Made by a program: the position numbers and the translations under genes
Origin: a virus
DNA length: 40,517 nt
Strand: one strand, 5' to 3'
IMG/VR virus record: IMGVR_UViG_3300013114_000244
Span: 1 to 40,517 of that record
Shown here: positions 1 through 40,517 of the stretch, one piece after another
How the letters are laid out: the number at the start of each line of letters is the position of its first letter
Position numbering within the stretch: position 1 is the stretch's first letter
Notes under the pieces: generated by a model
The model's input: only the letters and a program-made list of their open reading frames with translations
What the model was told of the DNA's origin: nothing
The model's database searches: none

Positions 1-204
1 TCGTTGGCAAATACATCCAACCAATTTTGTGTACAAATTACGCTAGATGACTCAACTGTGGCTTATGTAGAGAAATTCTACAATAACACAGTTCACTATG
101 TTACGGCGGCAGGCGCGGCTGGAACAGTTCCTTACACATTAGGAACTGATATCTCTGGCTCAATTGCGGCAGGTAAAGGTAATATAGACATAGTATCTGA
201 GTAA
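1..204 (+). CDS. 3' end of a structural protein (partial)
   Basis: The frame is open from the first base of the window to a TAA at 202-204, so only the C-terminal 67 residues are seen and the true start lies upstream. The fragment is rich in Thr, Ala and Gly (for example TAAGAAGTVPYTLGTDISG) and lacks charged helical segments, as in phage beta-rich virion proteins. It is followed by a strong intrinsic terminator and a late promoter leading into fibre genes, so it probably ends a virion-protein transcription unit. I recognise no specific family. Two Ala-Ala pairs are both encoded GCG-GCN, as elsewhere in the window. Confidence 0.6.
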   Translation, partial: SLANTSNQFCVQITLDDSTVAYVEKFYNNTVHYVTAAGAAGTVPYTLGTDISGSIAAGKGNIDIVSE

Positions 205-235
205 TAGTCACTAGACACGTGCTTATAAGAATATT

Positions 236-262
236 GGGGGAGTTTAGGCTCCCCCTTTCTTT
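236..262 (+). terminator. Intrinsic terminator
   Basis: A perfect 7-bp stem GGGGGAG / CTCCCCC (236-242 with 249-255) closes a 6-nt loop and is followed by a T-rich stretch TTTCTTT. It ends the unit whose last gene stops at 204. A late promoter octamer begins 2 nt further on. Confidence 0.85.
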
Positions 263-263
263 A

Positions 264-271
264 TATAAATA
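264..271 (+). promoter_or_regulatory. T4-type late promoter (TATAAATA)
   Basis: An exact match to the T4 late octamer TATAAATA. Only 8 nt separate it from the ATG at 280. In T4 the start point lies about 6 nt past the octamer, so the predicted mRNA has a leader of 2-3 nt and no room for a ribosome-binding site. Confidence 0.8.
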
Positions 272-279
272 ATACTAAC

Positions 280-993
280 ATGGCAAAAACTTTACGTACA
301 TCAGGTGATTACACCATTAAAACTGGCACAGGTGCTAGTGGGTCAAATTACGTTAATCTTGACTCAAGTAATACAAGAGTTATGGGTAATTTAATTGTTG
401 ATGGTACACGAACTGAATTGAATACATCAACTTTAAGCGTTGAAGATTCCTCATTACTTTTAAACAGAAATGCCTCAGGTGCTGATATTGACTCTGGTGT
501 AATGATAGAGCGAGATGGTTCTAATAATGCGGCATTCTACTGGAACGAAGGTGATGATACTTGGAGAGCAGTTACAACTTCGTCAGGACCAACAGCAACA
601 GCAATTGCCGATACAGCATTAGCAAAAATTCAGGTGGCGGAACCAGCGGCAAATTCAGATGCGGCTACAAAAAATTATGTAGATACCACAGCTAGTGGAG
701 CCATATTATCAGGTTCAACAAACAATCAGGTTACAACTGTAACAGGTGCGAATGCTATAACTGGTGAAGCAAATTTAACATTTGACGGAACAACTTTAGG
801 GGTAACAGGTGTTATTGATGCTGATTATGTAAGAATTTTTGATAATGAAATTACAACAAATGCCACAGATGCCAATTTAGAAATTTCAGCTAATGGCTCT
901 GGAAATGTGGTAATTAATGGCATCAATTTTTTGACATCTGGAGAAATGATAAGTAAGAGTAAGGCTACGGCATTAGCGATAGCATTAGGATAA
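280..993 (+). CDS. Tail-fibre-like modular structural protein
   Basis: A 237-residue, Thr/Ser/Asn-rich protein expected to form part of a fibre or adhesin on the virion. Residues ~35-60 carry the module NLIVDGTRTELNTSTLSVED, which recurs almost identically in the gene at 9965, and then GVMIERDGSNNAAFYWNE, a module also seen in the genes at 3281 and 8237. The stretch EPAANSDAATKNYVD (~residues 123-137) is the usual 'coordinate, then ..KKYVD' linker of marine T4-like fibre proteins. It is the first gene after a terminator plus late promoter and heads a run of genes to 2347. Exact position in the fibre is unknown. Confidence 0.7.
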   Translation: MAKTLRTSGDYTIKTGTGASGSNYVNLDSSNTRVMGNLIVDGTRTELNTSTLSVEDSSLLLNRNASGADIDSGVMIERDGSNNAAFYWNEGDDTWRAVTTSSGPTATAIADTALAKIQVAEPAANSDAATKNYVDTTASGAILSGSTNNQVTTVTGANAITGEANLTFDGTTLGVTGVIDADYVRIFDNEITTNATDANLEISANGSGNVVINGINFLTSGEMISKSKATALAIALG

Positions 994-998
994 AAAGT

Positions 999-1316
999 AT
1001 GGCAATAACAAATTTTCAAGTAGGAACCAGCGTTACAGCGGCTTTCACTGCTTCGGCGGCAGGAGGAACTGCGATTACAGTAATTTATATTACTAATAAA
1101 ACTGACGGTGACGGAACAGTAGACGTTTACGTTACTCCAACTGGTGTATCAGCTACTGCAAATCATTTAGTATATTCACAATTAACTATTAAAGCTAGAG
1201 ACACTTACATACTTGATACAGAAAAAATGATTTTAGAAAATGGTGCAAAAATTTGGATTGCGGCACCAGATTCGGCGGCACAATTCAACGCAACAATCTC
1301 AACTATAGAGTTATAA
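999..1316 (+). CDS. Small beta-rich virion protein, unknown
   Basis: 105 residues beginning at ATG 999, 5 nt after the preceding stop. The sequence alternates hydrophobic and small polar residues (TAITVIYITNKTDGDGTVDVYV), suggesting a small beta-sandwich, and has no transmembrane segment or signal peptide. It lies in tight tandem between two fibre-type genes, so a role as a fibre accessory or tip protein is inferred from position only. I recognise no specific family. Confidence 0.6.
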   Translation: MAITNFQVGTSVTAAFTASAAGGTAITVIYITNKTDGDGTVDVYVTPTGVSATANHLVYSQLTIKARDTYILDTEKMILENGAKIWIAAPDSAAQFNATISTIEL

Positions 1317-1320
1317 TACC

Positions 1321-1788
1321 ATGGGTAGGTTTGCTAAAAATCCAGTAATAGGCGACAATGCTGTTGGAGTTACTATTCCAAATGTAACAACTACACAAAG
1401 ACCTGCAGGTGTTAATGGACAATTAGTTTACAACACAACAACATCAACATATCAATCTTATATTGGTTCAGCATGGTACAATATGTCAACTGCGGCTGGC
1501 GAAAAAACAATTACAATAGATAAATTTCAAGGTGACGGAACAACTGTAACTTTTGGTGCAGGAGCAGGTAATACATTAGACGGATCTACTGGAGCAAGTT
1601 TTACTCAAACTGTAAATAATGCAACAGATATTGTGGTTTTTGTTGGAGGTGTTTATCAAGTACCGACAACAAACTATACAGTATCAGGACAACAAATAAC
1701 TTTTGGTTCTGCTCCACCGGCAAACGATGGTGCAACAAATGGTCATATAATTTCTATTATCCACGGATTACACAAATTAGGCGAGTAA
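1321..1788 (+). CDS. Short fibre-module protein
   Basis: 155 residues made of two modules found in other proteins of this island. Residues ~22-55 are a TTTQRPAGVNGQLVYNTTTS..W unit, also present in the genes at 6232, 8237 and 11128. Residues ~65-150 are a GDGTTVTF...VFVGGVYQVPTTNYTVSGQQITFGSAPP unit matching the C-termini of the genes at 6232 and 8237. This is effectively a fibre C-terminal half encoded as an independent gene. It precedes a methyltransferase gene by one base and shares its transcript. Confidence 0.65.
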   Translation: MGRFAKNPVIGDNAVGVTIPNVTTTQRPAGVNGQLVYNTTTSTYQSYIGSAWYNMSTAAGEKTITIDKFQGDGTTVTFGAGAGNTLDGSTGASFTQTVNNATDIVVFVGGVYQVPTTNYTVSGQQITFGSAPPANDGATNGHIISIIHGLHKLGE

Positions 1789-1789
1789 T

Positions 1790-2347
1790 ATGCCTACATT
1801 TCCTAACGGGCATTTCAATTGGCTTTGGCCTTACGTATCAACACAAACATTAAGAACTGCAATAGACATAGGCGGCCACTTAGGAAACTGGACATTAAAT
1901 TGGCACCATAGAGTAAAAAAAATTGAAATATTTGAACCTAATCCCGATGTACTACCTAAACTCAAAAAAAATACTAATACATTAAAAAATTGCACTGTAC
2001 ATGAAGTTGCTTTAGGTGATACTCCTGGAAAAGTTTCTATGCAATATGAAACTCATCTAGGCACCTACCATATAAAAGATCATAATGGTTCTATTAATTT
2101 ACAAACACTTGACAGTTATAATTTTCAAAACGTAGATATTATAAAAATAGATGTTGAAGGATTTGAAGTACCTGTGTTGGAAGGTGCAAAAGAAACAATT
2201 CTTTCTAACAAACCATGGATACAGATTGAAGCAAATCATACTGGAGAACGTTACGGTAGACCTAAAAAGAAAATACTTGAAAAGTTAACGGAATTTGGAA
2301 TGAAACGAATTGCTAAAGAGTGGCCTGATCAAATTTGGAAATTTTAA
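1790..2347 (+). CDS. FkbM-family SAM-dependent methyltransferase
   Basis: A 185-residue Rossmann methyltransferase. The SAM-binding loop AIDIGGHLGNWT is at ~residues 24-35, followed by an acidic strand end (IEIFEPNPDVLPKL) that would bind the ribose. The FkbM hallmark IIKIDVEGFEVPVLEGA is at ~115-131. FkbM enzymes usually O-methylate sugars or small molecules, and the substrate here is unknown. The start is one base after the upstream fibre gene's stop, so it is co-transcribed with fibre genes and would be expressed late. It meets the minus-strand fibre gene tail to tail, 3 nt apart. Possible roles are methylation of glycans on the virion or on the host surface (inference). The protein is shorter than many FkbM enzymes but the core is complete. 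Confidence 0.8.
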   Translation: MPTFPNGHFNWLWPYVSTQTLRTAIDIGGHLGNWTLNWHHRVKKIEIFEPNPDVLPKLKKNTNTLKNCTVHEVALGDTPGKVSMQYETHLGTYHIKDHNGSINLQTLDSYNFQNVDIIKIDVEGFEVPVLEGAKETILSNKPWIQIEANHTGERYGRPKKKILEKLTEFGMKRIAKEWPDQIWKF

Positions 2348-2350
2348 ATT

Positions 2351-3217
2351 TTATTGAATAATTCCAAAAGGACGCCAGTTACCTGGTTTTCCACCATTAA
2401 CACATACCCAACCAACTGGTTTATTAATTGAGGGCTTTTCATTCCACACAATTGATCCTGTGTTCCAACGACCTTCGCGAGGATGTTTCTCTCCTGCGGC
2501 AAATGTTCTTTCAGCAAATTTAATATTGCCATCAACTTCTAATGCTTCTCCTGGATATTTGACACCAACACCAAGTTGACCATACACAGATAATTTAACA
2601 GGCTTACCTGTTTCTGATCCAACTACTACATCACCATTAGCACGACAAGTTAATCTTGGCGTAAAATCTGTACCAATAGCAAATGCAACGTGAGTATGTG
2701 TTCCAACAAATGCATTCGCTTCTTGCATAGTTGTAAGAATTTCATAACCACCTGAATTTACTGAAAAGTCTGCCGATGGTGCAGTTGTGTTTACTCCTAC
2801 TCTTCCATCTGCAACATATAAAACATTTCTTACTTGTAAATTTTTAAGTATACCTAACTCTTGCAAATAACTTTTTCTAACAGATTTTCCTAACGATTCT
2901 TTCCAAATTACTTCATTATGATTAACCATAATTGCATCTTGTACATTTAATTTTGGAACTGATGCTTGTACATATTGTAAATTTTCTACCTTTACTGTAC
3001 CTTTAATGTGTAAATCTTTTGCAACTTCAACATAGTCGTCTTTAACTATAATTTGTGTTTCATTTGATTCATCTTTAATACCTGTTGATGTAAAGTTTGT
3101 AATTGTTCCCCCATCAATAACATCACCTGATACAGAATTTTTTTTGAAATCAACTTGTGATACTCTTACCGTAGATTCAGAAACTTTTTCAATTTTATTA
3201 AGGGGTAATAGTGTCAT
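2351..3217 (-). CDS. Tail-fibre-like protein, minus strand
   Basis: 288 residues. The N-terminus (MTLLPLNKIEKVSESTVRV) differs from the MAIGRI-type N-termini of the neighbours. The middle holds the fibre signature VADGRVGVNTTAPSADFSV (~residues 136-154), and the C-terminus holds a compact domain rich in Gly, Trp and Pro (GSIVWNEKPSINKPVGWVCVNGG). It is the only fibre-type gene read leftwards in the island and has its own late-type promoter 8 nt before the ATG. Inversion relative to its paralogues suggests it moved as a cassette. It may be an alternative receptor-binding protein, which is inference. Confidence 0.7.
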   Translation of the reverse strand: MTLLPLNKIEKVSESTVRVSQVDFKKNSVSGDVIDGGTITNFTSTGIKDESNETQIIVKDDYVEVAKDLHIKGTVKVENLQYVQASVPKLNVQDAIMVNHNEVIWKESLGKSVRKSYLQELGILKNLQVRNVLYVADGRVGVNTTAPSADFSVNSGGYEILTTMQEANAFVGTHTHVAFAIGTDFTPRLTCRANGDVVVGSETGKPVKLSVYGQLGVGVKYPGEALEVDGNIKFAERTFAAGEKHPREGRWNTGSIVWNEKPSINKPVGWVCVNGGKPGNWRPFGIIQ

Positions 3218-3225
3218 ATAATGAT

Positions 3226-3233
3226 TATTTAGT
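3226..3233 (-). promoter_or_regulatory. Late promoter variant (ACTAAATA)
   Basis: Read on the minus strand this is ACTAAATA, followed by 8 nt and the ATG of the leftward fibre gene (3217). The spacing equals that of the exact TATAAATA at 264, supporting a genuine, near-leaderless late promoter. Confidence 0.6.
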
Positions 3234-3259
3234 GCGGGTTATCTACCGTACGAATAATT

Positions 3260-3267
3260 GGTAAATA
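3260..3267 (+). promoter_or_regulatory. Late promoter variant (GGTAAATA)
   Basis: GGTAAATA lies 13 nt before ATG 3281. Together with the leftward octamer at 3226-3233 it forms a divergent late promoter pair in a 63-nt gap. No Shine-Dalgarno is visible in the short leader. Confidence 0.5.
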
Positions 3268-3280
3268 TTGATGTAGTATT

Positions 3281-6232
3281 ATGGCAATAACAAAGATAGC
3301 AGGAGAATTATTAGAATCTAATCTAATCCGTTCTACGGATCTAACATTTAATACAGATTTATTAGTGGTAGATGTAGCTAACGGTAGGATTGGTATAGGT
3401 ACGGCTAGTCCTGGTAATTTTAAATTAGACGTTACTGGTAATGCTAGAATCACAGGTGACCTTACAGTTGAAGGTACAACAACCACAGTAGACTCACAAA
3501 ATTTATCTATAGAAGACAACATGATTGTCTTAAACAGTTCAGGATCAATAGGACATAATTCAGGAGTAATGATTAACAGAGGTGGAGCAGGCAATAATGC
3601 AGTAATGTATTGGGATGAATCTATAGACAAATTTAAATTTGGAACAACAACAGCTGATGGTTCTACAACAGACGATTTTGCATCAGCACTAGCAAAATTA
3701 CAAATTGGTGAACCAGCGGCAGATTCAGATGCATCAACTAAAAAATATGTAGATGATTCAATTACAACAGTAAGTTCATCTATACCATCATCGGGTGGAG
3801 CTTTAACTTTAGGCCTACCAACAGATTCAAGTTTTGGTGATGGCTCATTTACACTTAACAATGCTGGTACAGTTGTAGATGCAATTGATGATTTAAATGA
3901 AGTAACAGAAAATATTAGATTAAATTATTATGTAAAAAGTGTAACGTTTACAGCAGATACAACAGCGGCTGGTTCAGGTACAACAATAACATTAACAATT
4001 TCAACAGTAGGTGGAGGTGCAGACAGATATACAATTACTTGGGGTGACGGAAATACAACAACAGGTACATCTGATTCAACACCATCTCACACTTATACAG
4101 CAACTGGTACCATGTCGGTTACTGTAAAAGCATATGCCAACGGTGCAGTAACAGATTCATCAGGATCACACGCATCATCTACAAGATCAAATTATATTAC
4201 AATTTACACAGCAACACCTGTTGTAGATTTTGAATTATATGATGTTAGTTCAGGTGGTTCAGCATTAACCGGAAACAATTTATGGGTAGTTGAAGGACAA
4301 ACAAGATACATGAAAAATTTAACAACAAATACTTTAGCAGGTGCGGCCACAGTAGCATACGATATGACATGGGGTGACGGTACTGCAGATGAAACTATTG
4401 GAGACGGTGCAGTTGCAGGTGGATCGCAAGAAGATAGTGGAACATATCTATCACATACTTGGGGAGCAGGTACACATAGCAGTACAGGACAAGACACATT
4501 AATATTAGAATTAGATACACACAGTACAGCCAATCCAGCAGATATTCCAGCAACAGAAACAAAATCTAACTTTTTAAAAGTTTATGATGACGCTCCTTCG
4601 GCGCCAAATCATTTAGGTTCAAAAACAATAGCCATGAACGCAACAACAGGAACAAGTCCAAAACTTTGTTCTGGATTTAGTGAAAACGTATCAGGCTCTC
4701 CAACTTATTCAGCAGGAGATTCTGTTAACAGAATTACAACAGTTGATCCTGTTAGAACTGCATCACAATCAACTTATTGTTACAATGCCGCGGCCGGCAC
4801 ATTAACAGCATACGTAAACGGAAGTGCTGATGGAGCCATTTCATTAGGTGCTGGTGACCAAAGTGGTACAGCAACAAGTTTAACAATAGAATCAGAAAGT
4901 GATTATAATTTATTAGATGCAACAGGAGCCGCTACTTCTTTTGCAACAAGCATTTATTATCCAAATCTTTATAGTGGATTTAAAGCTATTGTTAGTAAAG
5001 CAACAAGCGGAATTAGTACAGGTGTAAACAGTTTTCAATTACAACACACATTAGGTAATACAAACGTTTTAGAATTTGTAAAAGATAATGTAACTGCAAC
5101 ACCTACTTCATCAATTGGAACCGTTTCACAAAGTGCGGCAGGAAATTTAAAATATGTTTCTGGAATCCCATATTACAATGATGGTTCACCTAGTTTATCG
5201 GTAGCAGGATCAACAATTACAAACTTTACAGGACAATGTTATCAAGACACATCGTCACCAGTTGAAATAGATCCAGGTACTAACTTAGAAAGTACATCTG
5301 GACACGTTATTGCCAATTTAGATTTTACATATGCAACTATTGGTGACGGTTCAACTACTGTTCCAGCAGTAAATCTTGGAGTAGGTAGTGCATACACACT
5401 TGCCACTCTTACAGTACCTCTTTTAAGTACTCAAAGACGTTCAATTCAACAAATTAAAATGAGAGCAAAGAACTGTAATGGAAATGGTTCTTATTCAGAA
5501 AGTTCAACAAAAATTCAAATGTATAGCAATACCCGTTTAGCACTAGACAACGAAAGTGCTGAAGGTTCACAAGCGGGAGTTATAGCAGTATCAGATTCTT
5601 TAGGGGCAACGTTTGATGACGATGCCGTTAGAATTGCAGGGTTCGGTGCCTTGTCAAGTGACAATCCATCACTATTTGATTCATCTAATGCCAATTACTA
5701 CACAGATTCAGCATGGTCTGGAGCGGTTACTGTGGCGGGCACCAACGAAGCAATATCAAGATTTGGAACAATTAAACACTTTACAACAGATTTAAGTAGT
5801 GGTTATCTTCCAGCCGGACCGGACTTAAATACCGGCAGGTCAGGAGCTCAGTATTATACTTTTGCATTTAGACGAGCAACAGTTTCACAATTTTCAATTA
5901 CAATGTCAGGCAAAGTATCTGGTATGTGGATTAATCTTCCAGGTGCTTCAACTGACACAACAGCATCTCCAACTAATGGTTGGTTAGATTGTTCAACACA
6001 ATACAATGGTTCTGGAGTTCCAGGAACAGGTGTAGGAGGAAACGGAAGTGCTGGAGTGGCAAAAACAGGTGGCGATAGAGTAGTTGATAATACAACTTAT
6101 TCATCAGAACAATTTACATTTACACTTGGTACAGAAAGTATGTCTAATTCAACAGGTAACAATTGTTTAGTAAGAATTTTATTAAATTCTGGCGATAGCA
6201 TAACAGCATTGTCAGTAGGAGTAGCAGAATAA
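3281..6232 (+). CDS. Large tail-fibre/adhesin with PKD-like domains
   Basis: 983 residues. Residues 1-50 are the shared attachment-type module (MAITKIAGELLESNLIRS... NGRIGIGTASP). Residues ~60-100 hold the VDSQNLSIEDNMIVLN and GVMINRGGAGNNAVMYWDE modules, and ~145-160 the EPAADSDASTKKYVDD linker. Two PKD-like repeats follow, with the typical ITWGDGNTT...SHTYTATG (~residue 250) and MTWGDGTAD...LSHTWGAG (~361) motifs. The rest is low-complexity beta-rich sequence with scattered Cys. PKD domains commonly mediate protein or polysaccharide contacts on surfaces. The stop overlaps the next start (TAATG), so the two genes are translationally coupled. Probably a long fibre or side-fibre subunit. Confidence 0.75.
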   Translation: MAITKIAGELLESNLIRSTDLTFNTDLLVVDVANGRIGIGTASPGNFKLDVTGNARITGDLTVEGTTTTVDSQNLSIEDNMIVLNSSGSIGHNSGVMINRGGAGNNAVMYWDESIDKFKFGTTTADGSTTDDFASALAKLQIGEPAADSDASTKKYVDDSITTVSSSIPSSGGALTLGLPTDSSFGDGSFTLNNAGTVVDAIDDLNEVTENIRLNYYVKSVTFTADTTAAGSGTTITLTISTVGGGADRYTITWGDGNTTTGTSDSTPSHTYTATGTMSVTVKAYANGAVTDSSGSHASSTRSNYITIYTATPVVDFELYDVSSGGSALTGNNLWVVEGQTRYMKNLTTNTLAGAATVAYDMTWGDGTADETIGDGAVAGGSQEDSGTYLSHTWGAGTHSSTGQDTLILELDTHSTANPADIPATETKSNFLKVYDDAPSAPNHLGSKTIAMNATTGTSPKLCSGFSENVSGSPTYSAGDSVNRITTVDPVRTASQSTYCYNAAAGTLTAYVNGSADGAISLGAGDQSGTATSLTIESESDYNLLDATGAATSFATSIYYPNLYSGFKAIVSKATSGISTGVNSFQLQHTLGNTNVLEFVKDNVTATPTSSIGTVSQSAAGNLKYVSGIPYYNDGSPSLSVAGSTITNFTGQCYQDTSSPVEIDPGTNLESTSGHVIANLDFTYATIGDGSTTVPAVNLGVGSAYTLATLTVPLLSTQRRSIQQIKMRAKNCNGNGSYSESSTKIQMYSNTRLALDNESAEGSQAGVIAVSDSLGATFDDDAVRIAGFGALSSDNPSLFDSSNANYYTDSAWSGAVTVAGTNEAISRFGTIKHFTTDLSSGYLPAGPDLNTGRSGAQYYTFAFRRATVSQFSITMSGKVSGMWINLPGASTDTTASPTNGWLDCSTQYNGSGVPGTGVGGNGSAGVAKTGGDRVVDNTTYSSEQFTFTLGTESMSNSTGNNCLVRILLNSGDSITALSVGVAE

Positions 6233-7260
6233 TGGCAATAACAGACGCAAAAAAAGTAGATTATCTTTGGAAGAAATTAGGTTATGGTACAACTAAAACT
6301 GACACCAATGCTAATAAGGCGGCACCTAATGAAGCCATTGCATCTCCATTATTATTAAGAGGTGATAAAGTTTGGAACCAAGCAAACGGAATTCCAACAA
6401 CAATGCCAGGATCAAGTGCAGATGTTGTAACAGTTTATCCTACAGGTACTCCAACTGAAGCAACAGAAGATAATACAGCAACAGCAAGTAGATCATGGAA
6501 AACAAATTTAACAGATTGGATTCCACCAGAATTTGGTGCAACATATGGAGTTATAGTTTATATTCACACATCATCTGATGCGGGTAATGCCGCTTCGGGT
6601 GGAACTAGAGTATTTGCCGCAGGTTCAGGTAACAATGATGAATTCTTTTTTGATTATCAATCTGGTGTATTGCACTTTATCGGTACTAACTTACCTAACG
6701 GTGTTTCGTTTTCAGGCAAATCAGTTTATGTTTCTGGTGCAAGATATACAGGAACAATTGGTGTTGCAAGTTTAAAAGCAGATACAGGTAATTTTACACT
6801 TTCAGGATCTACAATAAACCAAGATGTTACAAATGCTGATTTTACATTAGGTACATCAGGTACAGGAAAATATCTATTCAGCTCTGATACTGGTATTGTT
6901 TTACCTACAGGTACTACTGCACAACGTCCAACAGCTGAACAAGGTGTAATGAGATTCAATACTACAACTGGAAAATATGAAGTATCTCAAGATGGTTCTA
7001 CTTGGACAAATTTAAAAACAGATCAAACTGAACAAGATATTACAAAAGATGTAATAACTGGCGATGGCTCAACTACTAGTTTCGCAACAATGACTAAATC
7101 GCCTGCAGATGCTAAAAATATTATTGTCTATATGGATGGTGTAATGCAAGAAGCCACACAAAATTATACTATAAGTGGTAACACTCTTACATTTGGTGAA
7201 GCACCACACGCCTCAGCACGAATAGTTGTAATGCATGGATTTGCAGAAGAACCTGTTTAA
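6232..7260 (+). CDS. Tail-fibre-like protein, coupled to upstream fibre
   Basis: 342 residues. The N-terminal third (MAITDAKKVDYLWKKLGYGTTKTD) is distinct: YLWKKLGYG is unlike the other fibres and may be a trimer-joining or attachment segment. Residues ~220-255 are the LPTGTTAQRPTAEQGVMRFNTTTGKYE module. Residues ~270-340 are the GDGSTTSFATM...IIVYMDGVMQEATQNYTISGN module shared with the genes at 1321 and 8237. The start codon shares a base with the upstream stop (TAATG). Its stop overlaps that of the convergent minus-strand gene by 4 nt. Virion fibre role inferred from modules and context. Confidence 0.7.
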   Translation: MAITDAKKVDYLWKKLGYGTTKTDTNANKAAPNEAIASPLLLRGDKVWNQANGIPTTMPGSSADVVTVYPTGTPTEATEDNTATASRSWKTNLTDWIPPEFGATYGVIVYIHTSSDAGNAASGGTRVFAAGSGNNDEFFFDYQSGVLHFIGTNLPNGVSFSGKSVYVSGARYTGTIGVASLKADTGNFTLSGSTINQDVTNADFTLGTSGTGKYLFSSDTGIVLPTGTTAQRPTAEQGVMRFNTTTGKYEVSQDGSTWTNLKTDQTEQDITKDVITGDGSTTSFATMTKSPADAKNIIVYMDGVMQEATQNYTISGNTLTFGEAPHASARIVVMHGFAEEPV

Positions 7261-7619
7261 TCTATTGTAACACCAGTTGATGTATAAACAACATTAAAAT
7301 TTTGTAATTGTCCAGTAATAATATTCATTATATCTAATTCTGCAACAATTTCCCACTCAAATTCGGGTTGCCTTATAATAAAATCATAAACATCTTGACC
7401 TGATTCAAACCAAAGTCTAATACCTGTCATTGAATGATTATTATCAATATAAAAAGATTTACGACAAACAATTTTTAATACGTTCGAAACTTTTTCTCTA
7501 AAACGATTCATTTGTTCTACAAGATCTGGACGTTCTGTTAACGTTTCTACTGAACGATTACGACATATAGCCGGCCATCTTAATTTTAAACTATATTTGT
7601 AAAATTTATTTTCTGGCAT
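7257..7619 (-). CDS. Unknown protein, second gene of a minus-strand pair
   Basis: 120 residues from ATG at 7619. A TTG one codon upstream is the only longer option and is unlikely. The composition is unlike the surrounding fibre genes: charged, with Trp, Phe and Cys (LKLRWPAICRNR, RLWFESGQDVYDFIIRQPEFEWE), and it looks like a small globular alpha/beta protein. It overlaps the end of the upstream gene (7606-8142) by 14 nt, so the two are translationally coupled and probably act together. I recognise no family. Confidence 0.6.
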   Translation of the reverse strand: MPENKFYKYSLKLRWPAICRNRSVETLTERPDLVEQMNRFREKVSNVLKIVCRKSFYIDNNHSMTGIRLWFESGQDVYDFIIRQPEFEWEIVAELDIMNIITGQLQNFNVVYTSTGVTID

Positions 7620-8142
7620 CAATTACTTCCTGATATTTTATATACGTATCACAAAAACAATTGTCTAACTCATCTAATTTCTTTATACGTGGACTACAAA
7701 TATTTGCAAATCTTATGTCTGGATTGGATATTATAATACTTTTTAATCTTGTAAGTTCTATTGGATTATTCAAATCATAACCTAATAAAAATATAACTTT
7801 TGGTTTAAGATATACTGCTAACATTAATGATAAGCATTGTGGAGTACAATTATTGGGATTAATTTCTAATGTTTTTATACCAGGAAACTCGGGTAAACAA
7901 GTTACTTCATTAAAAAATATATATTTCTTAAACAGCTCTTCTGGAACAAGTATGTTAGTACCTTGAAAATTAGCCGAATTTAACATATCTTGTAAAATTG
8001 TCTCTGAATTACAGGTTGCATATGCAAAATTAATACTTTTATTACTATTAGCTGATGCTATTACAGGGCCTATATGCATGGATTCATGCAAATCAAAGCC
8101 AATTGGCAGATTTCCAACGATTGTTACGTAATTATTTTTCAT
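7606..8142 (-). CDS. Unknown Rossmann-like protein
   Basis: 178 residues. It opens with a strand-loop (YVTIVGNLPIGFDLH), contains a hydrophobic central strand followed by a Gly-Asp turn (PKVIFLLGYDLNN, ~residues 113-125), and ends with charged helices, a pattern resembling Rossmann-like folds of glycan-related phage and bacterial enzymes. Six Cys residues are present. No catalytic signature is clear enough to name a reaction. It heads a two-gene leftward unit inserted between rightward fibre units. A late-type octamer lies 10 nt upstream, and a TATAAT with a weak -35 lies further upstream (8167-8172), so timing is uncertain. Confidence 0.6.
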   Translation of the reverse strand: MKNNYVTIVGNLPIGFDLHESMHIGPVIASANSNKSINFAYATCNSETILQDMLNSANFQGTNILVPEELFKKYIFFNEVTCLPEFPGIKTLEINPNNCTPQCLSLMLAVYLKPKVIFLLGYDLNNPIELTRLKSIIISNPDIRFANICSPRIKKLDELDNCFCDTYIKYQEVIDARK

Positions 8143-8152
8143 TATGTTAAGG

Positions 8153-8160
8153 TATTTAAC
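8153..8160 (-). promoter_or_regulatory. Late promoter variant (GTTAAATA)
   Basis: Minus-strand GTTAAATA, 10 nt before the ATG at 8142. A TATAAT on the same strand at 8167-8172 offers an alternative host-type -10, with only a poor TTGATA -35 at 15 bp. Confidence 0.45.
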
Positions 8161-8181
8161 GACACGATTATAGACAAATCA

Positions 8182-8189
8182 AATAAATA
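8182..8189 (+). promoter_or_regulatory. Late promoter variant (AATAAATA) with leader
   Basis: AATAAATA lies 47 nt before ATG 8237. The leader ends with AAGGGG (8223-8228), a good Shine-Dalgarno 8 nt from the start, so this gene belongs to the class of late genes with conventional leaders. Confidence 0.65.
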
Positions 8190-8236
8190 TCAATAGTTTT
8201 GCAAAAACAATTATCGATAATTAAGGGGAAAACAAC

Positions 8237-9838
8237 ATGGCAATAGGAAGAATAACAGGGCAAATGCTTTCAGCTAACTTGGCACGGTCAGGTACTGATT
8301 TAGCATTTGAAACAAATTTATTAGCCTTAGACGTCAGTAATAGTAGAGTTGGTATAGGAACAGCCAGTCCGGCAACTACATTACACATTTCGGCTACAGA
8401 CGCAGTTAGAATAGCATCAGGTACAACAGCACAAAGACCTGGTTCACCAGCACACGGTGATCTAAGATACAACTCAACACTTGCAACAATTGAAGGATAT
8501 TCAAACAGTGCTTGGGCTAACTTGGCATCTGGTTCAACAATTCAAGATGCTGACGAAGACACAAAAATACAAGTTGAAGAAAGTTCAGACGAAGATTTAA
8601 TCAGAATGGATATAGCAGGTTCTGAAATTTTACAAGTAGGCGCTTCTGGTTTAACATTCACAGCAGGTGGAGTTGTAGGTAACTTAACAGTTTCAGGTAA
8701 CTTAACAGTTTCAGGAACTACATCAACACTTTCAACTACAAACACAGTTATCGCAGATAACATTATAGAATTAAACACCGGTATATCAGCTAGTACAAAC
8801 GACGCAGGTATTATCGTAGAACGTGGTTCTACAGGTGATAATGCGACATTGACTTGGGATGAATCAGCAGACCAGTGGGTAGTTGGAACAACAACTGCCA
8901 CAGGTGCAGATAAATCAGGTGGAATATCAGTAACAACAGGAAATATGTTATTGACTAACACTGGTGGAGCAAGTTGGACAACGGCTTGTGTATTCAATGA
9001 TGCATCAAGTAACGATTTAGACTTTAGAATGGAAAGTGCGGCAAACACACACGCTTTCTTTTTAGATGGATCAGCAAATGCAATTGGTATTAACAACAGT
9101 GCACCAGTTTATGAATTGGATGGCGGTGGTTCTACTAACGCATGGAGATTCCCAGTAGGTAATACTTCACAAAGACCAACAGGTGCAACAGGTGTTATAA
9201 GATTTAACAGTGAAACTGGAGCATACGAAGGTTGCACAGACGGATCAACATACGTATCACTAGCAACATCTAGTTCTACAGCACCAACTATATCTAAAGT
9301 ATCAGCAACTGGAGACGGATCAACAACAACATTCGCACTTTTTAGTACAGCGCCGGCGGCGGTGGCTAACGTGCTTGTGTTCATTGATAACGTTTATCAA
9401 GAACCAACTGAAAACTATACAGTATCAAGCACAAATATAACATTTACTTCGGCTCCGCACAGTGCGGCTAGAATATTTGCTATAACTGGCTTTGACAATA
9501 CTGCATTAGTAACAGGTGGAATTGCTAGAACAGAAACAAGTTCAGTTAACTTTACATCATCTGCAACTAACATTTTAACATTTAACGGGTCAACTTACAG
9601 GTCAGCAGAATTATTCATTACTTTGCAAGATTCTGCAAATACTGAATATGCTTGTATGAAAGCTAACGTGGCTCACAATGGTTCAACAGCATTCGGAAAC
9701 GTATATGGTGTTGTAAACACTGGATCAAGTGATTTAGGAACACTTACATTTGTTTATAACTCGGGTACAGTTGAAATTAAAGCAGTATCAAGTGGTGGCG
9801 TAACAGCGGCTACTGTACAATACTCATTAATGGCGTAA
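8237..9838 (+). CDS. Tail-fibre-like protein, MAIGRI type
   Basis: 533 residues built from nearly all modules of the island. It has the N-terminal attachment-type module (MAIGRITGQML..., SRVGIGTASP, residues 1-50), a GTTAQRPGSPAHGDLRYNS unit (~57-75), a TLSTTNTVIADNIIELNTG and GIIVERGSTGDNATLTWDE pair (~170-215), a second TSQRPTGATGVIRFNSETG unit, a GDGSTTTFALF...NYTVSS unit, and finally one copy of the ~113-residue repeat that is tandemly multiplied in the gene at 11128 (LTFNGSTYRSAELFITLQ...). It has a clear Shine-Dalgarno. Structural fibre or adhesin role inferred. Confidence 0.75.
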   Translation: MAIGRITGQMLSANLARSGTDLAFETNLLALDVSNSRVGIGTASPATTLHISATDAVRIASGTTAQRPGSPAHGDLRYNSTLATIEGYSNSAWANLASGSTIQDADEDTKIQVEESSDEDLIRMDIAGSEILQVGASGLTFTAGGVVGNLTVSGNLTVSGTTSTLSTTNTVIADNIIELNTGISASTNDAGIIVERGSTGDNATLTWDESADQWVVGTTTATGADKSGGISVTTGNMLLTNTGGASWTTACVFNDASSNDLDFRMESAANTHAFFLDGSANAIGINNSAPVYELDGGGSTNAWRFPVGNTSQRPTGATGVIRFNSETGAYEGCTDGSTYVSLATSSSTAPTISKVSATGDGSTTTFALFSTAPAAVANVLVFIDNVYQEPTENYTVSSTNITFTSAPHSAARIFAITGFDNTALVTGGIARTETSSVNFTSSATNILTFNGSTYRSAELFITLQDSANTEYACMKANVAHNGSTAFGNVYGVVNTGSSDLGTLTFVYNSGTVEIKAVSSGGVTAATVQYSLMA

Positions 9839-9873
9839 TTAGTATAGTATAATATAACCTTATAGATAATTTT

Positions 9874-9915
9874 AAACGCTCTAACGATAAATATTGTTGT
9901 TAGAGCGTTTTTTTT
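9874..9915 (+). terminator. Intrinsic terminator with a late promoter in its loop
   Basis: A 12-bp perfect stem AAACGCTCTAAC / GTTAGAGCGTTT (874-885 with 899-910 of this kilobase) ends in an eight-T run. The 13-nt loop contains GATAAATA, a late-promoter octamer. Transcripts arriving from upstream contain both arms and should terminate. A transcript started by the loop promoter would begin near the right arm, lack the left arm, and escape. Confidence 0.85.
9886..9893 (+). promoter_or_regulatory. Late promoter variant (GATAAATA) inside terminator loop
   Basis: GATAAATA within the loop of the terminator at 9874-9915, upstream of the fibre gene at 9965, which has a good ribosome-binding site (GGGAGAA). 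It is the only late octamer found between the two fibre genes. Confidence 0.6.
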
Positions 9916-9964
9916 ACGACTAAAATCTCTAACACTTTAATAATATCATGCGGGAGAATGAACC

Positions 9965-10975
9965 ATGACAACACGTAACTTTAGAGTTAACACTGGATTA
10001 GAAGTAGGTGATATAGTAATATCAGCTAGTGCTAATACCATTACTGGCGGATCAACAGCGGCACCTAGTGCTGACGGTCAGTTTGCCAATAAAAAATATG
10101 TTGATGACGGTCTAGCAGGCCTTTCACAGACATCGATTAGTTCAGGAACAACTAACATAACTGTGGCTTCAACAACTGCAACTACTACAATTAGTGGTAG
10201 TGCGGCCTTAACAATTGACGGTACTAATACAAGAGTACACGGTAACTTAATTGTTGACGGTACAAGAACTGAGTTGAACACATCAACACTATCAGTTGAA
10301 GATAATATCATTGAAGTAAACAGAGGAATATCATCTAATAGTGGTATGCCAACTTACTCAGGTATTAAAGTAAACAGAGGCGAAACATCAACAGCAACAG
10401 AAGAAGATTTATTCTGGGTATGGGATGAAGCATTTGCAGATGACGGTACAACTACTTACGGTAACGCAGGTGGTGCCTTTACAGCATTGAGATCTGCTAC
10501 GGCGGCTCCAACAGCAACAGAGGCTAATTTAGTCGATATACGATGTAACGTAATACACGCGACATCAACTTCGGCTCAATACGCGGACGTTGCCGAGCGT
10601 TTCGAAGCAGACGCTCCTATGGCAGAAGGTGCAGTAGTAGAAATCGGTGGTGGAGAAGAAATCACCGAAGTATCAACTGAACTTTCAGAAAATGTTTTTG
10701 GTGTAATTTCAACTAAACCAGCATATGCCATGAACGCAGGTGCAGGTAACAGTGATTCACATCCGTTTGTTGCAATGACAGGAAGAAGTCCTGTTAGAGT
10801 AACAGGTCTTGTTGAAAAAGGACAAAGACTAGTTTCCAGTTCAATTAAAGGTACTGCAAGAGCAGTAGCTAATGGTGAAACAATTACTCCTTTCCATGTA
10901 ATCGGAAGAGCTTTAGAAAGCAAATCTGATGCAGGTATTGGATTGGTAAATTGTGCAGTGAGAACTAACAACTAA
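9965..10975 (+). CDS. Fibre-type structural protein with conserved C-terminal YADVAE domain
   Basis: 336 residues. The N-terminal part has a KKYVDDGL linker and the IDGTNTRVHGNLIVDGTR / ELNTSTLSVEDNIIEVNRG modules, nearly duplicated from the gene at 280. The C-terminal ~140 residues form a distinct domain starting QYADVAERFEADAPMAEGAVVEIGG and ending in GRSPVRVTGLVEKGQRLVSS. I know similar C-terminal domains from structural proteins of marine T4-like phages. They may act in assembly or self-processing, but I cannot assign an activity. ATG 9965 follows a good GGGAG ribosome-binding site. A UUCG-loop terminator follows. Confidence 0.7.
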   Translation: MTTRNFRVNTGLEVGDIVISASANTITGGSTAAPSADGQFANKKYVDDGLAGLSQTSISSGTTNITVASTTATTTISGSAALTIDGTNTRVHGNLIVDGTRTELNTSTLSVEDNIIEVNRGISSNSGMPTYSGIKVNRGETSTATEEDLFWVWDEAFADDGTTTYGNAGGAFTALRSATAAPTATEANLVDIRCNVIHATSTSAQYADVAERFEADAPMAEGAVVEIGGGEEITEVSTELSENVFGVISTKPAYAMNAGAGNSDSHPFVAMTGRSPVRVTGLVEKGQRLVSSSIKGTARAVANGETITPFHVIGRALESKSDAGIGLVNCAVRTNN

Positions 10976-11002
10976 TAAATACTAATACTTTTTAGTAAAA
11001 TT

Positions 11003-11031
11003 AAAGGCGGTCTTCGGATCGCCTTTTTTTT
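11003..11031 (+). terminator. Intrinsic terminator with UUCG tetraloop
   Basis: A 10-bp stem (AAAGGCGGTC with GATCGCCTTT, one G-T wobble) is capped by an exceptionally stable C(TTCG)G loop and followed by an eight-T tract. It closes the unit of the gene at 9965. A late promoter starts 6 nt later. Confidence 0.92.
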
Positions 11032-11036
11032 ATCCC

Positions 11037-11044
11037 GATAAATA
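11037..11044 (+). promoter_or_regulatory. Late promoter variant (GATAAATA) with long leader
   Basis: GATAAATA directly after the terminator. The predicted leader is about 78 nt, contains a small GTGTAA / TTACAC hairpin (11083-11101) and ends in AAAGGAG before ATG 11128. Confidence 0.7.
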
Positions 11045-11127
11045 CAATTACTGCTGTCAGTCGGCAATGTAAACGAGACTGTGTGTAATGTATTGTTACA
11101 CTAACATATTAAAGGAGACCTAGAGTT

Positions 11128-14100
11128 ATGGCTATAGGCCGTATATCTGGATCAGTACTAAAGTCTAACCTTACAAGGAATGGTACCGATCTGGCTTTTG
11201 AAACAAATCTACTTTATCTTGACGTCACGAATAATCGTGTAGGTATAGGTACTTCTTCCCCATCAACAACATTAGACATAAACGGAACAGTAAACGCAAC
11301 AACAGTAACAGCAGGCACACTAACAGCTTCTGGTACAGGTACGGATGCATTATTAACATTAACTACTACAGAAGCAAGTGCATCAGCAAGTCCAATTATA
11401 GCATTAAAAAGAAATAGCGGAAGTCCAGCAGGCTCAGACAATTTAGGAACAATAAAATTTTTAGGTGAAAATGCGGCTGATCAAGAAGTTGAGTATGGAA
11501 ATATAACCTCTAAAATTTTTAGTACAACTGACGGATCTGAAGCTGGAAAAATACAAGTTCAGGTAATGAGCTCTGGTGCTCTTACAAATTCTATGCGTTT
11601 TGAACCAGAAGGAATATTTTTAAACACATCAAACACTATTATTTTTGAAGGTGCAACTGCTGACAATTACGAAACTACATTAACAGTTGTAGACCCAACT
11701 GCAGATAGAACAGTATCTTTACCCAATGCAACAGGTACAGTTGCGGTTTATGCCAGCGACGGAAGTAATGGACAAGTATTACAAACTGATGGAAGTGGAA
11801 CATTATCATTTGCAGAAGCAGGTGGTGGTGGCGGTGGAAACAACACAGCAGTAAAACAATTTAATTATTATAAACTTACAACAACATCAGCAGTTATAGA
11901 TGAATTTGATATAGGAGAATTTAGAGGTGCTGTTTATGATATAGGTATAGAAGAAACTACTAATAATTTTATTGGACACGTAAAAGTTTCTGTTGTACAT
12001 AATGACTCAACTCCTTATGTTACAGTATATAATGTTAACGAAGACAGTACAAGAATAGTAGATTTTACTGTGGCAATATCAGGAGATATGTTACAATTAT
12101 CTGCGGCAACTAATAGTTCTTCACACACAAATTTAAGAATACACAGAATTGCATTAGGAGACCATCATGAGACAGTTGCAAATACAAACTCAAAAATTAT
12201 TGCAACAAGTACAGCAATAGGTTCTACTGCAACTACATTAGATCAATTTACAAAAACAGATATACAAGGTGCAAAATATATTATATTAATAAAAGATTCA
12301 ACACAAGGTGACTACCAAATTTCAGAAATGAGTATGACTCATAATGGAACAACAGTTTTCTTTGATGATTATGCAAAAGTATCAACTAGAAGTGCTTATG
12401 GATATACTTTTACAGCAACAATTTCATCAGCAACAGTAACATTATCAGGAGCATCAACAGTTGGTACAACTGGTACTGCAATATTATATAGACAAGATTT
12501 AGGATCTAAAACAAAATTAGGCGAAGTAGATAATCATTTATACGGTAAAAAAAGTGATATGGATTCTACTGTTGAAACAGTAGATTCATTTGATGTATTC
12601 AAATACAAAACTGCAAGATATTTTATAAATGTAGGAAATTCTGGAAGTACTGAATATCAGAATTCTGAGATTGTTATGACTGTTAATGCGGCAGGTACTG
12701 ATACAACAATATCTGAAAGTGTAATATACACAGGAAATAATACTCTTACAACATTTTCAGCAGATGTTTCTGGAGGCAAAGCAAGATTAAGAGCATCTAG
12801 TTCTACTAATAGTGTAATTTATTTTGCAAGATTAGGAATGGAAGCCGATAATATTTACAGAGCAAACGCACAAACATCAGATGATTTATATATTACACAC
12901 AATAATATTAATTTAACAGCTGAAATGCTTGACTTATCTGGCGCTACAGGATCATTAAAACTACCTTCTGGTACAACTGCACAACGTTCAACAGGTGCCG
13001 TTGGTATGTTAAGATATAACACAACAACAAGTACGTACGAAAGATATGACACTAGTGGTTGGACAGCAATTACAACAACTTCTTCAACTTCAGATTTAAG
13101 TGATACAACAACAGGAAATAAAACTTCTGTTGGTACATCTGCAACAAACATTGATACATTTGCTTCAAGTTCTTTTGATTCAGCATTTTATCTTGCAGTA
13201 ACAAGAGACGAAATTAATGATGAAACTGCCACAGATCAAATAAGTTTAGTACACAATAATACAACGGCATTTGTTGCATCTGGTGGTGGTGTGCGATCAG
13301 GAGATAATGATCATATAACATATACAGCAGACATTAGTGCTAGTACAGTAAGATTAAGAGGTACAGGTTCAAGTGATGTAAACTCTATAAAATATTTTAG
13401 AATTGCGATGGGTGACAGTACAAGTGCTACGTCATCAGGTAACACTGCAATTGTATTAAACACAGATGTTGATAGTGCTGTAGAAAATATAGATACATGG
13501 GCTCATGCTTCTTACAGAGGTGCAAAATATTATATTAGTGCAAACAATTCATCAAAAACTGAATTACAAAATATAGAATGTTCAGTTGTTCACAACGGAA
13601 CAACCGCCTTTATTGCAACATACAACGACGTATACACTGGTAATAATGCCTTGATAACATTGACAGCAGATATTAGTGGAAGTGATGTAAGATTACGTGC
13701 AACAGGAAATGAACCAAATACTGCTGTTAAGATGTTTAGAATTTTATTAGGAGATTCAGAATCAGACACAACTGGTGACAACACAAAAGTTGTTGGTGCA
13801 GTAACAGTATCATCATCTGCAACAGCAATAGATACTTTCTCAAGTGATTCATACACCGGTTCTCACTATGTTGTAGTTGGTTACAACTCAAGTGAGTCTG
13901 GTACACCAGCATCTGTTTCAGAAGTATATGTAGTACACGACGGAACAACTGCTTACGTAAGTTCAGGACCAATTGTATCATCAAAAGGCACAGACCAATT
14001 AACATTTACAGCGGCATTATCAGGTACAACTGTAACATTAAACGCATTGAGTACAAGTGGAGGTTCTACAACTGTTAATGCTTTTAGAACACATATACAA

Positions 14101-14688
14101 AGAACAGCGGCAGGTGCCTCAACATCATTACAAGTTTTAACAAGTAATGATCAAACAATCACAGGTGATAAAACTTTTGCGGATAATGCCAAAGTTATGT
14201 TGGGTACTGGAGAAGATTTAAAAATATATCACTCAGGTAGCCACAGTATTATCCAAGATTCTGGTGCAGGTAACTTAAAAATCAGAGCTAGTATTACACA
14301 AATAATGGGTACTAGTAATGACGAAAACCATGCAGTCTTTACTGAGGATGGTTCAGTAGAACTTTATCATAATGGTACAAAGATGATTGAAACATCATCC
14401 ACTGGTGTTGCATTAAGTGGTGTTATGGCAATGGCTGTTGAATCAGGTGATCCATCAACTGTGGCAAACAATGCTCACATATATGCTAAAGACGATACGG
14501 CAAGTGCTGAAGTATATGTAAGAGACGAAGCAGGTAACGTTACAAAACTTTCACCGCACAATAAACAAGGTGAATGGGAATATTTCTCAAGAAATACAAT
14601 AACAGGTAAAACTGTTAGAGTTAATATGGAAGAAATGATTAAAGATATTGAAAAATTAACAGGTAAAAAATATATTAAGGAGGAATAA
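11128..14688 (+). CDS. Long tail-fibre protein with six tandem ~113-residue repeats
   Basis: 1186 residues, the largest protein here. Residues 1-50 are the shared MAIGRISG... NRVGIGTSSP module. Six copies of a beta-rich repeat follow (F-D-x-F/W..., ...V-H-N-x-T..., ...A-D-I-S..., ...R-I-x-L/M-G-D), with equivalent codons at 11899, 12241, 12583, 13153, 13492 and 13831. The spacing is 114, 114, 190, 113 and 113 codons, and the long interval holds an inserted GTTAQRSTGAVGMLRYNTT module. The C-terminus returns to a YHSGSHSIIQDSGAGNLKIRA fibre motif and a charged tail (VNMEEMIKDIEKLTGKKY). Its stop overlaps the next start within AAGGAGGAATAATG. Probably a long fibre shaft. Confidence 0.8.
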   Translation: MAIGRISGSVLKSNLTRNGTDLAFETNLLYLDVTNNRVGIGTSSPSTTLDINGTVNATTVTAGTLTASGTGTDALLTLTTTEASASASPIIALKRNSGSPAGSDNLGTIKFLGENAADQEVEYGNITSKIFSTTDGSEAGKIQVQVMSSGALTNSMRFEPEGIFLNTSNTIIFEGATADNYETTLTVVDPTADRTVSLPNATGTVAVYASDGSNGQVLQTDGSGTLSFAEAGGGGGGNNTAVKQFNYYKLTTTSAVIDEFDIGEFRGAVYDIGIEETTNNFIGHVKVSVVHNDSTPYVTVYNVNEDSTRIVDFTVAISGDMLQLSAATNSSSHTNLRIHRIALGDHHETVANTNSKIIATSTAIGSTATTLDQFTKTDIQGAKYIILIKDSTQGDYQISEMSMTHNGTTVFFDDYAKVSTRSAYGYTFTATISSATVTLSGASTVGTTGTAILYRQDLGSKTKLGEVDNHLYGKKSDMDSTVETVDSFDVFKYKTARYFINVGNSGSTEYQNSEIVMTVNAAGTDTTISESVIYTGNNTLTTFSADVSGGKARLRASSSTNSVIYFARLGMEADNIYRANAQTSDDLYITHNNINLTAEMLDLSGATGSLKLPSGTTAQRSTGAVGMLRYNTTTSTYERYDTSGWTAITTTSSTSDLSDTTTGNKTSVGTSATNIDTFASSSFDSAFYLAVTRDEINDETATDQISLVHNNTTAFVASGGGVRSGDNDHITYTADISASTVRLRGTGSSDVNSIKYFRIAMGDSTSATSSGNTAIVLNTDVDSAVENIDTWAHASYRGAKYYISANNSSKTELQNIECSVVHNGTTAFIATYNDVYTGNNALITLTADISGSDVRLRATGNEPNTAVKMFRILLGDSESDTTGDNTKVVGAVTVSSSATAIDTFSSDSYTGSHYVVVGYNSSESGTPASVSEVYVVHDGTTAYVSSGPIVSSKGTDQLTFTAALSGTTVTLNALSTSGGSTTVNAFRTHIQRTAAGASTSLQVLTSNDQTITGDKTFADNAKVMLGTGEDLKIYHSGSHSIIQDSGAGNLKIRASITQIMGTSNDENHAVFTEDGSVELYHNGTKMIETSSTGVALSGVMAMAVESGDPSTVANNAHIYAKDDTASAEVYVRDEAGNVTKLSPHNKQGEWEYFSRNTITGKTVRVNMEEMIKDIEKLTGKKYIKEE

Positions 14689-15323
14689 TGCCAAAACGAT
14701 ATAGTTTAATGAAAGTAGAAGACGAAGATACTGAGGGTAAAACAGTAACGGATAAAGATCCTGACTTTCACAAAAAACAAATATTTCATAAAGTACAAAT
14801 TAAAAATCGTTCTACTAGTGAAAATGCATTATTACTTTCTACAATTGACGATGGATCAGCAAGTGGTCCTTTACTTACATTAGAAAGATTTTCCGACAGT
14901 CCAGCAAAAAGTGATATATTAGGAAAAATACAATTTAAAGGTAAAAATTCAGAGGGCACTTTAATACGTTATGCAAGTATTGATACTAAAATTAGAGATC
15001 CAAATGTTGGTACAGACGATTCTGCTTTACAGTTTACTGTAAGAGTTGGTGGACAACATAAGTCAATGTTAATTGTACAAAACGATGGAGTACTTGTTCA
15101 CGTAGATAAACCGTTAATGTTACAGGCACAAGGTTATAAAAAAATTAGATTATTTGGTAGAAAGGCTACTGGAAGAAGAGATATTGATTTTCCAGATCAA
15201 GCCGGAACTGTAATGGTTAATGAATCAGGAAAAGTTATGGCAACCGACTTACCAACAAGCGATCCTAACAACGAAGGTCAACTCTGGAACGATAGCGGCA
15301 CAGTAAAAATTAGTGCAGGGTAA
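14688..15323 (+). CDS. Fibre-associated structural protein
   Basis: 211 residues, translationally coupled to the long fibre gene: AAGGAGG precedes ATG 14688 and the upstream stop overlaps it (TAATG). The N-terminal 40 residues are charged (KVEDEDTEGKTVTDKDPDFHKK). The rest resembles fibre modules: LLTLERFSDSPAKSDILGKIQFKGKNSEG parallels residues of the 11128 fibre (IIALKRNSGSPAGSDNLGTIKF), and RDIDFPDQAGTVMV parallels VSLPNATGTVAV. A fibre partner, cap or chaperone is plausible. There is no coiled-coil typical of T4 gp38 or gp57A chaperones. Confidence 0.65.
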   Translation: MPKRYSLMKVEDEDTEGKTVTDKDPDFHKKQIFHKVQIKNRSTSENALLLSTIDDGSASGPLLTLERFSDSPAKSDILGKIQFKGKNSEGTLIRYASIDTKIRDPNVGTDDSALQFTVRVGGQHKSMLIVQNDGVLVHVDKPLMLQAQGYKKIRLFGRKATGRRDIDFPDQAGTVMVNESGKVMATDLPTSDPNNEGQLWNDSGTVKISAG

Positions 15324-15325
15324 TT

Positions 15326-15391
15326 ATGCGTTGGGTTTATTTTTTATTAGTATTGTTTGTTATTATGGCAGTCACTTTTGCTAACATTTAA
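15326..15391 (+). CDS. 21-residue single-helix membrane microprotein
   Basis: ATG 15326 follows the previous stop by 2 nt. The 21-residue product is one hydrophobic helix with a basic N-terminus (MRW, then VYFLLVLFVIMAVTFA). No Shine-Dalgarno is obvious, so translation would depend on coupling or re-initiation. Its last 4 nt overlap the end of another membrane microprotein on the opposite strand. Tiny transmembrane proteins in phages can act as holin- or antiholin-like regulators, but nothing here proves that. It may be a chance reading frame, although the charge pattern and position argue for a gene. Confidence 0.45.
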   Translation: MRWVYFLLVLFVIMAVTFANI

Positions 15392-15471
15392 ATAGCATTT
15401 CCGTAGAAAGATAAAACAACCATAGCAATTATAAAAAGTGCCATTAAAAAAATAACTAATTTTCTTATCAT
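15388..15471 (-). CDS. 27-residue single-helix membrane microprotein
   Basis: The leftward start overlaps the SGNH-like gene's stop as ATGA (15468-15471), a classic coupling arrangement, so it is the third gene of the Nudix operon. The product has a basic start (MIRK) and one ~18-residue hydrophobic helix (LVIFLMALFIIAMVVLSF), then YGNAI. A membrane-anchored partner of the upstream hydrolases or a holin-like peptide are both possible. The function is unknown. It converges on a similar-sized membrane microprotein on the plus strand. Confidence 0.55.
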   Translation of the reverse strand: MIRKLVIFLMALFIIAMVVLSFYGNAI

Positions 15472-16232
15472 TGAATCGACTTTACTATTTTACACATATC
15501 TTCATTAAATTTTTTATCAATAACGTGACCTTGTACACCTTTTGTATAATTGTTTAAGAAATTATTAAAATTATTAATTAAAACTTTGTCTTTTATTGAT
15601 TTGGGTATTAAATTTTTATTGTCAAAAATAAAATAATCATTAATATTATTTTTCACAGACAAATAATGTAATTTTTCAACAATTTTTTTGTAATGTTTTT
15701 CTAAATAATTTTCTTTAACAATTAACTTTTTATATCTTTTTTTAATTAGATCTATTTCTTTTTGATAAAAATTTTTACTAAACATAAAATTACTGTTACG
15801 TTCAATATCTGTAGGAAGTACATTAATTCTACCATATTTTTTATTAAATTTTAAAAACATTCTACTAAAAGTAGGCAACTGATGAATAACAAGCAATTTA
15901 GGTAATGTGTTCTGTTTCAAAAAATTTGAATATGATAATAACGATCTACCTACTGATGCTCCGATTACTGACAAATTTATTACAGGTATTCCTGTTTGTT
16001 TTTGAAGCAGTGCAGGCCAACTACTTTCTCTTTCTTCTTCATGCCATTTTTTGTTGGCTGTATCGTGTAAATCTTTGAAGTTAATTTTTCCTAATGAAAA
16101 ATTATTTTTGTACCATTTTAAAATTTCAAATTGACGTTGTTTATCGTTTTTAAAAATACCCAACAAGTGGTCGTTCATTTCACAACCTGTTGAATGGGAG
16201 CAACCAGTTACAACAATTTTTTCATATGGCAT
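15468..16232 (-). CDS. SGNH/GDSL-like hydrolase
   Basis: 254 residues. The N-terminal strand-nucleophile elbow VVTGCSHSTGCEM (residues 7-19) has the GxSxS form seen in SGNH-like proteins of marine phages, with Ser12 as the likely nucleophile. A second block, SSWPALLQKQTGIPVINLSVIGASVGRSL (~residues 70-98), provides the Gly. A C-terminal GHVIDKKFNED could supply the catalytic His and Asp. SGNH enzymes are esterases, often deacetylating sugars. The middle (~130-215) is very Lys/Asn/Ile-rich. It sits 1 nt downstream of the Nudix gene and overlaps the microprotein downstream. The substrate is unknown; glycan or peptidoglycan acetyl groups are a guess. Confidence 0.6.
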   Translation of the reverse strand: MPYEKIVVTGCSHSTGCEMNDHLLGIFKNDKQRQFEILKWYKNNFSLGKINFKDLHDTANKKWHEEERESSWPALLQKQTGIPVINLSVIGASVGRSLLSYSNFLKQNTLPKLLVIHQLPTFSRMFLKFNKKYGRINVLPTDIERNSNFMFSKNFYQKEIDLIKKRYKKLIVKENYLEKHYKKIVEKLHYLSVKNNINDYFIFDNKNLIPKSIKDKVLINNFNNFLNNYTKGVQGHVIDKKFNEDMCKIVKSIQ

Positions 16233-16233
16233 T

Positions 16234-16662
16234 TTAAGTTATTAAATCTAAAATAGTTTGGAGTTTACCTTTAATTGCTTTATTATTGAGCGTATTTCGT
16301 AACCCTGCGTGTAAATTTTTTGGCCAACACTCAAAATTACACCAACAATATCCTGAATGCTCTTTATTTAATTTTGCTACAAATTCATTTTCAACTGCAA
16401 TAAGATATGTATTAAAATAAAACTGTTGATCATTTGATGTAAACAATTCTAATGGAATTACTTTTTTAAATGTAGGTGGGTGACCAATTTCTTCTGTAAT
16501 TTCTCTTTTTAAACCTTCAAATGCAGATTCAGTATAACGTGCTCGTCCACCAACTAAACCCCACATACCCCTAGTTTTAAAATCGGTTCTTTGTAATAAA
16601 AGAAAACGTTTAGTTGACGTTGCATAGAATAACGCACCTGAACAAATAATATTCTTTTCCAT
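16234..16662 (-). CDS. Nudix hydrolase
   Basis: 142 residues with a complete Nudix box G-x5-E-x7-R-E-I-T-E-E-I-G at ~residues 39-60 (GRARYTESAFEGLKREITEE), the metal-binding helix that hydrolyses nucleoside diphosphates linked to another group. The preceding LLLQRTDFKTRGMWGLVGG is the typical approach strand, close to GDP-mannose hydrolase and MutT-like members. The C-terminus has several Cys and Trp (YCWCNFECW). It is first in a leftward operon with its own -35/-10 promoter, unlike the late genes around it, so it is probably expressed early. Possible substrates are oxidised nucleotides, sugar-nucleotides, RNA caps or alarmones. Confidence 0.85.
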   Translation of the reverse strand: MEKNIICSGALFYATSTKRFLLLQRTDFKTRGMWGLVGGRARYTESAFEGLKREITEEIGHPPTFKKVIPLELFTSNDQQFYFNTYLIAVENEFVAKLNKEHSGYCWCNFECWPKNLHAGLRNTLNNKAIKGKLQTILDLIT

Positions 16663-16667
16663 AACTT

Positions 16668-16696
16668 ATTATAACAATTTAACTTAAATTAATCAA
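16668..16696 (-). promoter_or_regulatory. Sigma70-type promoter of the Nudix operon
   Basis: Read leftwards: TTGATT (16691-16696), a 17-bp spacer, then a perfect TATAAT (16668-16673), and only 5 nt to the ATG at 16662. The -35 lies across the stop codon of the gp15 gene. Optimal spacing makes it a strong candidate early promoter, and the transcript would be essentially leaderless. Confidence 0.75.
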
Positions 16697-18138
16697 GGAG
16701 TTGTTGCATCTGCACTAGGATCATAACCAGTATTTCCGCCACCATCTATTATAATAGACCATTTACCAGCAGTATAAATTCCTTCATATGATTTTACCCA
16801 TTCCGTACCATTAAAACGATATTGAATTCCGGTGTTTACATTAGTAACATAATGTTGCGTTGAATCTGGATTTGATGAATCAAAAACTTTTAACCATTTG
16901 CTTTGAGAAGTATTATATTCAATAATATCACCTACTGAAGCAATTAATGTTCCCCAAGTTGAACTTTGTACTGTTGCAGTAGAGTCACCTATCTCATCTA
17001 TAATTAAATATCTATCACCGTTTGCTGGAGTGGGTGGAGCAAATGTTGTAGGATTAATAATTTTTAAAACCGACGTTAATGTATTTGCAGGAATTGTATC
17101 AGTATCAATATTAAACAATAATATTGTATCGTCTAGTGTTGTAGTTGCAATAGTACCAATTATTTCACTTCCTGTAGGTAGTGTTAATCTTATTTGAGAT
17201 AAACCATTTGTAACCGTACCATATTGATCTAACAAAACTTTCCAGTTAACAGCAGGACCAAAAGTTTCAAATGGATCAAAATTTGTTGGGGCATTAGCAC
17301 CTGAATAGTATCCATCTCCGCCCGATGTTACACTCGTACCTGTACTTCCTAACAATCTTAATTGATTTCCAGTAACTAATAATCCATAATTGTTTGGTGT
17401 TATATAACTTTTTGAAATCATAGAACCATCGATTAATCCTTTTACAATTCCGCCATCATCGTCATAAACGCTCATAATAATTTTTTGTATTACACCTAAT
17501 TTTGATACTTTAACAGGTGGAGATAACCATATAGGAATAGAAAATTGTAATGTTGCAATATCAATTTCAGTATCTGCGCCAATTGGAATTGTTCTTGAAC
17601 TAAACGTTGTGCTTGTTAATTCAACATAACTTAAACTAGTCCAATCTATATAATTGTCTGTTTTTTGTATTTCAAAATCTGGATTAAAAAGATATAATAT
17701 TTGTTCCATTATTTGTAATTTTTGATCTGTATTAGTTGTCCAAATATCTGCTGACACCTCTAATCTAAAAGGAGATGGCATTACTTTTTCAACTGTATAA
17801 CCAGCACCTAATTGGTTATCATATTGTTTTGTAACTTCGTTATAATTTCGTTCTTTTAAATGTTGCTTTTGAATATGATAAGGATTTTGCATTCTATCTC
17901 TTTCATAATTTAATTCTCTTACATAACAAGCAATTCTTGGTGCATATTGTAATGCGTTTTCAGAATTATTTCTAATAATATTTGCAACTTGTCTAGTTGG
18001 ATCTCCATATACAACCGGTACCGCTCTTAAAGTAACTGTATCATCTTTAGCTCTTCCTGTTTCCACCGAAAAATTACTCAAAATACGAATAAATTGAGTT
18101 ATAAATTTTCTTATTTGTCCGTCGTAAAAATGTAACAT
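16693..18138 (-). CDS. 15: Tail completion / sheath stabiliser protein (T4 gp15-like), extended
   Basis: 481 residues against 272 in T4. Residues 1-~225 match gp15 in layout: an N-terminal FYDGQIRKFITQFIRILSNFSV, then PRIACYVRELNYERDRMQNPYH, PSPFRLEVSADIWTTNTDQKLQIMEQIL(Y)LFNPDFEIQ, and IPIWLSPPV. In T4, gp15 forms the ring that caps the tail and joins it to the neck. The extra ~250 C-terminal residues are modular (GDRYLIIDEIGDS, IQYRFNGTEWVKS) and resemble insertions in this phage's gp14 and sheath. It is coupled to the gp14 gene by a TAATG overlap. Confidence 0.85.
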   Translation of the reverse strand: MLHFYDGQIRKFITQFIRILSNFSVETGRAKDDTVTLRAVPVVYGDPTRQVANIIRNNSENALQYAPRIACYVRELNYERDRMQNPYHIQKQHLKERNYNEVTKQYDNQLGAGYTVEKVMPSPFRLEVSADIWTTNTDQKLQIMEQILYLFNPDFEIQKTDNYIDWTSLSYVELTSTTFSSRTIPIGADTEIDIATLQFSIPIWLSPPVKVSKLGVIQKIIMSVYDDDGGIVKGLIDGSMISKSYITPNNYGLLVTGNQLRLLGSTGTSVTSGGDGYYSGANAPTNFDPFETFGPAVNWKVLLDQYGTVTNGLSQIRLTLPTGSEIIGTIATTTLDDTILLFNIDTDTIPANTLTSVLKIINPTTFAPPTPANGDRYLIIDEIGDSTATVQSSTWGTLIASVGDIIEYNTSQSKWLKVFDSSNPDSTQHYVTNVNTGIQYRFNGTEWVKSYEGIYTAGKWSIIIDGGGNTGYDPSADATTP

Positions 18139-19298
18139 TAATTGTCAGCCTTTGGTTTTAATGCATCTGTTAATGATTGCCGCTGTTCTACTGTTAATCC
18201 ATTTATTGTAGTTGAGCTTGACTGATTAACAAATTTAGTTTTCCAATTAGCTCTAGTATCTGTATTTGTTGTAGTTAACCTAACTGAATCTTCAATCTTA
18301 ACCCATCTGATTCCGTCAAAACGAAATAATCTATTTGGTAAAAAGTCTGTTCTTAAAAAATAATCACCATCGGCATAATTGTCTGGAAATGCTGTTCCAA
18401 ATCCTGCTGGATGTCCGTTTGGTGCAACACCATCACCTCCCACATAAAAACCATAATGTGAACCTGCAGGTGTATCTACTACTGCATTTATTGGTTTATC
18501 TGAGATTCTTTCTGTTGAATTTACATTATCGGTTCTAACATTTCCTCGTTCATCAATTGGTGTAACATAATATTGTTTAAAATTAAATCCTGATTTAGGT
18601 GAATCTGCTTCTGCTTGTGCAACTATTTGATCACTAATTTCTTTTTCTTTATTATATGTACTCATGTAACTTGCAAGAGAACCTGTATTAGTTGCATCAC
18701 CAATTATATCTCTAAATTCTTGTGAATCTACTAACGTTTTCATTTTTAATCTTAATAAATGTGGCCACCAAGTTTGTGAAAATCCTTCTGCCGCTCTGTT
18801 TACATCTTCTATTACATAATATCTTTTTAATGCAATTGGAATAGATGCATCTAACGAAAAATCTTCTTTCATGTGTGGAAATTCAATAACATCACCTGAC
18901 ATTGGTTTTCTACCTATTCTTTCAACAACATCATTCATATGCACAGTTAAAAATATAGTATCATTTTGTAAAAACATACCAAATTGTGAAAGATTAAAAT
19001 CTATATCTTGCACATTATAAATTCCACGAAACGTATAGATATCTGATGAGTATTTTCTATCTCTATTTTCTAAAAATAATAAGTCTTGTATAGTAGTTTC
19101 GTTAATATTGCTCTGAGCACGTTGTGGTTGGGATGGTGATGGTGCACCATCTTTAGTCTCATCACTTTGATCATATGGTCCTAAATATTTGTGGAAATGT
19201 AAATCAGTGCCTCCAACCGTAAACATCTCTTTAATAGTACGATCAAAGAATTTATAATCATTTCCTTTTTCTGGTTTATATAGTGACAATCTTGGCAT
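18138..19298 (-). CDS. 14: Neck protein (T4 gp14-like), extended
   Basis: 386 residues against 256 in T4. The signature region FGMFLQNDTIFLTVHMNDV... MSGDVIEFPHMKEDFSLD (~residues 106-152) parallels T4 gp14 'FGMQVQDEVTLSI ... EGDLIYFPMDNSLFEI'. It ends with an added GDYFLRTDFLPNRLFRFDGIRW module (~310-335), also seen in gp15 and the sheath of this phage. In T4, gp13 and gp14 complete the neck between portal and tail. It is leftward, divergent from gp13 with a 42-nt intergenic region that holds two opposed late octamers. The ATG is 7 nt from its octamer, so the mRNA is predicted near-leaderless. Confidence 0.82.
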   Translation of the reverse strand: MPRLSLYKPEKGNDYKFFDRTIKEMFTVGGTDLHFHKYLGPYDQSDETKDGAPSPSQPQRAQSNINETTIQDLLFLENRDRKYSSDIYTFRGIYNVQDIDFNLSQFGMFLQNDTIFLTVHMNDVVERIGRKPMSGDVIEFPHMKEDFSLDASIPIALKRYYVIEDVNRAAEGFSQTWWPHLLRLKMKTLVDSQEFRDIIGDATNTGSLASYMSTYNKEKEISDQIVAQAEADSPKSGFNFKQYYVTPIDERGNVRTDNVNSTERISDKPINAVVDTPAGSHYGFYVGGDGVAPNGHPAGFGTAFPDNYADGDYFLRTDFLPNRLFRFDGIRWVKIEDSVRLTTTNTDTRANWKTKFVNQSSSTTINGLTVEQRQSLTDALKPKADN

Positions 19299-19305
19299 AT
19301 ACCTA

Positions 19306-19313
19306 TATTTATA
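19306..19313 (-). promoter_or_regulatory. Late promoter (TATAAATA), leftward
   Basis: Exact TATAAATA on the minus strand, 7 nt before the ATG of the gp14 gene. It is paired back to back with an exact rightward octamer 14 nt away. Confidence 0.8.
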
Positions 19314-19327
19314 GATAGTAAAAGAAC

Positions 19328-19335
19328 TATAAATA
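19328..19335 (+). promoter_or_regulatory. Late promoter (TATAAATA), rightward
   Basis: Exact TATAAATA whose last A is the first base of an in-frame ATG (19335). A transcript begun about 6 nt downstream cannot contain that ATG but would begin at about the next one (19341), which decides the gp13 start. Confidence 0.8.
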
Positions 19336-19340
19336 TGAGT

Positions 19341-20102
19341 ATGTCAGAACTACAAACAGGTCAACAAGAAGTATTTGAGTACGTTAAAGCAAATCTCGGC
19401 GAGGGAATGATTGACGTTGAATTAGACCCTAAACACTACCAAATAGCACTCGAAAGAGCAATTAATAGATATAGACAGCGTTCTTCAAACGCAGTTGAGG
19501 AATCTTATGCTTTTTTAGTACTTAAAGAAAATCAAAATACTTACATTTTACCTGACGAAGTAATTAATGTTAGAAAATTATTTCGTAGAACGGTTGGCTC
19601 TCGTACAGAAGGTGGCGAAGGTGGAACACTTTTTGAACCGTTTAATCTTGCATATACTAACACATACTTGTTAAGAGCGGGAGCAACTGGAGGTCTTGCA
19701 ACTTACTATGCTTTTGCATCTTATCAAGAATTAATTGGAAAACTATTTGGAAGTTTTATTCAATTTCATTTTGACGTAGCAACTAAAAAACTTACAATTA
19801 CACAAAGACCACGTGCAGATAACGAAAGTGTTTTAATGCATACTGACAACTTTAGACCGGATATAACACTCTTTAAAGACATCTATTCAAAACCATGGAT
19901 TAGAGATTACACACTAGCAATATGCAAAGTAATGTTAGGTGAAGCAAGAGGTAAATTTAATACTATTGCTGGTCCACAAGGTGGTACATCACTTAATGGT
20001 GCTGATCTAAAACAAGGCGGATTAGCTGATATGGAAAAACTTGACCAAGAAATTAACAATTTCGCAGAAGGTGGCACACCACATAGTTTTGTTATAGGTT
20101 AA
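19341..20102 (+). CDS. 13: Neck protein (T4 gp13-like)
   Basis: 253 residues from ATG 19341, chosen over ATG 19335 because the latter overlaps the promoter octamer. T4 gp13-like features are IDVELDPKHYQIALERAINRY near the N-terminus, the C-terminal block PWIRDYTLAICKVMLGEARGKF followed by LNGADLKQGGLADMEKLDQEI, and the ending TPHSFVIG (T4: WVKDYATALAKELNG..., ...PPFGILVG). gp13 with gp14 seals the packaged head and docks the tail. T4 gp13 is 309 residues; this version is shorter in the middle. It is separated from gp14 and gp15 by strand, unlike the T4 order 13-14-15 on one strand. Confidence 0.85.
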   Translation: MSELQTGQQEVFEYVKANLGEGMIDVELDPKHYQIALERAINRYRQRSSNAVEESYAFLVLKENQNTYILPDEVINVRKLFRRTVGSRTEGGEGGTLFEPFNLAYTNTYLLRAGATGGLATYYAFASYQELIGKLFGSFIQFHFDVATKKLTITQRPRADNESVLMHTDNFRPDITLFKDIYSKPWIRDYTLAICKVMLGEARGKFNTIAGPQGGTSLNGADLKQGGLADMEKLDQEINNFAEGGTPHSFVIG

Positions 20103-20118
20103 TTCATTATCAATTCAT

Positions 20119-20126
20119 TTTAAATA
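20119..20126 (+). promoter_or_regulatory. Late promoter variant (TTTAAATA)
   Basis: TTTAAATA, 8 nt before ATG 20135. Same spacing class as the octamers at 264 and 28315, so a near-leaderless transcript is predicted. Confidence 0.55.
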
Positions 20127-20134
20127 CCGATACT

Positions 20135-20335
20135 ATGCCGAAGATAAAAGTAGAAGTTACACCCGATAAACGTTATCGAAGTTATAAAGATTTATCTTAT
20201 ACCGAACTAAAAGAGTTGGTAAAAAGTTTAGAGTCTGACTCCAAACGAGCCAAACAAAATCCAACATTACGAAACCAAATTCTTGGTGCTGTTATTGAAG
20301 CAAAAACAGAGATTGCAAAACGTATTATAAAATAG
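20135..20335 (+). CDS. Small basic helical protein, unknown
   Basis: 66 residues, strongly charged (many Lys, Arg and Glu) and predicted mostly helical: DLSYTELKELVKSLESDSKRA, then NQILGAVIEAKTEIAKRI, possibly a helical hairpin. It starts 8 nt after a late octamer. Its 3' end carries the -35/-10 of the following dNMP kinase gene. It lies between gp13 and gene 1. It is too small for a T4 packaging or neck protein I can name. Confidence 0.6.
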   Translation: MPKIKVEVTPDKRYRSYKDLSYTELKELVKSLESDSKRAKQNPTLRNQILGAVIEAKTEIAKRIIK

Positions 20336-20341
20336 TATAAT
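20313..20341 (+). promoter_or_regulatory. Sigma70-type promoter of the dNMP kinase gene
   Basis: TTGCAA (20313-20318), 17-bp spacer, TATAAT (20336-20341), then 6 nt to ATG 20348. The elements overlap the end of the small upstream gene. Expected for an early nucleotide-metabolism gene. The leader would be zero or a few bases. Confidence 0.65.
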
Positions 20342-20347
20342 CATTTA

Positions 20348-20944
20348 ATGTTAATAGGATTAGTAGGACCAATTAATTCTGGCAAGGATACCGTTGCAGA
20401 TAGATTAGTGATAAAACATGGTTATAAAAGAGATAGTTTTGCAAAAAGTTTAAAAGATGCAGTTAGCTCAATGTTTAATTGGGACAGAGAAATGTTAGAA
20501 GGTAATACTGAATCTAGTAGACATTGGCGAGAACAACCTGATAAATTTTGGAGTGAAAAAATGGGTAAAGAAGTTACACCAAGAATAATATTACAGCAAT
20601 TTGGTACTGAAATTATGCGTGGTCAAATGTATGATGGGATATGGGTTGATTCTGTTATTGGAAGATACAAAGGTGAAAAAACTGTTATTTCTGATACACG
20701 ATTTCAAAACGAAATTAAAACTATTAAAGCACATGGTGGTGTAATTGTTCTTGTAAAAAGAGAAGAAATACCTACTAGAGAAGAAATGCAAAAACAAGGC
20801 GCACACCAATCTGAATGGGATTGGATTGGGTCTGATTTTGATTATATTATTGATAATACAAGTAGTTTAGAAGGATTAAATGCTCATATAGATCATTTTA
20901 TTGATCAGCTACAAGGTCACCCATCTTCCAACGTAACTTCCTAA
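20348..20944 (+). CDS. 1: Deoxynucleoside monophosphate kinase (T4 gp1-like)
   Basis: 198 residues (T4 gp1 has 241). The P-loop GPINSGKDTVADRL at residues 7-20 corresponds to T4 'SGVKRSGKDTTADFI'. Further hallmarks are the DSFAKSLKDAVSSMF helix, RIILQQFGTEIMRG (~residues 78-91), GIWVDSVI and the VISDTRFQNEI substrate-side motif (~115-125). It phosphorylates dNMPs to dNDPs for phage DNA synthesis. A metabolic gene amid late structural genes, it has its own sigma70-type promoter. Its last 47 nt overlap, tail to tail, the end of the antisense HNH-like gene. Confidence 0.88.
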   Translation: MLIGLVGPINSGKDTVADRLVIKHGYKRDSFAKSLKDAVSSMFNWDREMLEGNTESSRHWREQPDKFWSEKMGKEVTPRIILQQFGTEIMRGQMYDGIWVDSVIGRYKGEKTVISDTRFQNEIKTIKAHGGVIVLVKREEIPTREEMQKQGAHQSEWDWIGSDFDYIIDNTSSLEGLNAHIDHFIDQLQGHPSSNVTS

Positions 20945-21275
20945 CACTAGCTAATCGTTGACAGTTAGCACATACCGTTTTTAAATTGTGAAAAGCACAG
21001 TTATTTTTATTACCATCTACAAAAAACACATCTAGTTGTAAAGGTTCTTGTGCTTTAAATCCACATAATTCACAGTTACTTCTCTTTCTATAACCTGAAC
21101 GTTGTAATGGCGTTACACCACCTATACGAAGCTTTTTCTTTTTTCGAATACAAGTATCACATAAACTACGCCAATAAACTTTTTTTCCTCGTCTATAACC
21201 CATAGCTCTAACTTTTACTTTACACTGTTTACATAACGGCCTGGTGCCTATAAATGGTTTAATAGATCTTAACAT
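20898..21275 (-). CDS. Degenerate HNH / zinc-finger protein
   Basis: 125 residues from ATG 21275 (AGG 8 nt upstream); an earlier TTG at 21299 is a poor start. The N-terminal half has a CxxC...CxxC zinc ribbon (CKQC ... CDTC) with basic stretches (RRGKKVYWRSL, RKKKKLR). The C-terminal half reads CELCGF...LQLDVFFVDGNKNN...NLKTVCANCQRL, the layout of HNH endonucleases. However, the catalytic His pair expected before 'VDGN' is Phe-Phe and the final CxxCH is CANCQ, so nuclease activity is doubtful. It may be a homing-endonuclease relic or a DNA-binding regulator. A 15-bp inverted repeat abuts its start codon. Confidence 0.7.
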   Translation of the reverse strand: MLRSIKPFIGTRPLCKQCKVKVRAMGYRRGKKVYWRSLCDTCIRKKKKLRIGGVTPLQRSGYRKRSNCELCGFKAQEPLQLDVFFVDGNKNNCAFHNLKTVCANCQRLASVRKLRWKMGDLVADQ

Positions 21276-21330
21276 TTGGTACCTATATATAATATACAAT
21301 TGTATTTACGTAACCTATATAGGTACCAAA
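21275..21330 (+). repeat. 15-bp perfect inverted repeat with nested palindrome
   Basis: The arms 21275-21289 and 21316-21330 (right arm TATATAGGTACCAAA) are perfect inverted copies separated by 26 nt. The spacer holds a 12-bp palindrome ATACAATTGTAT (21294-21305) and the palindrome TTACGTAA (21306-21313), which recurs at 21353-21360. The left arm touches the ATG of the HNH-like gene. On DNA this would be an operator for a dimeric protein. In the leftward mRNA it could form a hairpin hiding the ribosome-binding site. A leftward CGTAAATA (21303-21310) may be its late promoter. Confidence 0.85.
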
Positions 21331-21365
21331 ATTAGTAAAATAAAGTCATATTTTACGTAAGATGT

Positions 21366-21373
21366 AATAAATA
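21366..21373 (+). promoter_or_regulatory. Late promoter variant (AATAAATA) of the sheath gene
   Basis: AATAAATA lies 38 nt upstream of ATG 21412. AAGGAG (21396-21401) provides a strong Shine-Dalgarno. This is the conventional-leader class used by very highly expressed genes here (sheath, tube). Confidence 0.7.
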
Positions 21374-21411
21374 GTTCTAGTAATACACGACTTGCAAGGA
21401 GAATTGATAAT

Positions 21412-24400
21412 ATGGCATTAACATCACCAGGAGTAGAAGTTTCAGTAATAAATGAAAGTTTCTATGTACCATCAGATGCGGGTACAACACCACTTTTTAT
21501 AGTAGCATCAGGACAAGATAAAGCACCAGGATCAGGATCAGGCACGGCGGATGGAACAACAACTGCCAATGCCAACACTGCTTATCTAATTTCATCTCAA
21601 AGAGAATTAACAGAAACCTTTGGCGATCCAAAATTTTATACAGACTCTTCATCTAATCCATTACATGGATATGAATTAAATGAATGGGGACTACAAGCGG
21701 CATATTCTTTCTTAGGACTTGCCAACAGAGCATACGTATTACGAGCAAATGTAAACTTAACAGATTTAATCGGAAGTGCAACATCACCAACTGCAAACCC
21801 ATCAGATGGAACATATTGGTTTGACCTTGCAACTTCTAGTTTTGGACTATTTGAATGGTCACAAACAAATCAAAAATTTACAGCAAAAACACCAATTTTA
21901 ATTACATCAGTATCTGACCTAGTTGAAAACTCTAGCACAGGTGCACCTAAAACTTCAGTAGGTTCACAAGGTGATTATGCTATAAACACAACACACGTTT
22001 CAAACAAAATTTATTATAAAAATGCCTCAAATACTTGGGTTCATCTAGGATCAAATGCATGGCATAATTCACATCCAGTAGTTTCAGTTGCATCAGGAAC
22101 AACTGTTACAGGTGGACAAACAATGTCAATTAACGGTATTACTGTAACACCTGGTGGAACAGCATTATCCGATGTTGCAACAGCTATCAACACTGCTAAT
22201 GCAGGTGGAGTTACTGCAAGTGTAAACGGCACAACAGGTAACTTAGAAATATTCCACAATGGTGGAGCATTTGGTGATTCAACTGCAGGTTTCAATACAA
22301 TTAGATTTGAAGAAGGAAATGGAGTATTAGCGGCTTTAGGAATTACAGCGGCAACATACAAAGGTCCAAGATTCCAACAATCAGCACACACTAGCAGACC
22401 AACTTGGAAAACCGCAGATCAAAACAGACCTAATGGTTCTGTTTGGGCTAAAACAACATCAGCAAATAGTGGAGCAAACATGATTGCTAAACTTTACAGC
22501 ACATCAAGTGGGGCTTTTGCAAGTGTAAGTGCACCATTATACGCAAACAATCATTCAGCAATTTACAATATAGATCCAACAAACGGTGGAACAACTATTG
22601 CAGTTGGATCACTTTATACACAGTACAACATAACTGAACAAAGTGTAGATGGACAAGCAGATAATACACCAAATGTAGGTGATTCACAATTATTTAGATA
22701 TGAAGGTGGAACAACTAGTATTCAATCTAGAAATACTAATCCAAGTACCACAGCAGGTGAAACATTTACAGTTAGAGAATCATTAAAAAACCAAGAAGCA
22801 TTAGATACTGCTAAAACAGTTACTATGGTTTCTGGAGATGGTTCAACACTAGGTGATGCAGATGACTTTATAACAGCATTTGCGGCGGCTGGTTTTACAA
22901 ACTTAACAGCAACAAAAATTACAGAAGGTGAATACACGGGTGCAATTAAAATTACACACGCATTAGGTGGTGATTTTAGAATGAATAACACATCAGGTAC
23001 TCCATTAGATGATGTTGGTTTTGGTACAGGTTCAGCACACGCATACGGAACTTATACTGCAAACAGTACAACTTTAATTGATAACTTATATGTTACACCA
23101 ACGGGTGATTCAGAAGATTCAACTGTAGGTAATGAAGTAATGGCTTCTAATTGGAAGAGATTATCTTACACAGCATCTATAAATTCACCAAGTAATGAAC
23201 CAACAGATGGTACATTATGGTATGACACAAACATTGATTCAGCAGATATCATGACACATAACGGAACGACTTGGAAAGGATATGCAACTGTATATACATT
23301 AACTGATCCAAATGGTCCTCAATTTTCAGCAACAGCACCAACTACACAATCAGATGGTACTGGTCTTGTTGATAATGACTTATGGATTGATACAAGCGAT
23401 TTAGAAAATTATCCAAAACTTTACAAATATAACACTTCAGCAACATTAAGTTCAACTAATACATCTAATAATGTAGCAGTTACAACAACTGGTGCGGCGT
23501 GGGTACTAGTAGACAAAGCAGATCAAACAACAGAAGATGGTATTGTTTTTGCAGATGCTAGATGGCAAACAAGTACAGAAAAAAATGCAAATAATAGTAC
23601 ACAGGCGGGAACAGCATCTTCAATTAAAAATTTATTAAGTGATAATTTCTTAGATCCAGATGCTCCAAATCCAGCTTTATATCCACAAGGTATAATGTTA
23701 TGGAATACAAGACGTTCTGGTTACAATGTTAAGGAATACAAAAACAGCTATATAACAACTACAAAATATCCAAGTTCAGGATCAAATGGATTAGGTAACA
23801 TTAGATACAACAACGAATCAGTTGCAGGTTACTTTCCTGATAGATGGATTACAAAATCAACTAACAAACCTGATGGCTCTGGATGTTTTGGAAGAAAAGC
23901 ACAAAGACAAGTTGTTATAAAACAATTAAAATCTGAAATAGATACTAACCAAGCAATAAGAGAAGATCAAAGAGGATTTAACGTAATTGCTTGTCCTGGT
24001 TATCCAGAAGCGATACAAAATATGATCAACTTAAACATTGATCGAAACTATACAGCATTTGTAATTGGTGATTCTCCAATGAGATTAGAAGGTACAGCAA
24101 CAGCAATTCAAGATTGGGCAAATAATACTGCAGGAGCTACTGATAACGGTGAAGACGGATTAATAAGTGCAAGTGATTACTTGGGTGTATTTTATCCATC
24201 AGGATATAGTACAGACAATTCAGGTAACAAAATTGTTGTCCCATCATCACATATGATGATTAGAACATTAGCGAACAACGATAATCTTTCATATCCATGG
24301 TTTGCACCAGCAGGTACAAGACGTGGTGTAGTAGACAATGCAACAGCAGTTGGATATATTGACACAAGTTCAGGTGAATTTAAAACAATATCTGTTACAG

Positions 24401-24837
24401 AGTCAATAAGAGATTCGATGCATACAGTCAAAGTTAATCCAATTACTTTCTTCTCAGGAGCAGGAATTGTTAACTTTGGTAACTTAACAAAAACATCAGC
24501 AAGTTCGGCATTAGATAGAATCAATGTTTCTAGATTAGCAGTGTATCTAAGAAGTCAATTAGACGCAATTGCTAAACCATTTATTTTTGAACCAAATGAT
24601 GAATTAACTAGAAACGAAATTAAAGGTGCAATCGAATCATTCTGTTTAGAACTAGTTGGACAAAGAGCATTATATGACTTCTTAGTAGTTTGTGATGAAA
24701 CAAATAACACAGCAACAAGAATAGACAGAAACGAATTGTATGTTGATATAGCAATTGAACCAGTTAAATCAGTTGAATTTATTTACATACCTTTAAGAAT
24801 CAAAAACACAGGAGAAATAGCAAAATTAGGGAACTAA
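21412..24837 (+). CDS. 18: Tail sheath protein (T4 gp18-like), greatly enlarged
   Basis: 1141 residues against 659 in T4. Residues 1-~120 (SPGVEVSVINES..., TPLFIVASGQDKAPG, ELNEWGLQAAYSFLGLANRAYVLRANVNL) and ~805-1141 (IKQLKSEIDTNQAIREDQRGFNVIACPGYPEAI, ending FIYIPLRIKNTGEIAKLG) form the contractile-sheath core. Residues ~125-800 carry modular insertions with repeated 'P-x-DGTxWxDT ... YxYN ... W' units (SDGTYWFDLATSSFGLFEW, TDGTLWYDTNIDS, DNDLWIDTSDLENYPKLYKY). These likely decorate the outside of the tail. Strong Shine-Dalgarno. The sheath polymer contracts to drive the tube into the cell. Confidence 0.93.
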   Translation: MALTSPGVEVSVINESFYVPSDAGTTPLFIVASGQDKAPGSGSGTADGTTTANANTAYLISSQRELTETFGDPKFYTDSSSNPLHGYELNEWGLQAAYSFLGLANRAYVLRANVNLTDLIGSATSPTANPSDGTYWFDLATSSFGLFEWSQTNQKFTAKTPILITSVSDLVENSSTGAPKTSVGSQGDYAINTTHVSNKIYYKNASNTWVHLGSNAWHNSHPVVSVASGTTVTGGQTMSINGITVTPGGTALSDVATAINTANAGGVTASVNGTTGNLEIFHNGGAFGDSTAGFNTIRFEEGNGVLAALGITAATYKGPRFQQSAHTSRPTWKTADQNRPNGSVWAKTTSANSGANMIAKLYSTSSGAFASVSAPLYANNHSAIYNIDPTNGGTTIAVGSLYTQYNITEQSVDGQADNTPNVGDSQLFRYEGGTTSIQSRNTNPSTTAGETFTVRESLKNQEALDTAKTVTMVSGDGSTLGDADDFITAFAAAGFTNLTATKITEGEYTGAIKITHALGGDFRMNNTSGTPLDDVGFGTGSAHAYGTYTANSTTLIDNLYVTPTGDSEDSTVGNEVMASNWKRLSYTASINSPSNEPTDGTLWYDTNIDSADIMTHNGTTWKGYATVYTLTDPNGPQFSATAPTTQSDGTGLVDNDLWIDTSDLENYPKLYKYNTSATLSSTNTSNNVAVTTTGAAWVLVDKADQTTEDGIVFADARWQTSTEKNANNSTQAGTASSIKNLLSDNFLDPDAPNPALYPQGIMLWNTRRSGYNVKEYKNSYITTTKYPSSGSNGLGNIRYNNESVAGYFPDRWITKSTNKPDGSGCFGRKAQRQVVIKQLKSEIDTNQAIREDQRGFNVIACPGYPEAIQNMINLNIDRNYTAFVIGDSPMRLEGTATAIQDWANNTAGATDNGEDGLISASDYLGVFYPSGYSTDNSGNKIVVPSSHMMIRTLANNDNLSYPWFAPAGTRRGVVDNATAVGYIDTSSGEFKTISVTESIRDSMHTVKVNPITFFSGAGIVNFGNLTKTSASSALDRINVSRLAVYLRSQLDAIAKPFIFEPNDELTRNEIKGAIESFCLELVGQRALYDFLVVCDETNNTATRIDRNELYVDIAIEPVKSVEFIYIPLRIKNTGEIAKLGN

Positions 24838-24843
24838 TTTTTG

Positions 24844-24851
24844 GATAAATA
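24844..24851 (+). promoter_or_regulatory. Late promoter variant (GATAAATA) of the tube gene
   Basis: GATAAATA seven nt after the sheath stop, with TAGGAG Shine-Dalgarno (24853-24858) and ATG 24868. The Shine-Dalgarno lies at the predicted transcript start, so transcripts from upstream may translate the tube better than those starting here. Confidence 0.65.
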
Positions 24852-24867
24852 TTAGGAGATAAAAATT

Positions 24868-25494
24868 ATGGCAATATCAACACTTTCAAAATTTACAGTA
24901 CCTTTAGCAAACGATCAAAGTTCAGCATCACAAGGCTTATTGATGCCAAAACTACAATATCGTTTTAGATGTATCCTAGAAAATTTTGGAGTATCAACAC
25001 CAAGATCAGAAATTACAAAACAAGTAATGGATGTTACAAGACCAAACTTAACTTTTGATAACGTAACATTAGATGTTTACAACTCAAGAGTTTATATGGC
25101 AGGTAAACACGTTTGGGATCCAATTACAATTACAATAAGAGATGACGTTAATAATTCAGTTACTAAACTTGTTGGCGAACAAATTCAAAAACAATTTGAT
25201 TTCTTTGAACAATCAAGTGCGGCATCTGGTATTGATTACAAATTTACAACTAGAATTGAAATGCTTGACGGTGGAGGTGGATCATCTACACCAAACGTAT
25301 TAGAAACATTTGAATTATATGGTGCGTATGTTGAAAACGTAAACTATAATACACTAGCATATGCAACTTCTGATCCAGCAACAATTACAATGTCTATAAG
25401 ATACGACAACTGTATACAAACACCACAAGGTACAGGAATTGGTACAGCAGTATCAAGAACAATCGGTACACTAGCAACAGGTGGTGGACAATAA
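24868..25494 (+). CDS. 19: Tail tube protein (T4 gp19-like)
   Basis: 208 residues (T4 163). Typical tube features are the N-terminal LMPKLQYRFRCILENFG, ITKQVMDVTRPNLTFDNVTLDVYNSRVYMAGKHVWDPITITIRDDV (~residues 50-95), and ELYGAYVENVNYNTLAYATSDPATITMSIRYDN near the C-terminus, ending in a Gly/Thr-rich tail. It polymerises inside the sheath to form the DNA conduit. It lies directly downstream of the sheath, as in T4, and is followed by a strong terminator. Confidence 0.93.
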   Translation: MAISTLSKFTVPLANDQSSASQGLLMPKLQYRFRCILENFGVSTPRSEITKQVMDVTRPNLTFDNVTLDVYNSRVYMAGKHVWDPITITIRDDVNNSVTKLVGEQIQKQFDFFEQSSAASGIDYKFTTRIEMLDGGGGSSTPNVLETFELYGAYVENVNYNTLAYATSDPATITMSIRYDNCIQTPQGTGIGTAVSRTIGTLATGGGQ

Positions 25495-25520
25495 AATTTA
25501 ACTTGCAATTATAATGAAAG

Positions 25521-25545
25521 AAGCGCCTTTAACGGCGCTTTTTTT
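25521..25545 (+). terminator. Intrinsic terminator after the tube gene
   Basis: 7-bp stem AAGCGCC / GGCGCTT with a 6-nt loop and a T run, ending the sheath-tube unit. An exact late octamer starts 5 nt later. Confidence 0.9.
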
Positions 25546-25550
25546 ATGGC

Positions 25551-25558
25551 TATAAATA
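25551..25558 (+). promoter_or_regulatory. Late promoter (TATAAATA)
   Basis: Exact TATAAATA, 7 nt before ATG 25566. The bases between (CAAGGGT) contain a GGG, but the predicted transcript start is too close to the ATG for it to act as a ribosome-binding site. Confidence 0.8.
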
Positions 25559-25565
25559 CAAGGGT

Positions 25566-26948
25566 ATGCCAAGTATTAATAGTTTTCTTAAAGGATTTCA
25601 AGACGGCCTTCCAGGAATGAAGGATTTCCGTCATGCTTCACGATTATATATTGACGATCATTTTAAACTTGCACCAAAACAAAAATTTCTCTTTCATGTA
25701 GTATTAACACTTAATGACGTTGTAACTCAAAGAAAATTTACTCCTAATGAATTAATAGAATTGAATATGCTAGTAAAAAGCTGTGAACTTCCTCGTTACA
25801 ATATGAACATAGAGGAAAAAACTCAATATAATAAAAAAATGTATACAGCAACACGTATCGCATATGATCCTATAAACATTACATTTCATGATGATCATGC
25901 TGATACTGTAAATGCTTTTTGGAAAAAATATTATGAATATAATGTTGCAGATTCAGTACATCTTAATGAAGAACTTGCAGAAAAATATGCTAAAGATGAT
26001 TATTATACAACAAATAGAAAAACTACAAAGTGGGGTTTAGATACTCCTAAACAAAGTAAACTTCCATTTATAAAAAATATTGAAATTTTTGTATTACACA
26101 AACAAAGATTTACATCATTTAGATTGATTAATCCTGTTATTGGTTCATTTAATCATGACAATTTAGACCAAGCAGATGGAACTGGTATTATGCAAAATAC
26201 AATGCAAGTTTTATATGAAACTGTAAGATACAAAGCAGGAGTGGTTGGAAAATCGGCAATAACAGGATGGGCTACATTACACTATGATAATGAGCCTTCA
26301 CCTTTAAGTGTATTAGGTAAAGGTACAAATTCTCTTTTTGGTCCTGGGGGTGTTGTGGATGGCATTGGTTCTGTAATAGGTATGGCTAGAGAAGGAAATA
26401 TTTTAGGTGCAATTATTGGTGCGTCAAACACATATAATAATGCTAAAAAAATGAAAAAATCAGCGGTCAAAGAAGAATTAAAAGGAATTGTTAAAGAAGG
26501 TGTTTTAGAAGTTGGCAAACAAGCAGGTACAATTACAAATCCTGTTGGTTCTTTTGCAGTTGGCGCCGTGGCGGCAACAGCACTAACTCTTGCAACTGCA
26601 AAAGGTACAGTCGATAATAAAAATCGACAAAATACAACAGTAATATCGGCTCCACAATTAGATACTGTAAATTTTCTTACACCAGATGAATCTTATACTC
26701 TTATAACAACAAACACAACCGTAAGAGATGCAATCGCGGCAGGTATATATTATAAAGACATTGGTTCTCGAAAAGGTTTAACAGTAGCAGAAAGTGACAT
26801 AGAATATTCAGGCTCTCTTGATACAACAAAAACAGTATATAGAGCTAAAGCAAATACAGATATTCGTAAACTTGTAACAGAAGGATATATAAAAATTAAT
26901 AGAGATACACAAAACGTATCTATTATAACTGAAAAGGCAAACTTATAA
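25566..26948 (+). CDS. Tail-tube-fold or baseplate protein, unknown
   Basis: 460 residues. The first ~235 residues resemble the tube-protein fold family: PKQKFLFHVVLTLN, VKSCELPRYNMNIEEKTQYNKKMYTATRIAYDPINITFHDDHADTVNAFWKKYYEYN (~residues 70-128), then IEIFVLHKQRFTSFRLINPVIGSF. The strand-then-'P-I-x-I-T-F-H-D-D' pattern matches tube and tube-initiator proteins. Residues ~255-350 are Gly/Ala-rich (GPGGVVDGIGSVIGMA, VGAVAATALTLATAKG) and could be flexible or membrane-active. The C-terminal ~100 residues form another small domain. Position after gp19 suggests a tube-end or baseplate hub protein. The T4 counterpart is not certain. Confidence 0.6.
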   Translation: MPSINSFLKGFQDGLPGMKDFRHASRLYIDDHFKLAPKQKFLFHVVLTLNDVVTQRKFTPNELIELNMLVKSCELPRYNMNIEEKTQYNKKMYTATRIAYDPINITFHDDHADTVNAFWKKYYEYNVADSVHLNEELAEKYAKDDYYTTNRKTTKWGLDTPKQSKLPFIKNIEIFVLHKQRFTSFRLINPVIGSFNHDNLDQADGTGIMQNTMQVLYETVRYKAGVVGKSAITGWATLHYDNEPSPLSVLGKGTNSLFGPGGVVDGIGSVIGMAREGNILGAIIGASNTYNNAKKMKKSAVKEELKGIVKEGVLEVGKQAGTITNPVGSFAVGAVAATALTLATAKGTVDNKNRQNTTVISAPQLDTVNFLTPDESYTLITTNTTVRDAIAAGIYYKDIGSRKGLTVAESDIEYSGSLDTTKTVYRAKANTDIRKLVTEGYIKINRDTQNVSIITEKANL

Positions 26949-27325
26949 TGGCAAATTCTTATACAAACCTACCTCCTAAAGATAAAAATCAGTTAGATAA
27001 AACAATTGAAAAATTAACTACATCAAATTATCAAGAAGAATTTCAATTTAACGTTGGTGAATATGACGCGGCAATTGCCTTTTTTGTTAAAAGAGGATTT
27101 TCAAGAAGTGCGGCCGAAACAACTGCTTATATAATTTTACAACAAGCAAAAATAGATTCGGTAAGTCCTCAACAAATTTTAGATCAACTTACAGTCTCCT
27201 CTCCAGCTCAACTTTCTGAATTAATAACAATTATATTAAATGCCAATAGATATAAATCAAGTAGATTAGGAGTAAGGCAAACTCGTACAACGAAAGATAC
27301 TGTGTCTAGAAACATTCTAGACTAA
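26948..27325 (+). CDS. Small helical protein in the head-completion cluster
   Basis: 125 residues, coupled to both neighbours by TAATG overlaps, so the protein is made in step with the tube-like protein and gp4. Predicted mostly helical (LDKTIEKLTTSNYQEEF, AAIAFFVKRGFSRSAAETTAYIILQQ). The C-terminus (VRQTRTTKDTVSRNILD) is polar. I recognise no T4 homologue. A virion-assembly role is inferred from the strict coupling. Confidence 0.6.
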   Translation: MANSYTNLPPKDKNQLDKTIEKLTTSNYQEEFQFNVGEYDAAIAFFVKRGFSRSAAETTAYIILQQAKIDSVSPQQILDQLTVSSPAQLSELITIILNANRYKSSRLGVRQTRTTKDTVSRNILD

Positions 27326-27765
27326 TGATACCAAGATTTGCTAAAGGAAAATTTTCATTAAAAAATCCAGAAAAATATGTTGGACTAAAAACGCCAACTT
27401 ATAGAAGTAGTTGGGAACACGGATTTATGAGATTATGTGATGAACATCCTAACGTATATAAATGGGCTAGTGAATCAATAAAAATACCTTATAGGCACCC
27501 ATTAACAGGCAAGTATACAATCTATGTACCGGATTTTTTCATTGTTTACATGGACAAAGAAGGGCGTAAACACGCCGAAATGGTTGAAGTTAAGCCATTG
27601 TCCCAGACTTCTCTAGAATCTGCTGGTAAAAGTATGGGCAAAAAGAAACAAGTTATAATTAATCGTGCTAAATGGGAGGCCGCTTCTGCCTATGCTCGAC
27701 AAAATAAAATGATATTTAGAGTAGTATCAGAAGACCAATTATTCCATCAAGGTACACGTAAATAA
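27325..27765 (+). CDS. 4: Head completion protein (T4 gp4-like)
   Basis: 146 residues, close to T4 gp4 (150). The diagnostic run is TYRSSWEHGFMRLCDEHPNVYKWASESIKIPYRHPLTGKYTIYVPDFFI (~residues 25-73), then MVEVKPLSQTSLES (~residues 88-101). The arrangement (E...PDF...E-x-K) is the restriction-endonuclease-like nuclease core known in this family, with Asp and Glu/Lys residues retained. gp4 is added to filled heads and is needed for their completion. It is translationally coupled to the upstream gene. Confidence 0.88.
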   Translation: MIPRFAKGKFSLKNPEKYVGLKTPTYRSSWEHGFMRLCDEHPNVYKWASESIKIPYRHPLTGKYTIYVPDFFIVYMDKEGRKHAEMVEVKPLSQTSLESAGKSMGKKKQVIINRAKWEAASAYARQNKMIFRVVSEDQLFHQGTRK

Positions 27766-27770
27766 TCAAA

Positions 27771-28319
27771 ATGACTAAAAAGTTAGAAGACATATTAAAT
27801 TTACCAAACGTTAAAGAAGCATTTGCTAAAGTAGATGCAAAAGAAAAAGAAAAAGAAACTAAACAAATAAATGGTACTGTACCTAAAAATGTCGATCCAA
27901 TTACTGCAAAAAATTTAGAAAAAACATATGCTGAATTTGATAAAATTGCGGCCTCATTACCTCAAGTAAAAGGACTAGGAGAACTGTCAGATTTAGAATT
28001 AGATAAATTAGCAACCGAGGCAGAAGAATCATATAAGAATTTAATGGACTTGGGTATGAACGTAGACTCACGTTATTCAGGACGTATTTTTGAGGTTGCA
28101 AGTACTATGTTACGTAATGCCATAGATGCAAAAGGCTCTAAAATAGACAAAAAACTAAAAATGGTGGAATTACAACTTAAAAAGCTAAAAATAGACAAAA
28201 CAGGTAAAGACGACTTGGGTACTATTGAAGAAAGTGACGGATTTGTTATATCAGATCGTAACGAATTAATGAAGAAGTTGCTTAAAACAGATGACGCCAA
28301 GAGTGAAGATAAAGACTAA
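27771..28319 (+). CDS. 16: Terminase small subunit (T4 gp16-like)
   Basis: 182 residues (T4 164). After an acidic/lysine-rich N-terminal third, the central helix pair SYKNLMDLGMNVDSRYSGRIFEVASTMLRNAIDAKGSKIDKKLKMVELQLKKLK (~residues 84-137) matches the gp16 oligomerisation core (T4 '[29 protein letters not shown]...'). The C-terminus has VISDRNELMKKLLK, like the T4 'PTELMDEI' region. It recognises phage DNA and stimulates gp17 for packaging. The stop codon TAA is part of the next late promoter octamer. Confidence 0.78.
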   Translation: MTKKLEDILNLPNVKEAFAKVDAKEKEKETKQINGTVPKNVDPITAKNLEKTYAEFDKIAASLPQVKGLGELSDLELDKLATEAEESYKNLMDLGMNVDSRYSGRIFEVASTMLRNAIDAKGSKIDKKLKMVELQLKKLKIDKTGKDDLGTIEESDGFVISDRNELMKKLLKTDDAKSEDKD

Positions 28320-28322
28320 ATA
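28315..28322 (+). promoter_or_regulatory. Late promoter variant (ACTAAATA) overlapping a stop codon
   Basis: ACTAAATA contains the gp16 stop TAA (28317-28319) and ends 8 nt before ATG 28331. The downstream octanucleotide GTACTAAT resembles ATACTAAC after the promoter at 264. Confidence 0.6.
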
Positions 28323-28330
28323 GTACTAAT

Positions 28331-28930
28331 ATGAGCACGTTTACAAAATATCTAACAGAATCAGTTAAGACCTATGAATATAAAATCAAAATAGCGGGTG
28401 ATATTGAAAAAGGCTTCGCTAATCGTTTGGAAACTGCTTGTCAAAAATTTGAAATACAAAAATTATCAGCAGGAAAGAAAACTCCAATACAATCGCTACC
28501 TTTAGACTTTCCAACAATAAAAAATGAATCTGTTACAATTTTCGATCTTCAAACTTCTTATCCAGTTGCAGTAAATGAATTAAGAGAATATATTGCTGAT
28601 TATATGAGAATTTCTCCAGCTTGTGTAGTTGTAAGAAAACCAGGAGAACCATCAGAAGAATATCAAGAAACAATTGCAAATGCAACTAAATCAGAATACA
28701 AAAATAAACTTCATGACATAGAATATAAAGACGCACCTAAAGTAAATGCAGAAGATTTTCATTCTACGAAAGCAAACATGAGTTTGTTAAAAGAATTATT
28801 AAAAGACAGAGATCTTAATAAGGAAGAAACTCCAAAAGAAAAAGAAAATATTACAACTAAAGAAGACTCACCAGCAGATTCTCCATTTACAAAAACAACA
28901 AATCCACATCCGGATCCAAAGAGAAAATAA
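28331..28930 (+). CDS. Putative internal head protein, unknown
   Basis: 199 residues. The N-terminus MSTFTKYLTE-S resembles the T4 capsid-targeting sequence of internal proteins (MKTYQEFIAE-A), including the prohead-protease pattern hydrophobic-x-Glu at residues 8-10. This suggests entry into the prohead and cleavage after Glu10. The middle (KIKIAGDIEKGFANRLETACQ, ETACQKFEIQKLSAG, TPIQSLPLDFPTIKNESVTIFDLQTSYP) is a small alpha/beta domain. The last ~60 residues are a disordered Lys/Glu/Pro tail. It lies between the terminase subunits. The family is seen in marine T4-like phages, with function unknown to me. Confidence 0.6.
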   Translation: MSTFTKYLTESVKTYEYKIKIAGDIEKGFANRLETACQKFEIQKLSAGKKTPIQSLPLDFPTIKNESVTIFDLQTSYPVAVNELREYIADYMRISPACVVVRKPGEPSEEYQETIANATKSEYKNKLHDIEYKDAPKVNAEDFHSTKANMSLLKELLKDRDLNKEETPKEKENITTKEDSPADSPFTKTTNPHPDPKRK

Positions 28931-28932
28931 TT

Positions 28933-29001
28933 ATGCCTTGTAATAATCCAAATTGTCAGTGTGAAAATTGTACTTGTGAAAATTGTACTTGCAGAGAATA
29001 A
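28933..29001 (+). CDS. 22-residue cysteine-rich metallothionein-like microprotein
   Basis: ATG 28933 to TAA 28999-29001. Seven of 22 residues are Cys, in the order C-x4-C-x-C-x2-C-x-C-x2-C-x-C. The unit CENCT is repeated exactly (CENCTCENCTC), with interspersed acidic Glu and Asn. Such dense C-x-C spacing is typical of metal-thiolate binding (Zn, Cu, Cd). It sits 2 nt after the putative internal head protein and one in-frame codon before the next ATG (29005), so it is probably co-translated. No clear Shine-Dalgarno. It could buffer metal in the virion or in the infected cell. Short length keeps the confidence moderate. Confidence 0.55.
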   Translation: MPCNNPNCQCENCTCENCTCRE

Positions 29002-29004
29002 ATT

Positions 29005-30498
29005 ATGGAAATGGTTGACGTTTTACAAAAACTAAAAGAAATTACTAACAAATCTCCAGAAGTTGCAAAAGCAATTAAAAGTGTAGAATCAACAACTAAT
29101 CCAAAAACCGAAGTTGCACCTCCAGGAAGAGAAAAACAAGTAAAAGCATTAAAAGGAAAAGTAGACAATCCTTATGCAGTTGCTTGGTCATCTTATAATA
29201 AATCTAAAGGCAAAAAAGAATCAATAAAAGAAGGCGGAATGTCAGACGTACATATTGGTGCACAAGAAAAAGTTGGTGAATATGTTGATCAAGACGGCAA
29301 TCTTTCGGCACCTAAACAAGATGTATTACAATCATTAGAACAACAAAGAGCATCAGCTCCTTTTCCAGAATCATATGAAATTGAAACTGCAATAAAAATG
29401 GTACAAGATGATTTTGATGACAACGGTCAAGCAAAAGCAGAATATGAACCTGATCCAGAAGACAATATTCCACACGATGTAGATACACAAATGAATATGG
29501 ACGCACCAGCAGAAGAACAACCAATAAAAGAAGCACCAAATCCTAAAAGAGAAGCTATACAAACTCTTGAAGCATTAAGAGATATGGTTATGGAATTACC
29601 TATATCCGATGATGCTAAAACTTCGGCCCATACAGCATTAGATCAAGTGTCAGACGATATCATGATGGACACAGCTACTGATGAAGAAGCAACTGCAGAA
29701 GAACCAAAAATTGAAGAAGATACTCTTAATATAAATGGAATGACAACTGAAGAAGATGTTATTAGCATGATTCAAGATACTATAAGTGCTGGAAAAGGTG
29801 ACGATGCAAAAGATTACCTAGAACAGTTTAAACAGTATCTATTTGTAAAATCAGGTGGACGAGCGGAGTCAAAAGAACTAAATACAGAAACAATGAAAAA
29901 AGAAGATAAAAAACCCCTTAAAGAAGCAATTACAATGTCTGCAGACACACCTCAAGAAGCAGGTATGTTAATGCAAATTTTAAAACTTGCAGGTGTACAA
30001 CAAGTAACACCTGATATGATTGGTGCAGAAGAACCAACAGCAGATGTACCAACTAATGATGCCGATCACGATCATAACAACGACGGCGAACAAGATCACG
30101 CACCACAAGATTGTAATGTTTGCTCTGGTGACGATGCAATTGGCTCACAAGGAATGGGTAATATGAGAGATATAATCTCTAAAAATGATAATGATGAACA
30201 AGCAGAAGAAACTTGGGATAATGCACCAGATGAAAAAGTTGACGACCTTGACACATTAGTGAACGTTCATTCAGGTGGCTTAAACAAACAAAAACAACAA
30301 GTAAGAAAAGAATATCCAGGTGACAATCCACTTGCCGCCGAAGATAAAATTAGCGAAGAAGATTTAGCCAATAGTTTAAGAACACAATACGAAGGCTTTA
30401 AAAAATCTTACCAAGAAGCAACAAAAGTTGCTGAAACAAAAGCAGAACCAAAAGAAGAAGAAGAAGTAAAGAAAGAAGCTGTTGCTGACAAAAAATAA
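29005..30498 (+). CDS. Large acidic protein, probable virion or prohead component
   Basis: 497 residues, rich in Asp, Glu, Gln and Lys and largely predicted disordered with short helices (KREAIQTLEALRDMVMELPISDDAKTSAHTALDQV, ~residues 175-210; MLMQILKLAGVQQVTPDMI, ~320-340). NPYAVAWSSYNKSKGKKE (~54-71) and EETWDNAPDEKVDDLDT / SGGLNKQKQQ (~403-433) are conserved in proteins of marine T4-like phages. Also present are a His/Asp-rich patch (DADHDHNNDGEQDH) and a CNVC pair. IKEA and LKEA motifs resemble prohead-protease sites, so it may be a core or scaffold-type protein. It is in the same frame as the Cys-rich microprotein just upstream. Confidence 0.55.
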   Translation: MEMVDVLQKLKEITNKSPEVAKAIKSVESTTNPKTEVAPPGREKQVKALKGKVDNPYAVAWSSYNKSKGKKESIKEGGMSDVHIGAQEKVGEYVDQDGNLSAPKQDVLQSLEQQRASAPFPESYEIETAIKMVQDDFDDNGQAKAEYEPDPEDNIPHDVDTQMNMDAPAEEQPIKEAPNPKREAIQTLEALRDMVMELPISDDAKTSAHTALDQVSDDIMMDTATDEEATAEEPKIEEDTLNINGMTTEEDVISMIQDTISAGKGDDAKDYLEQFKQYLFVKSGGRAESKELNTETMKKEDKKPLKEAITMSADTPQEAGMLMQILKLAGVQQVTPDMIGAEEPTADVPTNDADHDHNNDGEQDHAPQDCNVCSGDDAIGSQGMGNMRDIISKNDNDEQAEETWDNAPDEKVDDLDTLVNVHSGGLNKQKQQVRKEYPGDNPLAAEDKISEEDLANSLRTQYEGFKKSYQEATKVAETKAEPKEEEEVKKEAVADKK

Positions 30499-30510
30499 AA
30501 ACAATCAAAT

Positions 30511-30729
30511 ATGAGCATAAACGGAAAAGTAAAATGGTATAATGGAACCAAAGGATTTGGTTTTATTGCCAGAGAAGACAACGAAAAAGATGTATTTGTT
30601 CACAGAACGGCTCTTCAAGCCGCAGGTATACCCAACCTGAGAGAAGGTGAACAATTAACATTTGATGTAGATATAGCGGCAAAAGGACCTTGCGCCGTTA
30701 ATTTACAAAAACCTGACATAAACAGTTAG
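30511..30729 (+). CDS. Cold-shock domain protein (CspA-like)
   Basis: 72 residues, a single OB-fold cold-shock domain. GKVKWYNGTKGFGFIARED (residues 5-23) contains RNP1 (KGFGFI), and DVFVHRTALQAAGI contains RNP2 (VFVH). GEQLTFDVDIAAKGPCAVNL completes the domain. Csp proteins bind single-stranded RNA and DNA and act as RNA chaperones or antiterminators. Host-like csp genes occur in some phages. No Shine-Dalgarno is visible and the 12-nt gap from the upstream stop suggests re-initiation. It immediately precedes the large terminase gene. Late expression is likely. Whether it acts on leaderless phage mRNAs is speculation. Confidence 0.9.
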   Translation: MSINGKVKWYNGTKGFGFIAREDNEKDVFVHRTALQAAGIPNLREGEQLTFDVDIAAKGPCAVNLQKPDINS

Positions 30730-30749
30730 TTTTCTTAACATAAAATAGC

Positions 30750-30757
30750 CTTAAATA
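30750..30757 (+). promoter_or_regulatory. Late promoter variant (CTTAAATA)
   Basis: CTTAAATA, 7 nt before ATG 30765 of the large terminase gene. The intervening CAACACT lacks any Shine-Dalgarno. Confidence 0.55.
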
Positions 30758-30764
30758 CAACACT

Positions 30765-32360
30765 ATGGCGTATGTATCGTTAGACAGTGAACAGGTAAAA
30801 CGTGCCCATAAAAAGCACAAATATACCAAAGAACAAGTCTTACAACTCGAACAGTGTATGAACACAAAGACTGGACCGTTGTATTTCATGGAAACATTTA
30901 TGAGAATACAACATCCAACTAAAGGTGAAATGGCTTTTCATCCTTATTCTTTTCAAAAAAGATTAATTGAATCATATAACAATTATCGATTTTCTGTATC
31001 AATGCTACCACGACAAACAGGTAAAACAACCTGTGCGGCAGGATATATTATTTGGTATGCTATGTTCCATCCAGATTCATCTATATTAATTGCGGCACAC
31101 AAATACGCAGGTGCGTCTGACATTATGTCACGTGTAAGATTTTCATACGAAATGTTACCTGAATGGATTAAAGCTGGAGTAACGCAATACAATAGAAATT
31201 CTATAGAATTTGACAATGGTTCAAAAATAATAGCAACTACTACAACTGAAAATACTGGGCGGGGTATGTCTTTAACAATGATATATTGTGATGAGTTTGC
31301 ATTCGTGCAACCACCAGATAAAGCAAAAGAATTTTGGACGTCACTATCTCCTACCTTGTCAACAGGAGGTAAGTGTATGATTACATCAACTCCAAACTCT
31401 GATGAAGATCAATTTGCGTTAATTTGGAAAGAAGCTAATAAAAAATTCGATGAATACGGCAATGATAAAATTGTAGGAACTAATGGCTTCTATGCCATGA
31501 AAGCTCACTGGTCAGAACATCCTGAACGAGATGATAAGTGGGCAGAAACTGAAAAAGCAAGAATAGGTGAGGAAAGATTTAGACGAGAACACGAATGTGA
31601 GTTTATAATCTTTGATGAAACATTAATTAACTCTACAACATTAGCAGAAATGGAAGGTACTCTTCCTATAGAAAGTACAGGACAGGTACGTTGGTATAAA
31701 AGACCCACACCAGGACATACATATATGGTATCATTAGATCCAAGCATGGGTACAGGTGGCGACTATGCGGCTATACAAGTATTTGAATTGCCAACATTTG
31801 AGCAAGTTGCAGAATGGCGTCATAATGAAACACCAATGAATCAGCAAATTAGAATATTACAAGGAATTACCAAACATATACATGACACTATAATAGAGAA
31901 AGATGCAGGTGCTACTCCACAAATATTTTATTCAATGGAAAATAATGCAATTGGTGAGGCGGCACTTTTAAGAGTTATGGATATTGGCGAAGAAAATATT
32001 ATAGGTATGTTCTTATCAGAACCTATTAGAAGAGGACATAGACGAAAATTTAGAAGAGGATTTAATACTACTGCAAAACATAAAATTGATGCTTGTACAA
32101 AATTTAAAGAACTTGTAGAAAATAACAAACTACAAATTAACTCTAAATTGCTTATAACAGAATTAAAGGATTTTGTTGCAATAGGTATGAGTTATAAAGC
32201 TAAACCAGGACAACACGACGATTTAGTTAGTGCTTGTTTATTAATGACACGTATGATAAAAGTACTTGCAGATTTTGATCCTAAAATATTCGAAAAATGG
32301 ACTGATAGAACATCTGAATGGACTGCACCAATGCCAATCTTCGCAAACCTATACGGATAA
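30765..32360 (+). CDS. 17: Terminase large subunit (T4 gp17-like)
   Basis: 531 residues. The ATPase half has Walker A MLPRQTGKTT at residues 80-89 (Lys87), Walker B MIYCDE at 172-177 (Asp176/Glu177) and a coupling motif ITSTPNS. The nuclease half shows SLDPSMGTGGDYAA from residue 323 (Asp325), then a central acidic strand (IFYSMENNAIGEA), and QHDDLVSACLL with Asp485/Asp486. These give the RNase-H-fold metal site that cuts concatemers. The protein packages DNA into the head through the portal with gp16. T4 gp17 is 610 residues. The mRNA is predicted near-leaderless. Confidence 0.95.
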   Translation: MAYVSLDSEQVKRAHKKHKYTKEQVLQLEQCMNTKTGPLYFMETFMRIQHPTKGEMAFHPYSFQKRLIESYNNYRFSVSMLPRQTGKTTCAAGYIIWYAMFHPDSSILIAAHKYAGASDIMSRVRFSYEMLPEWIKAGVTQYNRNSIEFDNGSKIIATTTTENTGRGMSLTMIYCDEFAFVQPPDKAKEFWTSLSPTLSTGGKCMITSTPNSDEDQFALIWKEANKKFDEYGNDKIVGTNGFYAMKAHWSEHPERDDKWAETEKARIGEERFRREHECEFIIFDETLINSTTLAEMEGTLPIESTGQVRWYKRPTPGHTYMVSLDPSMGTGGDYAAIQVFELPTFEQVAEWRHNETPMNQQIRILQGITKHIHDTIIEKDAGATPQIFYSMENNAIGEAALLRVMDIGEENIIGMFLSEPIRRGHRRKFRRGFNTTAKHKIDACTKFKELVENNKLQINSKLLITELKDFVAIGMSYKAKPGQHDDLVSACLLMTRMIKVLADFDPKIFEKWTDRTSEWTAPMPIFANLYG

Positions 32361-32366
32361 TAAATA
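32359..32366 (+). promoter_or_regulatory. Late promoter variant (AATAAATA) overlapping the gp17 stop
   Basis: AATAAATA shares two bases with the gp17 stop codon (32358-32360) and lies 6 nt before ATG 32373, consistent with a leaderless transcript. Confidence 0.6.
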
Positions 32367-32372
32367 CACTAT

Positions 32373-34421
32373 ATGAACCCAAAAACATCATCTGACTTGT
32401 TTAACAAAATACGATCGCAATTTTCTAACATAGAAATAGGTGATCCTACAGGTCAACCTACAGCAGATCCCAGTCAAGCTGTATTCTTTGATTTTGAATT
32501 TAAGGAAGATGCTGATACATATGGACGTGTAAGTATATCACTTGCTGATGAAGAAAATATGAAGGTGTTTTATAACCGTGATTTAGTAGAAAAAATCGAC
32601 GATGACAGCAGAGATGAATGGTATGCTTTTTTAAAAGAATTAAAAGACTTTGCAGTGGAACATTCATTAAGATTTGATGTTAGAGATATTACTAAATCGA
32701 ACCTAACGAAGCAAGATTATAAGAACCTAGCAGATACGAACGCAACGGTAAATACTGATACAATGTCAGAAGAATTAAACAGAATTACAACATTAGCAGG
32801 TGTTAAAGAAACCGAAGACAAACAAAAACCTACTGATAAAGAAATTAAACAAGCAAAAGGTATTGCTTTTGATAAACGATACAAAGGTGGCAACTACACC
32901 GGAGCATCAAACACTATTGATAAACTTAAAAAAGGATTATCACAACATCCAGATGTTGCTGATGCATTAAAAAGAGCAAACGAGGCAGTTAAAGAAGGTA
33001 TGACTGGTACAACTCGATCTTCATACGAAAACCTAGATAAAACAAGATTAATAATTAGACATTCAGGACCAGTTGACGAAAACGTACCTGGTGCAAGATC
33101 AAGACATATTAATTCATTATACATTGAAAATGAAGATGGTGAAAGATTTAAATATCCAATTACTCATTTAGCAGGTGCAAGAGCAATGACTAGGCACGTT
33201 GCTAACGGTGGAAGACCACATGATGAATTTGGGCAACACATTGTCAAAACATCAGAAAATATTGCACAATTAAATTCGTTTTCTAGATATGTTTCTCATA
33301 AAGATCAATTAAATGATAATGCTGGTGACATAATTGAACAAACAAAATTAAAATTAGAAAATTTAAGACAATATATGAGAAGCCTAAACAAACAATCACA
33401 CTATGATGAAACTTTTAAAAACTTTAAACCATCAGCAGTTGCAGAATTAAGTGATGATGAACGAAGTGCATATAGAGAAAAATTTACAATGAAACATCTT
33501 GACAACAGAGTTGAAGATGTTTTACCATTAATTCACAACATTATGCAAGAATATGAACCAGATCCAACTGATAAAGATGCAAAAGTAGAACCAATTGTAG
33601 ACCACGGAGCAATAGTACAAGGATTTTTAACTGATCCAAACAAAAAATTAATTTTAAGAAAAGACGAATCGGCAGATAAAATGTTATCTGTAACAAAATT
33701 TACTAATAATAACACAATGTTAGGTTCAATACTTTCAGACATAGCGTCTAGAATGCTTACACAAGATGCCAACGAAGAAAGAGTTGCCAACTTTGCATCT
33801 AGAGTTGCTGACGGTTTAGAAAGAGAAGGTGAATTGTTTAATGATCCAGATAGCGATTGGCCAAAAAATAAATCAATTGCGATTCAACTTGCACGAAGAT
33901 ATATTGACGATTATAAAAAAATGCAAAAAGATCCTGCATATGCAGAAGAAGTAAGAATGGATGCTGGTGCATTTAAACCAAAAGCACATCCAAAATTAGA
34001 CAAAAAAGCAAAAGGTGAAACAGCAGAATTTGAAGAATGGGTTGATGATACAATTAATCCTAAACAAGAACCAGCACCTAAAGAAAAAGCATTTGCAGGA
34101 GAAGACTTAAAATTTGAAGATATTAAACCTTATGTGTCTATGTACAAAGGTGACGATGGCAAGACAGTTCATGATGTATTAGACAAAGATGGTAAATCGA
34201 CATATAAAACAAATAATCCTAAAGACGCAATGAATTATTTGTCAAAAAACTTTAGCAAACTTCGAGGAGATTCATCTAAGAAACAAGAATCATTAAACGA
34301 ATCAAGAACTAAAATAGTAGAAGCAATTAAATCTAAAGTAGCAAAAGAAGATACAGGGTTTAATATTGCTGGTGTTGAAGGCGAAGTCGAAAGAATAACT
34401 CAACTAGCAAATTACCAATAA
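32373..34421 (+). CDS. Large unknown protein, possible virion protein
   Basis: 682 residues, polar and mostly helical. Notable parts are FFDFEFKEDADTYGRVSISLADEENMKVFY (~residues 34-63); MSEELNRITTLAG at ~131, a motif echoed at the C-terminus as GEVERITQLANYQ; a central domain (LIIRHSGPVDENVPGARSRHINSLYIENEDGERFKYPITHLAGARAMTRHV, ~226-277); and a Lys/Pro-rich linker (~540-575). Similar large proteins occur next to terminase in marine T4-like phages and I would expect packaging in the virion. No catalytic motif is recognised. It starts 6 nt after a late octamer and ends before the early-type radical SAM promoter. Confidence 0.55.
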   Translation: MNPKTSSDLFNKIRSQFSNIEIGDPTGQPTADPSQAVFFDFEFKEDADTYGRVSISLADEENMKVFYNRDLVEKIDDDSRDEWYAFLKELKDFAVEHSLRFDVRDITKSNLTKQDYKNLADTNATVNTDTMSEELNRITTLAGVKETEDKQKPTDKEIKQAKGIAFDKRYKGGNYTGASNTIDKLKKGLSQHPDVADALKRANEAVKEGMTGTTRSSYENLDKTRLIIRHSGPVDENVPGARSRHINSLYIENEDGERFKYPITHLAGARAMTRHVANGGRPHDEFGQHIVKTSENIAQLNSFSRYVSHKDQLNDNAGDIIEQTKLKLENLRQYMRSLNKQSHYDETFKNFKPSAVAELSDDERSAYREKFTMKHLDNRVEDVLPLIHNIMQEYEPDPTDKDAKVEPIVDHGAIVQGFLTDPNKKLILRKDESADKMLSVTKFTNNNTMLGSILSDIASRMLTQDANEERVANFASRVADGLEREGELFNDPDSDWPKNKSIAIQLARRYIDDYKKMQKDPAYAEEVRMDAGAFKPKAHPKLDKKAKGETAEFEEWVDDTINPKQEPAPKEKAFAGEDLKFEDIKPYVSMYKGDDGKTVHDVLDKDGKSTYKTNNPKDAMNYLSKNFSKLRGDSSKKQESLNESRTKIVEAIKSKVAKEDTGFNIAGVEGEVERITQLANYQ

Positions 34422-34431
34422 TTTTTTACAC

Positions 34432-34460
34432 TCGACGATTTAATTTAAATACTGTATAAT
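34432..34460 (+). promoter_or_regulatory. Sigma70-type promoter of the radical SAM gene
   Basis: TCGACG (34432-34437), 17-bp spacer, perfect TATAAT (34455-34460), 8 nt to ATG 34469. A late-type TTTAAATA (34444-34451) lies inside the spacer, so the gene might be transcribed both early and late. Confidence 0.65.
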
Positions 34461-34468
34461 TAGGTATA

Positions 34469-35989
34469 ATGAACTATCACGCAGTATTTGTTTTTAATCC
34501 ATTTTCAAAAATTGATGCTATGCCCATGGCGCCTGCATTATTAAAAGCTATATGTGATGCAAATGGCCTCAAAACTACAACATTAGATTACAATATAGAA
34601 TTACAAATCGCATATTTTAATAAAAAAATTGCTGTTGATGTGGAACAATATCTAATGCATTTTTCTAAAATGTCTATTGAAGCATATGACTGGTATCATC
34701 AATGGGTGGAAGAAAAAGCAAAAGAATTAATAAATTTAAATGCTAATTGGATAGGATTTTCATTATTAAGTTATCAAAGTTTAACATTTACACACGATAT
34801 TTGTTATTATATAAAAAAAAATAAACCCGAACAAAAAATTATACTTGGTGGACAAGGTATTAGTAAAGATGATAATACTAACGGTTCTTACAGAAATAAT
34901 AAAAAAATGCCAGATGTACTACTAGAAACTGGACTATGTGATACTATTATAATAAACGAAAGTGAAAGTTTGTTAATTGATATTCTACTTAATAATAAAA
35001 AAGGAAAATTTAATACTAAAGTACAATTAACAGCCGAAGACCTAAACCAATTACCTACTCCATCATATATTGATTATAAATTAGATCTTTATAAAAACGC
35101 TTCAAATGATTTTCTCTCAGCTGAACAAAAATCAGTTTTGTATAAACAAGGTGTTGCGGCTACTATAACTGGTTCTAAAGGATGTGTGAGAAGATGTACA
35201 TTTTGTGATGTATTTTCATTTGAACCGAAATTTGTTTTTAAAGACGGTAATAAAGTTGCTGAGGAAATGATTGAAATATATGAAAAACAAGGAATAACAA
35301 ATTTTATGTTATCTGATTCATTAATAAACGGATCAATGAAAGCATTTAGACAAATGAATACAGCACTTGCAAAAAAACTACCACGAACAATAAGTTATTA
35401 TGGTGAATATATAGCACGACCGGAAGGACAAACTACTAACGAGGATTATCATCTTATGGCCGAAGCAGGTTGCAAACACGTTATTGTTGGTGTTGAATCT
35501 GGCAGTGAAGCTGTACGAAATCATATGAGGAAAAAATTTACAAACGATGATTTACATTTAATGATTGAAAGTCTTTATAACGTTGGTATCACTCAAGAAT
35601 GGAATATAATGACTGGCTATATTACTGAAACAAGAAAAGATTTTGAAGATACACTTGCGTTAGTAAAAAAATATAAAGATATTCCATTTCCAAAAATGAT
35701 CGTTAATCCAGTTGGGGTATTACATTTATTACCAGGATCTCCATTATATGATACTCATGCTAGACAACTAGAAATTACCTGGGAAGATATAAAACCCGGA
35801 GTAGGATTAATATATGATTATTGGTATAGTAAACAAAATCCAACTAACACGTTTGTTAATAGGATAACTTGGTGGACTGAATTAATCGAATATTGTCATG
35901 ATCACGGATACATGACAGAATATAGATATAATACAAAGAAGGCAACTGCTAATCGATTAATCCAGGCCTGGAACGAAAATAAAAAATAA
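34469..35989 (+). CDS. Radical SAM enzyme with B12-binding-like N-terminal domain
   Basis: 506 residues. The N-terminal ~190 residues look like a cobalamin-binding Rossmann domain (WIGFSLLSYQSLTFTHDI, KIILGGQGISKDD). The 4Fe-4S cluster motif is Cys239-x3-Cys243-x2-Cys246 in TGSKGCVRRCTFCDV. It is followed by barrel motifs: FMLSDSLINGS, SYYGEYIARPEG, HVIVGVESGSEAVRNHMRK, and a PGSPLYD turn near the C-terminus. B12-dependent radical SAM proteins methylate or rearrange unreactive carbons. The canonical cobalamin-His motif (DxHxxG) is not evident, so B12 use is uncertain. It has its own sigma70-type promoter. The next gene starts 1 nt after its stop and is a likely partner or substrate. Confidence 0.8.
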   Translation: MNYHAVFVFNPFSKIDAMPMAPALLKAICDANGLKTTTLDYNIELQIAYFNKKIAVDVEQYLMHFSKMSIEAYDWYHQWVEEKAKELINLNANWIGFSLLSYQSLTFTHDICYYIKKNKPEQKIILGGQGISKDDNTNGSYRNNKKMPDVLLETGLCDTIIINESESLLIDILLNNKKGKFNTKVQLTAEDLNQLPTPSYIDYKLDLYKNASNDFLSAEQKSVLYKQGVAATITGSKGCVRRCTFCDVFSFEPKFVFKDGNKVAEEMIEIYEKQGITNFMLSDSLINGSMKAFRQMNTALAKKLPRTISYYGEYIARPEGQTTNEDYHLMAEAGCKHVIVGVESGSEAVRNHMRKKFTNDDLHLMIESLYNVGITQEWNIMTGYITETRKDFEDTLALVKKYKDIPFPKMIVNPVGVLHLLPGSPLYDTHARQLEITWEDIKPGVGLIYDYWYSKQNPTNTFVNRITWWTELIEYCHDHGYMTEYRYNTKKATANRLIQAWNENKK

Positions 35990-35990
35990 A

Positions 35991-36395
35991 ATGATTAATT
36001 TTAATATTGAAATTGGTAAAAAAACCAATAAATGTCCTGCAGGCAAAATTATTTTTAATAACAAAATAATTCATACTGGAGAATATAATAAGAATTCTTT
36101 TGAGTTAAAACCTGTTATAGGTACAAACACATTATCGATTAGTTTAGAAAACAAAAATGATGGCGATACTGTGTTAAAAGGAAATAAAATTACAGAAGAT
36201 ATATTTATTATTGTGAAAGATATACAATGTCAAATTACCAAAGACTCTACTAATCAATTTGATACAATAGGATCTTACATTACTGACGACGGAAAAGCTG
36301 AAAAAACTCATGGCTATTTGTCATATAATGGTACCTATACTTTTAAATTTGATTATCCATTCTTTATTTTCAATAAAAATAAGATTTTTTACTAG
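35991..36395 (+). CDS. Small beta-rich protein paired with the radical SAM gene
   Basis: 134 residues starting 1 nt after the radical SAM stop. The sequence alternates beta-forming stretches (KIIFNNKIIHTGEYNKNSFELKPVIG, GTNTLSISLENKNDGDTVL, EDIFIIVKDIQCQI, YNGTYTFKFDYPFFIF), suggesting a jelly-roll or carbohydrate-binding-like sandwich. It has two Cys, no signal peptide and no transmembrane helix. Tight linkage suggests it is the radical SAM enzyme's substrate or specificity partner. I recognise no named family. Confidence 0.6.
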   Translation: MINFNIEIGKKTNKCPAGKIIFNNKIIHTGEYNKNSFELKPVIGTNTLSISLENKNDGDTVLKGNKITEDIFIIVKDIQCQITKDSTNQFDTIGSYITDDGKAEKTHGYLSYNGTYTFKFDYPFFIFNKNKIFY

Positions 36396-36404
36396 ACATT
36401 ATTA

Positions 36405-36412
36405 GATAAATA
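36405..36412 (+). promoter_or_regulatory. Late-type promoter (GATAAATA) upstream of gene 32
   Basis: GATAAATA, predicted to start a transcript near 36418, just at the first base of the leader hairpin. AAGGAGG (36466-36472) is a strong Shine-Dalgarno for ATG 36481. An unrecognised earlier promoter may also serve this replication gene. Confidence 0.55.
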
Positions 36413-36418
36413 TAGTAG

Positions 36419-36439
36419 TATATTAAGAAGCTTAATATA
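36419..36439 (+). promoter_or_regulatory. Leader hairpin of gene 32, candidate autoregulatory site
   Basis: TATATTAAG / CTTAATATA form a perfect 9-bp stem around AAG, 62 nt upstream of the ATG. A ~40-nt unstructured A-rich stretch leads to the Shine-Dalgarno. T4 gp32 represses its own translation by binding a structure at the 5' end of its leader and spreading over unstructured RNA to the ribosome-binding site. This layout is analogous. Confidence 0.6.
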
Positions 36440-36480
36440 TTTAGGCAAAACAAACATAGGCAAATAAGGAGGCTTACATT

Positions 36481-37449
36481 ATGGCTACATTGGCTGAAAT
36501 AAGAGCGAAGTTAAAATCCCAAGAAGTGAATCGCTCCACTTCTTCAACAGGTGGCGACAATGCCATCTATCCACACTGGAACATACAGGAAGGACACGAA
36601 GCAGTTATTAGATTCTTACCCGATAAGGATACTACTAACACTTTTTTCTGGACTGAGAGAAATATGATCAAACTACCTTTTGCAGGTATTAAAGGTCAAA
36701 GTGATTCTCGACCAATCCAGGTGCAAGTACCGTGTATGGAAATGTACGGAAAAACTTGTCCGGTTCTAACAGAAGTTAGACCTTGGTTTAAAGACAAATC
36801 AATGGAGGACATGGGCAGAAAGTATTGGAAGAAAAAAAGTTATATATTCCAAGGCTTTGTTGTACAAAATCCATTAAACGAAGATGCAACTCCAGAAAAC
36901 CCAATTAGAAGATTTATAATTGGACCACAAATCTTTAATATAATTAGATCGGCATTACTTGATCCAGAAATGGAAGAGTTACCAACTGATTATGTAAAAG
37001 GTGTAGACTTTAGAGTTAACAAAACTTCTAAAGGTGGATATGCTGACTACTCAACATCAAAATGGTCACGAAGAGAAAGAGCTCTAGACGAAACGGAAAG
37101 AGCATCTATTGATAAGTTTGGTTTACATAACTTATCAGACTATAGACCAAAAGAACCATCTGAAGCAGAAGTAAAAATAATTAAAGAATTATTTGAAAAA
37201 TCTGTTGAGGGTGAGTCTTATGATCTTGAGAAGTATGGACAATACTTTAGACCTGCAGGTGTAGGTAGAGTATCTATACCAACAGCAAGTAGACCTGCTC
37301 CAGTTGAGAAGACTGCTAACCCGGTAAATGCAGAAGTAAAAGTTGCAGAAACGGTAACAGCGTCGGCTCCAACAGCACAACCAACAGGTGATAGTGCCAA
37401 ACGAGCAGAAGACATCTTGAAATTAATCAGATCAAGACAGGCAAAATAA
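36481..37449 (+). CDS. 32: Single-stranded DNA-binding protein (T4 gp32-like)
   Basis: 322 residues (T4 301). The N-terminal basic helix MATLAEIRAKLKSQE matches the cooperativity domain. The OB-fold core contains HWNIQEGHEAVIRFLPDKD, FFWTERNMIKLPFAGI, CMEMYGKTCPVLTEVRPWF, and KKKSYIFQGFVVQNPL. Only two Cys (85 and 93) occupy the zinc region, and the third Cys of a CPxC motif is Leu. The C-terminus ends basic (AEDILKLIRSRQAK), not in the acidic tail of T4 gp32 that recruits partner proteins. It coats ssDNA in replication and recombination and lies directly upstream of uvsX. Confidence 0.93.
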   Translation: MATLAEIRAKLKSQEVNRSTSSTGGDNAIYPHWNIQEGHEAVIRFLPDKDTTNTFFWTERNMIKLPFAGIKGQSDSRPIQVQVPCMEMYGKTCPVLTEVRPWFKDKSMEDMGRKYWKKKSYIFQGFVVQNPLNEDATPENPIRRFIIGPQIFNIIRSALLDPEMEELPTDYVKGVDFRVNKTSKGGYADYSTSKWSRRERALDETERASIDKFGLHNLSDYRPKEPSEAEVKIIKELFEKSVEGESYDLEKYGQYFRPAGVGRVSIPTASRPAPVEKTANPVNAEVKVAETVTASAPTAQPTGDSAKRAEDILKLIRSRQAK

Positions 37450-37457
37450 TAACCAAA

Positions 37458-37498
37458 ATACAAGGTCTTAATTTATATTGACGATTAGGACCTTGTAT
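37458..37498 (+). repeat. Long hairpin between gene 32 and uvsX
   Basis: A 10-bp perfect inverted repeat ATACAAGGTC / GACCTTGTAT (37458-37467 with 37489-37498), extendable inward by six more pairs including two G-T. No T tract follows, so it is not a standard terminator. The right arm lies between the -35 and -10 of the uvsX promoter. It could be an operator, an mRNA 3'-end stabiliser for gene 32, or both. Confidence 0.75.
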
Positions 37499-37506
37499 GC
37501 TAAAAT
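37478..37506 (+). promoter_or_regulatory. Sigma70-type promoter of uvsX (extended -10)
   Basis: TTGACG (37478-37483), 17-bp spacer, TAAAAT (37501-37506) preceded by TGC, an extended -10. It is 11 nt from ATG 37518. This is one of the best host-type promoters in the window and fits early recombination expression. Confidence 0.75.
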
Positions 37507-37517
37507 AGAAAGTGATT

Positions 37518-38579
37518 ATGGTTAAACCGTTTGACGTAACAAAATTTAGAAAAAGCATAACAAAGTCCATACAAGGACTTGGCATAGGATTTAATGATCC
37601 AACGGATTGGATAAGCACAGGAAACTATGCGTTAAATTATTTAATAAGTGGAGACTTCAACAAAGGTGTTCCGCTAGGCAAAGTAACAGTACTAGCAGGT
37701 GAGTCTGGCTCAGGTAAATCATTTATAGCATCAGGCAATTTAGTGCGTAATGCACAAAAACAAGGCATCTATGTAATACTAATCGATTCTGAAAATGCAT
37801 TAGACCAATCATGGCTTGAAGCCCTTGGTGTTGATACTAGCGAAGATAAACTTTTAAGATTAAGTTTATCAATGGTAGATGACGTAGCAAGAACTGTTTC
37901 AGACTTTATGAAAGGTTATAAAGACGAACACGCCGACGATAAAGAAAATGCACCTAAAGTATTAATTGTAATTGATAGTTTGGGTATGTTATTAACACCA
38001 ACCGATGTTGATCAGTTTGAAAAAGGTGAAATGAAAGGTGACTTAGGTAGAAAACCCAAAGCCTTAACAGCATTTGTAAGAAACTGTGTTAATATGTTTG
38101 GTAGTTGGAACGTAGGACTTATAGCAACTAATCACACTTATGCATCACAAGATATGTTTAATCCTGATGATAAAATATCTGGTGGACAAGGATTTATATA
38201 TGCATCAAGTATTGTGATTGCAATGAAGAAATTAAAACTTAAAGAAGACGAAAAAGGTAATAAAATTACTGACGTTAGGGGTATTAGAGCGGCTTGTAAA
38301 GTAATGAAAACACGTTTTTCAAAACCGTTTGAATCAGTACAAGTTAAGATACCGTATGACACGGGTATGGATCCATTTTCGGGATTAGTTGAATTATTTG
38401 AGAAAAAAGGGGTACTAGTACAAACAGGAAACAGGTTAAAATACGTAGATTCTAAAGGAAAAGAACATATTGAGTTCCGAAAATCCTGGGTTGGAGATAA
38501 ATTATTGATGTTGATGGACAACTATGATAAATTATCAACAAACCTTAAGGAAGAAATTGATGATAGACATGACGCATGA
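37518..38579 (+). CDS. uvsX: UvsX RecA-like recombinase
   Basis: 353 residues from ATG 37518; the GTG at 37512 would sit too near the predicted transcript start. Walker A GESGSGKS is at residues 61-68, Walker B LIVIDSLGML around Asp153, LIATNHTY follows the core strand, then KISGGQGFIYASSIVIAMKK and CKVMKTRFSKPFESVQVKIPYDTGMDPFSGL, all in UvsX order (T4 'GLLILAGPSKSFKSNF', 'VVFIDSLGNL', 'IAINHTY', 'FDGGIDPYSGLLD'). It catalyses strand exchange for recombination-dependent replication. T4 UvsX is 391 residues. The end overlaps the next gene by 20 nt. Confidence 0.93.
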   Translation: MVKPFDVTKFRKSITKSIQGLGIGFNDPTDWISTGNYALNYLISGDFNKGVPLGKVTVLAGESGSGKSFIASGNLVRNAQKQGIYVILIDSENALDQSWLEALGVDTSEDKLLRLSLSMVDDVARTVSDFMKGYKDEHADDKENAPKVLIVIDSLGMLLTPTDVDQFEKGEMKGDLGRKPKALTAFVRNCVNMFGSWNVGLIATNHTYASQDMFNPDDKISGGQGFIYASSIVIAMKKLKLKEDEKGNKITDVRGIRAACKVMKTRFSKPFESVQVKIPYDTGMDPFSGLVELFEKKGVLVQTGNRLKYVDSKGKEHIEFRKSWVGDKLLMLMDNYDKLSTNLKEEIDDRHDA

Positions 38580-38811
38580 AGACATTGAACGTATTTGGAA
38601 CTCATTTTCTCTTTACATACCAGACAGACAAAAATCGGATGCCGCAGTTGACTTTGTTAGTACATTAAAGTTTCTTGATGTTGACACTGATCAAATTAAA
38701 GCATCATCCGATCATGATCCAAAATTAGAAGAAGCAGTAGAATCTGTGTATGGTGGAGAAGAAGACGAAGACGAAGACGAATACGGAGATGATGGTGAAT
38801 TGGTATACTGA
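38560..38811 (+). CDS. Small acidic protein in the uvsX operon
   Basis: 83 residues starting at ATG 38560, chosen because AAGGAAG ends 6 nt upstream; ATG 38569 is the alternative. The start lies inside uvsX, giving translational coupling. The N-terminal ~65 residues form a helical domain (THEDIERIWNSFSLYIPDRQKSDAAVDFVSTLKFLDVDTDQI) like small proteins found beside recombination genes in cyanophages. The C-terminus is an acidic tail (EEDEDEDEYGDDGE) that may mimic DNA or contact gp32 or UvsX. Function unknown. Confidence 0.65.
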   Translation: MIDMTHEDIERIWNSFSLYIPDRQKSDAAVDFVSTLKFLDVDTDQIKASSDHDPKLEEAVESVYGGEEDEDEDEYGDDGELVY

Positions 38812-39253
38812 AGTAAGCAAAAACATACAACAAATACCAGACTGTATTAAACACTTTGAAACTGAATTATTACAAGCAAAAAAAGAATGTTCTATTTGGG
38901 GTAATTTAGAAAAAGCATCTGCAACAATGCCCGGAGTAGTTGAACACCGATTTAATCAATTACAAGAAATCGAAGCAATCCTAGAATATTTAAATATTGA
39001 ATATCGTAGGTTAAGATCTAAAACATTTCGAAATTTTTTAGAAAGTTATAATAAAAAGCTAACCAGCAGAGATGCTGACAAATATGTTGACGGTGAAGCC
39101 GATGTTGTTGATATGGCAAAAATTATAAATGACTTTGCACTTTTAAGAAACCAATGGTTAGGCATTACCAAAGGACTAGACCAAAAACAATGGCAACTTA
39201 CAAACATTGTTAAATTGCGTGTAGCAGGGATGGAAGATGCCAATATCAAATAG
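38792..39253 (+). CDS. UvsY-like recombination mediator (probable)
   Basis: About 153 residues. The start could be ATG 38789, ATG 38792 or GTG 38795, just after GGAG at 38785-38788, and it overlaps the preceding gene's end. The protein is helical and charged. Its second half (YLNIEYRRLRSKTFRNFLESY, ...DVVDMAKIINDFALLRNQWLGITKGLDQKQWQLTNIVKLRVAGMED) resembles T4 UvsY in layout: a core with Tyr/Arg, a gap, then a long helix and a terminal 'I...I..MRA'-like motif. UvsY loads UvsX on gp32-coated ssDNA, and position after gp32 and UvsX supports this. Identity at residue level is weak, so the symbol is withheld. Confidence 0.55.
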   Translation: MVNWYTEVSKNIQQIPDCIKHFETELLQAKKECSIWGNLEKASATMPGVVEHRFNQLQEIEAILEYLNIEYRRLRSKTFRNFLESYNKKLTSRDADKYVDGEADVVDMAKIINDFALLRNQWLGITKGLDQKQWQLTNIVKLRVAGMEDANIK

Positions 39254-39869
39254 AATAATCCTTACAGACGTAGACGGCGTATTACTAGAATGGGAAAATC
39301 ATTTTACTAAATGGATGATATCTCGTGGACACAAATTAAAAGAAAATTATAAATCTGAATACGATATGGGAAAAAGATTTGTATATTATGCAAAAATCTT
39401 TGAATCTACCAAACATTATAGCGAGGCGTCTGATGATATTAAAATTGCAATTCGAGAATTTAATAAAAGTGCTTGGATGGCAACACAACCCCCAATGCCT
39501 GACTCGCAAACTTGGGTAAAACTATTACACGCAGAGGGCTGGACATTTATACCAATTAGCTCACAAACATCTGATGTTCCTGCACAAGAATTACGTAAAA
39601 GAAGATTAGAAGAACTATTTGGTAAGGATACTTTTTATAACTTTCATATACTCGACACTGGACAAGATAAAGACGATGTTCTTGCAGAATTCCATGGTAC
39701 AGGATTATATTTTGTAGAAGATAAATGGACAAATGCATTAGCAGGTTTAAAATATGGCTTAAAAGTATTATTCATTAGTCATCCTTATAACAAAAAATAT
39801 AGACACCCCAACATTACCAGAGTAAATAATTGGCAAGACATACATAAAATTGTTAAAAAGGGAAAATGA
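39237..39869 (+). CDS. HAD-like phosphatase
   Basis: 210 residues. The HAD motif I is ILTDVDGVLLEW with Asp11 and Asp13. Motif II is a strand ending in Ser (WTFIPISSQTSD), followed by a basic segment with Lys/Arg (RKRRLEELFG), and motif IV is GLYFVEDKWTNALAG with acidic residues. The family includes 5'-nucleotidases and sugar phosphatases. The substrate is not determinable. The start overlaps the UvsY-like gene by 17 nt and the stop overlaps the glycosyltransferase start (ATGA), so it links the recombination operon to a glycosylation gene. Confidence 0.75.
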   Translation: MPISNRIILTDVDGVLLEWENHFTKWMISRGHKLKENYKSEYDMGKRFVYYAKIFESTKHYSEASDDIKIAIREFNKSAWMATQPPMPDSQTWVKLLHAEGWTFIPISSQTSDVPAQELRKRRLEELFGKDTFYNFHILDTGQDKDDVLAEFHGTGLYFVEDKWTNALAGLKYGLKVLFISHPYNKKYRHPNITRVNNWQDIHKIVKKGK

Positions 39870-40517
39870 AAATTTACGTAGGCTACGACACTCGAGAAGA
39901 TATAGCATATCAAGTTTGCGAACATTCCATTAAAAGACGCAACGGACAAACTGAAGTTATTGCATTAAAACAAAAAGAATTAAGAGAACAAGGAATTTAT
40001 TATAGAGAAGTTGATAAACTTGCTTCAACAGAATTTACATTTACAAGATTTTTTATTCCATACCTAAACAACTATAACGGTTGGGCAATATTTTGTGATT
40101 GTGATTTTGTCTGGCGTATATCCCCTACAGAATTAGAACAATATTGTGATGACTCTAAAGCAGTAGTTTGTGTACAACACGATTACAAACCTAAAGAAGG
40201 TTTAAAAATGGACGGACAAGTGCAATTAGTTTATCCAAGAAAAAATTGGAGCAGTATGGTACTTTGGAATTGTGGACATCCTAAAAATAAAATACTAACA
40301 CCAGAACTATTAAACAAAGAAACAGGAAAATTTTTACATAGATTTTCATGGTTAGATGACTCTGACATAGGAAATTTACCTCCTATATACAATTGGCTAG
40401 TAAATTGGTACAAAGAACCTAAAGACGGCATACCTAAAATACTTCATTATACTGAAGGCGGACCATGGTTTGAAAATTATAGAAACTGTGAGTATGCTGA
40501 TGTGTGGAAGAAAGAAT
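39866..40517 (+). CDS. Glycosyltransferase, GT-A/GT8-like (3' partial)
   Basis: At least 217 residues; the frame runs off the window end. It starts at ATG 39866 in an ATGA overlap with the HAD gene. Motifs include KIYVGYDTREDIAYQVCEHSI at the N-terminus, STEFTFTRFFIPYLNNYNGWAIFCDCDFVW (~residues 54-83) with the metal-binding DxD (Asp-Cys-Asp), then MVLWNCGHPKN and ILHYTEGGPWF, which fits the family's His-containing C-terminal motif. These enzymes transfer sugar from a nucleotide sugar. Target (virion protein, DNA or host glycan) unknown. Confidence 0.8.
   Translation, partial: MKIYVGYDTREDIAYQVCEHSIKRRNGQTEVIALKQKELREQGIYYREVDKLASTEFTFTRFFIPYLNNYNGWAIFCDCDFVWRISPTELEQYCDDSKAVVCVQHDYKPKEGLKMDGQVQLVYPRKNWSSMVLWNCGHPKNKILTPELLNKETGKFLHRFSWLDDSDIGNLPPIYNWLVNWYKEPKDGIPKILHYTEGGPWFENYRNCEYADVWKKE

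Follow-up and report, generated by a model that had tools for sequence, protein, structure and literature searches.

Gene content of the window and its missing word

The window, by which we mean the whole analyzed stretch of 40,517 bases, comes from a T4-like tailed phage and is catalogued as a contig in IMG/VR. PHROG matches identified homologues of the large terminase subunit (TerL), contractile sheath, tube, head closure protein, UvsX, and UvsY. The features are listed below.

1..40517, unstranded: stretch without GCAGC or GCTGC on either strand and without RCATGY or WGCGCW (exact counts, codon shuffles)
280..15323, mostly plus: mostly long genes, probably virion or tail-fibre proteins (ORFs, PHROG)
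2351-3217 and 7606-8142, minus: two genes among the plus-strand long genes (ORFs)
16693-18138, minus: PHROG "tail sheath" and "tail sheath stabilizer" families
18138-19298, minus: virion structural protein (PHROG)
19335..20102, plus: head-tail adaptor Ad2 (PHROG 211, E 1.9e-31)
20898..21299, minus: small HNH-like protein P0001 (weak PHROG HNH matches, E 0.0012)
21412..24837, plus: tail sheath (PHROG 10581, E 1.6e-211)
24868..26948, plus: two tail tube genes (PHROG 4542, E 5.6e-54 and 1.2e-9)
27325..27765, plus: head closure protein (PHROG 218, E 1.5e-39)
30765..32360, plus: TerL (PHROG 36964, E 2.7e-113)
36481..37449, plus: single-strand DNA binding protein (PHROG 1192, E 1.8e-61)
37512..38579, plus: UvsX-like recombinase (PHROG 97, E 5.7e-70)
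38750..39253, plus: UvsY-like recombination mediator (PHROG 231, E 5.2e-15)

Three of the four long genes tested between 280 and 15323 matched PHROGs, mostly families without an assigned function, a few of them annotated as virion structural or tail fibre; the fourth had no PHROG match. The two virion genes between 16693 and 19298 matched with E values of 2.8e-84 and 6.3e-85. TerL served as the query for fetching relatives, and by this protein the nearest sequenced isolates are Pseudomonas phage PA5oct and its relatives (53.6% identity, tblastn); they are nearest also when the AAA protein of L577, a distantly related avoiding locus, is compared (47.5%). Unlike the window, PA5oct is not depleted of GCWGC, with 39 sites against 29 expected in the 30,000 bases examined. 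The group to which the window belongs apparently consists of large, uncultured, T4-like marine phages.

Exact counting found no GCAGC and no GCTGC in the window (G+C, 34.0%), as the initial annotation had read by eye. Its estimate of about 20 sites expected by chance was too low. A trinucleotide Markov model gave 41 and a maximal-order Markov model 45.8, and under the latter GCWGC was the most depleted 5-mer by z. Shuffling synonymous codons 1000 times in 37 ORFs (37,884 coding bases) gave a mean of 45.2 sites (SD, 3.0) and a minimum of 34. The depletion thus exceeds the effect of codon usage and protein sequence. We give practically no credence to chance, codon usage, or an assembly artefact; normal GCWGC counts are seen in contigs of relatives from the same collection.

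The avoided word is palindromic and missing on both strands, as in type II site avoidance, and its near neighbors are tolerated. GCSGC occurs 61 times in the whole window, and its 57 occurrences in coding bases compare with 11.6 expected from the codon shuffle. Among pooled relatives, words one mismatch away, the partner strand excepted, stood at 0.95-1.65 of expectation; this count omitted L078 and L080 (both with sites) and L001 (a near-copy of the window). The absence is visible in codon choice. The first codon of the 54 Ala-Ala pairs is GCG in 46 and GCC in 8, never GCA or GCT, and these 46 plus 8 are the "some forty" pairs of the initial annotation. Before a non-Ala residue, Ala is written mostly GCA (561) or GCT (216), as had been noted for single codons, with GCC at 75 and GCG at 43. 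Other palindromes are present, again in line with that reading: GATC 123 times, GANTC 116, CTGCAG 11, CAGCTG 4, and AAGCTT 2.

Extent of GCWGC avoidance among related phages

Among 537 related sequences, 453 (a number that includes the window and pieces of whole records) had no GCWGC; together they hold about 3.53 Mb of non-redundant sequence in which 3288 sites were expected. One or two sites were found in 5 sequences and at least three in 79, mostly near expectation (2165 versus 2099 expected, repeat-weighted). This count covered L001-L313, L402-L580, and L643-L686 plus the window. Because some of these loci derive from a single record, each repeated 31-mer entered the count one time. L587-L642 were left out of it; 36 of these 56 pieces lacked GCWGC. 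By query, the word was missing from 76 of 80 TerL loci, 154 of 158 loci fetched with Pol III plus UvsW, 68 of 80 AAA ATPase loci, and 38 of 80 portal loci.

We also searched for GCWGCWWW as an 8-base proxy for GCWGC. G145, a record of 306,714 bases, had 0 matches and 67 matches to the reversed control pattern; G139 (344 kb) had 376 proxy matches and G140 (358 kb) had 337. Apart from this proxy search, eight records entered the sequence set in part, with 100,000 of 100,840 bases in G035, 60,000 of 61,160 in G040, 40,000 of 40,002 in G097, 20,000 of 21,040 in G102, 80,000 of 81,967 in G130, 100,000 of 101,244 in G138, 140,000 of 344,483 in G139, and 40,000 of 357,559 in G140.

A portal tree, from which 3 of the 80 loci (L419, L429, and L430) were omitted for an incomplete portal, required at least five changes of GCWGC state. 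Nested lineages with normal counts include records G097, G101, and G154. Several changes of state would fit a nuclease encoded not by the host itself but by mobile elements competing within it, such as satellites, plasmids, or other phages. Such a nuclease fits any restriction-type signal, its effect on the phage being the same as that of host restriction. Near-total absence over 3.5 Mb would however need the element in almost every host, and we judge this source improbable. The GCWGC-free loci span 31-48% G+C, which counts against host restriction, as one specificity would be needed in many hosts.

Route of site loss and candidate phage genes

The liv genes allowed phage sequences to be aligned with host-side copies. 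Homologues were counted when they lay on the plus strand of their locus and matched 80% or more of the query at an identity of 60% or more; L338 was left out. There were 174 aligned host-side GCWGC sites, which are not independent because the host copies are related. Phage homologues differed by a single base at 119 of them, and 107 of these changes were central, from W to S. The sites were synonymous in 126 of 174 cases. Judged from these alignments, the loss of GCWGC is selective, since the homologues of host sites changed mostly at the central base from W to S.

C5 methylation raises C-to-T change, and mutational loss through decay of methylated cytosines in GCWGC to T would require no selection. 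With both strands counted, 12 of the 119 single changes were C to T (seven G to A at position 1, four C to T at position 5, and one C to T at position 2), and at most these 12 fit such decay. The substitution pattern contradicts it: the central changes comprise transitions and transversions alike, and GTAGC was not in excess among pooled relatives (798 versus 844). We find this explanation hardly credible. Slightly less remote, though still very improbable, is that phage cytosines are modified and that the phages avoid a host BisI-type type IV enzyme, which needs modified cytosines in GCNGC. Some BisI homologues, as described in part of one report, act on modified GCWGC with higher efficiency than on GCSGC (PMC4926085). 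BisI enzymes in general, however, cut GCNGC including GCSGC, the very word that is enriched in the window. An unsystematic look at gene content turned up no cytosine modification gene.

The initial annotation had offered a nearby phage modification system as an alternative, which found no support in the window: a profile search for the C5 methyltransferase family PF00145 matched in 0 of 1. In related records, which are fragments, PF00145 gave no match in three overlapping sets of 37, 26, and 25, and PF01555 none in sets of 34 and 25, the window and G128 lying outside the PF01555 sets. G128, a distant avoiding record, does carry a PF01555 gene (123.6 bits). On these fragmentary records we set aside a phage methyltransferase as protector provisionally.

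We then considered whether the phages encode their own GCWGC nuclease against host or competitor DNA and are safe by lacking the site. The GIY-YIG family PF01541 matched in 0 of 34 records and PF01844 in 0 of 22. A SegE-like GIY-YIG protein (L484:8995-9417) occurs in zero and normal phages alike, the family of the HNH-like gene in the window is also found in the GCWGC-keeping relatives G035 and G037, and a second HNH gene in G046 (P0002) has only weak relatives elsewhere; all three were rejected as the cutter. Of the many genes confined to zero records, none of those listed was common to the 7 early-region records in the comparison.

The best candidate was a pair of overlapping or adjacent genes, in which a ParB-like protein bearing a DGQH motif accompanies a small HNH protein; examples lie at L546:6797-8407 and L594:5146-6935. 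Of the 47 loci found with two ParB queries, 45 were free of GCWGC. Both genes were present in 15 of the 68 AAA ATPase loci with zero sites and in 0 of 11 loci with sites. The distant form of the HNH protein matches Pfam HNH (E 4.4e-8), and HNH genes in 240 records of mycobacterial phages match it over part of its length. The core ParB-like form has partial matches in 8 staphylococcal phage isolates, and no isolate was found to carry the distant ParB-like form. GCWGC avoidance that is common across deep divergence would also suit a phage nuclease.

Against it, the pair is not sufficient, as L685 (G154) and L660 (G147) carry it with normal GCWGC counts; in L685 the HNH gene reads through, whereas the contig stops within the ParB gene. 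The records of both, which are fragments, had no PF00145 or PF01555 match. In the stretches examined, 51 of the 68 zero AAA loci showed neither gene and 2 showed the HNH gene only, though these phages may carry the missing genes farther along. Gene presence follows phylogeny, so that these counts are not independent, and the palindromes missing from other lineages would need many phage nucleases. Taken together, we regard a phage-encoded nuclease as unlikely.

Other missing words, hosts, and known systems

A second word that is wholly missing from the window, RCATGY, had been overlooked in the initial annotation. It was found 0 times, versus 22.4 ± 3.5 in 500 codon shuffles (minimum, 11), while CATG outside this context was near its mean (57 versus 65.2 ± 5.8). 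In a cross-lineage comparison of palindromes, observed over expected RCATGY was 0/40 for the window, and its absence was not absolute in the kin of the window (2/87 in L002-L005 plus L007, 4/253 in G119-G121). AGCT was at 0/193 in the clade of L432-436, L448, L452, and L459. G035 had GTNNAC at 10/275 and normal GCWGC. HTVC019P had GATC at 0/100 and GCNNGC at 0/51, and HMO-2011 had GATC at 0/157. GCWWGC and WGCGCW were low in many lineages, not uniformly. We treat them as words separate from GCWGC and not as one wider specificity; one plain GCWGC enzyme leaves the low GCWWGC of several lineages unexplained. That the set of missing palindromes changes in this way speaks more for type II restriction by the hosts than for one phage nuclease.

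Selection by restriction, as the initial annotation had proposed, is supported by a strand-symmetric type II-like word, mainly synonymous loss with GCSGC spared, and the other palindromes missing in other lineages. The host origin it assigned to the enzyme is a further step. We think it fairly probable that purifying selection has purged GCWGC because almost every infection confronts the phage with a type II-like endonuclease, most simply one from restriction-modification systems of the host population; the nuclease, its host-borne source, and GCWGC as its exact site are all what we infer. Such an enzyme would cut unmodified GCWGC and spare GCSGC. Each new GCWGC site would expose the phage genome to cutting, and synonymous changes, usually from W to S in the middle of the word, would be kept. 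Different lineages may meet different enzymes and so acquire further forbidden palindromes, such as RCATGY in the window lineage and AGCT in a sister group, and lineages that no longer meet the enzyme would drift back to a normal GCWGC count.

The sole host clue was LivH in one phage record, 84-87% identical to SAR11 LivH. The clue points to SAR11, and since SAR11 bacteria are described as without restriction-modification systems in portions of one report (PMC9516812), it counts against host restriction. Among 35 genomes from SAR11 and its relatives, many of which were assembled incompletely from single cells, 5 had a PF00145 match; a universal SAR11 restriction system is therefore unsupported. 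PF01555 was present in 31 of the 35, usually as a single strong match, the reading frame being 343-394 amino acids long. Among SAR11 phages, HTVC008M (65 observed/34 expected) and HTVC010P (57/43) exceed the GCWGC expectation, and HTVC019P (13/48) is below it. GCWGC methylation does exist in aquatic bacteria, as excerpts of a study on three freshwater Chloroflexi genomes report (PMC6329791).

It is a tentative and rather doubtful idea that a nuclease unseen by annotation keeps these marine phages, with genomes of about 300 kb, free of GCWGC, whether it belongs to restriction in SAR11-like plankton supposed to lack it or is a phage weapon against which the missing site is the sole safeguard. 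If SAR11-group hosts were confirmed, the view of SAR11 as restriction-free would be challenged. More generally, missing words document which cutting enzymes a phage lineage meets. The GCWGC record is sharp (mostly zero or near normal), common to hundreds of contigs, and lineage-specific, and it could be of use in assigning hosts to phages and in predicting the restriction enzymes of ocean bacteria whose defences are poorly known.

Site avoidance as a phage strategy is already known, and what is unusual here is its breadth, its completeness, and the possible SAR11 link. Staphylococcus phage K is a well-known case of GATC avoidance. We counted 0 GATC against 113 expected in 50,000 bases of phage K, with GGNCC at 0 of 27 and GCNGC at 0 of 18. 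Its missing words are explained by common restriction-modification systems of a known host, and it differs from the present phages in that host, in the words, and in phage family.

Portions of the survey by Rusinov et al. 2018 (PMC6286503) describe complete or almost complete site loss, like that seen here, in roughly a tenth of viral genomes, chiefly at orthodox type II sites; it also treats GCWGC, for which 66.3% of genomes fall below expectation. That survey, as far as those portions go, deals with viruses whose hosts are known and with enzymes whose specificity is known, whereas the present phages are uncultured and their loss of the word extends over a 306-kb record and hundreds of contigs from relatives. 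Parts of Seong et al. 2022 (PMC9516812) give GANTC as the methylated motif of the SAR11 genome studied and describe pelagiphages in which this methylation-type motif is depleted in some marine clades, following phylogeny. The window resembles them in kind but differs in the word, as its GANTC count in coding bases is normal (110 versus 114.2 in codon shuffles).

GCWGC in the window and among its relatives

The initial annotation had noted, from reading by eye, that GCWGC (GCAGC or GCTGC) seems to be missing from the window. Exact counting bore this out, with GCAGC and GCTGC each at 0 over the 40,517 bases against 45.8 sites expected from a maximal-order Markov model; no 5-mer was more depleted by z. 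The depletion goes beyond codon usage. Shuffling synonymous codons in the 37 window ORFs (1000 rounds) gave 45.2 ± 3.0 sites (minimum, 34), and about 44 of 45 of these were in frame as GCW-GCN, i.e., Ala-Ala. The annotated bias in Ala-Ala codons was also recovered, since the first codon is GCG in 46 and GCC in 8 of all 54 pairs; Ala preceding any other residue is written GCA 561, GCT 216, GCC 75, and GCG 43 times. GCSGC, with G or C at the center, occurs 57 times versus a shuffle mean of 11.6. This fivefold excess implies that the central base of the word matters. GATC, GANTC, and CCWGG were all close to their shuffle means.

The window is an IMG/VR virus record and carries genes of T4-like type (terminase, contractile sheath, tube, head closure, UvsX, UvsY, and single-strand binding protein). 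By TerL, its closest isolates are PA5oct-like Pseudomonas phages (53.6%), and a near-identity search of positions 1 to 25000 against 50,697 phage records gave no match. The kind of genomes and genes that we met suggests that the phage group is marine.

Relatives were fetched from viral contigs by using TerL, a Pol III alpha-like gene, UvsW, portal, an AAA ATPase, and two ParB-like genes. GCWGC-free loci numbered 76 of 80 for TerL, 154 of 158 for Pol III and UvsW combined, 38 of 80 for portal, 68 of 80 for the AAA ATPase, and 45 of 47 for the two ParB-like sets, fractions that are not frequencies in nature because loci were picked by similarity to avoiding phages. The window, the fetched loci, and stretches taken from whole records were pooled into a set of 537 sequences, and 453 had no GCWGC where 3288 sites were expected. 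These span 5.27 Mb, or about 3.53 Mb once repeated 31-mers are counted singly. Five sequences hold 1 to 2 sites, and 79 hold more (2165 versus 2099 expected, with 31-mer repeat weighting). Counts were mostly zero or near normal, with some site-bearing loci intermediate (observed/expected, 5/28.5 in L455, 5/22 in L440, and 11/37 in L481). In the 306,714-base record G145, GCWGCWWW, a proxy that covers part of the sites and is not a full GCWGC count, occurred 0 times on both strands, with 67 matches to the reversed control pattern; larger comparison records held 376 (G139, 344 kb) and 337 (G140, 358 kb).

The GCWGC state changed at least 5 to 6 times on the portal tree, which covers 77 of the 80 loci (35 zero and 42 with sites); the shuffled mean was about 26. 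Normal-count loci (L409 with L431, and L414) are nested in a clade whose other members are zero. Between L414 and its zero neighbors, about half of fourfold sites differ, which is enough for GCWGC to have returned by drift.

Loss of sites in a phage-borne transporter operon

One record without GCWGC, G038, carries an operon with bacterial counterparts:

L278:4209-8812 (G038 64209-68812), phage-borne branched-chain amino acid transporter operon

Its Pfam matches are a binding protein, two permeases, and two ATPases, and its LivH is 84 to 87% identical to LivH of 24 SAR11 genomes. The operon has a G+C content of 38 to 45%, versus about 31% in the SAR11 stretches. The bacterial counterparts are GCWGC rich (408 versus 266 expected in 36 loci, including L338, a MAG at 64% G+C), while the phage genes have none. 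We compared 174 aligned bacterial sites in 125 non-independent gene comparisons with SAR11 and related genomes. The phage was one base away from GCWGC at 119 sites, and 107 of these changes were central W to S; the rest were G to A at position 1 (7), C to T at position 5 (4), and C to T at position 2 (1). Changes were synonymous at 126 of the 174 sites. Cytosine decay as the cause is compatible with at most 12 of the 119 single changes and was rejected. The loss of GCWGC is therefore selection against the word.

Other missing words and probable host restriction

RCATGY is also wholly missing from the window (0 versus 22.4 ± 3.5 in 500 codon shuffles; minimum, 11), with CATG outside that context close to the shuffle mean. 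WGCGCW was likewise at 0 (8.0 ± 2.6; minimum, 1), and CTNAG (29 versus 56.7) and AGCT (59 versus 105.9) were depleted by about half. None of these depletions had been mentioned in the initial annotation. We then scanned degenerate palindromes across lineages. As a large number was scanned, weak depletions may be chance; strong ones are not.

Depleted palindromes by lineage or isolate (observed/expected)
Window: GCWGC 0/41, RCATGY 0/40
Window kin L002-L005 and L007: RCATGY 2/87
Records G119-G121: RCATGY 4/253, AAGCTT 0/75
Clade L432-436, L448, L452, L459: AGCT 0/193
Records G055 and G056: AGCT 2/109, RCATGY 0/95
L546 group: AGCT 23/211, WGGCCW 2/100
G035 (L100-L104), relative with normal GCWGC: GTNNAC 10/275 (nearly lost)
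Nested normals G097, G101, L414: CTTAAG 2/13 (sole low palindrome)
Isolate HTVC008M: WGATCW 0/90, TCWWGA 0/76
Marine isolate HTVC010P (L582): CTNAG 0/114
Marine isolate HTVC019P (L583): GATC 0/100, GCNNGC 0/51, CCNGG 0/35
Marine isolate HMO-2011 (L586): GATC 0/157, CCWGG 0/77
Staphylococcus phage K: GATC 0/113, GGNCC 0/27

Isolates show the same behavior, each with its own missing words; in PA5oct, no palindrome fell under the threshold in the 30,000 bases scanned. Host restriction, as initially proposed, would explain this palindromic, lineage-specific pattern by one known principle. Type II site avoidance is already a known mechanism, and PMC6286503 puts complete or almost complete site elimination at about a tenth of viral genomes. 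GCWGC loss in this phage group was not found in open-licence PMC papers; what is new is the phage group, the breadth of the loss, and the multiword, lineage-specific record.

As to who cuts, GCWGC methylation is reported in freshwater Chloroflexi (PMC6329791). SAR11, a possible host, is reported to be without R-M systems (PMC9516812). PF00145 matched in 5 of 35 SAR11 and related genomes, which indicates the family only, and a protein neighboring a PF00145 match resembles DrmE, under its cutoff. Of the SAR11 phages, HTVC008M and HTVC010P show no GCWGC avoidance, and HTVC019P is low (13 versus 48). From these data, either hosts other than SAR11 are involved or SAR11 restriction is patchy or of an unseen type.

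A phage nuclease candidate and other phage genes

We searched for phage genes that co-occur with GCWGC avoidance. The best lead for a rival to host restriction, in which the phage's own nuclease would cut, was a ParB-like gene (DGQH motif) paired with a small HNH or HNH-like gene, overlapping or adjacent in core and distant avoiding phages:

L546:6797-8407, ParB-HNH pair
L594:5146-6935, ParB-HNH pair
L604:2013-3675, ParB-HNH pair
L589:11375-13028, ParB-HNH pair

The distant-form HNH matches Pfam HNH, but the core form was read by eye from its motif without Pfam support, and PADLOC matches were weak for both. The pair also occurs in L685 (ParB gene interrupted by the contig end) and L660, phages with normal GCWGC whose records gave no match to PF00145 or PF01555. 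Carrying the pair is thus not enough for avoidance, and it stands only as a rival reading. No full-length match to these genes was found among sequenced phage isolates. Some pairs have an AAA ATPase or a DNA ligase gene close by.

One distant avoiding phage has a predicted methyltransferase:

L607:4681-5565 (G128 44678-45565) (-), predicted PF01555 DNA methyltransferase, 123.6 bits

The HhH-GPD glycosylase family was present in 9 zero records and 0 normal records of the set compared. One such gene (endonuclease III-like; L082:5347-6024 [-]), from a T4-like phage, adjoins a DNA polymerase III alpha-like gene that is short and has NTPase and finger domains (L082:3592-5280 [-]). Close to the latter, another small gene (L082:9825-10412 [-]) shows a similar PDVDIDF motif, and the two are perhaps a split polymerase. 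Other loci encode part of a TctA-type tricarboxylate transporter (Pfam TctA; L081:4482-5813) and a full-length Hsp70 (Pfam HSP70; L590:12714-14603), and from reading translations, we noted more TctA/TctC-like, GroEL-like, and ClpX-like phage genes.
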